NCBI GenBank assembly: GCA_022606425.2 | Contig: JAHDVF020000580.1 | Location: forward strand, 558,001 to 622,000 | DNA length: 64,000 bases | Direction: 5' to 3' | Origin: Lepidostoma basale | Lineage: Eukaryota; Arthropoda; Insecta; Trichoptera; Lepidostomatidae | In this document: positions 1-64,000 of the stretch, piece after piece | Position numbering within the stretch: position 1 is the stretch's first letter | Layout: every line of letters starts with the position of its first letter | Position numbers and translations under genes: made by a program | The notes under the pieces: model-generated | What the model was told of the DNA's origin: nothing | Seen by the model: only the letters and a program-made list of their open reading frames with translations | Database searches by the model: none

Positions 1-249
1 AGTAAAACGAAAACATTATTTTGCAACGATAATCTCAACCTGAAACTTCGACAAAGAAGAGTTAAACGTTAAATAGGGTCTGTTCTCTGAAAGTAAATGG
101 AGGCGTTTGAGACGTGGATATACCGCAGAATGCTCCGTATACCGTTGACTTATAGGATTAGTAATGCAGACGTAGGTACTACAGAGCGCTAGAGCCAATA
201 GAGAGCTATTGTCGAGTGTGAAAGCTAGAAAGGTCTCATATTTGAGTCA

Positions 250-490
250 TGTGCTCAGGGGTGAAAAATGCCACCTCCTTCGGGTGATATTAATGAGTAA
301 AATATAGGGACGTCGGAGGGTTGGTAAAAGGCAGTTGTCTTGGCTGCGAAATATAAAAGAATGGACAGGAATGAGCAGAGTTCTGAACCTGTTCCAAGTC
401 GCGCAGGACAGAGATGCCTTCGCAGCAGTGATCTCCAACGTTGGGGGACCTGATACGGCACCGGAGGAAGAAGACGATTATATATTACAT
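250..490 (+). mobile_element. 3' end of a non-LTR retrotransposon ORF2
   Basis: One + frame (from about 320) reads RQLSWLRNIKEWTG, then FQVAQDRDAFAAVISNVGG, then an acidic tail and a stop. This is the usual C-terminal ending of RTE-like endonuclease/reverse-transcriptase polyproteins (SWLRN.REW followed by a helical tail). Only the last ~60 codons are open; stops interrupt the part before 320. A second copy lies at 57105-57330. It is a dead 5'-truncated fragment, and the clade is not settled. Confidence 0.6.
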
Positions 491-783
491 ATTTAATCAA
501 ACGTCTTGTCTGTTGAGTGATGTGATGGAATTTTTTTATTTTACAATTGTACTGCAAGGTTCAGAGGACTTTATGTCATATCCAAGAGAAATGTGAATCG
601 TAGTAAGTAATTCTGGTTTGTTTTGATTTTTTTGTTTTATATTGTTTAATTCCACACTTAGAGACATCTTCTGTACTCCCCCGAGTAACGGACGTGTCGA
701 AAAAGAAGCTAAAAATATAATATAAATTTTATTTAAATATTGTTCATAAATCTATTGAAAATTAACAATATAAAAGGTCAGTC

Positions 784-930
784 ATGCTAGAATTTGGAAG
801 AATTAACGTGCGTGTGAGACTTGATATATGATTTTGGAGAAAGGTAGAGAGGTTTGTCAGGATAGAGTAGTGTGGCGGTCCATTCTCTTTGCCTACCCCT
901 TTGGGGAAACGGCATGATGGATTGTTGTTG
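784..930 (+). mobile_element. GTTA-tail LINE, 3' fragment with (TTG)n tail
   Basis: The last ~140 bp of the family are present: the part encoding the C-terminal QDRVVWRS-type segment, then CCCCTTTGGGG in the hairpin position. The tail is TTGTTGTTG rather than GTTA repeats. It shares this tail type with the copy at 14850-15115, which suggests a subfamily. Confidence 0.6.
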
Positions 931-939
931 TTATTTTTA

Positions 940-1695
940 TTTATTTATTAAGGGTAACATACAGCGATATCAATAACATTCATATAATAAAACATTTAGA
1001 ATAATTAAAGTAAGGCTAATTAAATGCTACCACAAATATAAAATAATAGTTTACAATCAACAAAGGATAGTGTGAAACGAGATTGAAGTTAAACTAAATG
1101 AGGTGTACATAATATTTAAGAGTTAAAATACTTATAGTACTGGAAATAAAAAATTAAATTAAGATAAATAAAAAAAAAGTAGTATACCTACGAGTATTAT
1201 AATATCATGTAACATTATGGTCACATCCACGTCGAAATGTTGCTCCGATCATTTTCTTAAAATTTCGCTCGTTCAAATGAAAAACATCAATGTCTCCAAA
1301 ATGCTTACTGTAGTTGTCACAGATTTGATACAATGCCGCGCTCTGAGCGTAGTTAGTGCGATAAACAGGAAGATGGAAAATTTGGCTCGCGGTGTGTCTC
1401 CTGCGAGACATGTGGATATTGAGTGACAATTTGCTGAGAAGCTCAAAATTGTCAATTTTAAAGTGAATTATTTTATGAAGCAACATCATGTTGTGAAGAG
1501 TACGTATATTTTCAAAAGAGTCCAAGGAGTGAAAAATTAGGGCAGATTTGTAATCAGAGAACGACTTGCACATTTTAAAATTAATATGTTTAATACACAT
1601 TTTTGCACTCTTTCAATGTGTCGGATATGTGCCGCATAATAAGGAGACCAAACGGGAGATACATATTTAAGGCGTGAGCGAACCATGTTATAAAT
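940..1695 (-). mobile_element. Jockey/CR1-like LINE, reverse transcriptase C-terminal fragment
   Basis: On the minus strand the sequence from 1690 to about 1600 reads RLKYVSPVWSPYYAAHI then HIERVQK, the conserved post-palm YVPPVWSPYY...IERIQ motif of Jockey/CR1-type reverse transcriptases. A frameshift near 1600 leads into an open stretch of 131 codons (1600-1205) with SRRRHTASQIFHLPVYRTNY and a C-terminal helix, matching the end of the same protein class. The 3' end near 945 is an AT-rich (TAAA)-like tail. The element is 5' truncated. A short copy of its 3' UTR is at 49798-49922. Confidence 0.65.
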
Positions 1696-3000
1696 ATAAT
1701 TTATGATTCATTAAATATTTATTAGATTTGATTCCAAATTTAGCTGGTGAGAGCGGACCTGGTGAAATTGAGACGGTCTCTGCGGGAGAGGCCTCTTCAT
1801 CAGCGACGTGGGTCTCCGGACTAACCCGGGATTTAAACTTTGGAATGTATAATTTCGGCATTTCAAATGCTCACCGCTTCTGACTATAATATAGGATTCA
1901 TTTTATAAAGGTGATACGAGAATTATATTCGTCGTATGAGCGCTTGAAAATCCTTAAATTTTTCTTTATCAGGATTTTGAAGAATGCCAACCTCCATTCA
2001 TATCCACCTTTGCGAAAATTCACCAGTAAAATAACATTACAAAACGAATTTTTCGTATATACGTTTTAGCTGGATAACACAACCCCGTAAAAATAGTTTG
2101 GAATTGAATGGAGGAATTTCATAGGTTTTATTTGAGAGATTTATTCCGTTCAAAACATATTTTAAAATTTCAATATAGGGAGACGGATTACTTTAAGGTA
2201 CCTACTCGATTAATTCAGATAAAACATTGAAACTCCGACAGGTACTACAAACAAAAAATACATGCTAAAAACAAAAGATAATAGATTTTACATTATTTTC
2301 AATTGTTGGAGTTTTGACGTATTAGTTAATATTGGTTTGCGTGGTAACCGGTTATTTTTGTTAATAATTACAGTGATATGTCGTGATTTGTATAATTGGT
2401 GTTTAAAACAGTTTTTAATCTTAAGTTATTCGTAAAAATACAGCAAAGTTTTATCACGTTTCTAAAATATAAAGGTACCCATTTTGTAATAATTTTATGT
2501 TCGTTCCGTACTAAATTTAGAGCTTCAACACAAGCTCGTGTGTAATAATTTTGCATAAGTATATATGGAATAAATTTGAATTTTTATGTTGATACCAGTG
2601 TAAAAATGGAAACAGAATATGCATACTCTCCACCGTGCAATGCAGCCGATGCCGATGTCCGCTCAGCGCGGCGGGGGCCACTATCTAACGCGTGCTGTGT
2701 TGGTACCTACCCCACGGATCCCGCGCTCTGCCCGCGCCGCGTGGCTACTCCTCTCATGCGATTTTCAATCCGTTTATAAAAGGCTTTCGGAGTTTTCGAA
2801 CAAGAAAACTTCAACATTTAATTACTCTTTTGACATAAGGCTGAAAACTGGGTCTATATAAAAGTTTTGAAATGGTGAACCCTCATTTTGAGTGTTGGGA
2901 TTTTTAATTCAGTCCAGCCTGGAAAATAGATTTAACCTGACCTATTGGATTAAAAAACAGTACTTATTGATGCGAATGACACAGGCGGGTATTTATTACT
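1696..3000. other. AT-rich stretch without a recognised gene
   Basis: Mostly AT-rich non-coding sequence. There are two GC-enriched patches, 1740-1830 and 2625-2770. Short open frames cross the second patch in two frames, but neither resembles a known protein and codon use gives no preference. Confidence 0.5.
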
Positions 3001-3280
3001 TACTTACTTCCTATGGCCATACAACTCTTGAAGACTTTTAACCTCCTTGATGATTTTTCGCCAAGCTTCTCGATCCTGCGCCTTTTGCTCCCAGCAGTCC
3101 GATCCGCCCAACCTAACCAGATCAGCCAGAACTTTGTCCATTAGGCGCTGTCTAGGCCTTCCTAGAGGTCTTACTCCAGTCGGTTTAGACGCGTACAGGG
3201 TCTTGATTTCTCTGGTCTCTTCAGTTCGGCATACGTGCCCAATCCATGCTAGGCGACGGGCTCTCACGGTGCTGCTTGGA
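3001..3280 (-). mobile_element. LINE 3' fragment with (AAGT)n tail
   Basis: The minus strand reads RRLAWIGHVCRTEETREIK, then PLGRPRQRLMDKVLADL, then DREAWRKIIKEV and a stop. This is the LRW.GHV...GRPR.RW.D.V..DL...DR..WR C-terminal pattern of many arthropod LINE ORF2 proteins. The 3' terminus (low coordinate) ends in AAGT repeats. It differs from the adjoining 3281-3470 fragment and is closer to the element at 39938-40500. Confidence 0.7.
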
Positions 3281-3470
3281 CTTATTCACATTCATCATCA
3301 GATCATTTCGCATGCATACCTCATACATACTATTCACCAGGACTTTTAGTTCATGCTCGTTGCCTGCAAGTAAGACAGCGTCATCCGCATACAAGAGACA
3401 GCTTACTGACACTCCGATTATTTTGGCACCTGCATCCAACCCTTTTAGCTCTTTCATGTTTTTCATTTGA
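3281..3470 (-). mobile_element. GTTA-tail LINE, reverse transcriptase palm fragment
   Basis: The minus strand encodes VSVSCLLYADDAVLLAGN followed by YEVCMRNDLMMNVNKSK. The YADD box is the catalytic motif of the reverse transcriptase palm, and the rest matches the 37431-38032 copy almost residue for residue. Coding stops abruptly at about 3280, where it is fused in the same orientation to the 3' end of a different LINE. Confidence 0.75.
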
Positions 3471-3584
3471 ATTATGAATTACAAATTTAGCACAAGCAAT
3501 TAATCATTGCATCGAAAATATGAATAATAAAATATTTTGTTATTAACATTTAAGATAAATATATTCTTCTGACCTACTTCCGTT

Positions 3585-3835
3585 ATAAGGGGCTGCTGGG
3601 TCATCGTACGGATCTCTTGGTTGGTTCTATGCCTTCAAGTTCCCGTTGCAACACTGGTTCTGGGTCCCAGGATCGTTCTAAGTATTCTATTCTCAAACCA
3701 GCAGATTATTTGTTGTTCTTTTAGAGTCTTTGTCCACGACTCAGAACCATATGTCATCACTGACTTGATGATGGTGTTATAAATACGCAGCTTGGTGTTT
3801 CTGACCCAAAAGATTTCTGTAATTTAACTTCTGTT
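3585..3835 (-). mobile_element. LINE reverse transcriptase C-terminal fragment, third family
   Basis: The minus strand reads LRIYNTIIKSVMTYGSESWT, then an ENRILRTILGPR segment. This is the thumb region (IY.T.I..V..YGSE.W) found just after the palm in RTE-type and related LINE polymerases. Frames break after about 75 codons, and both ends are missing. Confidence 0.6.
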
Positions 3836-4082
3836 TATATTATTGTTTAAATGTGTAAAGTGTCTACCAACTTTTGCTCTTTGTAGGACATTTACCATAT
3901 CGGTCCATGAAATGCGTGGCATTCTACGATGTATCCATATATTTAAAATTATTTTCGTACATATTTTTGTTATTAGTTGGCGAGGGAAGGTGTGAGGGAT
4001 GTTACATTTATTTTATTATTTTATGTTCATTTGGAACATATTTTTTTTATAAATATGTTTTAAAGAATGTGTACACTTTTGT

Positions 4083-4547
4083 TAGGAAGCGATGCATGGA
4101 ACTGGAAATAGTAGGATGAAAGTAGAATAAATGCAGTAGAAATGCGATCTCTTAGATGTGTGGAAATCTGTGTATGGTAGAGTGTCGGATGAAAATGTAA
4201 GAAATGAATGCGGTTCGAATGAAAGTGTTATGAACAAAATAATGAAAGGAACATTAAGATTGTTTGGACATATGAAAATAATGAATGAAGAAAGAATGGT
4301 AAAAAATATATATGTTTACGATGTAAATGGAACTAGAAATAGAGGAAGATAGAGGAAAACGTGGCACGATCAAATTAATCAAATATTGAATGTCGGCCAC
4401 GTGAGGAGTCAGAGAAATCGACGCGCGTGCATGACGCGATGTATGAATGTTGAGGAATCGAGAGAAATATGTCAGGAAAGAAAAGTGTGGTATTTCATTA
4501 TTTCTGTCTTCCCCTTCGGGAGACGGCGTGATGGTCAGTTAGTTTAT
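4083..4547 (+). mobile_element. GTTA-tail LINE, 5'-truncated copy
   Basis: Covers the reverse transcriptase thumb to the 3' tail: ESRINAVEMRSLR-type codons, MNKIMKG, LRLFGHM, NGTRNRGR, then the CCCCTTCGGG hairpin and GTCAGTTAGTTT tail. An in-frame stop follows NGTRNRGR, and there are several indels. ACTTTTGT occurs on both sides (4075-4082 and 4548-4555), a likely target-site duplication. Confidence 0.75.
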
Positions 4548-4555
4548 ACTTTTGT

Positions 4556-5149
4556 AATTTGTGTTATGTTTAATGTGCATTTGATTTATTTATTTTGCAT
4601 AAAAAATAAACATTAAATATAAATGAAATGTGGAGAAATACTAGGCATCCATATATGACACACGCGTATACGCATGCAATATTTTACCCCTTAGATACTT
4701 GTCCTGGAATAGGACATTTGTTAGGAAGGTCCCGATAATGTCCGAGGAGCCTGATAGTAATGTATTTCCTCTAGTGCTATAAAACGGGACAGTTCTCTTC
4801 ACTCTGGTTGATGAAGCGAGCGTGTGAAGGGTCTCCTATACATCTTCACATCGCCGGCAGTCCCACTGATGGATAGATCGGGTGTTTCAAAGGCAATTCT
4901 TGAAAGTGTTCGATATTTATTTAAAAATACAAAAGGAAAAAACAACAAAACATGTGTATTTTGCTGATGAAAACACGATTATATCACTTGATCTTTCGAT
5001 TTATAACTGATTTAATAAATAACCACAATTCCGTTTCCAAAGCGATAGTCAGAAAGGATAGACCACTATATATTATTTCTTGATATAAACCTGTATATCT
5101 CGACTCCGAAAGTAGCCGACATTAAACATTGATTGATTTTATCATGCCA
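4556..5149. other. No recognised gene
   Basis: AT-rich, with a more GC-balanced part at 4630-4880 that contains short self-complementary words (for example around ACACGCGTATACGCATGC). No coding frame or repeat match was recognised. Confidence 0.5.
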
Positions 5150-5440
5150 CTTTTTTAATCGCCGTCTTCTTCTTGCTCCTTTCACATCGCAAACGTGTAT
5201 TTACTTTACAAATCTTTCTTCATTCATTCTTCACATGGGTCCAAACCTTTTTAATGAACCATTATTTTTTGTTCATAATGCTTTCATTCGTACTGCATTC
5301 ACTTTTAATATTTGCATTTGCCACTTTACCATATACAGATTCACCACATTTTCGTTTAAGACGCTTTTTTGCCATTTCCAAGCATCACTCACACACATAA
5401 GGGTCAAAGTGAGAACACCAATGTGCACTGGCATAACAGA
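5150..5440 (-). mobile_element. GTTA-tail LINE, internal fragment
   Basis: Minus-strand match to the thumb-to-linker part of the family: an MCTGILVLTLMCVSDAW-like version of the GVLLPTLMYGSEAW segment, then degenerate codons down to the RWFGHM region. The copy is old, with many substitutions, and has lost its 3' hairpin and tail. Confidence 0.6.
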
Positions 5441-5635
5441 TTTTAAACTTGTTTGATAATAAATTAAAATAAATTTATTTGTGGGACGGAAAAACACTAC
5501 CGGATAAATCGTACTATGTCATCCAGGAATCGAACCTACGATTTTTTGTTCTCGACAGAAAAACGAATTGAAACGATGTTTCGCTGCCGATATTTGAGAA
5601 AAATCCATTGATAAATAAAAGTTTTTTCTTCTTCT

Positions 5636-5848
5636 TCTTCTTCTACTTCTTCTACCTTGTTGTAGACCTATGTGGTCTGTTCTCCAGAGTGTTGCTCCTC
5701 CTGTGAGGTAGATTCCCAGCTATCCTTCCATCGTTTAGGAGGTCTTCCACGAGGATGAGTCCCATGAGGCTGATTATGCAATGCAATATAGGGGAGTCTG
5801 GTGTTATCCATTCTTTGAACATGACCGTACCAGTCCCTTTTTCACTGT
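5636..5848 (-). mobile_element. LINE 3' fragment with (GAA)n tail
   Basis: The minus strand reads WYGHVQRMDNTRLPY, then HPRGRPPKRWKDSWEST and a stop after GEQTT, followed by GAAGAAGAAGAAG repeats. This is the C-terminus and tail of a LINE ORF2. The same family recurs on the + strand at 13745-14135 (WKDSWESTSQE is shared). Confidence 0.7.
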
Positions 5849-7349
5849 CTGTTTTTTTTTATTATTTTAAATTTGGATGTAAGTGAATAATGGAAACAAT
5901 TATTTTTCGAAATCGATTTTTGATAATTAAAAAAATAATCTAATTATTAAAACCGATATTTATTCATCGAGTAGCTTAATTAAATTATATTTGAATATTC
6001 ATTAGACAATTTAGTTACAATTATCAGTAGTTACTTTTTTTTCGTAATGGCGCGTCGCAGTTGGTTACTTTAATACATGAAAATCCAATTTAAAGTTATG
6101 GGCACTTGTCTGATTTAACCATCTTCACAGTTAGGTACTTTAATCATAAGTTTTAGTAACGTTCAACTGATCTCTATCTTTTCTTTCCAAATTATGTATC
6201 GAATCGAATGTTACTGATGATATGTTCGAATAACTTTATTTTCTTATCTGTAAGACGGTATGAATGTATTATTTAAACAGGTGAAATACTATTACAGGAG
6301 AATTTGTGAGTAACATATTCAATTGTAAAATTGTACAATAAAACTGAATGCCTCCTGCATGGAGTTGATATTTTGAAGGGTTATAAATGAATATAGTATT
6401 CTCGTGAGGTTGCCGGTCGAGAGCGGGTATTGGAAGTACAGTCAGAGTTTCGCCTTCGTATAATGATGGTTTATGGCTACCATCTTGTACGATAACCGAG
6501 GCATTGATAGTACAAATGAATACATTTCTCTATTCAAATATCGAAACATGTTAAAATTCAGTTTAATTTGCATTTCAAATATTTGGTTCACATCTGAGTT
6601 TAAATGGTTCATTTTGTCAAAAAGTTATTACAAATAATGAAAATAAAATTGGTTTGTAAAAAATCTTTTTAAAATGTATCTTGTATCGTTGTATATATTT
6701 TGGATATTGATTAATAGTCAAGCACAGGGGAAGCGCGCAACTGTTTAATCTTTATAAATATACGATATATACAATCATATTATTTTATTAAATTGTGAAT
6801 TAAAATAACCAAAATATTTTAACTAAACGTTACTAGATATTCGAAATTTGAAGAAAAAAATATTTGGTGAATGAAATAACCGAATTTTCCCTACAAAGTC
6901 GAATGAAATTATTTTAAACCAATTCACGCGTATATTGAAGCCAACAATACACAAAAAACCTTTTTGTTTCTGCAGGAGTAAGTTTACAAATTGATTAAGA
7001 TTATTTTCTCGTTTTGGCTTTTTGTTCGAGAAAATGGCTACGGAGGAAGCTGCGACGGCCACTAAATGATGGAAAAATTATCGATATAGAGAGAACGGTA
7101 AATGGATTAGGTCGAGCTTTAGAAATAAAGGAAGAAGGAGAATAAGAACCGAGAAGAAATAGTTGGCGTGAAAATAATTGCGATAACACAGAGCTGGGGT
7201 ACTTGAGTATTGTATTTTGCGGTAATATTCCGATATGAACGTAGTTAAGGGATAGTTTTAAGGAGACTAAAAGTTAACAAACCATTTTTTTAACTATGTT
7301 GCGTTATTATTAATGAAACATGATATTGGAAGATACCATCCAAGCAGAC
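5849..7349. other. AT-rich stretch, nothing recognised
   Basis: No open frame with recognisable protein sequence, and no copy of the repeats seen elsewhere in the window. Base composition is uniformly AT-rich apart from a brief GC-balanced part at 6410-6500. Confidence 0.5.
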
Positions 7350-7466
7350 CAATTTTAATTTCGGCCAAGTGAAGAGGCAGAAGAATCGACGTGCACGCAT
7401 GACACGTTAATATAGGAGTATAGGATAGTGAGACGGTCCGTAACGTTTGGCTACCTTTTAACCTGA
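7350..7466 (+). mobile_element. GTTA-tail LINE, short degenerate 3' fragment
   Basis: Matches the GHVRSQRNRRACMTR-encoding part (GAATCGACGTGCACGCATGA) and runs into a decayed version of the tail region. The hairpin is lost. Confidence 0.5.
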
Positions 7467-9119
7467 AGAAGAAAATAATTTGAAATTAAAAATTTTATCA
7501 TTTACGCACAATTTACCGCAATATTTGTATTGCGAATTTATTTGTACGTTAAACTAATTTTCATCTTTTAAATATCAAAATATTCGTTAATCACTTGAAA
7601 TATTAGAATTTGATCTCTTCTATGACTTTCGTATTTTATTTATTTTTCGTTCACAAAAATCTCGGCATTTGTAAATAATTTTGATTGAATTTTTACATGA
7701 TTATGTAATAATAATATAAAATAAATCACTTTTAATATTTTTTACGATTTTCAATGCAAAGTATACTTATATAGTCAAAATGTACATAACTAATAAAAAA
7801 TACATTGAATTATATGTTTTTATCAAAGTACGTCTAACCTTCTGTTTGTTATATTCAAAATGTGATATTTTATTTCAAGATCTTTGTACTAGTAAGTACA
7901 ACTACCCTCATGTATTTCCTTTGCTCCTAATTAAAGATCTGGTTCCTAATTGGAACCGATAAAACCTTTTTATTGCTCTCGGACTTTCATCGATTCTTCT
8001 CCTTTTGACAATATGGCTCAGAAGGAAACTTATCTAAAGTAAAAATAAAAACGTCTTTTAGTGATAAAATGCGTAATATTTATTTCGTCGAAATATGTAA
8101 ATCTGTTTTATTCCAAGAAGTTAGATTGATACGTGTCATATCAAACGTATAAATTCTTTTCGTGCAAAACTGTTTTTATTTGTATTTGAATTCTTATGAT
8201 ATTTACCATATTGATTCGAGTAATGGGTAGTTCCATATGAAATCGTTCTTGGAAATGGTTTATGGCATGATATGTTGCAGATAGTTTGGATTAAACGTGG
8301 CACACATTATGTTTACGTCAATAGGATTGCGTGCCTCTTTATTCCCTTTCTATTGAGAATTGTTTTTGTTCGGTAGCAACCGCAAAACATTGAAATAATT
8401 AAGCAGTTAGTTAGAAATACAATTTATTGATAGCTTGGCATTAGTTCTACGTGAAATATAATGTGGTTACTGCTTCAGAAGACACCATTATTAGTGCATG
8501 AAATCGCATTTAAGTTTGACGTTTGATTTACAAGCCGAAGGATGGGCGGGTGATTGAAACTAGCTGCGGGAGCACCCCCACCCTTTACTTCGGTCCCTTC
8601 ACTTTGAAATGTTAATGAGATGTTCCGTGCAATCCAAATACGGCAGTCGGGCTTCCCTCGCTTCTTCCTCCTCCAGCACTTGTTCATTTATCGGGATTGT
8701 GTTTCTTGGAAGATTATACCACGTCTTGATTTGTTTACATGTAATATATACGCGCGCTATCGCGTGGAATGCTTTTGGTTACCGCGCCTTTTCATAAATC
8801 AATATTATTTAATGCGTGTTCGATCAAAGTTTTCCACCCTGTCATCACATAAATCCTCCAGAATAATGTGGCGCATATATTTAGTTTTCAGTAAAATAGT
8901 CAAATAGTCAATTATTTAGATACAGAATTTATAATATGTTTTGTAAACAAAGCATTGGATCATATTAATTAATAAAATTTTATATTTTTCAGGTACAGTG
9001 ATCGACAGTACGGAATATTGGAAAATGTCTTTAAATAATTGAAACATATCATTTACAATGAATCGCAGAACAGACATTAAAAATGATGGAAGTAAGGAGG
9101 CTGCGGCGAGTGACAAACG
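7467..9119. other. AT-rich upstream flank of the host gene
   Basis: No protein-coding signal was recognised. A GC-enriched patch at 8530-8690 carries overlapping frames on both strands with no known similarity. If the host gene has further 5' non-coding exons they could lie here, but no splice pair can be proved. Confidence 0.4.
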
Positions 9120-9600
9120 AGAGCCGCGCGATATTGCGTATTTCTAATTTACCCCCCGGGAGGACGCGGGGCGAGAGGTGCAGCTCCTTTCGGGACAAAT
9201 GATCTCGCCACACGGAGGGCCATTAGGATTTCCCCAAATTACAAAACGGGCGTAGTATAGACCGTTCCAATAAAGTCAAAATAGCGCTTCCCGTCGCGCC
9301 ATTGCAGCGCCGCTGCATCAATCAGCGTGCGGAGGCACCCACTCGCGAGTATGTGCGCAGTGCGAGAACCAAATACTAACATCTAACAAGTTTAAAGTGA
9401 ACCCTGCAGCTTCGGTCGCTTTGTTTCGCGTGAATCGATGTCGTGTTCGGCAGATAAAGTTTATTGTGTCGGCAGTGGCAAGTATTTTCTATTGCCATTT
9501 GACTTGTGCTAAAATTATGTGAGAGAAAATTGTAATAAATTGTGTCATTTTCAGTGAAACTAATATTCTATAAGTGTTTTTGAAAATAAAAAATAGCATC
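9120..9600 (+). promoter_or_regulatory. Probable promoter and 5' UTR of the PH-domain gene
   Basis: Base composition changes sharply from AT-rich to GC-rich with many CpGs at about 9110-9420, directly before the only convincing host exon. An in-frame TAA at 9571-9573 lies 27 bases before the chosen ATG, so the coding region cannot start earlier in this frame without an intron. No TATA box stands out. A transcription start near 9300-9400 is plausible but not shown. A TTTTCAG at 9547-9553 could instead be a splice acceptor if the leader is spliced. Confidence 0.4.
9438..9512 (+). other. 24-codon upstream open reading frame
   Basis: An ATG at 9438 starts 24 sense codons ending in TAA at 9510-9512, wholly inside the presumed 5' UTR. 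Its start context (ATCGATGT) is moderate. If this segment is in the mature mRNA, it could lower translation of the main frame. It may equally be chance. Confidence 0.25.
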
Positions 9601-10326
9601 ATGGATGATAAAAGAATGGACGCGGGTCATTACAAACACGGTGACTTGCCCGAAACACACCGCTACGGCAAGGTGCGCAGCGGGGAGCTTTCGTCATTAG
9701 CGGCTGCTTCCGCCGCCAGCGAGACGTCCGATTCATTCTACGCCAATAAAGTGAGAGCAATCGGAAAGATCGCGTCTGACAGCGCGATGACTTGCCAGAA
9801 TTCTCCCCTGCAAAAGAGGAAGGTCCAGGTAAAGATAGACCCCGCGGCTTACGCTAAAGGCGGCGGAGGTCACACGCCGCTCTGCAAGAGACGGCTGGAA
9901 GGGGCGGCCGCGCAACTGAGAGAGAAGAACAGCGGGAGTTTTCCGAACACTCCCCAAGTGTTGAGGCGAGTGGAGATGTGCCACAATGCCATCTCGGCAT
10001 CTAACTCCCCGGTGGTGTCTCGGAGGAGCGAGCTCATGGCCGAGGGGACGCCGCTCCACGGGCGATCTCCCGCTCTGAGCCGGCGATCCGAGATTCTGTT
10101 TAGTGAGAGCGCTAGCAGCAGCTTGACCAACTCCCCGATAGTGGGGAGGAGGTTCGAGGGCTTCGGTTCTCCCGCGCGGAGCATCGGGGAACCGGGGGTG
10201 TTCGCATCCCCCGTGCACGGCAGCAGGGGCTGGCGCGAGGAACAGGAGGAGGAGCTGCAGCAGGGGGAAACGCCTCCGGACCAGACCTTGGTGGCGGGCT
10301 GGCTCAAGTTCCGAGACAATAAAAGG
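9601..10326 (+). CDS. First coding exon of a Dok-7-like PH/PTB adaptor protein (partial)
   Basis: The exon encodes 242 residues. The start is ATG at 9601 (context ATCATGG, purine at -3 and G at +4), with an in-frame stop 30 bases upstream. The exon ends after AGG at 10326 before GTAAGA; reading through would give only six more codons. Residues 1-60 are polar with an alanine/serine run (31-40). Residues 65-205 are Ser/Pro/Arg-rich and repeat [ST]P-x3-RR-x-E at 92, 117, 136, 156 and 178, with a near copy (SPLQKRKVQ) at 68. Residues 211-222 are Glu/Gln-rich. Residues 229-242 (TLVAGWLKFRDNKR) match the first strand of a PH domain, and the residues resemble the PH start of Dok-7 (LVEG.VKLRDGKKWK). 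Dok-7 family proteins couple membrane PH and PTB domains to receptor tyrosine kinase signalling. The family call rests on the last 14 residues only; another PH protein is possible. The exon is far more GC-rich than its surroundings. Confidence 0.7.
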
Positions 10327-10332
10327 GTAAGA

Positions 10333-11553
10333 TATTTTCACTACTAGTACGAATAAATTCATACATTGTGTTTCATTACAATAAGATGTATATTTGTCAT
10401 ACAAAAACGGTCGGAATTTTTCTTCTATTGTTATTTAAACACTGATTGTGGTCGGTAATTAAAACGTGCGAACAATGCTACGAGTATTTTATCACAATAC
10501 TATTTTATTACTACTTCTCCGATGAAACAATCTCGTGGAAGAAAATTAAAAACGGTTTAATTTTCCGACTGTAGTCTGTTGAACAAAGAGCAAATTATGC
10601 TCTCCTTTTGTTTATAGGGACACTGTAGCCCGCGGCGGGGACCCGCCGGGTCTGGGCGTCTTCTTGCGTTGGTCACAGATGGCGTTCAATCACTAGGCGA
10701 ATTTTAAACAATGGGCGCTATAATGGGAAACGGACGAGTAATCGTCTCTCGTAAAACATTTTTAAATTAACGAATACGATCTTCAAATACCTATTATTTA
10801 TTTGCTTGTCGGTATTCAGAAAATGAAGATAAAATTTTATTACCGCTTCATTTCGTCCCTTCTAACTTATAAATACAAATTAATTTATTAAGTAATTCAG
10901 AGAAAGACAGAAAAATAATATTCTTTATTACATATTTGATTGATAACATTCTTTTTGAATTTATTTCAATATCACTTCTCTAAGATATAGGATTCAAACA
11001 TTACTCCTGAACGAAGCGCTGACATTTTATTTAAAGCGTTCGGCCATTTCTTTATTACTTGTGAATGTGGGTAAAAAAATCATCAAACAGTATTGGAAAT
11101 GATATTTAATTACAGAATAATAGATCAATTCAAATACTTTTATTTGAGTACTTAAGTAATGAATGTTGTGAGTAATAAAATTATTATTTGAAAGGTTTTA
11201 GAAAGAACATTAATATGCTCGCTCCACGAACATCGTATTATAGGTACCGCGTTCCATTTGCCTTTGAGCATGAGAACTATTATTACCTTTATAGTATGCT
11301 ATCAAGTATCAAGCAACTCCTTGTAACAATATACTGCGGACATTGTTGGCAAAGCTTTTGATTCTACAACTATGCTTATCTAACTACAGCACCGTCAGCG
11401 CCATTTTAGTAAATTGGGTGGTGTTCAAAGGTTAGATGTCAATTTTGGTAGTTTGAATTTTTTATATGAGTAATACCATTATTTTTTGTTACGAATCAGG
11501 AGTAAATCGGACATTAGGATACAATAGATTGGAACACAAAATAAAACAGCGAC
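10333..11553. other. Start of the intron, no repeat recognised
   Basis: After the donor the sequence drops to AT-rich. A GC-enriched patch at 10620-10690 stands out. No coding frame or interspersed repeat was recognised. Confidence 0.5.
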
Positions 11554-11885
11554 CTAAAATCTTATCAAATATAAAGGTTTTTACGACGAATTTATATTCA
11601 ATTCTTACAAACATGTAACATAAAAAAAATTACAGTTAAATAAAACGATGTTTTAAAACTACTTCCACTCGTATCCTTATTTTGTTTGTAACAGGAGTAG
11701 TTTGTAACAGTGTCACCAGTCTGTCATGCCAGCGAGCTGGGTGAAACCGGTCGCTGTCGAAATAAAGACAAAAGTGGAAGTAGTTTAAAAAATCGTTTTA
11801 ATTAACTGTTATTTTTTTAAGTTACATATTTGTAAGAATTGAATATAAATTCGTCGTGACACCTTTATATTTGACAAGATTTTAG
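11554..11885. repeat. 332-bp foldback element with a hammerhead-like module
   Basis: The outer arms (about 11554-11655 and 11783-11885) are near-perfect reverse complements, starting CTAAAATCTT and ending AAGATTTTAG. The right inner part (11712-11785) carries the module shared with 29573-29753, 42137-42265 and 49306-49575: CTGTCATGCCAG, a stem-loop, GTGAAACCGGTCGC, then AAAGACAAAAGTGGAAGTAG. The left inner part is disrupted after ACTACTTCCACT. The other copies share only the inner ~100 bp, so the outer arms may be duplicated flank or a longer element form. Confidence 0.7.
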
Positions 11886-11919
11886 ATTTTTAGAGAATTT
11901 AAAAAACATCATCTAATTT

Positions 11920-12058
11920 TCATCGCGCGTCCATGACACAATGTATGAATGTTGAGGAAGCGAGAAAAATATGTCAGGAAATAAAAGTATGGCAGTCCAT
12001 TCTTTCTGCCTACCCCTTCGGGGAGATGGCGTGATGGTTAGTTAGTTAGTTAATTTTT
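11920..12058 (+). mobile_element. GTTA-tail LINE, 3'-most fragment with target-site duplication
   Basis: Starts within the RRACMTR-encoding region and runs to the CCCCTTCGGGG hairpin (12013-12023) and GTTAGTTAGTTA tail. CATCTAATTT occurs at 11910-11919 and again at 12059-12068, which fits a target-site duplication around a heavily 5'-truncated insertion. Confidence 0.75.
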
Positions 12059-12068
12059 CATCTAATTT

Positions 12069-13744
12069 CATTGTTATTTAAAATGAACTTTCATCAAGAC
12101 ATTACAGTAAAATCATTCGATTATCTTAAAATTACAGTTTTTACAAACTCTTTTTAAACTAAATATGTGAATCTTGTTTACTTAAATCTACGAAATAATT
12201 TTTTTGTTTGTTTCTTAGATTTTTTATTATTGCATATTTTACTTAAAGTTTAGTTGAACTAATCTGTAAACTTCTTCGTAATTTATCATATTTAAAATTA
12301 ATAAACCTAATTGTAGCCCTAAAGGCAGTGACGTTGCTTTCGAAATCGGTCAATAAACATAGGAGTTTTATGTAGCGTACTAAGATAAATATTTTAACAA
12401 ACGCAGTTTATGCCTTGTTCATATATTGTTTTTTTTTTTTGTAAAATTTCGTCTACGAGTATTATAACATTACTTCATATTTAAAAAAATTAAAAAACGT
12501 TCTGTTCAAACTAATTTATAAGTTAATTGGTCAGTATAAATACACAGGCATAAATATATATTTATTTACGCTATGTACACATTTGATGCAGGTCTCTATG
12601 GAATTCTTTGAAATCAGTTTCACCCAACTGATGATTTGTGTAAACTATTTGAAGATGCGCCCTATCAAAGCACTCGTATTCTTCGGAACAGGTACTCCCT
12701 TTCAGGTGGGCACTCGAGTACTCCACAGAGAAACATCTCTCATCAAGGGCGGGTGTTCGTGTGTGTAGTCTGGGCGGAGGCGGGCGCCCGAGGGGAGGAG
12801 GGGAAGCGACTCATCTTGTGGCCCGCGAAAAAAACTCTTTTCAAGAAACCTCTGCTTCCACGCGCAATTGAACTAATGATAAATACTCGCGTAGAAACGA
12901 GGAAATTCATTTCCCCAGGCGTCCAATCTCCGTGGAAATTATTATTTACTGAGTTCACAATTAACAATATTACTTTTTAAAGTTGATTACTTTACATCAA
13001 TTATTTAATTAAGACTATTAAAATGAAACTGCCCAAATGTAATAATTTAGTTACATGGTTCTATTTATTTCTTCATTACATTTTTGTTGTGGAACTACAA
13101 TATATTTGAATAAATCTGTAAAATCATTATATTTTCAGAACATTTTATTAAACTATTCACCGTCATATTAATACGGTATTAAGGTGATTGATGTGGCCTA
13201 ATACGTTGTTGAAAAAAATTAAGGAATAAACCCCAGAATATAGAAAAGTATAACCTGGAACTAGTTAAATTTATGAATACAATGTTTACATAGGTAATGA
13301 ATACTAAATGACGTTATATAAATCAGAAAATTATTTCAGTGTGAAAAATAAAGTGTTTCTGAAAAAAATATATTTCAACAATTATTATGGTATTGATTTT
13401 ACATTTTCCAAATATAATAATGATTCTAAGTATGTCATATTGCTCGTTTGCGTAGCGTCGTTCTTCTCGTCTGCATATGTAATATGAAAAATACAATGCA
13501 GATTCAATCAAGAGTTTGAAGAGTCTGATTTGATATCGAAACTTTATTTTTGCTTCTAAAATCGTATATAAAAACAAAAATGCGTGTGATTTTCACTACA
13601 TTTGATAATGCTTCAGACATGATGACATGACATGCGTGTACTATAGGCAATACATTTTTTTCCTGTTCTTAATAGATGCCTCAAATCATAATTTTGTAAT
13701 GTCTTTTGATGAAATAAACTGATTTGATTTGATTTAAAATAAAC
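12069..13744. other. AT-rich intron with one GC-rich patch
   Basis: No gene was recognised. The patch at 12690-12840 (GGCGGAGGCGGGCGCCCGAG and neighbours) contrasts with its surroundings and could be a regulatory element. Open frames across it occur on both strands and resemble nothing known. Confidence 0.45.
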
Positions 13745-14135
13745 ATGTGTCAGACCGATAATGACATACCTATGGCATTGAACAAGAGCAGACACAGTTA
13801 TCACAAATCACTACTCAGAATCACAGAGATGAAAACCCTGAGAAAAATAGCATGCGAGACTCAACGCGACAGAATGAGAAACACGATCATCAGAAAGATG
13901 TGTGATATCCAGGATGTTGTCAGATGTGAGATACAAAGAAGAAGGTTTTGGTGAGACCATGTAGAAAGGATGGACAACCAGAGATTACCACACCTTACCC
14001 TGTATGGGAAACCAGACGGAAGAATAATGCTCAGAAGATCCCTCAAGAAATGGAAAGACAGCTGGGAATCCACATCGCAAGAGGCAACAAACTCTCCACA
14101 AACAGGCCCTAGTGGCCTCCAACCAGTTTAAGAAG
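13745..14135 (+). mobile_element. LINE 3' fragment with (GAA)n tail, + strand copy
   Basis: About 70 codons are open (ITEMKTLRKIACETQRDRMR, then QDVVRCEIQRRRFW), then a stop replaces a Trp/Gly codon and the frame continues HVERMDNQRLPHLTLYGKP and WKDSWESTSQEA to a terminal stop and AAGAAGAAGAA. This is the reverse transcriptase thumb and C-terminus. It is the same family as 5636-5848 and preserves more of the coding part. Confidence 0.7.
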
Positions 14136-14849
14136 AAGAATACCTATAGTCACACTTTTGTTTTTATCTTCAAGAGTCTTTTGACATGGATATATACATA
14201 AACCCACATTTTTTTACAAGTATGAACAAATTTAATTTGCATTAATTCTGGCATCACTCTAATTCCGTTTCGGAGTCAACTCGCCATTGAAACGACAAGA
14301 AGTCTTAGGGAACAAAAATATACAAACGGTTAGACTTACTTCTGTGTCTGATGTGAAGTGTTATTAAAATGATTAAGAGCCAACTTCGCTGGAAAAGTCT
14401 CCCCGGGACCGCGGGCGCGGTGCCGCAATATCGACTTTCTCTTCTCCAATCCTTTTCCGTCTATTTCCGCCCCTCGTGTTTTTCATTAGAACATAATGGC
14501 GAGATGCAAGTAGAGGCAAAAATGTGAATAAAAAAGAAATAATTGAACGCGCTCTGCCCCCTCTCCTCCCGCCACTCGAACTTTCCCGGTTCATTTTTCG
14601 TTAAAGTGATTCAAAACCCGAATATGCAAAAGTTAGAAATGCGAAAAGAAGAACAAATAAAAATTGAGGTTTTTCCTCTCCCTGGAGCGAGAAACGAGCT
14701 AAGTTTTATTTACGTGCACACATTATTTGTACTCGTAAAGTTACAGCCATTTGAAAGTCTCAACATCATTATTACAAATAGTTCTGTTTGTAAAGTTCAA
14801 TGATATGATTTGGATATGAACTACTTCATCAGGAGTTTTATATTAATAC
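14136..14849. other. Intron stretch with GC-enriched centre
   Basis: The part at 14370-14620 is GC-enriched and purine/pyrimidine-skewed, without a credible coding frame. No interspersed repeat was recognised. Confidence 0.45.
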
Positions 14850-15115
14850 ATATGGTTCGGACATATATAGCGCATAGATGGAGAAAAAATGGTAAAGAAA
14901 GTATATGTTAACGATGTAAATGGAGTACGGACTTGAGGTAGACCGAGTCAAATTTTAAATGTTGGTCATGAAAGAAGTCGGAAGAGTCGACGTGCGTTTA
15001 TTACTCGTTGTATGAATGTGGAGGAAGCTAGAGAGGTGTGTCAGGATAGAGTAGTGTAGCGGTCCATTCTCTCTGCCTACTCCTGCGGAAAAACGACGCG
15101 ATGGTTTGTTGTTTC
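14850..15115 (+). mobile_element. GTTA-tail LINE, 3' fragment with GTT-type tail
   Basis: Contains the FGHI...KKVYVNDVNG-like part, a ~30-bp internal deletion before AATTTTAAATGTTGGTCATG, the CMNVEEAREVCQDRV codons and a decayed hairpin (CTCCTGCGGAA), and ends GGTTTGTTGTTT. With 784-930 it defines a variant with QDRV in place of QERK. Confidence 0.65.
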
Positions 15116-17299
15116 AAATACTTTTTTTGTAGATTCATTCAATGTACCTTTTCACTCATTCGTAATTTTTATTTATAGTCTCCAAATATAAAAAAATCAT
15201 TCTTTACTCAAATTAAATTATATTGAATTTAATATCGTTAAATTATTTTTACGGCAATGGCCTCTCCGGTTGCATTTTAAATTATATCGATTTCTCGTGA
15301 CAGTATGATTTTTATTAATTATTGTATACATTTTTATCAATTATTATGTAATTATACTAGCTTATGTGTACTTACTTATTTATTTTAAGCAGATAAATTA
15401 CATGTCATAAGATTTTATAACTTAAACATAATGGAAAGAATTGCAACTTTAATATTAGGAAAAGAACATTTTTGTACACTTTATTGTAAAGCCCGTTGTC
15501 AAAGTGTATCACGTTTCATTGCGTAGCAATGGAAAGAAGATGCATAATGATTTTTGTTGCATAAATTATCATTTAATAATGAAGAACAATTCGTTTTTAA
15601 CGCCAGGAGGCCCGAGCTTGGAGGTAGAGTAAATACACAAAACCATCAGTTGTCGCTTCAAGGAACAGGGCGAACTCTTTCGCCGATGGGAAGTTGGGGC
15701 GGTGAGGGTTGCGAATCGTAACGATATAACTTAATAAATCGCCGACAGCTATGGGACTGAGACGTTTCAATGGATTCTCTTTATCAAGCCATCCTCTTGG
15801 AAATTTTGTTTCATGTATTTTAGCAATTACCAGAGGCGTACAGTAAATTGATGGAATAATTTTGTAAAAACAAGGCTTTAATCCCATCACGGTGTTCTCC
15901 ATCTCGCGTTCCCGCAATAATTTCATTATCCTACTTTTTTTACGCGATTTTATTATGGTAAATAAAAAAACACGTTAAAATATATTTCACGCTTCGATTA
16001 ACCCCCCCTCTCCCATTTTTACTCTGTATTAACAAAAATAACATGTTTAATTATCTTTTATTTTGTGTACTCGATTAAATTACATATTTAAACATATTTT
16101 TTTTGGTTGTTCATATTTTTTCTTCAATAAAATAACAATAGTAAAAAATGAATAGCAAATTACTAAAGTACCTGCATGTTAGAATAAAAAAATCGGAAAA
16201 ATGGTGCGTGTCAGCACTGACGCGACTGGAGTTTATTTCAAGGCTAATTGTTTTGATAATCTCAACCGTCAGATGGCATTTTTCAAAATCCATTGAAATA
16301 GGTATTGTCAATTTTTAAATGCATGCTTTTTAGTAAAATCAGCATACTCATTTCTAATATAATGAAATAATAGAGGAACAGTTAAAAGTCTCTTTTTACT
16401 AAGCACTACCTAATGTTTTGATTTAGAAACCCTAGAAACCTTGTGCTCATCAACAGATAATTTAGATTCAAAGACTGCCGCTATTTTAAATAAAGAATTG
16501 AATTTTTGTATATATGTAATATGTAACTATCTAAATAGAGAGAATAAAGTTTGATAAACGTGTTTCATTACATTTTTAGGGTTTTTTATTGTATTTATGG
16601 ACACTAAGACACTAAAATATAAATAATATGATTGTCAGCCATATTGGATTTGAAATGATGTGCAGAGAGCCTTCTAAAAATATACATGCGTTCAGTATAA
16701 GATGTGCGAATATGTTGTGCGGAAGGGCAACATAACGACTTCACTTTTTGCTAGCACTCGAGTTCGTTCCCCGTTTAATTTTTGTGCCGGGGGCTATATT
16801 TTAATATCGATTCGTAAGGAGTAAACAAAAAAAAATACCACGATGATCCGTGAATTAAACAAATAATATTATAGTTCAGTTGAGTTTTAAAACAAAGTAT
16901 AAATTTTTTAAATATATATCGAGAATTAGAGTTTATAAATAAAATTTTAATGATGTTGAAATTATACACGTTAATAATAGAAGCGTGATATTAAGTAATA
17001 TCGGAAATTTATTAATTAAAAAAGCAATTAAAATGAATAAACTATTAGAAACAACCAAATACTTTAACTTAGGGTTCAATTTATTAGATGTTCCCATTGC
17101 CATACCATCCAAATTAAATCACAATTATCTCTACCTATAGATTTGACTCCAACGCTACATTTAATATATTCATTCAACATTTATATAACCTTTAAAACAA
17201 ATCTATCACGATAAACTTAATGCATGATAACTCTTATTTTTAGGTATACAACAAGTCGTTAGAACCCAATTACTGTATAATTGTTTTTATCTGTGTTTT
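15116..17299. other. AT-rich intron, one isolated open frame
   Basis: The minus strand holds a 109-codon open frame (15926-15597) whose 3' half (15600-15780) is more GC-rich than its surroundings. It resembles no family I know and has no visible neighbours or repeat similarity. The rest shows nothing recognisable. Confidence 0.4.
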
Positions 17300-17455
17300 A
17301 TTGAATCTCATGACATATGATAGGGAGTTCATCTATCGCTATTTTATTGTCACGTCAATTTTGAGAATCACACTTTCATCGCCAGAATTCGAATCCGGGA
17401 CCTTCAATGTGGTAGTCATAGCTGTTGCCGCTTTGCCACTAAGATCGTCGATATA
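17300..17455 (-). mobile_element. tRNA-derived SINE
   Basis: On the minus strand a tRNA-like head has an A-box-like TTAGTGGCAAAGCGG and a B-box-like CCCGGATTCGAATTC. Downstream it has a body shared with 57436-57610 (AATAAAATAG..ATAGAT..A, then TATCATATGTCATGAGATTC). The internal RNA polymerase III promoter boxes identify the class. Substitutions in both boxes suggest an old copy. Confidence 0.7.
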
Positions 17456-18725
17456 ATCGTCGTTATTTCAAACAAATTAAACTAAAGTATTCAATTTGAT
17501 ACGAGCCTCCACAGAAGTTTTACAATTGGCTTAAGGCGGTTTCCATTCGACACAGTCCGCACCCGTCGCTGTCCCAGTTGCGTATCCACTGGCGGCGCGT
17601 GACATTCACAAAAAAGTAACAAATCATCTTCCTTCAGAAACGTGCAACCCTTTATTCACACAATTTCGCTTCTAAATTGGTTACACAATTTCGCAGAACG
17701 TTTGTTCTTTTTTAGCTGTTTTTTAATGCTTCGATACATAGGTTTTGTATAAACGCTTCAAATGTAAATTTAACGCCAAATGAGTAAATGTATTATTTTT
17801 AAAGTTCTGCAAAAACACGTACTCGTATTTTATTTTTTGAAAAGTGTTTTATCATTAATTTTGTGAAAACTTCATGTATTTTATGTATTTCCTTGACAAT
17901 TACAAGACAAGGGATTTCATCTTTAAAGAGATGCCATCCTTAATAAATTCAGTATTAAAGCGAACTCCCTCGGACATAGTATTGTGGTATTTTGATTGTT
18001 TTATGATGCAAATGAAGAAAATTTTCTTGAGGGGGCTTTCTTCAACGATTGGTATTAATGCTAAGCGTATACCGTGAACCAAAGGGCTCGTTTTAAGAAA
18101 GAACGTTTAATTAAGTCGCTGAAAACTTCTTAATTTACTTTATTATTGATTGCATTTAATGCGTTATTTGCTCAATGCATTATTTGTTCCATATTGCGAT
18201 TACGCAGTTAAAATTTCAGTATGGAAAAGAAATATTTGCGTTATTTGTTATATAAATACTATTATAGTTGCAACCCGTCAAATATTCACGGAAGTAAATG
18301 TTTTCTTCCTTTAAAAAACTTGGTTCATAAGTAAACTTTTGATGTAAATATTATTTTTCACGCATGTCAAAAATATCACAATAAACCACACTTTTTTTTT
18401 AATACTTCTGTCATACAACAATACTCAGAAAAAAATTCAAACTAATCCAGAAATGTTCTCGGGCATGCGCGTGTGCATTTCGAATTACTTTCGGAGAGAA
18501 TCGAGCACACAAGTGTATTCCTCTCTCGCTCTCTTGTATTCAAAATATTTTCGTACTCTTTTTGATGACATGCGGGTTTTTGACTATTTATATTATGATG
18601 CATAATTTCCCAAGCGCCATTAAAATGGTGAGATTTTAATGCTTGATTATCGACGACAGTTAATTACTTACATTTAATATCAAGTAAGCAATTTTATGTG
18701 ATTAGTGTTTGAAATGGGAAACAGT
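17456..18725. other. AT-rich intron, nothing recognised
   Basis: No gene or repeat family was recognised. A short GC-balanced part follows the SINE (17520-17600). Confidence 0.45.
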
Positions 18726-18970
18726 AGTGAAATTCAGTATGTCTCAATGCCTACGGTGGGCTGGCCACGTGGAAAAAATGCCAGAGGGTAGAACACCACA
18801 AATTATATTCAGATAGGTGCCTCGCAAAAAGAGATCAAGAGGCAGACCGAGGAAAAGATGGGCGGATTGCGTGGAACAAGATTGGGAGAAAATGGAAGGA
18901 GCTGGGGAATGGAGAGAGATGGCTAGAGACAGAAGTCAGGAAGCCAAGTCCCACACCGGGATATAGCACC
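18726..18970 (+). mobile_element. LINE ORF2 C-terminal fragment, separate family
   Basis: The frame reads LRWAGHVEKMPEGRTPQ, then KKRSRGRPRKRWADCVEQDW and GEWREMARDRSQEAKS before a stop. This is the LRWAGHV...RGRPRKRW.D.V..D...W...A.DR pattern of LINE ORF2 C-termini. One internal stop follows IIFR. It matches no other copy in the window closely. Confidence 0.7.
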
Positions 18971-19674
18971 GAGGAATGAGAAAAGAGTGTTTGCAATGTA
19001 AAAATGTTTCATCAAATCTGTAGCATTTTTGCGTAATATAATACTAATTGAATTTCTAGTCTTCTCATTTAGAATACTTCTTTCTCTAAATTTTTGTACA
19101 CCTATATTCCCGTTGAATTTAATGTAAATAAGTCGCTTATACTTAATTAAACACCTTCTTTCACTATGTGTGCAAATTTATTTTAATATAATCTCTTCAC
19201 CGAGCCCTTTAATAATTTTTGAAAAATTGGGTCCAAGGGTCGGAAAAATTTAAACAACGTTATTAAATGTGCTTTCTTTTATGCATATATGAGTAAGCGT
19301 TTTTGCTAAACAAAAAGGTTTTGTGTTTTTGACAGTTTTTTCCTGTCCTCTTTTTGTGTACAAAAAGTTTTTCGACACTTTTTAAGTCAGCGTTTCTTAC
19401 GGCGGATACACACATGTGCACGCACACACGCGTTTATATTATACACTTAGGCCCCTAACTCCGGGGTGTTAGAAACAAGTTTTGTTACAAGGGCTGGAAT
19501 AAAAGTTTAAATTTATTCAGTAAGCCAACGCGATAACGAAACACATTGTTTATTCCAATGAGTATAGTATATAAATAAACCATTTGATTTCTTTAGCGTA
19601 AGCTATCACCGTCATTATAATTGATTGATAAATGAATGTAACATATAAATACTCGTATACTCATAATATATCTC
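18971..19674. other. Intron stretch, nothing recognised
   Basis: AT-rich sequence with a short run of alternating CA/CG dinucleotides at 19408-19432. No coding signal. Confidence 0.45.
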
Positions 19675-20042
19675 ACTAACTAACTAATCATCACGTCGTC
19701 TTCCCGAATAAAGAATGGACTTCTTTCCCGACACTCTTCTCTCGCTTCCTCAACATTCATACATCGTGCCATGCACGTCAAATTATTCGACTCCTGAAGT
19801 AGCCGACATTCAATATTTGATTTATTTGAACGTGTCACGTTTTTTTCGGTCTTAATCTATTTCTAGTTTCGTTTACAACGTTAACGTAAACCATTTTTAT
19901 CTTTCTTTCCATATGTCCTAACCATCTCAATGATAATTCATTATTTTCTTCGTAACACTTTCATTCGCACTGCATTCACTTCTTATATTTTCATTCGACA
20001 CTTTTTCATACACAGATTTTCCACACATTCGTCTAAATCGTT
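19675..20042 (-). mobile_element. GTTA-tail LINE copy
   Basis: Minus-strand copy running from the MRRLR...VW-encoding part to the (GTTA) tail, here AACTAACTAAT at the low-coordinate end. The hairpin is decayed (CTTCCCGAATAAAG on the + strand). Several frameshifts. Confidence 0.65.
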
Positions 20043-20519
20043 TGTACTATTTAGAGTATTTTCTTTGAAATGAGAATGCAAGAACAAATTAGATAGGTAC
20101 ATTTATAATGGGTTATACTCGTATCTGAATTCAAATAGTAGTCGAGTTTTGTAATACCGGATGAGTTGACACTTTGAGGAAGTCCCGTGAAACGTTAATG
20201 TTTGCTTTCTTTCCCGCCGTCCGAAGTAAACCCTTATGGAGTAATCATTATAATGCTCTGTTATAACGTGTCTGCCATACAAATGGGTGAAATAATGTCT
20301 TAATGTAATTGTTTTGCGAAACACGACGATCTGCAGAGAAGGGGAACGATATTACCAGCCGGAATGTGACTTTTACTTAATAATGAAACTAAACAAGTGT
20401 CACGTTCCTTCATAATACTCGAATAATTGGTTTCCACACTTAAATTATATTATGGAAGATATTATAAATACGCTATGCGCCTTCGAGGTGGTTACACCAC
20501 AAAAATGGCGCTAACGTTA
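20043..20519. other. No recognised gene
   Basis: AT-rich. A 73-codon open frame on the minus strand (20324-20103) resembles nothing known and is probably chance. Confidence 0.45.
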
Positions 20520-20650
20520 GCATATTATTGTTGGTATTCTTATTATTATTATTGTTATTTTTGTTATTATTATTATTGTTATTATTATTATTTATAATAT
20601 TATCATCGTCATCATCATAATTATTATAATTATTATAATTATTGCGCAAC
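20520..20650. repeat. Interrupted (TTA)n / (TAA)n microsatellite
   Basis: Runs of TTATTATTATTATTG units give way to ATCATCGTCATCATCATAAT and then to AATTATTAT units. It is a compound trinucleotide repeat with no coding context. Confidence 0.85.
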
Positions 20651-20675
20651 TGAACAATTAACTCATAAAAAACAT

Positions 20676-21185
20676 TATTGTAACTAACTAACTAACCGCT
20701 ACGCCGTTTTCCCGGAGGGGTTGGCAGAAAGGATGGACCGCCATACTGCTCTATCCTGATAAACCTCTCGAGCTTCTTCTACATCGTTACAGGCACGCTC
20801 GTAGATTTTTATGACTTCGAAAGCGGCCGCCTTTTAGTATTTGATTAATTTGGTCATGACATGCTTTACTTGGTCTTCCGCGCCTTCTCCTTCCACTAAC
20901 ATTGCTTTATATAACATTTTAATCACTTTTCTCTCATCCGTTTACTCCATATGTCCAAACCATTTCAGAGATCCTTTTTTTAATTTTACTTTAATGCAAT
21001 TTTATTTTAGTTTAATTTAATTTTACTTTGGCAATCATCTGCCTTACATTTCTTCCATAATTCATCTCTTTTTCCTTTAGTGATCTCATTTCTACGGCAT
21101 TTATCCTACTTGTGTCAGCTCCAAGTTTCATTTCATACGTAAAGGTTGGCACTAGATCTACATGATATGCTTGTAAAGCATTTTT
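20676..21185 (-). mobile_element. GTTA-tail LINE, divergent subfamily copy
   Basis: The minus strand starts with a clean (GTTA) tail and a CCCCTCCGGG-type hairpin at 20700-20730 and extends through MRSL..INAVEM and GAD..LT.E codons. A low-complexity insertion at about 20970-21020 (repeated TTTTAATTT words) splits the coding part. It differs from the majority copies in the QDRAVWRSILSANPSG-like C-terminus. Confidence 0.65.
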
Positions 21186-21289
21186 AATTTTTTTACGAAA
21201 TAATTTTATCGACGATATCGATACCGACAATCAAAGTCAACGGAACACACAAAATCTCATTAATTATGGACATGCGTCTTCTGAAGTAA

Positions 21290-21785
21290 TTTTGGCCGTA
21301 CGTAATTGAATTCTTGTGCCGACCCTTGTGTACAGAATTGAAGTTTAGAGCTAACAACAGAAATATGAAAGTATGAATAATAACCATGAAATGAGATTAT
21401 GTTATGTACGAAAAGGTAATGTGTGATAGAATACTGACTAAAGATGTAATGCAAGCAGATATAAACAATCTGATTATGATTTTAAAAAAGGCCACTAAAA
21501 TGGTCTGGACGCGTGTAATGAATGGACAGGGGAGGAATGGATTAAAAAATGTATAAGAGTGGCTTGAATGGAAATAAAACTCTAGGGAGGTCGAGAAGTA
21601 CACAGCATAACCAAATTATTTAATTTATAAAAAGGAGACATGTGAAAAGTCGGAAAAATCGATTAATTTGCGTTTGTCGTGGTGTGTGAATATAGGAAGA
21701 AGCTTGAGAGGAATTGATTGTCTGATTGGGACTGTTCATCGTTTTGCCTATACATTAGGAGAAATGACACGATGTTTAGTTTTAG
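21290..21785 (+). mobile_element. GTTA-tail LINE, heavily decayed + strand copy
   Basis: Begins near GAATTCTTGTGCCGACCCTT (the GVLVPTL codons) and ends near a degenerate tail (GATGTTTAGTTTTAG). Intervening parts align only in patches. It lies head-on to the minus copies on both sides. Confidence 0.45.
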
Positions 21786-22035
21786 GCATAAAAAACGAAG
21801 ACAAAAGTGGAAATAATTTTAATAAATATATAGTTTTTAAATGTTAAATAAAACCCCAATAACCGGTTTTCCGTTTTTAATTTTTTTGACAATTGCCCTC
21901 TTTATACTTGTTTTTTGCTGTAAAATATTAAATTATATACACATTATTGGAAAAAAACAAGAGTCAATTTGATTTATTTTTAAAGTTAGATAAACCAGGC
22001 AATTGTTGTGTAGAATTTCATATTCATGATTTTTT

Positions 22036-22832
22036 AAATTTAACTAACTAACTAACTTACCATCACGCCGTCTCCCCGGAGGGGTAGGCAGAAAGAATGG
22101 AACGCCACATTGTTCTGTCCTGACATACGTCTCTCGATCCTCTACATTCATACATCTTGTCATGCACGCACATCGATTTTTCCGACTCCTCACGTGACCG
22201 ACATTCAATATTTGATTGATTTGATCGTGCCACGTTTTTCTCGGCCTTCCTCTATTTCTAGCTCCGTTCACGCCGTTTACATATACCTTCTTTACCATTC
22301 TGTCTTCACTCATTCTTTCCATGTGTCCAAACCATCTTAATGACCCCTTCCTTATTTTGTTCATACACTTTCATTCGCACCACATTCACTTCTTATACTT
22401 GCATTTGTCACTCTATCATATACAGATTTGCCACACATTCGTCTTAGAGATCTCATTTCTACTGCATTTATTCTACTTTCATCCTTCTTTGCCAGTTCCA
22501 TGCTTCACTTCCATACATAAGGGTCGGCACAAGAACACCATTGTGCACTGCCATCTTAGTTTTTTTGGATAGGCTTTTGTTTGCGATGACAACTTTAAGT
22601 GCACCATTTATTCTGTTGCCTGCCCCAACCCTTCTTTCAATATCCTTCTCCACCCTCCCATCCTTTGTAAACATACTTCCTAAATAAACAAATTCATCCA
22701 CTTGTTCCAGGTTTTCACCGTTTACACTAATGTTGCAGACTGTCATGCTTCCTTCTTTTTCGAAAATCATTACCTTAGACTTATTCACATTCATCATCAA
22801 ATCGTATCGCTTGCATACCTCAAAAAATTTAA
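22036..22832 (-). mobile_element. GTTA-tail LINE, longest 3' copy with tail
   Basis: Minus-strand coding begins near YDLMMNVNKSKVMIFEKE and continues through FVYLGSMFTKDGR, ERRVGAGNRINGALKVV, GVLVPTLMYGSEAWNW and, after a frameshift near 22470, MNKIRKGSLRWFGHMERM, RGRPRKTWHDQINQ and CMTRCMNVED to the CCCCTCCGGGG hairpin and GTTA tail. This gives the reverse transcriptase region after the palm, the thumb, and the Cys-containing C-terminus. AAATTTAA at both ends (22036-22043, 22825-22832) may be a target-site duplication but is low complexity. Confidence 0.8.
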
Positions 22833-24089
22833 ACATTTTTATTTTTGAGTTTATGAGATATTTGGAAGATATTATATATTAATCACTGGAAAAACGGTAT
22901 GAAAAGGGTAGATCGTTCTTTTAATTAAAGAAAATAGTACTTTTTAGAAATGTGCACTGCTTTTTAATAAAATTTTATTATGAAAAACCTATCACGCAAT
23001 TGAATAAATGATCCTTCATTTTTTATTTCATATCTATATAATCACGTTATTTAAATCAGAAGTAGTTTATTGTGAATTAAGCTAAGTAGTTAAGTCATTA
23101 TTTTCATAGGCGGCGTTATCTGAGTTATTTATAATATTTATTTAAAGCGTTTTTTTATGATATGTAAGTGAAACGTGGTGCCGCAGACCACCGAATATCA
23201 AGGTACGCAGGATAGTGCGGGGGTGAGGTCAATTTAACTTATTCCAAACTTCAGTGTAAACCGCAAATGTTGTTTAATATTATTTGAGCGATAAAGTTAA
23301 TTTCGTATTGAACAGTTCGGACGGAACGAATTACCTCCGAAATTCGACAGCACGTTACCGATATTTTGGTATAAAATATTATTCAAATTTCTGATGGAAA
23401 TTCAGAAATACCACACAGCTGGCTATTATGATAATGATACCATTTGCTCCGGAAATTTGAATTGTCTTCAAAGTTCTTTAAAGCTCCAGCGGTTAGAAGA
23501 TTTAAGTTTAACTTATAACAGGTGCATTTGTAATCAAAAGTTATTGAAACTTTATGAATACATTAGTTGATTATGAAAATTTCAACTATCTTAAATGTTC
23601 TCATTACAAATTTAATCGGTTTAATTAGTTACATTTTTTTGATGCTCTATAATTATTTGAAGGTATATAATACACATTTAAAAATAAAGAGTTTTAGTTA
23701 TTATTCTCTAATACTCATTACATTATAATCGTAAAGTTACGAAATATTTATGATAAAAGTTAATGCTTCATATAATGGAAACGGTACTATTTCTCACTTC
23801 GCCGCTATCTGAATACAGAGTTGATTCAGTGCTCATTGCTTTACATATTATCACAATACATAATGTACATTATATACAAAGACACTGGCGCGCATGCACT
23901 GCCGTCGGTGTTGATTTAGGTACTATTGTAATAGAAATGTAAATTCGACGTTATACGATAACAAAGCTATTATTTTGGTATAGTTTTATATTGGATGTTA
24001 TTCTTATTTACCATATTTTTAACTCACATTACAATGTATCACATACCAGTGTAATTACAGGGTGATATTTATTTGGTACGCAAAAGTGG
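22833..24089. other. AT-rich intron, nothing recognised
   Basis: No coding frame or repeat was recognised. Slightly GC-enriched parts occur at 23170-23240 and 23300-23350. Confidence 0.45.
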
Positions 24090-24612
24090 AGGAAAAAAAG
24101 CTACAAAAAAAGCACAATGGTGTTCTTCTACCGACCCTTATGTATGGAAGCGAAGCATGGAACTGGCAAAAGAAGGATGAAAGTAGAATAAATGCAGTTG
24201 AAATGAGATCTCTTAGAAGAATGTGTGGATACTCTGTGTATGATAGAGTGCCAAATGAAAATATAAGAAGTGAATGCGGTGCGAATGATGGTGTCATGAA
24301 CAAAATAATGATAGGATCATTAAGATGGTTTGGACATATGGAAAGAATGAATGAAGAAAGAATGGTAAAAATTATATGTTAATGATGTAAATGGAACCAG
24401 AAATAGAGGAAGACCGAGGAAAACGTGGCACGATCAAATAAATCAAATATTGAATGTCGGCCATGTGAGGAGTCAGAGAAATCGACGCGCGTGCATGACA
24501 CGATGTATGAATGTTCAGGAAGCGAGAGAAATATGTCAGGAAAGAAAAGTGTGGCAATCCATTCTTTCTGCCTACCCCTTCGGGGAGACGGCGTGATGGT
24601 TAGTTAGTTCGT
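24090..24612 (+). mobile_element. GTTA-tail LINE, well-preserved 3' half
   Basis: An open stretch encodes VLLPTLMYGSEAWNWQKKDE, INAVEMRSLRRMCGYSVYDR, CGANDGVMNKIM and SLRWFGHMERMNEERM, then breaks at a single-base deletion near 24375. The remainder (RGRPRKTWHDQINQ, NVGHVRSQRNRRACMTR) continues in another frame to CCCCTTCGGGG and GTTAGTTAGTT. It is a recent copy judging by few substitutions. Confidence 0.8.
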
Positions 24613-24835
24613 TATGTGGAAGATAACATATCCAATAGCTGAATCTAAACAAAACATTAGCACACGGTGTTATAGCAATTGTCAAAGATAAAAAACACCT
24701 TAACGCACTAGTAAGTATGTACATCATTGGGGTGAATACATATCATTATTATAATAACTAGACGTCGGTATCCGTAACATAGAAAATGGTGCGTTACAAG
24801 TTGCCATTCCTGAAAATGCTTACATAAAATATATT

Positions 24836-25190
24836 TTTTTAGCTGACCCTTGTATTTGAAAGTGAAACACGGAATTAACAAACGAAGGTTGGGAGTAAAA
24901 TGAATGCGTAGAGATGAGATCTCTAAGAAGAATATTTATATGATTGAAAAACAAGCACCCATTAAAGAATGTAGGGCGGATATATTCGTTATAAAAGCAA
25001 AATAAAAACAAAAAAGAATCATTGATACATGGAAATAATACATGAATTGAGAGTTTAAAAAATACGATTATGATTTAAATGGAGGATAAAATCTACAAAT
25101 TTTTTGAGAAATTTTAGGCTATGTGCAAAGTCGAAAAGATCAACGCACCGTGTGCTGTATGCATCATAAAGGGTCCGAAGATGTATATTA
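24836..25190 (+). mobile_element. GTTA-tail LINE, degenerate copy
   Basis: Patches align with the thumb and later segments (AGCTGACCCTTGTATTTGAA, AATGCGTAGAGATGAGATCT, and a RSKRSTHRVLY-like RRACMTR part). No tail or hairpin survives. Confidence 0.45.
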
Positions 25191-27407
25191 GGATACAATA
25201 TTGGTAACGGCAACAAAAAAGTTGTCTATTTTAGACACTAGCTTGCTCGTAGTTTGTTTTTGCAATTCTTTCATAACTGATCTGTAATATCTCATCTTGA
25301 GCATACAACGAACACCTTTCCCACCCTCCAATCAAAACAGTTTTAATATCTATTACTTCTTTTGGAGAAAATACTCCATTTGTGTTCTAACTAACTTCAA
25401 CTTTTTTTTCAATTGAATATACAAAGATAAGAGGGAAAGTAACTTTTTTGTAGATTGCTAGAAACATTCAAATAGAAGAATATAAATTGATTTGAATTAG
25501 GGTTATAAAACTTGTATCCAGTATGATGAATCCAGAAAAATAAATTGTATAAAAAATAAAGTTTAGAGATTTCTTAAAACAACTCTTCTGTGATAATTAA
25601 ACTCTTTGATGTCGTAAACATCACTGCTAATAAGTAGGTATATAAATTTTGTTCGTAACACATATTCTATATGAAAGTTTGTCTTGAGTACAGTTTGTGC
25701 GGAATATATGAAGGCATCCATATAAGCACCGTCAGAGTCGAATTCCTTCATCTCATTACCAAGAGGCGAGTGTGTTCACACTCTAAGTCTAGGGTACGTA
25801 TAGTGTAAGTAATGACGCATTCTATCGCAAAGTGATAAATTAGTTTGGTCGAAGCCATCACTTATGCATTGATTAATAAAATATGTGGATAGCCTCTATT
25901 GGTTGCAAGTTATTTAGTTTGCACCCCTAGTCTGTTTATAAATAGTTAATCTTAAAGCGAATTTAAGTTCTTGTATTAAAATTTTATAGACACATTCGTT
26001 TCATACTCACTAACCAGTGTAAATAAACGAAGCGTAAATATACATATTATAAAAATAAACGATTAGGGTAGGAACGTCCAATTAGTGGAAGGAATCATAT
26101 CAATGTATATCAATTCTTTTTTAATAAATGTATCACAATAAAGTAAAACAAAACTGATAAATTTGGTATTAATCACATATAAATATATTTTTTAGGTTGA
26201 ATAAATTGATTAGATTATTAAAACACTGGCGGGTTATGCCATTAGACGATTAATAAAGCTGACGAAACGTCGAAGAAATGTGGCATTAATAACGTTATCG
26301 TCCAGTCCAAGACAGTTTGACAGAGTAACATTTAGTTTGTGAGATAATCTCGAACGCTTTTGGTAAGACGTTCGTTTGCTTACTGCATCTCAACTGTTTT
26401 TTCATGGGAAATTTACAATGTTTAAGTTAGATACATGTAATCAAAATTTTTAAAAGAACCGTTTCAATAATTCAACAACATCAATAATTCTTACGTATTA
26501 TTGGTTTGATTTACTCGTCAAAATTAATGTCCTGAATGTATGTAAGTATGATGGAGGAAAGAAACATGATATTTTTAAATTATTTACGAGATACGTGAAT
26601 AAAGTGGAAATGCTGTTACTACCATATTATCAGCGTAGTATATCGTTAGCATAACTGAGACAGATGGAAAAACTCGCGTAGTTTCTACCATGGAATGGGA
26701 GTATTTTTTTCATATCTTGAAACTTAGTACTAAGGAATTGCACCTCCATAAATATCCTTTTATTGCGCAGTAAAGAGAATTGCATTTTCATGTTTACTTT
26801 AAAATTCACAGCTTCCAATAAAAAGTTGAGGCTTCAAGAAAGATGCATCTCGCTCTAAGATAAAATTTTTTAGTTTTACGAGTGTTACATAGTCCATAGA
26901 AGTTAATGTGTAAAACATTTTAACATTAACTTGTATTGGTCTGATGTATATAATATTTGTTAATAACATTATATAATACAATACATCATTGTTCGAAGAG
27001 TTCAAAGTTAGACATAGTGTATTACATGTTCAATATCTCAAAGGATTCAAAACTAATGGGAATAAATTTATTTACACGTGAAAATAATATAATTTGAAAC
27101 ACTATAATTGGGTTATTTCTCTATAGAATAATGTAATGTTTTGTAATATTAATCCATCCCCAGCATTAATAGTTTAAACTATAATGATTGATGGTGTGAG
27201 AAATTTTAATATTATATATTAACACATTAAATTAATTTAGCGTTTTCATTTGTTATAAAGTACAATACATTTATGAGATTTAATTATTATTTATTTGACA
27301 CATTTTGCGCACTGAGAGGAGTATCAAAATAGCCAATGATTAAATTGGAAGATAGAGCAATATTACTAATCAAATAAAATTATTCAACTCTACAAAATAA
27401 CGTAAAA
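25191..27407. other. Long AT-rich intron stretch
   Basis: No repeat family shared with the rest of the window and no credible coding sequence. Small open frames are all in low-complexity AT-rich sequence. Confidence 0.45.
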
Positions 27408-27565
27408 CATATTTAAATAAATAGAATAACATTTTGTATTTTCATAACATTTTTTATTTCACAAATAAAGTTTTTTAAAGATAAAGTTTTGAAGAAAATT
27501 AAGAATTTCTTCAAAAATGCAAATGTTGTGAAAATACAAAGTGTTATTCTGTTTATTCAAATATG
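27408..27565. repeat. 158-bp palindromic (MITE-like) element
   Basis: The arms 27408-27453 and 27521-27565 are reverse complements over about 45 bp with a few mismatches (CATATTT.AATAAA.AGAATA and onward). Inside lies a second perfect inverted repeat, TTTTGAAGAAA at about 27487-27497 against TTTCTTCAAAA at about 27505-27515. It has no coding capacity. Whether it is a DNA-transposon derivative is not settled, as no clear target duplication was found. Confidence 0.65.
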
Positions 27566-29094
27566 AATCTACAACATAAAGTGAAGGCGAATATAGACGA
27601 AAATAAATTATTTTTGTTTAAAATTAACTAAACTACATTAAAGTTGAGGTTAGTAAATTTAATAAATAGAAAATAAATAAAACGAATCACGTGGTCTAAA
27701 ACGTGGTGGTATGTGTATTTGCAGTTAGAATTACGCACTTAAAAATTGCTGATTAAATACTTTAACATTAATTGAATAGCAAATATCTCTCGAATTCTCC
27801 CATTAATGACTGTTTCACGAGAAAGATATATTTTAAATACATAATTAGTATTTGTGAATTTAGTTTTTTTAATGTAAGTTTGACATACTCAGAGTATATT
27901 CTCTTTATATTATCTATGCCAATCATAAAGAAATATCTACCATTAAAATCTCAAGTAACATTAAAAAAAAAATTTAATTTTCCATTGATTTATGAAACGA
28001 AATTATTCGTATGAAAATGGTATCGAGAAATAAAGAAATTGCTTGTTTGATAATTTTAAAATAGTACAACTACTTGAACGTTAAACTTTAGTGCCAAAAG
28101 CAACTGTTAATTACATTTGAAATAGAACCAGTCGGAAATTAAGTTATTCATGATTAATATCAGCTATTCAATCCCAGATCCATTTCGCCCGTCGATATGC
28201 CATTGCAATATCAGACTATTGACCCTTTGTTCCATTAGTTTGCGTGGTGGACATGCAGGCAACGATAATGTCCACAATCCATCAGTCGACAGGATAGGGT
28301 ATCGTACAAGGGTAGTAATAATGCATCAAATCGACCTGACTTACTCATAGTTCATAGATTTTTTAAGATTGTTTTGTAATGATCAACGAAGGGTTAAAAT
28401 TCGCACGCGAGATACATTAAACTATTTAATTGAATGTTCGTTAGCATTGTTAAGATTTGTGTAATTCTACATAAAATCATATTAAATCCTTGTAAATGTA
28501 AAATTCAAAATTAAATTTACAGTATATAACAAACTACCTTTCAAAGATAAATGTTTTCATATTTTATGTGAATGTAAGCGTTTATTTTCTAGAAGCTTGA
28601 TGTCTTTCGGCTTCGTGAGTGCATTATCAAATATTTGAATCTAGCAAGGTGAAACATGACACTTTCATAAAATACAAAAATATTCTAGAAAACAAACATT
28701 ATCACATAAGTAAACTATTTTATAGTAACTTTACAACATTGATTAAGAAATAATCAATACATACATATGTGAAAAATCTCTGTACAAAAATATTACGTTA
28801 TCGATAAAAAAAAACAAACATTTTATCAACTTTAAATTGACGTGAATGGCGATAAATCAGGTGTCCCAATGCATTTATCTTGTAAGCGTATTTACAAGAG
28901 AAAGATAAAATACAATAGATAGACATTAAAAAGGTTGTAACTGGAAATAAAAATAAATACATGGTGCAATCACAGTCATTAATGCCAACTGAAATATATC
29001 TGCTGAAGCAAATATAATATAATAGAATGTAATGAAATTCTCGTGTCAACTTTTATTTATTGATTAGATGTTGGAAAAGGTTGTTAGATGAATA
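27566..29094. other. AT-rich intron with one imperfect inverted repeat
   Basis: At 28565-28594 and 28683-28709 an imperfect inverted repeat is centred on the sequence around TTTTCTAGAA. It encloses a GC-balanced loop with TCAAATATTTGA. No coding frame was recognised. Confidence 0.4.
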
Positions 29095-29475
29095 AATTAT
29101 GTCGTAAAAAGATCATTAAGAAGTGCCAAAATACGAAGTATGAACCGTATTTAAAATATAACTAATGAAAGTAAGGCAGATACGAGTAAATGTGTGAACG
29201 GTCACTAACATAGTTTTAATAAATTAATGAAAATGGTTAATACTACTACACAATCAGGGTGAACGGAAAAAGAAGACGAGGAAGTTGAAAGGAAATGTGC
29301 CATGATCAAATTCATCAATAACTAAACTACCATAGAATAAATAAAGAGCGCATGTGTCACGATGGTTTTGTGCAAATAATAAAATCGAGAGGTATGTCCG
29401 AAGTGTGGCTGTATACTCGTATATCATTCCGCACATCTCTTTGGTGAAATGGTGTGATGGTGTTTTAATAAGTTT
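29095..29475 (+). mobile_element. GTTA-tail LINE, degenerate 3' copy
   Basis: Alignable patches include AAAAAGATCATTAAGAAGTG, GTGAACGGAAAAAGAAGACG, CATGATCAAATTCATCAA and a final ATGGTGTGATGGTG. The hairpin is decayed to CTCTTTGGTGAAA. Confidence 0.5.
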
Positions 29476-29572
29476 GAAAGTTGTTTAAACAATATGGAAA
29501 TACTCGTATTGTTTATAAATCATACAGTGATTGTTGTTTTTAAAATATTCAAATGTTTTTACTGAAATCTAA

Positions 29573-29753
29573 ATAATAATTAAATAAAACGATGTTTTTT
29601 CACTACTTCCACTTTTGTCTTTATTTCGACAGCGACCGGTTTCGCCAGGCTCGTTGGCATCGATCGATGCCAGCGAGCCTGGCGAAACCGGTCGCTGTCG
29701 AAATATAGACAAAACTGGAAGTAGTTAAAAAACATATTTTATTCAATTATTAT
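29573..29753. repeat. 181-bp near-perfect palindrome built from two hammerhead-like modules
   Basis: Two ~90-bp arms meet head-on at TGGCATCGA/TCGATGCCA (centre 29663/29664). Each arm runs outward through the GCCAG...CTGGC stem-loop, GAAACCGGTCGCTGTCGAAA, then AGACAAAA.TGGAAGTAGT and an ATAATAATT.AATAAAA end. Only a handful of mismatches separate the arms, so a single strand would fold into one long hairpin. A related direct repeat (ATACAGTG.TTGTT) lies on both sides at 29522 and 29752 and could be a target duplication. Confidence 0.8.
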
Positions 29754-30204
29754 ACAGTGTTTGTTTTGTGAACCCGTGTGATTTAACGAGTGGATTGAAA
29801 AAAAACGGAATAAAATATGGCAATGTACAGAAGATGCTAATGATTGCTAACGATGTGTCCATAATTACGGCTGCGCACAATATGTTCTACCAATAGCGGT
29901 GCACATTAGTAGGGTAGCGCCCGGAGGGGCGGCCAAACTGATATTTACGAGCGGGGACACACTTTATAAATTACTGAATTTTTGCGCAGAGGGGAATCAA
30001 GGGGAATTGTGCCGACTTAATGAAGAGTAATTCCTCCAGATCAGACTAGTCGAATCCCAGGGCTGGACGCTGGGCGGGAGATCCGATGCAATCTGCGACA
30101 TTTACATTTAATTTGTTTTGTGTTGTAGAAATATTTTTACTTTAAAAGAACTAGAACAATCTAATGGATCGACGATTTTGTTACGGTACAAGCAATATAT
30201 AATT
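29754..30204. other. Intron stretch with GC-enriched part
   Basis: 29895-30095 is GC-enriched compared with its surroundings and has no good coding frame. It may be regulatory. Confidence 0.4.
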
Positions 30205-30523
30205 ATTGTACACTGCCATTGTAGCTTTTTTGGATAGGTTTTTATTTACGATGGCAACTTTAAGTACACCATTCACTTTGTTGCCTGCCCCAACCCTTCT
30301 TTCAATATCCCTTTCCACTCGCCCATCTTTTGTAAACATACTACCTAAATACACGAACTCATCTGCTTGTTCCAAATTTTCACAATTCACGGTAATGTTG
30401 CAGACTGTTATGATTTCTTCCTTTTCAAAAATCATTACCTTGGACAATGGTGTTCTTCTACCGACCCTTATGTGTGGAAGCGAAGCATTGAACTGGCAAA
30501 AGAAGGATAAAAGTAGAATAAAT
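30205..30523. mobile_element. GTTA-tail LINE copy with internal inversion
   Basis: 30205-30445 lies on the minus strand and encodes SKVMIFEKEE through FVYLGSMFTKDGRVERDIER to NKNLSKKATMAVYN. 30446-30523 lies on the + strand and encodes NGVLLPTLMCGSEALNW. In intact copies these segments are consecutive, so the 5' part has been flipped with the breakpoint at a single codon junction. It is truncated at both ends. Confidence 0.75.
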
Positions 30524-30956
30524 AATGTTAAATATGTTTTGATTTAAGCATTGATTACTTCAGAAACTTTATAAGGTGAAATGTCGAGGAAATAAATATT
30601 TATTCCTTTTCTTCCTGTCCCTCTCGGTTCATCCAAAGTCTGACCTCCTTGTGCGTAAGCGTTAAGATCTTCTGTCTCGGGTATTCATCTTTTTCTGTAC
30701 ACGGAGACTTTTGTTTGTCAAATGTTAAAGGAAAGAGGAAATAAATATTTATTGTTACTCGAAATAAAGATTAAGCGTAATATTTACACCCTTTTGACCA
30801 AGAAGGAATAATTATTAAGTGTTCATTTTATTTGGTTACTAATTTACGTATTGTTTTATGTATAGGTAAATGAAAATTTCATTGTAAGATGGTAAATTTG
30901 TATAAGAATATATCGAATTTATCTCTGCATACACCGACATTTTAATTAATTTAATA
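30524..30956. other. AT-rich spacer between two LINE copies
   Basis: No gene was recognised. A short segment at 30600-30720 is GC-balanced and without a coding frame. Confidence 0.45.
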
Positions 30957-30966
30957 AACTATAACT

Positions 30967-31289
30967 AACAAAATAATGAAAGGATCATCAAGATAGTTTG
31001 GACATATGGAAAGATAAAAATGAAAAAATAATGGTAAAAAAATTATATGTTAACGTTGTAAATGTAACCAGAAATAGAGGAAGACCGAGGAAGACGTGGC
31101 ACGATTAAATAAATCAAATATTGAATGTCTGCCATGTGAGGAGTCGGAGAAATCGACCGCGCGTGCATGACACGATGCATGAATGTTGAGGAAGCGAGAG
31201 AATTATGTCAGGAAAGAAAAGTGTGGCAGTCCATTCTTTCTGCCTACCCCTTCGGGGAGACGGCGTGATGGTTAGTTAGTTAGTTAGTT
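30967..31289 (+). mobile_element. GTTA-tail LINE, 5'-truncated insertion with exact target-site duplication
   Basis: Runs from AACAAAATAATGAAAGGATC (the NKIMKGS codons) to CCCCTTCGGGG and five GTTA units. AACTATAACT stands at 30957-30966 and at 31290-31299, immediately outside both ends, so this is an independent insertion and not the continuation of 30205-30523. The frame is broken by several indels. Confidence 0.85.
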
Positions 31290-31299
31290 AACTATAACT

Positions 31300-31889
31300 T
31301 TTTTAGTATTCAAATCCACTGTTTAATTCTGAATTTTAGTTATCGAACTTTGCAGTAATTTGTTTTGTAAATTAAAGCCAAAAGGAGTTTCCGTCCACCC
31401 CTGTCCAAAAGACGAAGTGACAGTTTAAACGATAATGGTCTTTGATGATATGCCTCCTCCGGGGAGATTTGTCGTAATTGTTTTGGATGAATTTAGTATG
31501 TACATCCTATTCGCAGCAGTTATGTTCCTTACTACAGAAGTCGGCCGTTATGGTTATGAAGCGGTAATTGCACGGAGCCTGTTTTGTGAAATGTCTTCCA
31601 GAAATTGGGAGTGAAGCGCTTCCGAGAATTCAAAATACTTGTAGAAGGAGGCTAGGTATGATATTCATTAGTCGGTAATGTCGAGTGTAATGTCGCGTGT
31701 GATAAATGAAGCAATATTAATTTAAAAACACAAGCCACGCGAAATCGTTTTGAAGGATAAGTTCTATTAAAATTGCTATCCACAAGAAAAAACACCAATT
31801 TATTTATTTATGAAAATGTTTTGGTATAGACAGATATATCGCATAATTTAAAACAATAAATATAACAATAATGGTGAAAAATGGTAGCC
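31300..31889. other. Intron stretch, nothing recognised
   Basis: GC-balanced at 31380-31480 and 31540-31640, otherwise AT-rich. No repeat or coding match. Confidence 0.45.
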
Positions 31890-32030
31890 AGTAGTTGAGT
31901 TCGTGTATTTAGGTAGTATGTTCACAAGAGATGGGCGAGTGGAGAGGGATATTGAAAGAAGGGTTGGGGCAGGCAACAAAGTGAATGGTGCACTTAAAGT
32001 TGTCATCTTAAACAAAAACCTATTAAAGAA
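31890..32030 (+). mobile_element. GTTA-tail LINE, internal fragment
   Basis: Encodes EFVYLGSMFTRDGRVERDIE, RRVGAGNKVNGALKVVI and NKNL in one + frame, without interruption, then diverges at about 32030. It has neither palm nor 3' end. Confidence 0.7.
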
Positions 32031-33344
32031 GCTATTGGATTGCTGTTAAGGATGAGGTAAATAGATTAATTTGCGTTGTGTGCTTATAACGTTAATTAAA
32101 AAAAAAACTTGAAGTTATTTTTTGGAATAAGTATGTAATTTTTGTTTTTTTAGATATTCTATTAAACAGGTATCATGAAATGAGTTTTAAGCAAAGCGTC
32201 TTGTATCAACAAAACTTTTGCAAGCTTTTATTTTGTAAACAGCCCCCGCAGGTCGACAAGTCACAAAATTTGCGTAAGTCGAATTACGGAAGTTACTAAT
32301 ACAGGGTAGGCACTTGAGGTGGACCAATTGCAAATCTTTTCTTGTTTTACAACGGTTCGCTTTAGATACCATTAAAAAAGCTTGATTATTATAAGTTAGC
32401 AAAAGTAGTCTCGATACTTGAGTATAAAAGAGTTGGTATTTGAAAAAGTTTCTGATCACTTGATGAATGTTTCGCCCGAAAAAATACTGTATTTCTATTC
32501 TAAAATTAACAAACTTTTAATCGATTTTAAAACTTCCACACTAGCCCGAGTGAAGGCTGCGTTTGGTATCGGGGGTATTTTCTGCATCAGAAGAGTGAGA
32601 AGTGAAACACGAACTAGTTATATAGCTAATAGAAACGTCAGGAGGCAAAGTTGTACGATAATTGCTTTCGCCCATTAGACATCCTCAGCGGTCAGTTGGC
32701 CGGGAAGTAAAATACGAGTGTGGAGTGTGGATGGGGTAGAGCGGAGGGTGGAAGCGACCCCTTACGTCAACAATCTTGACGCGTCAACACACTTATGTTG
32801 AAAATTATTTTCGGTGTCGTCGACCGCTTTCGTGCAACAATATTTAACTTCTAGATTATAACACGACGGAGAGAATAAACTTTAATATTTAACATACTTA
32901 AACAAATCACCAATTTGCATATTATATTTGGATGAACGATTTTTTGTGATAAGTTGATTGTCTAAGAATTTTTGAAATTGACAATAATTTGATAATCTTA
33001 AGATTATAACAATAAAAAATAACAATGTGGAGAGATAAAAAGTTGACTTCTTATTTATATGTGGTATTTTGGAATTGGTGAAGTCAATTATAAATTTTAA
33101 TCAAATTTATTAAAGAAACTCAAATAAAAAATGAACATTACTACATAAACTATAAATGTACTTTTGTTTTGTTTTAAATTATATAGTACATAGTATTGTG
33201 TCCCCATATAATAACGATGGAATATTATTCACTTTGTTCACATGTTGTTATTTTCTTTATATAATGGGTGTCATAGAAATTTGCTTAATTTCTTTAAATA
33301 TTAACAGTTCCTTCCTCCTTCATTGTTTTAACCTAAAATATTTT
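32031..33344. other. Intron stretch with a GC-enriched centre
   Basis: 32540-32780 is GC-enriched with no persuasive frame. The remainder is AT-rich and repeat-free as far as can be seen. Confidence 0.45.
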
Positions 33345-33455
33345 AAAAAACTTCTTCTTACTAGTCGTTTATCGTCCACTGCTGAATGTATAGGCCTCTC
33401 CCAAAGCACACCACCGCCCCCTATCCATCGCCACTTTTGTCTATCCTAATATTAA
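33345..33455 (-). mobile_element. Short 3' scrap of a lepidopteran LINE
   Basis: The + strand contains CGTCCACTGCTGAATGTATA then GGCCTCTCCCAAAGCAC, the wording of a very common antisense LINE end in Lepidoptera (CCACTGCTG.A.ATAGGCCTC). Only ~90 bp remain. Confidence 0.5.
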
Positions 33456-33606
33456 CATTAGTTTTGTTTTGGTACTACGTGCAATTTTAATTTGCGCAAG
33501 TTACATCCTTTGGTTTTTGTAAAATGTTATATTTTAGGTGAATTTATATGGTCTTCCCAATGAATGTGTTAAACTTTCGAAACATGTCAAGAAAAATAAT
33601 CTCTAA

Positions 33607-33912
33607 ATAACCATCACGCCATTTCCCCGGAGGGATAGGCAGAGAAGATGGATCGCCACAATGCTCATCCTGGCATACCTCTCGGGATTCCTCAACATTC
33701 ATACATCGTAACATGCACGCACGTCGATTATTCCGACTTCGAATGTGACCGCCTTTTAGTATTTAATTGATTAATTTGGTCTTGCCATGTTTTTATCGGT
33801 CGTCCTCGGCTTCTTCTTCCACTCACGCTGCCTGTGTACAACTTTTTAACCATTATACTCTCATCCATTCGTTTCATATATCCAAACCATCTCAGGGATC
33901 CTTTTAAACTAA
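33607..33912 (-). mobile_element. GTTA-tail LINE, 3' copy without tail repeats
   Basis: The minus strand runs from RWFGYMKRMDE-like codons to the ATCCCTCCGGGG hairpin and the final GGCGTGATGGTTA. The tetranucleotide repeat is absent. It resembles the divergent subfamily at 20676-21185 and 55720-56233 (shared GRPKTWQDQIN.LLK wording). Confidence 0.65.
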
Positions 33913-34741
33913 TTAGTGGAGGATCAAAAATAAACTTTTCCGTGAATTATTATAATTAATTAAGAAACAGTGATTCAATTCACGTAAATTCGATTTTAGA
34001 CGCTTTACTTTACCAGAATACAATTGGTTATGTTACGTTTCACCGTGCAAAGAGAAAGCGAATTTGCAGCAAAAGTGTATTTCTTGCTTTAATAACAAGC
34101 TAGCTCTCTATGAAAAGATTTCTTTACCTCTCCCATCACACTTGTCATCCTGGCATCCATTGTGGCCGGAATAGAGAAAATCTTACGCCATAATAACTTT
34201 CCGCGTCTCGCAAGGCTCAAAAGAAATGTGTCCACCATTTTGACATGCCACTCCATACTGTGTACTAAGTGGCAGGGCGTAAATAAAATGAACGAAGGGC
34301 GTTGACAAAGAATGAAACTTACATTATTTGTGTAATAATATACGATAAGTATATAAGGAAAATAATATGGGTTATGTACGGCCACATAAAGGAATCGGCT
34401 TCTTGTACATACATTATTTACTTACTAGATAATGTAATGGATACGAAAGTACTCACAAGGTTGACGTGGATTTCATTATCGATAGTGGAGGAAAAATGTT
34501 ATTTATCGTATTTTACCTTCGAAAATTTACCCTAAGTAATTTTATATGTATTGTAAAATACACGTATTTATCTTCATATACGACACGTATATTATATGTA
34601 TTTAATATATTTTTTAGAAGAATTCAAACAGGAAATATACACCCTTTACTAACATTTAATAATGAATAAATAATAGATCGACCTATTATCATACTAATAG
34701 TTATATGAAAGTATGTATGTTATTTCATATGTAGTTTTATT
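33913..34741. other. Intron stretch, nothing recognised
   Basis: 34090-34290 is GC-balanced. No repeat family or coding frame was recognised. Confidence 0.45.
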
Positions 34742-34885
34742 TAGAAATCGACGAGTGTGCATGTAACGATGTATGAATGTAGAGGAAACTTAAGAGGTAT
34801 GCTAGGACTGAGCAGTATGGCGGTCCATAATTTCTGCATAGTCCTCTGAGAAACGGTACGATGGTAATTTAGTTAACTAGTTTTA
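34742..34885 (+). mobile_element. GTTA-tail LINE, short 3' fragment
   Basis: Starts at AGAAATCGACGAGTGTGCAT and ends in a decayed hairpin (GTCCTCTGAG) and GGTAATTTAGTTAACTAG. Confidence 0.6.
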
Positions 34886-34962
34886 AATAAACACAAGTAC
34901 AATTTACTGCATTATTATATAACTTTATACATGGAATTTCACAATTGAATTATTTCTTTTAA

Positions 34963-35017
34963 AATTGTCGGGACAGCTGTTTCGATTACCAATGTTAGCA
35001 TTATTAGGTGTGACAAT
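34963..35017 (-). ncRNA. Hammerhead-like module, degenerate copy
   Basis: The minus strand reads ATTGTC, then CTAATAA in the core position, a stem-loop with several mismatches, GAAACAGCTGTC, and GACAAT. The outer helix (ATTGTC at 35012-35017 with GACAAT at 34964-34969) is perfect, but the core and stem II have decayed. It belongs with 62441-62490 and 63109-63170. Probably a relic of a Penelope-like element. Confidence 0.35.
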
Positions 35018-35311
35018 CAACTGACAAACAACCAACATTATTTGAAACTCTAATTTATTATCAACAATTTCGAATTGTTTTAATTCTGATTAATTCGCCA
35101 GAAAAATTCGAAAGCATTTAATATTTAAATATTTTTAGTAGCTCCAATTTATTATAGTATCGTATCGTAAAAGCCAAGATTTAATCTGGTTGCCGATAAT
35201 TATAGAGAAACCTCTGTCCGAAAAATACATGCAGTGAAATGAAATCGCATTTCATCCCAAATATTTTAACATTCGTTCCGTATTAGAAAATCCCACATTA
35301 ATTTTAGTAAA

Positions 35312-35482
35312 AACTAACTATGTAACTATCCACCGTCTCTCCGAAGGAGTAGGCAGAAATAATGGTCTGTCACATTTTAACCGATGTGGCACACCATCCT
35401 TCTCTTTTCGCCCCCGCGGGAGATGCGGTGTGATAGGTTGCGAACCTTATCGACGCCAATAGGCATTTCCCACCCACAGTTA
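35312..35482 (-). mobile_element. SINE sharing the GTTA-tail LINE 3' end, minus copy
   Basis: On the minus strand the 5' domain folds as a long hairpin: GGGAAATGC against GCATCTCCC, and GATAAGGTT against AACCTATC. It is followed by GGGGCGAAAAGAGAAGGATG, then the LINE-like end (ACAGACCATTATTTCTGCCT onward) and a short TAGTTA tail. It is the same element as 42952-43127. Confidence 0.65.
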
Positions 35483-37430
35483 GTAACTAAAACGTCTACA
35501 AACTTTAATTTTAGTGTTGCAATTAAATCGTTTACGAATTAAAAATTATGTTTGCTGTTATAAATTATAGCAGTAAGCAAACGAAACCGGCCAGAATTAA
35601 AAGTACAATCAATGATGTAATTATAATCAATGCAAATTTTTGAAGAAATTTCAATAATCAACATTAAAAAAAACAAGAAAAATAGTATCCTTTTTCATAT
35701 TGAAGTATTAACGCGACTATCGTTCTTAACGTAATATATATAACCACTATATTTTGGTTTGAATTTCGTTAATGTATTATATTAATAAAGTCTTGTTTGT
35801 TGTGTGAATCTATACATTGGTCCAAAAATAGCCCAAATTGATTCAAACAACTTATTCGATTCGATTCGAATGCTAAGAAAATTTCTTTGAATTTCTTTAC
35901 CCTCGCAACGCGGATATTTGTGGTCTGATTTCCTAAATAAGTAGCATCAATCTCTTTGTTGTACTGTGGGCAAAGGAACCAAAAGGTTGACTCAAAATGA
36001 ATAAACATAGAAGAAAGGACGGGAACATTTGTCGGGTCAATCACGGGATCAATAATATGACGTTCGCTGCTACAGACTCGCCGCCATTATACGGTCGTAA
36101 TGTGTTTGGATAATAAGTGCCTGAAAGCACGATTGATTGGGGGGTGGCTTTCAATCGGAGTCCTTCTAAGGGATGAAAGGAGGAAGATAAGGAGGAAACA
36201 GTGCCAGGACACGAACTTTGGATGGTGGTGGTGAACGATTGATTTGTTTTAAATCAAATTTGAAGGATGCGTTCGGAATATTTCCAATATAAAAGCCGAC
36301 CGTTCAATGAAGGAGTTGTTATTCTTTGATCGTTAACTGGGACAAGATGAGTGGAATTCATAAATTTGATCTTTAAAACTTGATGTAAGATTAGGAAATT
36401 TTGATTTTCAAACGATATTAAGGTTCAAAAGTTTTTGGTTCGTGGTAAACTTATATCAGCTATAATTTATCAAATAAACAATTTATTTCTGTGACGATTC
36501 TAGAACATTAATAATATTAATTAATTAATGGTATTTTTTTGTCCAATAAGTAATGGTGATAAAAGCTCCATAAATTTTATTTGTTTATTGTAATAATTAT
36601 ACTCAGGTTCGGAAAACAAACGTTCCCACCACAGGTTATAAATTTATACTTGTTCGTTAACTAGTAAAAAAATATAGTAAATTATACAAAAATTAAAAAA
36701 AAATAGGAAATTTCTCACAAATCAACGAACTAAATTCACATTAAATCACTTATATAGAAAATTGATGAAGCGGTATTAATTATCTTTCGTAAAGTTGATG
36801 TGTTTCACTCTGCTAGGATATTACTAAAATATGCATTGATTTTGAATATAAAATAATTGTTTGATTATATACAATGATGCCGTTTGTACAATGAATAGGT
36901 TGTCGTAGAGTGAAACTGTTAATATTCTTTAGGTATTTAAAACGCTCGACGTAATACTGAAAGATTATTTTTCCCCTTGTGCTATAACTGTCAATACTTC
37001 TTTAAATACACGCTTTTACATTCAAGAGAAAGATTGATCTAAACGCATACAATTAAGCGTGATGCATCTTCGTTTCTATCGTTACCAAGCGGCAGAAATT
37101 TCGTTCTGTACCAGGAGACGTGTGTATTGCGGATTGTTGGAAATTAGGGGCCACATTTAGTTGTCACTTTCCGCCGACATGTTGTGGGGCACCCTTCTCC
37201 GGCGAAAGCAGCCCCGCGGACCTCAGTAATGGATGGTCACCGAGCTGAATGATCGATCATGTCTAGGTCTAGTGTTGACCTCAGTCCATGCCCAAGTGTT
37301 ATATGTGTGTACAGCGTACCTACGTCATATTTCGTAAATGCGTGTTCGAGCGAGTGATATAATATATTTTATTATGCTAATGGGGCTCTGTTATTATAAT
37401 ATTTGTGATTCAATTGATTGATAATTGATA
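35483..37430. other. Intron stretch with two GC-enriched parts
   Basis: 36050-36250 and 37080-37300 are GC-enriched, without a believable coding frame. A 91-codon minus-strand frame (36044-35769) resembles nothing known. No interspersed repeat was recognised. Confidence 0.45.
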
Positions 37431-38032
37431 ATGATAATTGCGGTGCGATTATCATTCGCACCGCATTGTCTTCTTATATTTTCATTCGACACTCTATCAT
37501 ACACAGAGTATCCACACATTCGTCTAAGAGATCTCATTTCTACTGCATTTATTCTACTTTCATCCTTCTTCTGCCAGTTCCATGCTTCGCTTCCATACAT
37601 AAGGGTCGGTAGAAGAACACCATTGTGCACTGCCATTCTAGCTTTTTTGGATAGGTTTTTGTTTGCGATGACAACTTTAAGTGCACCATTCACTTTGTTG
37701 CCTGCCCCAAACCTTCTTTCAATATCCCTCTCCACTCGCCTATCTCTTGTAAACATACTACCTAAATACACGAACTCAACTACTTGCTCCAAATTTTCAC
37801 CATTCACGCTAATGTTGCAGGCTGTCATGGTTTCTTCCTTTTCAAAAATCATTACCTTGGACTTATTAACATTCATCATTAGATCATTTCGCATGCATAC
37901 CTCATACATACAATTCACCAGGACTTGTAATTCACGTTCGTTGTCTGCAAGAAGGACAGCGTCATCCGCATACAAGAGACAGCTTACTGAGACCCCGCTC
38001 ATTTTGGCACCTACATCCAACTCTTTTGCTAA
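37431..38032 (-). mobile_element. GTTA-tail LINE, best-preserved reverse transcriptase fragment
   Basis: An uninterrupted minus-strand frame (about 38017 to 37465) encodes the reverse transcriptase from just before the catalytic YADD (VSVSCLLYADDAVLLADN), through YEVCMRNDLMMNVNKSK and FVYLGSMFTRDRRVERDIER, to the thumb LLPTLMYGSEAWNWQKK and RINAVEMRSLRRMCGYSVYD. These enzymes copy the element RNA at a nicked target. The endonuclease, the front of the polymerase and the whole 3' end are missing. The 3' break (low coordinate) is a snapback: GCGGTGCGA is followed 7 bases away by its own reverse complement. This copy best defines the family. Confidence 0.85.
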
Positions 38033-38093
38033 ATAATAAAAATAAAAATAAAAAAAATATTAATTTATTTCACAGATTTAGTATAATTCTAAT

Positions 38094-38182
38094 TAATTTA
38101 GTAAGATTCTACCGATTTCGGCAACTTGCTGCCATCTTCTGGGAGAGAGCTGCTAAAAATCAAGTTGAATGGAACTAAATTA
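38094..38182 (-). ncRNA. Hairpin with a hammerhead-like core
   Basis: The minus strand reads CAGAAGAT, GGCA...TGCC, GAAATCGGTAG, enclosed by 9-bp ends TAATTTAGT and ACTAAATTA that are exact reverse complements. The layout matches the other modules in the window, with a different stem II (GGCA/TGCC). CAGAAGA keeps most hammerhead core positions but not U4. Likely the end of a Penelope-like element or an unrelated hairpin; catalytic activity is doubtful. Confidence 0.35.
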
Positions 38183-38591
38183 GTATATTAAGAAAATTTA
38201 AAAAGATATTCCATTTATTTACATTATTTACAAAGATTTTTTAGCATTTTTTTATTTTATTATCATTACTTTTTACAGCATGCTTAAGTTGGTAAAGCAT
38301 CATTAATTAACCAAAATATACACTTATATATACAACACAATAATTTGTTCTTATTCATAGGTAATATGTTTTCGTACTCGTACCCGTTTTCGTGCTTTAG
38401 TTGGATTCCAGAGTAATCCATTGTCCGAGGCTTTTTTCTCTGTACTGTGAGTTTGTGATTGTTTTTTATGCTATGTAGGCATTTATAATATAGATTTATT
38501 TATTTTGGTGGTTAGCTGATTTTAACAACACATTTCCATACCTCAAGAAGAAGAAGAATAAGAATCTGCATTTATTCTGATAAAATCGGTG

Positions 38592-38885
38592 AACTAACTA
38601 ACTAACCAACTAACTATCGTGCCCTCTCCTCAACGCAACGGTTAGGCACAATTTTCTCTCTTGACATACTTGTCTTGATTTACTAAACGTTCATACACGG
38701 TGTCATGCACGCACGTCGATTCTCTCCGACTCTGCGCGTGGCTGACATTCAATATTTGATTTATTTGGTCATGCCACGTTTTCTTCGGTCTTTATCTTTC
38801 TCTTCGTTACTCTATTTCTACTTCTATATACATCGTTAAAATATACATTTTTACATTTTTTCCAGATGCTTTGAACACATGGAAA
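38592..38885 (-). mobile_element. GTTA-tail LINE, 3' copy
   Basis: The low-coordinate end is AACTAACTAACCAACTAACT, the tail in reverse. The hairpin is disrupted by CTCAACGCAACGG. Then come RACMT-like codons, NVSHAQSERIDVRA wording and KTWHDQINQI. About 290 bp, with several indels. Confidence 0.65.
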
Positions 38886-39937
38886 TCAATGAGTAAACGA
38901 TTGGAAAAAAAAGTTTATTGAGTGTATTTGAAACAAGGCATTAACTAATAAGTTAGACATTATTAATTGAAACTCTGGAAACTTTTAAATAAATTATTTC
39001 ACTTCTGTTCGAGGTGAGTCTCGTATTGCTCCTCGCTCCTTTTCAGGCGCGGTGATATTTGTGTAAAAGGAAGGGGGGCACAAATTATGGATGATTTATT
39101 GCCGGCTCGGGAGGCCACGGTGCGGTCTGCCGACCTCCTGCTCTCCTGCTCTCCTGTTCCGTATGACGATTAAGGTCCGTCGTTAACTCGTTGAAAGTAT
39201 GCTGGATGTTTGGTACAAGTAGGAATTTGCCTTATAGGTAGGTACACGATATCTTTGGAAATTTAAACAACAAAAGTAGTCACACTTGGCAGGCCTATCA
39301 TATAGCCACATATGATAGTTTCAATTTATCACACGTATGTTTTATCAATAAATAAAGTATTTTAAATATGTAATTTCACTAAGTAAATTGAAGATTATGA
39401 CGACAATCAATTGCTTGAAATAATGTATTATAAATATTCGCAATAACTTGTTCTGTTTAAACTTTTCACAATTTCAAGAAAACACGCGATATTCTTTTTC
39501 AGGTGATCTTCAATGTTGCGTAGAATAAAAGGTTTTTAATATTCATTTAACATTTATTTATAAAACTTTTTCTTTGTAGGTTCATGGAACAAATTATTAA
39601 AACAACGTTGTTAGAGATATTTTTGAAACTTATTTTTACTCGAGTCTTTTGTTAGCACATTTGAAAAATATTATATTATTATTAATTTTCGTAAAGATAA
39701 CTAGGATATGTTTTTTCACATCTCATTAGAAAATGCTTAAATCCGAATTTAAAAGAAATAAAAAAAAATCATACTCTTCTGGCTTAAGATAACATTTTAA
39801 ATAAATAATGTTTTTTAAATAAGTAATTTGATTTCACAATGAATTTATTTTAAAAATGCAATAAAAATGCTTGTGTATTTAATAATTTTAATTAAATATA
39901 AATAAGTTTCAATAACATTTAGATAAGTAAATAAGTA
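38886..39937. other. Intron stretch with a GC-enriched part
   Basis: 39000-39190 is GC-enriched; the rest is AT-rich. No coding or repeat match. Confidence 0.45.
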
Positions 39938-40500
39938 GGAAATCGAAAGAAGAATCACAATTGGTAACAAAACATTCTTCTCTCTACTACCAGCGCTCAA
40001 ATCAAGAAACATACACTGGAAAACCAAAATCACCCTGTATAAAACAATCATCCGAACAGTAGTGACCTATGGGTTTGAGGCGTGGACAATGACAGCGAAA
40101 TCTGCAGAGCGACTGGATAATTTTGAGAGAAGGGTGCTGCGCAGAATTCTGGGGCCTGTGAATGACGGTGAAGGCTGGAGAGTGCGGCATAATGACGAGC
40201 TGTACAATATTTACAAAGCTCCCAGTCTCTCCACACAGGTCAGACTGAATAGACTGAGATGGGCCGGTCACGTGCAGAGGATGCCGTCATCGCGAACCCC
40301 AAAAAGATTGCTGGAGTGGCACCCAGGTGGTAGAAGACCAATTGGACGACCAAGGCTGCGATAGGAGGATGAAGTTGGGAGAGATGGAGCAAGATTGTTA
40401 AGAGTGTCAGATTGGAGGGTCGAAGCGGAGGACAGGAGGAGTTGGAGGCGAAGAATACTGGAGGCTAAGGCTCGATATGGGCTGTAGGGCCATCGAAGTC
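39938..40500 (+). mobile_element. LINE ORF2 C-terminal part, well preserved
   Basis: One + frame runs EIERRITIGNKTFFSLLPAL, KTKITLYKTIIRTVVTYGFE, RLDNFERRVLRRILGP, LSTQVRLNRLRWAGHVQRMP and GGRRPIGRPRLR to a stop at 40362-40364. After that stop the same frame goes on through EDEVGRDGARLL and AEDRRSWRRRILEAKARYGL to the natural stop near 40486. This is the thumb and C-terminus of a LINE reverse transcriptase. The 3' UTR GGGCCATCGAAGTCAAATAA resembles the end of the 3001-3280 fragment (GGCCATAGGAAGTAAGTAA). Confidence 0.8.
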
Positions 40501-41050
40501 AAATAAGTAAAACACATTATTTTAATTATTTAACAACGATAAAAATTATTGCTTTTAAAATAATTGAAATAAATTTTAATTTTGGAATGTAAATTTCAGT
40601 ATCTTCGTATTGAAATGATTTCCATATTGAACAAAAATTGAAAGTTAAATCAAAGTGAAATTCGTTGAGCCGTTGTGTTGGAAGATTATTCAAATTAAGA
40701 AGCGAACAACAAGAGAAGCATCAAACAATAATATCGTGAGGCATGACTTCTCGGCATTTGTTTTTTTTTTAAGACGAAAATTTTCATTTCGCTGAAATGA
40801 GTGCTACTTATGAGAAAAACTTAAGAGTTTTTTTTCATCTTCTTAGGAATACTTAATCCATTCTTTCAATCAAATTTGGTTGAGGTTCACAAAATGTAAA
40901 AATGTCTTATTTAATATACTTTGATTTTCAAATTTTTTATTGTGTTTTTAGAAAATACGCAAAACAATCGTTCATTATATCTATAATTTATTGATACGAA
41001 TCAAAGAAATTTCGTTATACTTACAATGATCTTCTTCCTTCTGTCATTGG
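40501..41050. other. AT-rich intron, nothing recognised
   Basis: Homopolymer T runs and AT-rich words only. Confidence 0.45.
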
Positions 41051-41054
41051 TGGA

Positions 41055-41280
41055 AGTAGGTTCTGTATATCATTGGCCCAGAAGTCCACCAGTCGGCCTG
41101 CGCTTCTGGATGCTCGAGCCAAATCCCGGGTCTTCAATGCAGGAGACTGGGAAACTTGGGCATTGCGTTATATGCAGCATAGATTGCTTCGCACTGGATC
41201 CTCACGAAACGATCTTCCATCTTGACAAGTTGTCCATAGATTTGTCAACGCTCGTACGCAACGCTTGTAAGGACAACATG
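41055..41280 (+). pseudogene. Unidentified coding-like segment
   Basis: The frame starting TCATTGGCCCAGAAGTCC reads SLAQKSTSRPALLDARAKSR then VFNAGDWETWALRYMQHRL and LLRTGSSRNDLPS before a stop, and coding-like wording resumes (VVHRFVNARTQRL). GC content, amino-acid balance and a well-formed helix-like pattern suggest real protein ancestry. No family comes to mind with confidence. It sits directly against a LINE fragment, so it may be part of another mobile element or a retrocopy. Confidence 0.35.
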
Positions 41281-41432
41281 TGTGTGGGATCTCTAAGACG
41301 AATGTGTTTTAAATCTGTATATGATATAAATCTGTAATAAAGTATGTTAGGAAATAAAAGTATGGCGGTCCATTATTTTTGTCTACCCCTTCGGGGATAC
41401 GGTATGATGGTAGGTTAGTAGTTAGAACTATA
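41279..41432 (+). mobile_element. GTTA-tail LINE with internal deletion
   Basis: GGATCTCTAAGACGAATGTG (the SLRRMC codons) and TGTATATGATA lead straight into the last ~90 bp with GTATGGCGGTCCATT, the CCCCTTCGGGG hairpin and GGTAGGTTAGTAGTTAG. Some 300 bp of the usual sequence between these blocks is missing. Confidence 0.65.
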
Positions 41433-42136
41433 TCATATTTTCGGGTTTACCGTTTTGGTATTTTTAAATTATTTTCGCAATAAAGCTAAGGCAAAAACAC
41501 ATTGAATGTAATATGTAGTCCAATTCGAATAGAGGGGAAAATTCAAAATATTCATAAACTGAAACGGGTTTTTCTATTTCTTTTGATAATACAGACATGA
41601 AATTTTCCATACTTTGCCAGTATTATGAAAGTGTTTGGGCAAAATTTTACTTTTGAATCGCTCTTATTGGGCTTGTGTAGCAATATCTATGAATAGCAAT
41701 GTGTTTATATAATACAAAGCGTAAACACATGCAATAGTCATACCATTATACTATATATGTAGATATGCGGTAATTTTCAAGCGTTTTTGGCATAATAAAG
41801 ATGATATACATTCAAACAAAAAATGAAAGTCATGGTCAATTTCTATTCTGTTGTATTTTTTTAATAATACGCTTTAGTTAATATTTAATATTGATAAAAA
41901 TACAAATTTTTTGTTTTACTAAGATAAATGCTTTACTAAATCATTTGATAATGGTTTAGTAAAGCTAGACATGTCATTCCTATAAAATATATAAGAATTT
42001 CCGGGAAACAGCCTTAATATATAATAGAATAAACATTAGCTTTCAAGAAACAAGAAAAGCTTTATTTATCGAATAAAAATCAAGATGTGGCAAAATAACT
42101 GCATCAATAATATAATGTTTGTATAATAATATAATA
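41433..42136. other. AT-rich intron with a perfect hairpin
   Basis: GCTTTACTAAA (41930-41940) and TTTAGTAAAGC (41955-41965) form an 11-bp perfect stem around a 14-base loop. CATGTCATTCCTATAAA just after it resembles CATGTCATTCCCATAAA at 63330, so part of this stretch may belong to the Penelope-like relics. Confidence 0.45.
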
Positions 42137-42265
42137 TAATAATAAATAAAACGATGTTTTTTTAACTACTTCCACTTTTGTCTTTATTTAGACAGCGACC
42201 GATTTCACCAGGCTCGCTGGCATCGACAGACTGGTCACCAGTTCGAGTTCGACAAGATTTCAGTA
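42137..42265 (-). mobile_element. Single arm of the hammerhead-like foldback family
   Basis: The minus strand reads GATTTTACTGAAATCTTGTC, then GACCAGTCTGTCGATGCCAG, the stem-loop, GTGAAATCGGTCGCTGTC and AAGACAAAAGTGGAAGTAG to an AT-rich end. AAATCATTTGATAATG occurs at 41938-41953 and at 42266-42281. The second copy of the arm seen in other members is missing here. Minus-strand codons beyond 42266 include VNIVLPITVVPYICG, which may be a decayed polymerase tail, but this is weak. Confidence 0.6.
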
Positions 42266-42627
42266 AAATCATTTGATAATGTTTGTAGTTAGATTGCTTA
42301 AACACGCATTGCTGAAAACGGCATCCACAAATATAAGGAACCACTGTTATAGGTAGAACGATATTTACAAAATGATTTAAAAATGACATTATTCTTTTGT
42401 TTTTGAAAATTTGGTTTGGTTCATGTGGTGCTCCTGTTAATTTTGAGATATTTCGCGTATAAGTGAATTGTTTTGGTCAATTTATCTGTTGCCGCACTTT
42501 ATAATAGTTAATTGTGACACGTAATACGTTTGTGCTGTTTTGCTGTTAAAATTATATTAGTTTTAAAGTTTTTCTAAAAAATTTTGACAGGTGTAAAAAT
42601 AATTTTTTTATTTGTTCCAATGACAAT

Positions 42628-42942
42628 TTGAATAATTTCTTCAATATTATTTCAAAGTTCTTGCTGGTTAAGTGCCTACTTACAGCTAATTTAAAAAACG
42701 GTGGATACGTGAAACATAAATTAAATAAACACAAATGTCCGGATCGTCCATGTCAACATGTGCAACATCGAAAAAAAACATTATGTGTTATTACATTATG
42801 TGCTAAATTAAAAGACGGTGGATTCGTGGAACATAAATTAAAAAGACAATATGTGCACCATCTAAAAAGAACATTTTGTGTTAAACTATTTTTATTTTGT
42901 TATTATATTTTATATCATTGTATTTTATATTATTTGTTTTAG
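42628..42942 (+). repeat. Two-unit diverged tandem repeat inside an open frame
   Basis: Unit 1 (about 42685-42790) and unit 2 (about 42801-42885) repeat the string GCTAA.TTAAAA.ACGGTGGA then CATAAATTAAA and ACATT.TGTGTTA. The second unit is shorter by roughly 20 bases. A 104-codon + frame stays open across both, giving AxLKxGGxVxHKLxxH twice. Probably a local duplication and not a gene; no protein family is recognised. Confidence 0.5.
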
Positions 42943-42951
42943 ATTTATTTT

Positions 42952-43127
42952 GTGGGTGTTGCACGATCGAAGTGTGCGCGGGAGATGCCTATTGGTGGCG
43001 ATGAGGTTCGCAACCCATCACACCGCGTCTCCCGCGGAGCAAAAAGAGAAGGATGGAGTGCCGCATCAGTAAAAGTGTGACAGTCCATTCTTTCTGCCTA
43101 CCCTTTCAGGGAGATGGCGTGATGGTT
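42952..43127 (+). mobile_element. SINE with hairpin 5' domain and GTTA-tail LINE 3' end
   Basis: The 5' domain (42977-43036) folds back on itself. CGCGGGAGATGC pairs with GCGTCTCCCGCG over 12 positions, GGTG with CACC, and GATG/GGTT with AACC/CATC around a CGC loop. GGTTCGCAACC resembles a polymerase III B box. After a linker with AAAAAGAGAAGGATGGAGTG, the last ~60 bp (AAGTGTGACAGTCCATTCTT to GGCGTGATGGTT) match the GTTA-tail LINE. ATTTATTTT on both sides (42943-42951, 43128-43136) may be a target duplication but is AT-only. No long open frame. Confidence 0.7.
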
Positions 43128-43136
43128 ATTTATTTT

Positions 43137-43617
43137 TTATTTTTTTAAAAATATTTTTACTTTGCAAAAAGGATCATAATATTCGTAACTGATTTACACA
43201 TTTAAATACCAGATACACATGTACGTAATATTTGCTTATATAAAACTCCATTTATTTATTTTGTTCAGTCGTAAGTCTCCGCTAATTCCATAAAAGGGAT
43301 CGTTAAGTGCAACAAAAGGAATCCTTTTCTTTATCGTGTTTCTTTTTTTGCGTAATATCTTCGTTAGTTATGGATTTGTTCGTCATTCTGTTTATATTGC
43401 CATGGCAGGGGGAATCTTGTGTTCTTTTGATTGCAGAATAATACCAAACAATAAGAGAAGATAGAACCCGCGGAGATTGCCGAAAGCCGTTTGGGGGGGT
43501 TCTTGGATTAGAGGAAGACAGATACGTACATAATACAATAAGGAAATCAAAATAATATTTGTGTGCGAATTTTAATAGCCGCCCAATAATGGTACATTCA
43601 GAATTCATTAAGAATTC
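43137..43617. other. Intron stretch, mostly nothing recognised
   Basis: AT-rich, GC-balanced at 43380-43500. The minus-strand 149-codon frame described at 43303-43752 crosses it. Confidence 0.4.
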
Positions 43618-43752
43618 GCTATCAGAATGGGAAACAGAAAGATTGGATCGCCATACTATTCTATCTTGCAATACTTTTAGAGTATAGGTTCCCCACCTTT
43701 TCTGTACTACTCTCTTTACAAGAAATAAATGTTTCAATACCGTCTCGTTCAT
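43303..43752 (-). other. 149-codon open frame of unknown origin
   Basis: This is the longest unassigned open frame in the window. Its N-terminal third contains TLKVLQDRIVWRSNLSVSHS, which is the decayed C-terminal codons of the GTTA-tail LINE read in their own frame. The rest (for example PRTPPNGFRQSPRVLSSLIV) resembles nothing known and ends in a Lys/Asp-rich tail. It looks like a chance fusion of a LINE scrap with intron sequence. Confidence 0.25.
43618..43685 (-). mobile_element. GTTA-tail LINE, very short 3' scrap
   Basis: The minus strand GCAAGATAGAATAGTATGGC then GATCCAATCTTTCTG corresponds to the QDRVVWRSILSA codons of the GTT-tail subfamily. The hairpin and tail are lost. Confidence 0.5.
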
Positions 43753-43999
43753 AGTAGATGCTATTTATTTCCATTTTTTTTGATAAAAAATCTTAATGAA
43801 GCTTATTTTAAATGTGAATTGAGTTTCTGTTATACGAGTATAATACACATTAAGTGTGGAGAGGGGGTATTCAGAAAAAGTGATGAGCAAACCGGCAAAT
43901 AAAGTACTAACGAACAGCCGACCTTCGGGACGATCACTCGAAAGATGGTGAGACTACTGTCTCCTACTGGACATCAACATCCCGGGATTAGGCTCTGTG

Positions 44000-44158
44000 A
44001 AATAACAGTACATAGTACTAAATAAAGCAAACAAGGAAGAAACAACTTTTTACGGAGGGACACTGAAGTACAAATCTTTCGATGGTCAAGCTACCAAATA
44101 TACTCGAAACCTGCGATCTTTCGGTTTCCAGGCGAGTGCTATGAACCGCTAAACTATC
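44000..44158 (-). mobile_element. tRNA-derived SINE or tRNA pseudogene, second type
   Basis: The minus strand reads GCGATAGTTTAGCGGTTCAT (A-box-like TAGTTTAGCGG), then AGCACTCGCCTGGAAACC and GATCGCAGGTTTCGAGTA (B-box-like with one extra T). Box spacing fits a tRNA. The sequence beyond it does not match the 17.3/56.5/57.5-kb SINE. It abuts the LINE copy at 44160 directly. Confidence 0.55.
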
Positions 44159-44159
44159 G

Positions 44160-44668
44160 CAACTCTGACTCCTCACATGGCCGGCATTCAATATTTGATT
44201 TATTTGATCGTGAAACGTTTTCCTCGGTCTTCCTCTATTTCTGGTTCCATTTACATCGTTAACATATAATTTTCATTCATTCTTTCCATATGTCTAAAAA
44301 ACCTTAATGATCCTTTCATTATTTTGTTCATAACACCATCAATCGCACCGCATTCACTTCTTATATTTTCATTCGACACTCTATCATACTCAGAGTATCC
44401 ACACATTCGTCTAAGAGATCTCATTTTTACTGCATTTATTCTACTTTCATCCTTCTTTTGCCAGTTCCATGCTTCGCTTCCATACATAAGGGTCGGTCGA
44501 AGAACACCATTGTGCACTGCCATTCTAACTTTTTTGGATAGGTTTTTGTTTGCGATGATAACTTTAAGTGCACCATTCACTTTGTTGCCTGATCCAACCC
44601 ATCTTTCAATATCCCTCTCCACTCGCCCATCTCTTGTAAACATACTACCTAAATACACGAACTGAAGA
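44160..44668 (-). mobile_element. GTTA-tail LINE, large open fragment
   Basis: A minus-strand frame stays open for some 140 codons: FVYLGSMFTRDGRVERDIER, NKVNGALKVIIANKNLSKK, VLRPTLMYGSEAWNWQKKDE, INAVKMRSLRRMCGYSEYDR and VMNKIMKGSLRFF. It continues as RGRPRKTF in another frame to about 44165, where it stops short of the RRACMTR codons and the tail. Confidence 0.8.
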
Positions 44669-46899
44669 AGTAAAGACATATTGTTTCTAAATGAATTGAA
44701 AATATATTCAATAAATGTTCAAAAATGAAGTTCCGTTTTGTAAGTAGTATTGTGCATGGAATATTCACCTAATTACTCGCTAGGGGTCTTGAAAACACGG
44801 TGCATGCCGCCTTCCGTGACATGTTAAGCTTCATTAGCGACTTCAAGTATAGTGGGGCATGTAAAGCCGAAATCAGTGATCATTCTTACATCATTAGTTC
44901 TTGCCATTATTTTACTAAATCATGCACGAACACAATGTAATACGCCCCTTCCCAATCAGATAAGATAAATAGATCCCATAAACGGTAACTAATTATAGGG
45001 AAACATTTCTTGGCGATAGTAAACAAACGTCTGAATTCAACGATTATCGTTTGTGTTCTCTGGATATCATTCATAAGCGTATTTTGAATCAAGAATAAAA
45101 CATCATAAATATTTGGAATCGGATGAAAAGAATATATTTTTATGTGTTTTCGGTTATTTGATTCTCAAAACAACTAATAGAGGGTGCTATGTAATTCCGA
45201 AGTGTTTTTGAGATTACTTTATTAAAGAATTGTGAGATATACAAATAAACAGATAATATATTTAAGATTGTTGACGTTTTTAATTTTGTTTTTATTAAAA
45301 TTCTATATTTACAGGTGTAGTGTCCCACAATAAATTTAAACTGTTAAAATCGCTGAACATTTTATTGATTGAAATTGAATGTACCGAGAATATTCTGTAT
45401 ATTTTCCAACCACGGATATTTATTGTAAATATTTTATTTTGATTTATTTATATTTATGTAAGTTTTTTGATACAATTATCGTTTAATTTACTGTCAAGTA
45501 TTAATTACTACGTATATCACGAAACGCGACGACTATACAATCGTATCGTTTTAAATATTATTTGAATTTTCGAGATAGAGATATATCAAATCATCGGTAA
45601 ATTATCCTAGGAATTGGTATTTAAATGATTTATTTCTAAATCTAGTGCGGTGTACAATAGTCTTTTGAGTATTTTATCCAAAATCATTTTAGAAAGAAAC
45701 ATAAAAGGTATGTGAAAATACAAAATAATATTTTATGTATATTCCTATTATTTTATAACATAGTCGTTTATGTCATCAGTTGATAGTTACTTTATACTGT
45801 AATACTTTAAACTAGTTTTTATTCAATCACTCAAATTCTTTCTCCTCCTCGTTTAAATTTTTGTAGCATAACGTATCTGTTTAAAAATTGTGCTTCTTGA
45901 AAAGAATTCAATTTTTTATCTGAAATCGGTGTTTCAACAAGCCACAGAATTTAACTTAATAAAAGTAAAATTTTATCGGTTGTTCCCTTGAGCATGGTTT
46001 GGGGGATTTTCGGTCATTGCGCTTTATCTCCCCTACGATCGTTTCTCTCCTGGAAACATATATGGGAATTGTCGGTACGATCCTTCCCGAATACCTTGTC
46101 ACACTTATCGTGAAGTCTCCGTAATTATTAGCGCCTACGAAGAAGATATATCCAAGAAAATCCGGCTTACAGCAAACTATGGTTGTTTTATAGGCGGTAT
46201 CGGCTTACTCGGTGCAGAAGGGAGACTTTATAGTGTGGCGGAGTCTTGTCGGGCCGAGCATCACATCCGGGCATGACAAGAAAACAAATTGTACGCAAAA
46301 GAAATTGAACGAGAGCGTGAAACACATCGATTGATGGAAGCATTGGCAGTCTAGCATTGTGCTAAACCCTCTCTCTTTCTCTCTCTCTCTCGTCAACAGG
46401 AAGCATGTTTGTAACCAATACCAAACGTATTGTTTATTGTTTCGTATCGAATACAAATATAATATCTATTTTATTTATATCCTTGGTAACAATAATAACA
46501 CGAGAAAGCTTCGCCGCGTTCTTGCGGGAGAAAATATTTTCTTTTTGTAGCCTAGGGGTAGTATCGTGATGAAAATTTTAATACATCATTATAGACGTAT
46601 GTCAAAATGAATGTGTCGAAATCAATTGATTTCGACGGGCAAATTTATTTGGCTGTAAACAAGATATCTCTTACACGATAAAGAGAAAAGAGCAGAGTTC
46701 ATTTCCAGATAGAAAAAGGTAAAGAATATTAACCCTTAATTGGGCGCTAGGAAACTGATCACGTTAAATTATATTGTTTTCAATTGAGAGATACAATTTT
46801 TTTTACCAAATAATACGTTAATGTGCTTCTTCTGAATTATTAGTCTTTTCATTCGATTGACACATATCATCATTATGTTTATATAATATTTTGTAAGCT
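44669..46899. other. AT-rich intron, nothing recognised apart from a microsatellite
   Basis: A (CT)n run lies at 46368-46391. The part at 46000-46260 is GC-balanced. No coding frame or interspersed repeat was recognised. Confidence 0.45.
46368..46391. repeat. (CT)n microsatellite
   Basis: CTCTCTCTTTCTCTCTCTCT, a dinucleotide run with one interruption. Confidence 0.9.
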
Positions 46900-46910
46900 G
46901 TGTCTATAGG

Positions 46911-47017
46911 GGCGAAAAGAGAAGGATGGAGTGCCGCATCGGTTAAAGTGTGACAGTCCATTCTTTCTGCCTACCCTTTCGGGGAGACGGCGTGATGTTT
47001 AGTTAGTTAGTTAGTTA
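46911..47017 (+). mobile_element. SINE with GTTA-tail LINE 3' end, 5'-truncated, exact target-site duplication
   Basis: Starts at GGCGAAAAGAGAAGGATGGA, after the hairpin domain of 42952-43127, and runs through AAAGTGTGACAGTCCATTCT and a CCCTTTCGGGG hairpin to four GTTA-type units. GTGTCTATAGG flanks it exactly at 46900-46910 and 47018-47028. The 11-bp duplication shows a real retroposition event of only ~107 bp. Confidence 0.85.
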
Positions 47018-47028
47018 GTGTCTATAGG

Positions 47029-48246
47029 AACATCAAAAATGTCAAATGGGAAATATTTTCCTTCGATTCATTTTGAATCTAGTGATTTGATTCAATTATA
47101 ATTATGTTCAAATTATACAAGGAAAAAAAATGAAATAGGTACTATTTTCTGTGAAACATTTACGTCCATTTTTTTTATCGAAAAATTCAATTGAAATTAA
47201 AAAGAAACACTTAAATTTCGATGTATTAACGTTTTGATTATAGATTGATTTGAAATAATACTAAAAGTTGTGAATAGTAGTAATATTATTAAAGATTTAA
47301 ATTTGAATAAAAAACGCGCAATGGTTTCTTATAACAATATTCAAAAGACGTGTTTTTGGCAAAATAGACAAGATTTACTAAGTCAGTCTTTGTAACCAAG
47401 TTTTCCTCTCCATTTTGTGTTTATGTACTTTCATTCAATAAGCGCTCATACTCGTAAATATGACTATACAGGAGTGTAATGGTGTATTTGCTGTCTCAGC
47501 CTCCCGCCTTCAGACTCAGACTCCTAAAGAGAACAAGGCGCCTACTGGCAAATCCTAAACAGAAAGGAAAATACCGTGCCATTGTTTCGTTAGTCGTTCC
47601 GTTTTTATTTCTGCGCGTCCAATTTCTTTGAATTTTAAGCCCACTAAGAATTAACCGTAAGTAGGTAGTCGTATATGCATTGTTTTGTCTGCACACCTCT
47701 GGCGAGAGAATATCCTCGCACATACTCCTGATTATTCCCTTTGTGTGAGGATATTATAGTTATACGTACGTGAAGTAGTCGCACTGGAGGGAGCGTGATA
47801 GGGCGCTTTGAAAGGATTTGTTAAAAGCCCTAATTTTTGTCCCCCGGGAGTCCATTGGTTGGTTTAACCCAAGATAATTGAAAATGCACTCCGCGATATG
47901 AACAAGTTAGCCCTTCCTTATTATCGAGTACTTAAATTTATACGAGTACCTACGCATTGTAAATTGGAATTTATTATTGATTTTGTTAATAAATAGAGAA
48001 CTAGATAAATATCAATAACTTGAAATTTTTAATAGCCCGATATTTTTTACTGATTTTTCATCTTTAAAATGAATGTAATTTATTAACAATTTTAATTCAT
48101 GCGTTTAGTTAAGAGATTTATTTATTGCATTAAAATACCAAATATGTATTGGTATATGTATTATGCATTATAAAAATTAGTGCATTAGCGGAAACATTTT
48201 GATGAACACGTTAAAGTGTATTAATAAATAATACTGATTTAAAAAA
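47029..48246. other. Intron stretch, nothing recognised
   Basis: GC-balanced at 47490-47720 and 47760-47880, otherwise AT-rich. Minor open frames there have no recognisable similarity. Confidence 0.45.
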
Positions 48247-48290
48247 AAGTGTTACGAACAAAATAATGAAAGATGATCATTAAGTTCTCA
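48247..48290 (+). mobile_element. Tiny GTTA-tail LINE scrap
   Basis: AAGTGTTACGAACAAAATAA then TGAAAGATGATCATTAAG matches the VMNKIMKGSLR codons. Nothing alignable on either side. Confidence 0.4.
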
Positions 48291-49305
48291 CAATCAATCA
48301 ATCAAACAAAAACGCACAATCAATATTTATTTTTCTCGTTTAAAAAATATTTGTGGTACTTAACTATTAATAATGAATATTATAATTACAATATTTGAAG
48401 ATAAATGTGCAGTCAAGTAGCATAATTTATATTTAGAAAAAATAATAAAAAAACTTTTGTAATAAATTTCGTATTCTCTCTGAGCTTTGTCTTCGGCAGC
48501 TTCTAAATAAAGTGATATTCTCAGAATCCACTTTTCTGATTTCTAGCCTCCCATGTTGATGAGAGAACTTTTTGACGAGAAGTAACCCTCTCTATTAAGG
48601 GCATGATTTAATCAAATTCTTATTGTACTTTTTTATTGAATTGCTTTCGCTTGTGGTAACTTTGTTGCGTGATTCATCATAAGTGCCCTCCAGTTGTTTT
48701 CGATTTTCCGGGTAGAAAAAAGGGCCGTAACATGGTGTAGAATGGAAAAACAGCCATAGTAAACATGAACGTGTATAATAAACATATAAAATACGCATTC
48801 CACTTCTGCGTAAATACTAATGTAAAACATAAAAAAATACATTACGTTTGGATACAAAAAAAACCATTTATGGTTAATGAACTATTTTATGCGAATTAAA
48901 TTAAATGGAAAGGTTTTTCGTGGCATCAATAAGGAATACCTACAAAAACTATCACTTGTTACTTATTTAAAAGAGTTCTAAATTTACATATCTGAATAAA
49001 GAAAATGATGCATCTGAAAACGTTAGCTTAATGAGTTTACACAAAAATAATTAGTTAAAATTAACTTTCTGAAAAATTAATAAATTTTATGTATAGAATC
49101 AGTACCCCAGAAATATCTATATACGAATATTTAAAAAATTAGGCAGTATATGAACATGCATTGTTTTAAAGGTAGTAAAAATATGAATAAATATAGTGTT
49201 TTCATTTTATATACAGTAATTCAATTTTGATCTTGTTAGAAGGGTTAACTACTATAAATTAGATAACCAAACGATTTTACTGAAATCTTTTTATGGAAGT
49301 TCATT
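48291..49305. other. AT-rich intron, nothing recognised
   Basis: No coding or repeat match until the foldback element. ATTTTACTGAAATCTT at 49274-49289 is shared with the flank of the related elements at 29.6 and 42.2 kb. Confidence 0.45.
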
Positions 49306-49575
49306 GTAAATAATAATGAAATAAAACGATGTTTTTTAACTACTTCCACTTTTGTATTTATTTCGACAGCGACTGGTTTCGCCAGGTTCGCTGGCATTGA
49401 CAGACTAGTGACAATGTTATAAACAATCTCCTTTATATACATGCAGATCAGGGATGGTAAACAGAGTTCTATACCGTCTGTCGATGCCAGCGAGCCTGGC
49501 GAAACCGGTTGCTGTCGAAATAAAGACAAAAGTGGATGTAGTTAAAAAACATCGTTTTATTTAATTATTATTTAC
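49306..49575. repeat. 270-bp foldback element with two hammerhead-like arms
   Basis: The arms 49306-49404 and 49476-49575 are reverse complements (GTAAATAATAAT.AAATAAAA, then CGATGTTTTTTAACTACTTC and CTTTTGT.TTTATTTCGACA). They face inward and are separated by about 70 unrelated bases. Each arm carries CTGTC.ATGCCAG, the stem-loop, GAAACC and GTCG. With 29573-29753 this defines a family whose arms are stable while the spacer varies from 0 to 70 bases. Confidence 0.8.
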
Positions 49576-49797
49576 TATAAATAAATAAAACGTGTTATAT
49601 CATTGGGGTTTTATTAAAAACTATTAACAATATAGATGCATTGTAATCAAAGTTAACGAAATATGCTTGCTTTAGGAAACTCTAGTCTCAATACCAAAAG
49701 ACTTTAATCGATCACTCTACCAAGAATATTTGTTTCATTATATAAAATAAGAATTTTTACGAAAATTTAATGTAATTTTTTCTTTCAAGAGTTTTTT

Positions 49798-49922
49798 CAA
49801 TATTTTTTTTAACTGAAGGTAACAAACAGCGATTTCAATATAAATATACAAACACATAGAGACAAAAAAGGCCAATTACATGTTACCACAGACAATTACA
49901 TGCTACCACAGACGTAAGGGAA
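49798..49922 (-). mobile_element. 3' UTR scrap of the Jockey/CR1-like LINE, with an internal duplication
   Basis: The + strand AAGGTAACAAACAGCGATTT then CATGTTACCACAGAC matches 950-1040 (GGGTAACATACAGCGATATC, ATGCTACCACA). CAATTACATG.TACCACAGA occurs twice in tandem (49877-49912). Confidence 0.55.
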
Positions 49923-52900
49923 CGCGTTTTTTTTTTAAATGAATTTAAATATTTTAAGAATGTTTTTATCCAATATTAGCTTATTTTTCTCAATGTTCAA
50001 ATATTTTATACCTTTACAACTGGTAAGATAAAATACAGAATTTATATCGTTTTTCCATGGTGATAATATAAAATCTTTGAATAACGTCTAAGAAAATTGC
50101 TTTTTGTATGAAGGAAAAATAAGTGTTAGAATTCACAAAAAAATCACCATTATTAAATTCCACAGTTTTAAAGTCTTAAGTATGTTATCAATTGTAATGG
50201 AAATGTTACATAGAAGAAAATAATTTACATTTAAAAAACATGAAAAAATCGCACTAAGTAAATTGAATTTTTGTTGGTACTATTGTAGCTAACATAATTA
50301 CACTCTAATTCAGCGGGTCGGGTATATATAAATCTAAACAAACACCGAACAACAATTGGAATTTCCCATCCAATCACACACTTCGGGAGAACTTTACAAA
50401 TGATTTTTTATTGCCCCAGAATCCATGAAACGGGGCGGGGAAGGGAAGCAGCGGGACCGCTGCGAAGGGAAGAGATTAACAAAGTGCTTACGTAGAGTAA
50501 AGAACTTTCTTCCCTCGCTGGTGAACTAATTCACCACTTATTGAACAGACTTTAGGGTAAATTCAATGCATATGACCACACAATATCGAATCTAATGACA
50601 TTAGGAGCTTTTCAATCCGGTATAATTTTATGACGGGCCCTTCGTTATGCTCGAGGGCTCGGACTAATTGCGGCACAGGCGCAGGGCGGAATAAGAGAAA
50701 ATTCGTAGAATTTAAGCTCACATTCCGGAATAAAAAAACCTTGAAGGTCCAGCTGTTGGAAATATTTTTGTAAATGGTAGAATTTTTTTTTTAATTCTTA
50801 AGAATTTTATTTTTAACTAGTATCCAAGGGCATTCATTTCGCCATCATGAATCTTGTGAATAACGGAAACGACCTTCTTATAAATCTAATATAGAAATTA
50901 TATTTTATTAAACCATACAATATCGCCACTTAAATGGATGAATTAAAAATTAACTATTGCTTGTACAAATATAAACTACTGAATATGTCAATTAAATAGA
51001 CATATTGAAAATTAGATAATCGAAATTATAATAGGAAAGTGAGCGCGGAAATAAATTGTTTAATTAAAATCAAGTATTTACCACAAACTCGATAGGTGAA
51101 TGAAAATGGTATATTTGTTTTTTTTTTGCTATTTTATGCATTGATACTAGACAGAATATAATACAACCGAAATTTCGACATGGCATGGTGATTATTTTTA
51201 TTATTTAAAAAATATTATTTTTATGCTAACGATATGAGTATTTTTATTGCAATCCAATGATATCTTAATAAACCAACTATGCAATTTTTTCCTTATTTTT
51301 GTGAAAAATGAAGCGATGGCATGTCTAGGATTGAATCTAATTATTTGTTTAAGGAGACAAGTGTTCTGTTCCTTAGATCACTAATCCATTTTTTACAGCG
51401 TTATGATTTTTCTTTTTCTTCTACATTCGCGATAGCTTTTTTGTGATTTTCACTTTTTGCATTTATCATCAACATGTTTTGAGTCATATATGCCCTTCCT
51501 CAGTATAGTAATGTTAAAATTTCTACACAGAGGAAAGGCATCTGTAGTCCGAAACATGTTTGTAAAAAGTGCGCAACCTTTTTTTTTAATTATTCAAATT
51601 ATAATTGTTAATTCATCCAAACGTATATTCATTCCTTTGTTTGTTCTAATATAATCCATTATTCCAGTACAAATCTCTATTCATATCCATATACGAGTAC
51701 TAAATGATACCGTAATGTAACAGCCATTTTGTTTTACCGACAAACCCCACGCAACGGTGTAACAGAAATCAACAGGATGAATTATGTTCTCGGGATGACT
51801 TGCGACAATGTTCTTGCGAGGACTGTACGCTTACTTGTATGTTTCCTGCACTTGTTCTCTGCCGAAATGAGTAATCTCATGAAGCCCAGCCTCCGGCGTG
51901 TCAGCGAAGATTGCCACCGTACATCCTCCCTGCTTCCTGTTGAGATTGGAATTCTCGTCTGCATGGTCGCCCTCTCCCCATATTTTATATTAAACTGACG
52001 TTTAGTTCTTAGCGGATGCAGGGAAAAACTGATTTTAGTGCTTTAACTAGAGTGTGTTGAATATATTTTGCAGGTCTCGTGTATACCTACTAGGAATGCT
52101 GGTATTATCTTAAAAAAACATTTTATGTCAAATAAGAGAACTTTTTACACGTTTACTTTAAATTGATAAAAATGTAATTTTACTAGTAGGTTACTAGATG
52201 AAATTACGAAAAGGGAAAAAAATTAAAACTTTTAATTCAAATTTACACATGTAAACAAAATATATATTTTTAATACTTATTTATTTAGTTATAAAAAAAT
52301 ACATATTTTCTACAACTAGTATATGACATTTTTAATACATAATATTCAAATTTATAAAGAAAGCAAAAAAAGCAATGTTGTTTTAATTCATTTTTTCAGA
52401 TTAGATAACTATTCGATTTCTATCAAATCCGGGATAGAAATACTATAATAATTTGTTAGATGTCAAATAATATATTTTTATTATTTCTTTTTCAGAGAGG
52501 CTCAGTTTTCCCCTTGTTTTTATTTACGTACAATGCAAAATAAATGTCATTGTATTACCGTGAGTTGTGTAGACTCATTCAGGGACGTAGGTAATATAAT
52601 ATATATGACAATGAAATAGATATTAAGAGAAATGATATATACAAAGTAATGTTAAGTCATTTACAAATTGCCAAATCTACAATACTTAAATCATTTGTAG
52701 CATAATTTTTGATAATCTTAAGGTATTCAGAGTGAATCTTAGTATTATGGAGATAAAAGCTGTTGGTTACTCACATATATGTTTTGTTATGGTTCTATTT
52801 TGAAGATATCATAAAATTTATTGGGAAATGATGTAAAATTATTACGTATATAGTTGTATTTAAAAAAAAAACTTTAATTTACCTATAAAACTTATAAAAA

Positions 52901-55189
52901 TAATTTTTCGGCTCCGCTCTAGTAAACTTTAATGTGTTAAAGAAAAATTTGTACCATTCGATCGTTGCGGTGTTTTATAACGTGTTCGTTGTAATTGCAT
53001 ATTGTGACTTAATTTCAGATTTCTGACGTTGGCAAGTTCCTTTAGCTGGTCGTTTACATCTTTGGATTCCTAGAACTGATTGTACACAACATATAGCGAA
53101 GGTAGCAAAACCTTTAGTGTTACCACCCGAGACTGTGACGAGAACTTGCTTAATCAATTTCAATTCATCGTTTAGTTTGTATTTCGTTGATCCATAATAT
53201 TGGATCTACCCTCTCTCACAAAGCCGCGTATCCGAATAAATCGGGAGTTGTTTGATGTTTGATTTCAGCTTTGTATTCCGGTCCAGGTAGGCACCTCCCA
53301 GGCGGGGATGGATATTGACAGTGCCGGAATATATGTTGTTTGATTATACTTAATGCACACAATGTCTCCATTGAGCGGGTGCCGTACAATTAGCGCCATG
53401 TATACACACATGAATTTATTCCCGCTCTCCCTGCGCACGGGATAATCTGCGAAATGTTCATTCATTTTCTACCGCTGCTAATTAACTTTAACGTGTATTG
53501 TTATACTTTAAAATTGAATCATGCTCATTAAATCCAGTGAAATTTAATGTTCACATCTACATGACTAGTAAAAGAAAAATGGTTATCTGATTTGAGGATT
53601 CAATAATGTAATTATAAATGTTATGATGCTTACGTAGTAAAATATAAACACTCATTAATAGAAAATATTTAAACTTGTTTAATATGTTTGCGCAAATATA
53701 ATGGACTTTAATCATACACCTTTGAAAATCAACCAATAACTCAAATGTAGGTAACGAAACTTTCTCTAACCTATATATTATTTGAGGTTCCATTGTTATG
53801 ACTTTTTTCCATGGATGAATAGAGGGAAATAATCATATTTCTCTCCCGTTAAATAATGAAAGCCGATAAGTAAATAAGAATTCGCGAAACACGCGTAAAT
53901 TTGATTAATTTATCATTGTTTGAATGGGGTATGAAACGACGCCATTGTTTGCGGTATTATTTTTGAAAAGACGAAATAATTCGTCTAATTTCGTAAACCC
54001 ATTAAGGCAATGAGTTATTAAGCCTAAAAACAAAAGAACGCAATTGTGTACCTTCGCGTTTCTCAGTTGGAAGATCTTCAAGTGGAAAACGATTGTCTTA
54101 TGATGGAATTATACCTTCACTCGTTTATAAATTAAATACAAACCATCCAAATTAAGCTGTTGGCATTTTGGGCGCTGCGGTCTGAATGGGAATTCATTTC
54201 CACGAGTCCCGGAGGAGACGGATATGGCGGGGAACTTGCAGATGAATATTATGACATACCGACTAGGAATATTGTCCCAGCTTTAGTTCAACGCGATAAG
54301 CGCGCACTTTAAATTAGTTCCGCCCGGATAACTCAATATGTAAGCCTAAAGGGTGCCCACTGACTGAAATAACACCAATTTCAAAGATCGGCACATTATT
54401 CGAAAAACCGTTGTTTAATTTGAAAGATTTTATTACAAATCCAAAATATATATTTTTATAATTACGAGAACATTCTTTCGAAAACTCGATCGGCCAGAAG
54501 TTATTTAATAAAATTTAAATTACCACCCGCTTTATCATTAATTAAATTTTCTATCGAGATGGGGTATAAAAATATCTAGAGAATGCGCATTTTTTAAATT
54601 TTGTAGCGATTTCGTGGAATCACGAAACTCTTTCCGGCGGGTGAATGAATATTTGGGTTTCTGGATCTTGGTTTACAGTTACAAGACTGCAAACATAGGA
54701 GGATTCTTAACAATATTGTGCACCGTATAGGGGTTTATACATTAGATCGGGTGTACGGTGAGGGGGCGGGCACGCGGGGTAAGCCCGCGGGGCCTCGCGC
54801 GTCCCGAGTAAGTGCAACATTTAATTTGCATAAACAAAGTTTACTAACGCAATAGTGTCTGAAGGAAATCCTCCGCTCTCTGTAGTGTCGTCAGTCTCCC
54901 TCTCCCGGTGGCTAGATTCAGTTCCAATAGCAGCGTAACGGTCTCAAATATTAATGAACCTACATGGCTTTATAAACAATTAACAATACATTAATAATTA
55001 CAGTTTCGAAAACTCTATAAGCGATTCTCAACAACACGGTTTCACACTTACACTATCAAATGTACTCATATAACCCTTACCACTCGTTATGTGAATTAGG
55101 CTTATGGAAGCCGTTGATTGTTACATTTCTGATGGTGCACTGAGCACACCATTTATAAATGAGAAATAGAATATTGATTTATACATATA
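49923..55189. other. Longest repeat-poor stretch, with several GC-enriched patches
   Basis: Over 5 kb without a recognised interspersed repeat, the longest such interval in the presumed intron. GC-enriched patches are at 50390-50720, 51780-51960, 53270-53460, 54170-54360 and 54740-54940. None gives a convincing coding frame. Intronic regulatory DNA is one explanation; it is not demonstrated. Confidence 0.4.
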
Positions 55190-55198
55190 TAGGTATAC

Positions 55199-55511
55199 TT
55201 AAGGATCGTAGATCATACATATGGAAAGAATGAATAAAGAAATAATGGTAAAAAAATTATGTGTTAACGATGTAAATGGAACCAGAAATAGAGGAAGACC
55301 GAAGAAAACGTGGCACGATCAAATAAATAAAATCAGAATGTCGGCCATGCGAGGAGTCAGAGAAATCGACGCGCGTGCATGACACGATGTATGAATGTTG
55401 AGGAATCGAGAGAAATATGTCAGGAATGAAAAGTGTGGCAGTCCATTCTTTCTGCCTATCCCTTCATCCCTTCGGGAAACGGCGTGATGGTTAGTTAGTT
55501 AGTTAGTTAGT
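55199..55511 (+). mobile_element. GTTA-tail LINE, 3' copy with target-site duplication
   Basis: Runs from a scrambled SLRWFGHM region through MVKKLCVNDVNGTRNRGRP and the HDQIN, RACMTRCMNVE codons to the tail. The hairpin region has a small duplication (CCCTTCATCCCTTCGGG). It ends in five or six GTTA units. TAGGTATAC flanks at 55190-55198 and 55512-55520. Confidence 0.8.
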
Positions 55512-55719
55512 TAGGTATACATGCAAATATTTTGTATTTATGAGGTCAATGTTGTAGATAAGCCTTCTAAAAGGAAAAATACTTAAACAGTTTCAATACT
55601 ACTATTTGAATAAAAAATGGCAAAAGTTTTATTCTACATATTTTACGTATGCATACAACGCTCTAATTAAATTTTGGAAAACGTGATACTTGTATTTACC
55701 ACATCAAGCATTTACTTTA

Positions 55720-56233
55720 ACTAACTAACTAACTAACCATCACGTCGTTTCCCAGGAGGGGTAGGCAGAGAGGATGGATCGCCTCATTGTTTTATCCTGA
55801 TATAACTCTCGCGCCTCTTCTACATTCACATATCGTGACAAACACGCTCGTCGATTGTTCCTACTTCGAACATAGCCGTCTTTCAGTAATTGATTAATTT
55901 GGTCATGCCATGTATTCCTTGGCTTTCCTCGACTTTTTTTCCATTCACACTACTTGTATATATATTTTTAACCATTCTTCTCTCATCCATTCGTTCCATT
56001 TATGTCCAAACCATCTTAGTGACCCTTTCTTGATTTTATTTATCACCCATTCATCCGCTTTACATTCCTTTTTTACTTCATCATTTGATATTCTATCATA
56101 CATTGTTTTTTCCCAAATCCTTCTACCTCATTTCATTCATGTGACCTCATTTCTACGGCATTTATCCTAATTTCATCCTTCTTCTGTCAACTCCAAGTTT
56201 ATTTTATTTTTTTTACTTTGTGTCTATAAATTT
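55720..56233 (-). mobile_element. GTTA-tail LINE, 514-bp copy with 15-bp target-site duplication
   Basis: CAAGCATTTACTTTA stands at 55705-55719 and 56234-56248, directly outside the (TAAC)n end and the truncated 5' end. The minus strand carries RLRWFGHK-like, QDQINQLLKDGYVRSRNNRR and EEAREL-type codons of the divergent subfamily. The hairpin reads CCCCTCCTGGG. Frames are broken throughout. Confidence 0.85.
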
Positions 56234-56448
56234 CAAGCATTTACTTTATGTCTAAGAATTTTAATTGAGTTGAAATACAAGCGCATCATTTAGATTTTTT
56301 TTGTTACCAGTTTATATTATCAATATATTTTAATAAAATAAGTTTTAAATTTTTTTACCCATTATTTATGTTCTGGTTTGGAGTCTCACGTAGCCACGTC
56401 TTCACTTTCTAGAAACTTTGCTTTAAAAATATTTTGTTGATTGATTTT

Positions 56449-56617
56449 CATGACATGTTAAAGGCAGCAAGTGCTCGTATATCACAATATTTATTGTCGC
56501 GTGAATTATACACCAGACTAAAGACATCGTGATTGTTTCGCATTTCGCCGGGAATCGAACTCGGAGCCTTCTGTGTGGCAGTTACAGCTGTTACCACTCT
56601 GCCACCAAAGCCGTTTA
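56449..56617 (-). mobile_element. tRNA-derived SINE
   Basis: The minus strand has GGCTTTGGTGGCAGAGTGGT (A-box-like) and GAGTTCGATTCCCGGCG (B box), then a body that diverges from the 57.5-kb copy after about 100 bases. tRNA identity is not assigned. Confidence 0.7.
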
Positions 56618-57104
56618 TTTACATTTAAAATATTTAAAGTGCGTAATAAACAACAATGTAAAGCTAGTGCAATTTGTTTGCGTGAATTGTATTAGCAGAG
56701 TGGAATTACCTTAATGCGAAACAGTTGAACAGCGACTTGGCTTCTGATTTAGCATATTACAAGAGATATTATGTGCGGCGGCGGCATTTAGAACAAGCTT
56801 AATGAATGCGCATTTGCAGTATCAGCATAATCCGCTATGATCCTCTGCACGCTCGCGACACGTATCCACTAGTGGGGACCCGAACGTACTCGTACATACC
56901 TAATAACTACCTACTTAGATGCCTCTTATGTTATACTCGTTTGTGTAACACCCAATACACACTTGCAAGCACAGAGCTGTGGCTTGAGCAAGAACCAGAT
57001 ACGTTTAAAACTTACTTATTAAAAACATAATTGGACACCTTCGACACTCCGATAATTAGATTCGCACTGTTATTATGTTATCTCCACATGACCCAAATAT
57101 GTGC
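56618..57104. other. Intron stretch, nothing recognised
   Basis: GC-balanced at 56770-57000 with a 74-codon + frame that resembles no known protein. Confidence 0.45.
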
Positions 57105-57330
57105 TAAGGGGAGAAAAATACCACCTCCTTCGACTGATATTAATGGGTAAAGTGTAGGGACGTCGGGGAGTTGGTAGATGGCAGTTGTCCTGACTGCGGA
57201 ACATCAAAGAGTGGACAGGAATAACAAGAGTTCAGAACCTGTTCCAAGTGGTGCAGGATAGAGGTGCCTTTGCTGCAGTGATCGCGAAAGTTGGGGGGAC
57301 CTGACACGGTACTGAAAGAAGAAGTTAATA
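57105..57330 (+). mobile_element. 3' end of the same LINE as at 250-490
   Basis: Reads LRNIKEWTG then NLFQVVQDRGAFAAVIAKVG, with a stop in place of the Trp codon before LRN and an extra G that shifts the acidic tail out of frame. About 85 percent alike to the first copy by eye. Confidence 0.6.
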
Positions 57331-57350
57331 TGTATTGTCGATACTAAAAC

Positions 57351-57372
57351 ATATTATTATTATTATTATTAT
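57351..57372. repeat. (ATT)n microsatellite
   Basis: About seven ATT units following the LINE fragment. Confidence 0.85.
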
Positions 57373-57435
57373 ATCGTTGAATCGCTCCTAACATCTTAAC
57401 AGCGCGAGCCAAATCGATCTAAAGGGTAGAAGTAT

Positions 57436-57610
57436 CATTTTAATTCTCATGACATTTGATAGGTAGCTAATCTATCTCTATTTTATTGCCACGCGAATTT
57501 TTCACAAGTCCAATGATAGTGTGACAATCATACTGCCATCGCCGGGAATCGAACCTGGAACCTTCGGTGTGGCAGTCAAAGCACTTATCACTCGGCCACT
57601 AAGGTCATTG
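57436..57610 (-). mobile_element. tRNA-derived SINE, best-preserved copy
   Basis: The minus strand starts ATGACCTTAGTGGCCGAGTG (A box TGGCCGAGTG), then GTTCCAGGTTCGATTCCC (B box GGTTCGATTCCC), and a tRNA-unrelated body with AATAAAATAGAGATAGATTA and TATCAAATGTCATGAGAATT. The A box resembles Ser/Leu-type tRNAs. Internal promoter boxes drive polymerase III transcription in this class; copying relies on a LINE enzyme. Confidence 0.8.
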
Positions 57611-57635
57611 TATCTAAGTTACTTCACGTGAAAAT

Positions 57636-57688
57636 AAAATGGCGATAGATTAGGTACCTATCACATGTCATAAGAATCAATAGTTAAA
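57636..57688 (+). mobile_element. Opposite-strand 3' piece of the same SINE
   Basis: AATAAAATGGCGATAGATTA, then TATCACATGTCATAAGAATC repeats the 3' body of the SINE at 57436-57610, but on the other strand, only about 30 bases away. Confidence 0.65.
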
Positions 57689-57741
57689 AAGTTTAATACA
57701 GTAATTAGGTTCAAATAACTTATACATAATAAACATGATAT

Positions 57742-58012
57742 AAAACTAACTAACTTACCATCACGCCGTCTATTCGAAGGGGTAGGCAGAATAAATGGAT
57801 CGCTACACTGGTCTTTCTTAACATATTACTCTCATTTCCTCAACATACATACATCGTTTCTTGCACGCATTTGATTTCTCCGACTCCTTACTTGACCGAC
57901 ATTTAATATTCATTAGATTTTCCGCACATTCGTCTAAGAGATCTCATTTCTACTGCATTTATTCTACATTCATCCTTCTTTTGGAAGTTTCATGCTTCAT
58001 TTCCATACATAA
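57742..58012 (-). mobile_element. GTTA-tail LINE with internal deletion
   Basis: The tail end AACTAACTTACCATCACGCC, decayed hairpin and RACK...MYVEE codons are followed near 57920 by an abrupt jump to the INAVEMRSLRRMCG codons and the SEAWNFQKKDE wording. About 190 bp between these blocks is absent. Confidence 0.65.
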
Positions 58013-61000
58013 GAAATATAATATATTGACGAATATTTAAAAAAAAAAAAATTCAACGGTATTCCTTTATTTCGTATTCCATTCACGTTGCTCACGTATA
58101 CATTGGAGATTTATTTGTTTAATATTTATAATATGAACAACTGCGAACAGTCAAATGTGTCTTGTAAAACAGATGTACTCACTTCAATATTCTCCACTGA
58201 AAAGCAATTTTATATTCTGATGACAGAAACTTGTTAAAAATGAATTATTTTTCACATTTTTATGTCGTGTACTTAGTATGAACATAGGGTCTTATCTGCA
58301 CTCACTATATTGGTGTTAAATAACAAATGGGAAAATGAAACGGAAAGCTTAAAATGTTATATACATACATATTTATAATTTTGAAATAAACGTAGTTCAT
58401 GCAGAAATTAGATAATAAGTAATGGTATTAATGTAAAAAGAGGGAGAGAAGAATAGATCAATCTGTTTCCTTCTGTTTCTAAATTGATTAAATTGATCTG
58501 GTTCAAGGAGACCCTTTTTGGATTAAATTTTACGCCAAAGGTAAAATATTTCTTCAAATAAAAGTCTGTATTGGAGATTTCTTATTCGAATAGCGAATAG
58601 CTGGTGAAATAAAAATACGAACGACTGAACAAAGTAAAACAAAGCAGTTTTGGATACAAAAAGAAGCACCCAGGCCTGACTTCAGCATTGTGTCATTATT
58701 AAAACAATCGAATTGATAATAGAACGTTATCTAGCGAAATATTTATTAAAGATTTTATCTATCAATTGATTGTTGTTGTAATAATTTATCAAATATGATC
58801 AGATTGATAATTGAAATATAATTTATTGGTATATGTATAGATTTGATAATTCTTCTACTACGTTTGTCATTCTCATTAGAAAGATGATTTTTTTTTAAAA
58901 CAGGTTTTTGCGCTTACTTTATAATTAAATACAATAATTAAAAAAATAATAATCAAACTCAAGTTTATTCCAAACAAACTCAAAAACAAACTGAATTGAT
59001 AAAAAAAATTGTTAAAAAAAAATACTTCGAGGCCACTTATTCTCAACTGTGTACTTGAAGGAAATGAACACTAAAAACAACCTCGTCCCAAATGCTTTGC
59101 GGTGCCGAGTAATATATTTAACATGAAATATAAAAACATAAAGTTGCGTGAAATCTCATACAAGTATAAGGAAGAGTTCTGGCGCCTTGCATCATCCCTT
59201 CTCCCGTCTCTGGGGAAGCGGCTTACACGAAAACAATTTCGTCCGCCTAACTCGGCGTGAGATATTTGCGGGAGATATTGTGTCGATGGTACCGAACTGT
59301 TTTCACGTTGTTTACGAATATCTTACATCGACTTGAGCTCGTGCCCACACTTTTCCTGTTATCCTTTTTAAGTCTCGCCTTTGTACGAAATATACGAATA
59401 TTAAAACGCTGTTTGCATGCCACCGCGTGGATTTAGAGGATATCGTACCTATTACAAAGGAATTATTCTTTGGCAAAGATGTATATCGAAATTGAAACAT
59501 TTGGTAAATACTCTGTATCAAAACGGTGTACATTTTACAAACTCAGTGGAAAATATAGCACTTTAGCTCATAAATATAGGTACATAATTATAGGATTCAG
59601 CTGTGTTGGATTTTATAGACGTTTAAAAATAAAAAGCAACAATTTTGCTTAGAAATGACACATGCTACCAGCCTTGCTCTCCTCAAACAATCATAGTCAT
59701 CGCTCTCTATCCACCTACAGTCCTTGATATCAATGATATATTCATCCCGCTGTATTCCATCCAGCTATCGACGTTAAGGTCTACCAACGTTATGTTTGGG
59801 AAATTGTGTGAAGAACCATTGTTGGCATTTTTTCTTCACTCATTCATTCAACATGCTCCGCCTATAGTAGTCTCCCTAATTTAATAACTTGTACGATGTT
59901 GGATTCGTGGAAGGTATTGTAGATCACCTTGTCGTAGCGTATTCGATCTGCAAACTCCATTTTCTTGCATGGGTTCTTATAATTTTAAATTGAGTATTTT
60001 CCTCTCAAGTACTAGGAGAGATTTTTTCTAATTCTTTTTATTCACTACCCAGCAGTAAATGGCCTTTTTTACTGTCGTTCCTGAGTATGTTTAATTTTAA
60101 CGCTTTTCAAATTAGATAGATAAAATGTTAAAAATCATATAACGAACGAAATAAAGAAATCTTTGCGTATTATTCAGTGGTGAAATTTGAAATAAATATT
60201 ATTTTAGAAGCGAAAATAGCAAAGAAACAAGGGACATGAGAATTTTTCTATTGGAAAACCAAACATTAATTAGAAAGCTGTAGATATCCAGCTCATTGGT
60301 TATTTCATTAATAAAATGTTGGAATTTTGATAGAAATTTTTGTTCTTTTTTCGATTTATAGGACGATTAATAATGTTATTGTTTTGTAAAAATCCGATAA
60401 CTTAGGCTATTACAAAAATAGTCGATGAAATATTTAGTATTGTAGTGAAATTACAGAATACCCAAAGTGAAAATATTAGTACTTTGCGAAAATATTTTCC
60501 TAAGAGAAACAGTGTATTTGGAATTAACCATATGTATGTATTAAGAAATAAATAACTTACATTTAACTGGAACTCGTGTATTTTAAGATATGTCTTCCAT
60601 TTTGTTATATTCATATGTCTTTTTAGATTATAAAATGATTTTGGTAAATTTCTTCAAATTATTAATGACTTTAGTTGCTAGTAGATGCAAAGCACCATTT
60701 TGTATAATTACATAATGGCTTAAAATAGAAATGCCACTTAAAGCCGTCTAACGTAAAATTGCACACTGCAGTTGCTATGACGAAATCATGGTTTCCGAGA
60801 ATTAAAACAACAAGGTCATTTAATAGTTTTTGATATTTCATAAGATGATTTTTTTATATGTGGCATTGCAATTTTCTAAATATTTATCGAAATTTATGGT
60901 GAAATTTGTGGTGCTGAAATTGATCGATGACTATCGGGTATTTTCGATTAGAAGTTATCACGACACTTGTATAATCTATGAATAGAGGCAGCGATATCGA

Positions 61001-61246
61001 ATTGACGCGAAAATGTTGAAGAACTGCCTTTAACTTTGGTCTTGTCTCTCACACTTTAAAGTGCTGTTAGATATTCTCTTAGAAATGTGTTCATTGTATG
61101 AACTTGACTGCCTGACGGCGGCGGCTAAGAGATATTTTAATACGATTTCTATAATTAGTAAAAGGTGTTCTTCACATAAATAAATATAGTTCTTTAAGGT
61201 GACATGCTTATTTTTGCTTTTCACATTTGGAATGTTATAGTAAGAA
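58013..61246. other. AT-rich intron, nothing recognised
   Basis: Homopolymer A/T runs and short open frames. GC-balanced at 59160-59330 and 59660-59880 with frames that resemble no known protein. No interspersed repeat was recognised. Confidence 0.45.
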
Positions 61247-61452
61247 ACTAACTACCAATCACGCTGTCTCACCAAAAGAATAGGCAGAAAGAATGATGCG
61301 TTATACAGTTCTTTCCAGATATACTTCTCTCGATTTCTTTACATTCATACATCGTGTCAGGCACACACGTCGATTTCTCCAATCCATCAATTTGAAATAT
61401 TGATGGATGTGGTCGTGTCACGTTTTTCTCAGTCTTCCTCTATTTATTCGTA
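61247..61452 (-). mobile_element. GTTA-tail LINE, short 3' copy
   Basis: AACTAACTACCAATCACGCT at the low end, a hairpin decayed to CTCACCAAAAGAATAGG, then RRVCLTRCMNVKEIE-like codons, ending at KNRGRLRKT-like codons near 61450. Confidence 0.6.
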
Positions 61453-62440
61453 ATAAACCGCTTCCCTGATCTGATACTTTGGAAGAAACTTGATACTTCA
61501 TTTACCATCAGAGTTAAATCGTTTTCGGAAAAAGCACGTTGCATTATTTTTTTATACAGCTTAATTTGTAAAGCATTATGCTCGAATAAGGTTTTAAATA
61601 AATTAAATGTTTATTTTAAAAACATTTTATAAGTATGGTTTTAAAAACATTTTTTTCGATTGGTAGTAGAAAATTAAATTTATTTTTGATAATACAGTAC
61701 AAACCTTCAAATTAACAAAGGAATTCCACAGTGTTAAGGCCTTAACATTAAAAAAAACCCATATATTTTATACTTTTGTTCACTAAAAATAACCAATAAT
61801 TTCAAGTTATAGTTACTTTCCGTGGATAATTTGAATTAAAGTAATATTTTGTTTATACTTTATTCATAACGATACATTAATAAATAGGCTAATAAAAAAC
61901 ACGAAAAACTTTTTTTGAGTTATAGAGATAATCCCTGCTCTAAATAGACGATAAAATATAATATATAGCAAATATCACAAAACAATATTTATTTTTATTA
62001 AAAAAGTATTTTTTTGTGTTAATGTAGAAAAATATCAGATTTAGACATGAGTTTCGAGCCCACAGCTATAAAGATAAGTTGGTACATCGGTTAGTAGGTA
62101 ATATAACAACTCCGCTCACGGCGTTTCCGTCGTTGTATCGGCTTTAGTACGAAAGGAAAATTGAAGAGTTAATCCCCAGAGTTACAGAATAGACGACTCC
62201 ACGATTCTTTTGTTATTCCTAAAGTTTGTTCGGCTTATTCACAACGGAACAACTGCATTCGTCTTTCGAGATATTAATTTTCCCCAGGCTCTGGCACAGC
62301 CATTCTCTAGCTTTAATCAGATAGAGTGTTAATGCTCTTCCATAGAAATTATATAACATTTCAGCAAAATCCTTAAACTTATATTATATTATAAACTGTT
62401 AAAATATAAAACGCTGTTTATGGTATCACTATTTTTTATT
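61453..62440. other. AT-rich intron, nothing recognised
   Basis: GC-balanced at 62040-62320. No coding frame or repeat match that can be supported. Confidence 0.45.
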
Positions 62441-62490
62441 TTTGCGACAACTGTTTCGTCAACCTATGTTGACATCATCAAATTGACATT
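62441..62490 (-). ncRNA. Hammerhead-like module
   Basis: The minus strand reads TTGATGA (62475-62481 in reverse), one extra T, GTCAAC, loop ATAG, GTTGAC, GAAAC, AGTT, GTC. The order core - stem II - GAAA - short stem III - GUC is that of type I hammerhead ribozymes of Penelope-like elements. TTGATGA has U for C3. Stem II (GTCAAC/GTTGAC) is perfect and differs from 63109-63170 by a compensated pair. Stem I is poor. Confidence 0.4.
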
Positions 62491-62540
62491 GGAACAAATG
62501 CACATAAAGAACGAAAATGAATTATACCAACAACAAGAAT

Positions 62541-62935
62541 AAACCATCACGCCGTTTTTCCTCAAACCTCTCTAGCTTCCTCCACATTCATACAACGAGT
62601 CTAACACGCACGTCGATCCTTTCGACATCTAACATGGTAAGGTTGGTAAACCATTAAATTTCTTTTGGTTATGCCATGTTTTCCTCGGTCTACCTCGACT
62701 ACGTATTCCATTTACTTCATAAACGTATACTTTCTTAACCATTTTTTCTCCATCCATGCGCTCCATATGTCCGAACCAACGCAGCGATCCTTTCACAATT
62801 TTGTTCATAATACCTTCTTTCGCTCGACATTCTTTTCCTATATCAGCATTTGAGATATATTTTCAGCAGTTGTGGTATATCTCTGCCGCATTTATTCTGA
62901 TCTCATCCTTCTTCTGCCAGTTCCATATGTTAGAA
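62541..62935 (-). mobile_element. GTTA-tail LINE, divergent 3' copy
   Basis: The minus strand codes for KLWNWQKKDEIRINA, a partial VMNKIVKGSLRWFGHMERMD, KKVYVYEVNGIRSRGRPRKTW, and RRACQTRCMNVEEARE, with the hairpin deleted so that AGGTTTGAGGAAAAACGG remains. Tail repeats are absent. Closer to the GTT-tail subfamily. Confidence 0.7.
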
Positions 62936-63108
62936 GATTGTTGCGGTTACCTTATCTTATCTCCATAACTCTTATGGAATCTCTTGGTGATTAATTCGTT
63001 TGTCAATAAATTTTATAAATGTTTTTTCGAAATATTAGTTAAACTAAAAATATCAAATATTCGATTAAGAAAAACAATTATTATAAATATTACAATTTAT
63101 TCTGATGA

Positions 63109-63170
63109 CTTTGTCGCGACAGCTGTTTCGCCAACCAATGTTGGCATCATTAGGTGTTACAAACAAATGG
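63109..63170 (-). ncRNA. Hammerhead-like module, clearest copy
   Basis: The minus strand has a TTTGT/ACAAA outer helix, CTAATGA core-like heptamer (63147-63153 in reverse), one extra T, stem II GCCAAC/GTTGGC around ATTG, GAAAC, AGCT and GTC, the expected cleavage triplet. CTAATGA differs from canonical CUGAUGA at one position (G5). The extra T before stem II is also non-canonical. Members at 62441-62490 and 34963-35017 show the same build. Confidence 0.45.
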
Positions 63171-63489
63171 CCTGATACGTATAAGAACAGTGTTTCAAAA
63201 TTAAAAAATTTTTAAATGTTGAAGTGTCACAGTCTTTTGGACATAACTAGTTGAAAACGTGTATTTTGAGGAAATTATATTAAAATTTATGTGAATGACA
63301 TATTTCACCTTTTTAAGGTTTTATCAAATGCATGTCATTCCCATAAATTAAAATAAAACTTATAGAAAGCAGACGTTTTCATTTGTATTAATGTTTTAAT
63401 ATGATGTTTGTATATAATTTTTCAAGAAACAATATATTTTTTGTTTATTTGAGTTAGTAAAGCAGTTGAAAACAATAAGAGCGTAAAAT
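63171..63489. other. AT-rich flank with a short inverted repeat
   Basis: GAATGACAT near 63294 pairs with ATGTCATTC near 63332. CATGTCATTCCCATAAA resembles 41968-41984, so this may be part of the same decayed Penelope-like element as the module before it. Confidence 0.35.
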
Positions 63490-63785
63490 TCTCTTGAGAT
63501 CACGTCGCGGGGGCACACGTGGTCTACTCAGGTCGCCTAGCGAGGAATCAAAAGTGCAAGTCGGGTTAATATTGGGTGAACGGGAACAAAAAGCCGGCGG
63601 AATCCAGCAAAGTACCAGACAACTGGCTCTCCTGTGCAGCGCTAGCGGGGGCGCGCCCCGCCCGCTCCCGAGGGTCGGCCCGCGCCGCCGCCGACTGTAC
63701 GGCCGCCCGTGTAGTAGTCAGACGGCGGAAAAATGGCCGAACACACGACGTCTTGCCGTTTTACTGAAATTGGAGCAGATTTAGA
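63490..63785. promoter_or_regulatory. GC-rich CpG-dense island of unknown role
   Basis: The most GC-rich stretch outside the host exon, with GCGGGGGCGCGCCCCGCCCG-type wording at 63640-63720. Two overlapping + frames are open across it (96 codons from 63494, 63 codons from 63576) but look compositional: Arg/Ala/Pro-rich, with no recognised domain. A short ATG frame starts MAEHTTSCRFTEIGADL at 63734. It could be an alternative promoter, a first exon of another transcript or a regulatory element. Confidence 0.35.
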
Positions 63786-64000
63786 AAAAAAATAGACAAC
63801 AAAGAGGCGAGCTTTGCTCAACGAAGCAATAAAATGCCTTTTCCTATATATGTCAGGCCAGTTGGAATACGGAGTGTTTTATTTTTCAGGGACAATGAAT
63901 CGATGGACTCGAATGCAATTTCTAAGTACACAATGTGCTAGTTTGAAAATACTGAATTATTTTAATTTCTATTATGCTTATATGATCCTTAGTGAAACTT

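Follow-up and report, generated by a model that had tools for sequence, protein, structure and literature searches.

We find that the hammerhead-like modules in this 64-kb window, the whole stretch of insect DNA that we analysed, are very probably remnants of minimal type-I hammerhead ribozymes that lay in the 3′ UTR (pseudo-LTR) of Penelope-like elements (PLEs) and of shortened derivatives of them, a reading drawn from sequence comparison. The modules are not independent of one another: those at 11.73, 29.66, 42.21 and 49.4/49.5 kb are one repeat family (family A), and those at 34.99, 62.46 and 63.13 kb are another (family B). A counterpoint is that every window copy deviates from the canonical core, with the exact CUGANGA box absent from each of them; these copies are probably truncated, fused or point-mutated insertions that are now functionless.

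At all of the places named in the first-pass annotation, a T before stem II, a hairpin and GAAA follow each other in that order, and the stem II arms change together as it had proposed (GCCAAC/GTTGGC, GTCAAC/GTTGAC, GCCAG/CTGGC, GGCA/TGCC). Stem II followed by GAAA (G12 A13 A14 A15.1) is present in the modules, the exceptions being those at 34.99 and 11.73 kb, where stem II is damaged. The heptamers were also correctly given (CTAATGA at 63.13, TTGATGA at 62.46, CTAATAA at 34.99, CAGAAGA at 38.13, CTGTCGA at 42.21 and 49.49 kb), and to these we add CTGTCAA (49.38 kb), CGATCGA (29.66 kb) and a shortened CTGTC- (11.73 kb). The second box reads GAAAT, and not GAAAC, at 42.21 and 38.13 kb.

Family A has a Penelope-like parent. 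A search of the same genome for full-length Penelope-like elements, proposed alongside the original claim, returned L189/L190, two near-identical copies of a 758-codon open frame with RT (RVT_1, 1.4e-13) and a C-terminal GIY-YIG domain (6.6e-5), flanked by family A modules; the L189 3′ UTR and the family A copies in the window share 86-97% identity. Among 30 fetched loci from 62 GIY-YIG matches, some of which overlap, a hammerhead-type module lies 375-828 nt downstream in 21 (17 of family A, 3 of family C and 1 of family B), and two of the nine loci that lack a module are, by our reading, bacterial and UvrC-like. PLE coding sequence was not found in the window itself, either by tblastn with the L189 frame (best E 0.57) or with relatives P0001-P0120 (no match at E 0.1).

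The family A remnant at 11721..11758 (+) carries the CTGTC- heptamer, keeps GAAACCGGTCGCTGTC, is 86% identical to the L189 3′ UTR over 11683-11814, and sits within a long palindrome (about 11554-11885). At 29573..29753 (no strand assigned), two PLE 3′ ends are fused head to head (93-97% to the L189 UTR), and pattern scanning places the arms at 29624..29666 (−) and 29661..29703 (+); they join inside CGATCGA, each arm having lost its heptamer at the fusion. The top Rfam window matches, STnc400 and MAT2A_A, are this same 29.6-kb palindrome fitting unrelated long hairpins. A single-armed PLE 3′ end occupies 42136..42238 (−; 95% over 104 aligned positions), with its module (CTGTCGA, GAAAT) at 42187-42229 (−) in the pattern scan. 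Homology to L189 further identifies 49289..49590 (no strand assigned) as an internally deleted PLE, in which an inverted pair of 3′ ends flanks a short stretch of PLE UTR; the two modules are at 49361..49403 (−; CTGTCAA, by pattern and L189 homology) and 49478..49520 (+; CTGTCGA, 96% over 104 aligned positions). An additional degenerate module (..CTTTCGAAACATGTC) at 33557..33588 (+), which the first-pass annotation had missed, is homologous to L189:5909-5970.

Relatives of family B carry the canonical core, with 7,811 exact matches (3,928 + 3,883) to CUGAUGA..GAAAC..GUC in the window's 769-Mb insect assembly and 0 + 0 in a reversed-pattern control; when the heptamer is left free, CTGANGA stands in 73 of the 100 family B matches listed. 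Full-length relatives with a core unrelated to CUGANGA had been named as evidence against the hammerhead claim, and this is not what we find: family B relatives have CUGANGA, as do those of family C, and family A has CUGUCGA, one conserved position off. A covariance model, R1, made from 16 genome copies of canonical-core family B and zero window letters, recovers all three family B modules of the window. The best preserved, at 63110..63159 (−; 75.8 bits, E 1.1e-21), reads CTAATGA, with G5A as its sole core change, and its stems II and III match the family B pattern; that at 62438..62486 (−; 54.3 bits, E 9e-15) reads TTGATGA (C3U), with stem II and a self-complementary stem III still pairable, and 62478-62509 resembles the stretch upstream of other family B copies; that at 34965..35013 (−; 45.8 bits, E 4.9e-12) has a CTAATAA core and a partly broken stem II. 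The modules themselves span 63110-63153 and 62438-62481 in the first two of these. The next R1 match in the window is the family A module at 49478..49520 (13.5 bits, E 0.11). The module at 38100..38141 (−; CAGAAGA-T-GGCAG/TTGCC-GAAATCGGTA; R1 8.7 bits, E 3.9) is assigned to no family and is recognised only by its pattern.

The Rfam hammerhead models, by which the claim was to be checked, gave no match in the window. These models are also silent on 20 same-genome loci, 17 of them with an intact core, so that their silence on the window refutes nothing; Rfam was thus rejected as arbiter, and this minimal hammerhead type may be present even where an Rfam scan is silent. RF00008 matched 3 of 8 viral-contig loci, under its gathering score.

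Of 39 canonical-core relatives, 36 have the extra nucleotide before stem II that the first-pass annotation flagged. Stem II pairing, counted over 30 copies, reaches 168 of 180 positions vs 161.5 when re-dealt (P 5e-5); the search pattern itself imposes the outermost pair of the six. Stem I was never a selection criterion. Of the 39 canonical-core modules, 12 do not parse as AC..GTH and were dropped; the other 27, all distinct, have 61 of 108 positions paired vs 47.4 re-dealt (P 5e-5). A hand-chosen set of 11 gives a stronger result in the same direction (34 of 44 vs 20.3, P 5e-5); in that set B2 is represented by the well-paired L131, and D2_L141 (1 of 4 paired) was retained. Stem I is well paired in families A, C, D and E and weak in family B (50% of cells paired), where covariation is modest, with 7 cells changed on both sides (0 of 500 shuffles) but 3 doubly changed pairs (33 of 500) and 7 additional types of pair (149 of 500). 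A cross-family MAFFT alignment (A1) misplaced stem II and was dropped. A terminus search of 30 rows (29 places, L147 and L148 being one) found the right end in 13, the left end in 11 (10 places) and both in 2, with no target-site duplication established.

The core, the stems, the palindromes, the location downstream of RT/GIY-YIG frames in families A and C and the repeat-family membership are read directly from the DNA; cleavage, dimer formation and a role are what we infer from them. The core of an intact transcript would consist of CUGANGA, a short stem II and GAA, and stem III would be a self-complementary stretch (ACCGGU, ACAUGU or ACAGCUGU) through which two copies can pair, each being cut 3′ of the next nucleotide, usually ..GUC. 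That cut, ~80-130 nt short of the element's 3′ end, would free the tail from the upstream RNA. All 27 parsed relatives have a self-complementary stem III followed by A, C or U, as in an NUH cleavage triplet, with duplex energies of −8.3 (ACCGGU), −4.6 (ACAUGU) and −11.1 kcal/mol (ACAGCUGU). On two-strand folding, the minimum-energy dimer is a double hammerhead in family D only; for family C, stems I and II form in the monomer and the dimer is a different one, and neither structure is obtained for families A, B1 and E.

That such modules arose by chance in AT-rich DNA that contains hairpins and GAAA motifs is scarcely credible. We compared the window with 60 dinucleotide shuffles, counting a heptamer close to CTGANGA, 0-1 nt, a hairpin of 4 bp or more without mispairs and GAAA. 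With at most one mismatch, six places are found vs a shuffle mean of 0.78 (maximum 3), five of which are modules already claimed; the sixth, 13575-13616, looks like chance. With at most two or three mismatches, the 11 and 42 places are within the shuffle range (means 7.3 and 32.6, maxima 16 and 46), and the weaker modules therefore rest on homology instead of the count. GAAAC-N2-8-GTC alone occurs 19 times vs 9.3 expected, a number equalled by 1 of 100 shuffles. Together with the 7,811 canonical relatives and the empty control, these counts refute chance for families A and B and leave it for the 38.13-kb module alone. The family A palindromes might also be read as a DNA transposon or MITE with terminal inverted repeats, whose hairpin is merely hammerhead-like; of the four places with family A in the window, three are palindromes with symmetrical ends, and 40 same-genome places that we scored match on both strands too, though the query is itself palindromic. 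The same arms flank an RT and GIY-YIG frame, however, and the copy at 42.2 kb has a single arm, so that this very improbable reading is largely refuted given the PLE loci.

For family B only, the 3′ end of an unseen PLE has to be weighed against a non-autonomous, retrozyme-like element spread by small circular RNAs, which we regard as rather unlikely. Family B has thousands of short copies and no coding partner was found (L196 is without any PLE coding sequence), and type I hammerhead retrozymes are reported for invertebrates including insects (PMC7229834). Known retrozymes are, however, tandem repeats of 150-450 bp, whereas among 18 pairs of family B modules that lie within 1 kb of each other in fetched loci, 15 are head to head (15 outward, 1 tandem, 2 inward; four duplicate views were dropped and a few overlaps remain), and the stem III belongs to the minimal type of PLEs. 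The exact-match list shows one tandem pair of family B, 157 nt apart. The one same-strand GIY-YIG neighbour of this family lies 828 nt away in L163, and the B modules there, a head-to-head pair, may have inserted independently. The Penelope link proposed in the first-pass annotation thus stands for family A, which lies in the 3′ UTR of a PLE; for family B the canonical hammerhead-type core stands, and we infer that it belongs to a PLE.

Family A has 4,884 exact matches in the genome (35-place pattern). CUGUCGA is the commonest heptamer among the 100 listed (80 of 100), A6 is kept in none of these 100, and this A6U change is also found in the best-preserved PLE copies, so that the family A hammerhead may never have been active. 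Family A pairs within 1 kb in the fetched loci are 10 outward, 2 tandem and 1 inward. With somewhat less than even confidence, we suggest that family A is a PLE lineage that has grown to thousands of copies with U at A6 while keeping its stems and palindrome, and that either this core works, perhaps with help from the element's protein, or its insertions proceed without hammerhead cleavage. This odd change, shared across one large family, could show whether cutting is needed at all. Several hammerhead families occur in this one genome, two of them tied to PLE frames, family C with a canonical core and family A with the shared core change, and cleavage, transcript ends and copy structure are measurable between families.

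The association of hammerheads with Penelope elements is already known, minimal type I hammerheads having reportedly been described in them by Cervera and De la Pena (2014) and Lunse et al. (2017), according to papers that cite this work. The window families have the same core boxes and stem III type and, in family A and probably in family B, the same UTR position in an RT element. In the relevant parts of two accounts (PMC7761336, PMC6155905), the PLE hammerheads have these core boxes, a short or absent stem III and a pseudo-LTR/UTR location, and may self-cleave via dimers. In contrast to these, family A has A6U and the window copies are decayed, and close pairs in the fetched loci are mostly head to head, where the review describes a tandem arrangement. 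The metazoan non-LTR retrozymes, as treated in excerpts of PMC7229834, are short AT-rich tandem repeats of 150-450 bp with type I hammerheads and many copies; the many short AT-rich copies here are similar, but tandem arrangement is rare (2 of 13 close pairs in family A, 1 of 18 in family B). Viral contigs (L005, L019, L030, L118 and others) have the same 1-nt insertion after A9 and a well-paired stem II, which shows just that the insertion occurs, since these loci were fetched by a pattern demanding it; unlike the window families, many of their modules have a short stem III closed by an intramolecular loop.

The Anolis Poseidon element PAc, in the sections of PMC11167929 that describe its hammerhead, has C3 and G8 ahead of the ATG that opens its ORF, which is where stem II begins, with the cut 26 bp after that ATG; A9 followed by UG would, by our own reading, fit the extra T. 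As a start codon of a PLE ORF, the extra T is unsupported here, since that place is A in 9 and C in 1 of the 39 relatives and the proteins of ten insect PLE relatives start elsewhere; unlike in PAc, they do not start with a translated stem II, and in families A and B the frame that follows the ATG meets a stop within about 11-26 codons (by eye). In families A, B and C the predicted cut is similarly placed, at 25-30 nt as counted by eye. The PAc hammerhead depends on the PAc protein, and insertion in vitro can proceed without this hammerhead (PMC11167929, same sections); if family A does spread without cleavage, it would be an in vivo counterpart of that dispensability.

The hammerhead-ribozyme-like modules proposed in the first-pass annotation are present where it placed them, as established by descriptor and by homology, and comprise members of one repeat family, family A, at 11.73, 29.66, 42.21, 49.38 and 49.49 kb, members of a second, family B, at 34.99, 62.46 and 63.13 kb, and a single module at 38.13 kb that is assigned to neither. 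Allowing at most one heptamer mismatch, the descriptor matches six places in the window, five of them these modules, vs. a mean of 0.78 and a maximum of 3 over 60 shuffles; looser heptamer settings give no excess over shuffles in the window. A further degenerate module (GAAACATGTC; + strand, 33557-33588), missing from the earlier list, is homologous to L189:5909-5970, in a same-genome locus that carries the parent Penelope-like retroelement (PLE) of family A. The copies in the window are remnants of an already known type.

The proposed link to PLEs holds for family A, in that the window copies match the UTR of L189 at 86-97% and the L189 frame has both RVT_1 and GIY-YIG domains; the 64-kb window itself yielded no PLE coding sequence. 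L189 and the near-identical L190 contain a 758-codon open frame (RVT_1, 1.4e-13; GIY-YIG, 6.6e-5) that is short, by eye, of roughly 57 N-terminal residues present in relatives such as P0008, and that has 1,343 protein relatives among 7,995 scored candidates, the organism-named ones among 120 listed being insects. A family A module lies on either side of the frame, both facing outward, the flank upstream of the frame repeating the 3' UTR in reverse complement. We searched the same-genome assembly (768.8 Mb, 1,572 contigs) for GIY-YIG (541 candidates, 150 scored, 62 matched, 30 fetched) and find that in 21 of the 30 loci a same-strand module follows 375-828 nt downstream (family A in 17, family C in 3, family B in 1). 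Some of the loci represent both ends of a single place, and the count excludes the L177 module at 1,429 nt; L159 and L161 are bacterial. In a near-identical PLE copy, L193, whose coding part is 99.5% identical, 21 nt of the hammerhead module are deleted (L193:2480-3050). With the heptamer left free, family A gives 2,389 + 2,495 matches in the assembly, and by eye the 100 matches listed include 80 CTGTCGA, 6 CTGTTGA and none with A at position 6.

The family B pattern CTGATGATG-N8-24-CGAAAC-N2-6-GTCG matches the assembly exactly 3,928 + 3,883 times, and its reversed form not once; with a free heptamer, 73 of 100 matches listed (by-eye count; 2,281 in total) read CTGANGA. Stem II is paired at 168 of 180 positions vs. 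161.5 with re-dealt 3' arms (P 5e-5; 30 fetched copies, all located on the first two contigs, one of six pairs being fixed by the pattern). An alignment of 16 copies contains seven cells in which both partners change (0 of 500 shuffles), falling in three pairs (33 of 500), and seven further pair types (149 of 500). Stem I is weak, with 50% of cells paired. The right end, recognisable in 13 of 30 rows, is ..GTGTTTCGGCCAAAACAATGGAC starting 95-145 nt (285 nt in one copy) past the heptamer start, followed by an AT-rich flank.

Other same-genome loci carry canonical cores: family C (CTGAAGA-T-GGAGG/CCTCC-GAAACATGTC; L172, L174, L176) is located behind GIY-YIG, and families D (CTGATGA-A-GGGC/GTCC-GAAACATGTT) and E (CTGAGGA-A-GCTCG/TGAGC-GAAACCGGTC), from fetched loci, are not linked to a PLE. 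In a scan permitting 0 to 2 nt, 36 of 39 distinct exact-CTGANGA modules carry exactly one additional nucleotide behind A9 (T in 26, A in 9, C in 1). An AC..GTH parse is obtained in 27 of the 39 and is self-complementary in all 27; their stem I, which played no part in module selection, is paired at 61 of 108 positions vs. 47.4 re-dealt (P 5e-5), with 34 of 44 vs. 20.3 in 11 hand-chosen modules and 26 of 32 vs. 14.0 in eight subfamilies (P 7e-4). Two-strand folding gives a double hammerhead in family D and stems I and II in the family C monomer, and the hammerhead fold is absent from the minimum-energy structures of A, B1, E and the C dimer.

The Rfam hammerhead covariance models suggested as a check name no hammerhead family in the window, neither with the gathering threshold nor with a cutoff of E 10. 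The same search at E 10 of 20 same-genome control loci, 17 with an exact-CTGANGA-core module, returns 50 matches, none a hammerhead, and RF00008 matches, below gathering score, 3 of 8 loci of viral contigs that share the extra U. Because these exact-core loci are also missed and RF00008 catches only some viral loci, Rfam silence does not speak against this minimal type. A covariance model built from the 16-sequence family B alignment finds the window B modules at E 1.1e-21, 9e-15 and 4.9e-12, the next window match being family A at 49.49 kb (E 0.11).

Viral contigs (L005, L019, L026, L030, L053 and others) carry hammerhead-type modules of a common design (CTGATGATG, stem II of 8-9 bp, short stem III capped by a loop), some contigs having two; Rfam names none of these modules in L005, L019 and L030. 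Viral contig L118 has twister ribozyme matches at 4770-4831, 5749-5800 and 6203-6264, one of the three below gathering score, near a hammerhead-type module. L194 (G000:C102:20000-25500) and L195 (G000:C729:133000-138500) are bacterial gene runs within the insect assembly, with frames we take to be UvrC-like; these contigs are symbiont or contaminant. The window itself contains many non-LTR retrotransposon C-terminal fragments on both strands (SLRWFGHMERM..GRPRKTWHDQ), presumably RTE-like, e.g., 4303-4544, 22044-22878, 24023-24614, 30184-31291, 37394-38059 (with a YADD motif), 44163-44749, 55217-56200, 61230-61447 and 62560-62930. Its longest exon-like frame (9574-10344, + strand), attributed to a conserved insect protein, has as best named match a protein of the caddisfly Arctopsyche grandis, 55% identical over 90%, with two unnamed proteins closer (76%); this points to a host that is probably a caddisfly or closely related to one.

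In hammerhead chemistry, the 2'-OH at H17 attacks its own 3' phosphate, and the cut predicted from sequence would fall behind the coding frame, ~80-130 nt (by eye) ahead of the 3' end. AATAAA starts 6-12 nt past the predicted cut in family A, family E and one B copy, and is absent at that distance in another B copy and in C. In L189:4200-4800, TATA-like TATATAAAGG starts 36 nt before the hammerhead and AATAAA lies 8 nt past the predicted cut, placing a promoter-like box, ribozyme module and polyadenylation-like signal inside ~100 nt. Close pairs in fetched loci are head to head in 25 of 31, and therefore one transcript would hold a module and its antisense, not a tandem dimer; long inverted repeats were inferred in Penelope transcripts of D. 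virilis (PMC3136932).

The main value of these modules is the natural contrast between the canonical-core families and the A6U family, family A; a limited literature search, with queries that did not include the change itself, found no published account of such a family. An extra nucleotide in a natural hammerhead core is reportedly the topic of De la Pena and Flores 2001. PLE hammerheads are described in review (PMC7761336) as minimal type I motifs of unknown role, with helix III weak or absent, of which dimers may cut, and that of PAc, the Poseidon PLE of Anolis, cuts only with its protein and is dispensable for insertion in vitro (PMC11167929).
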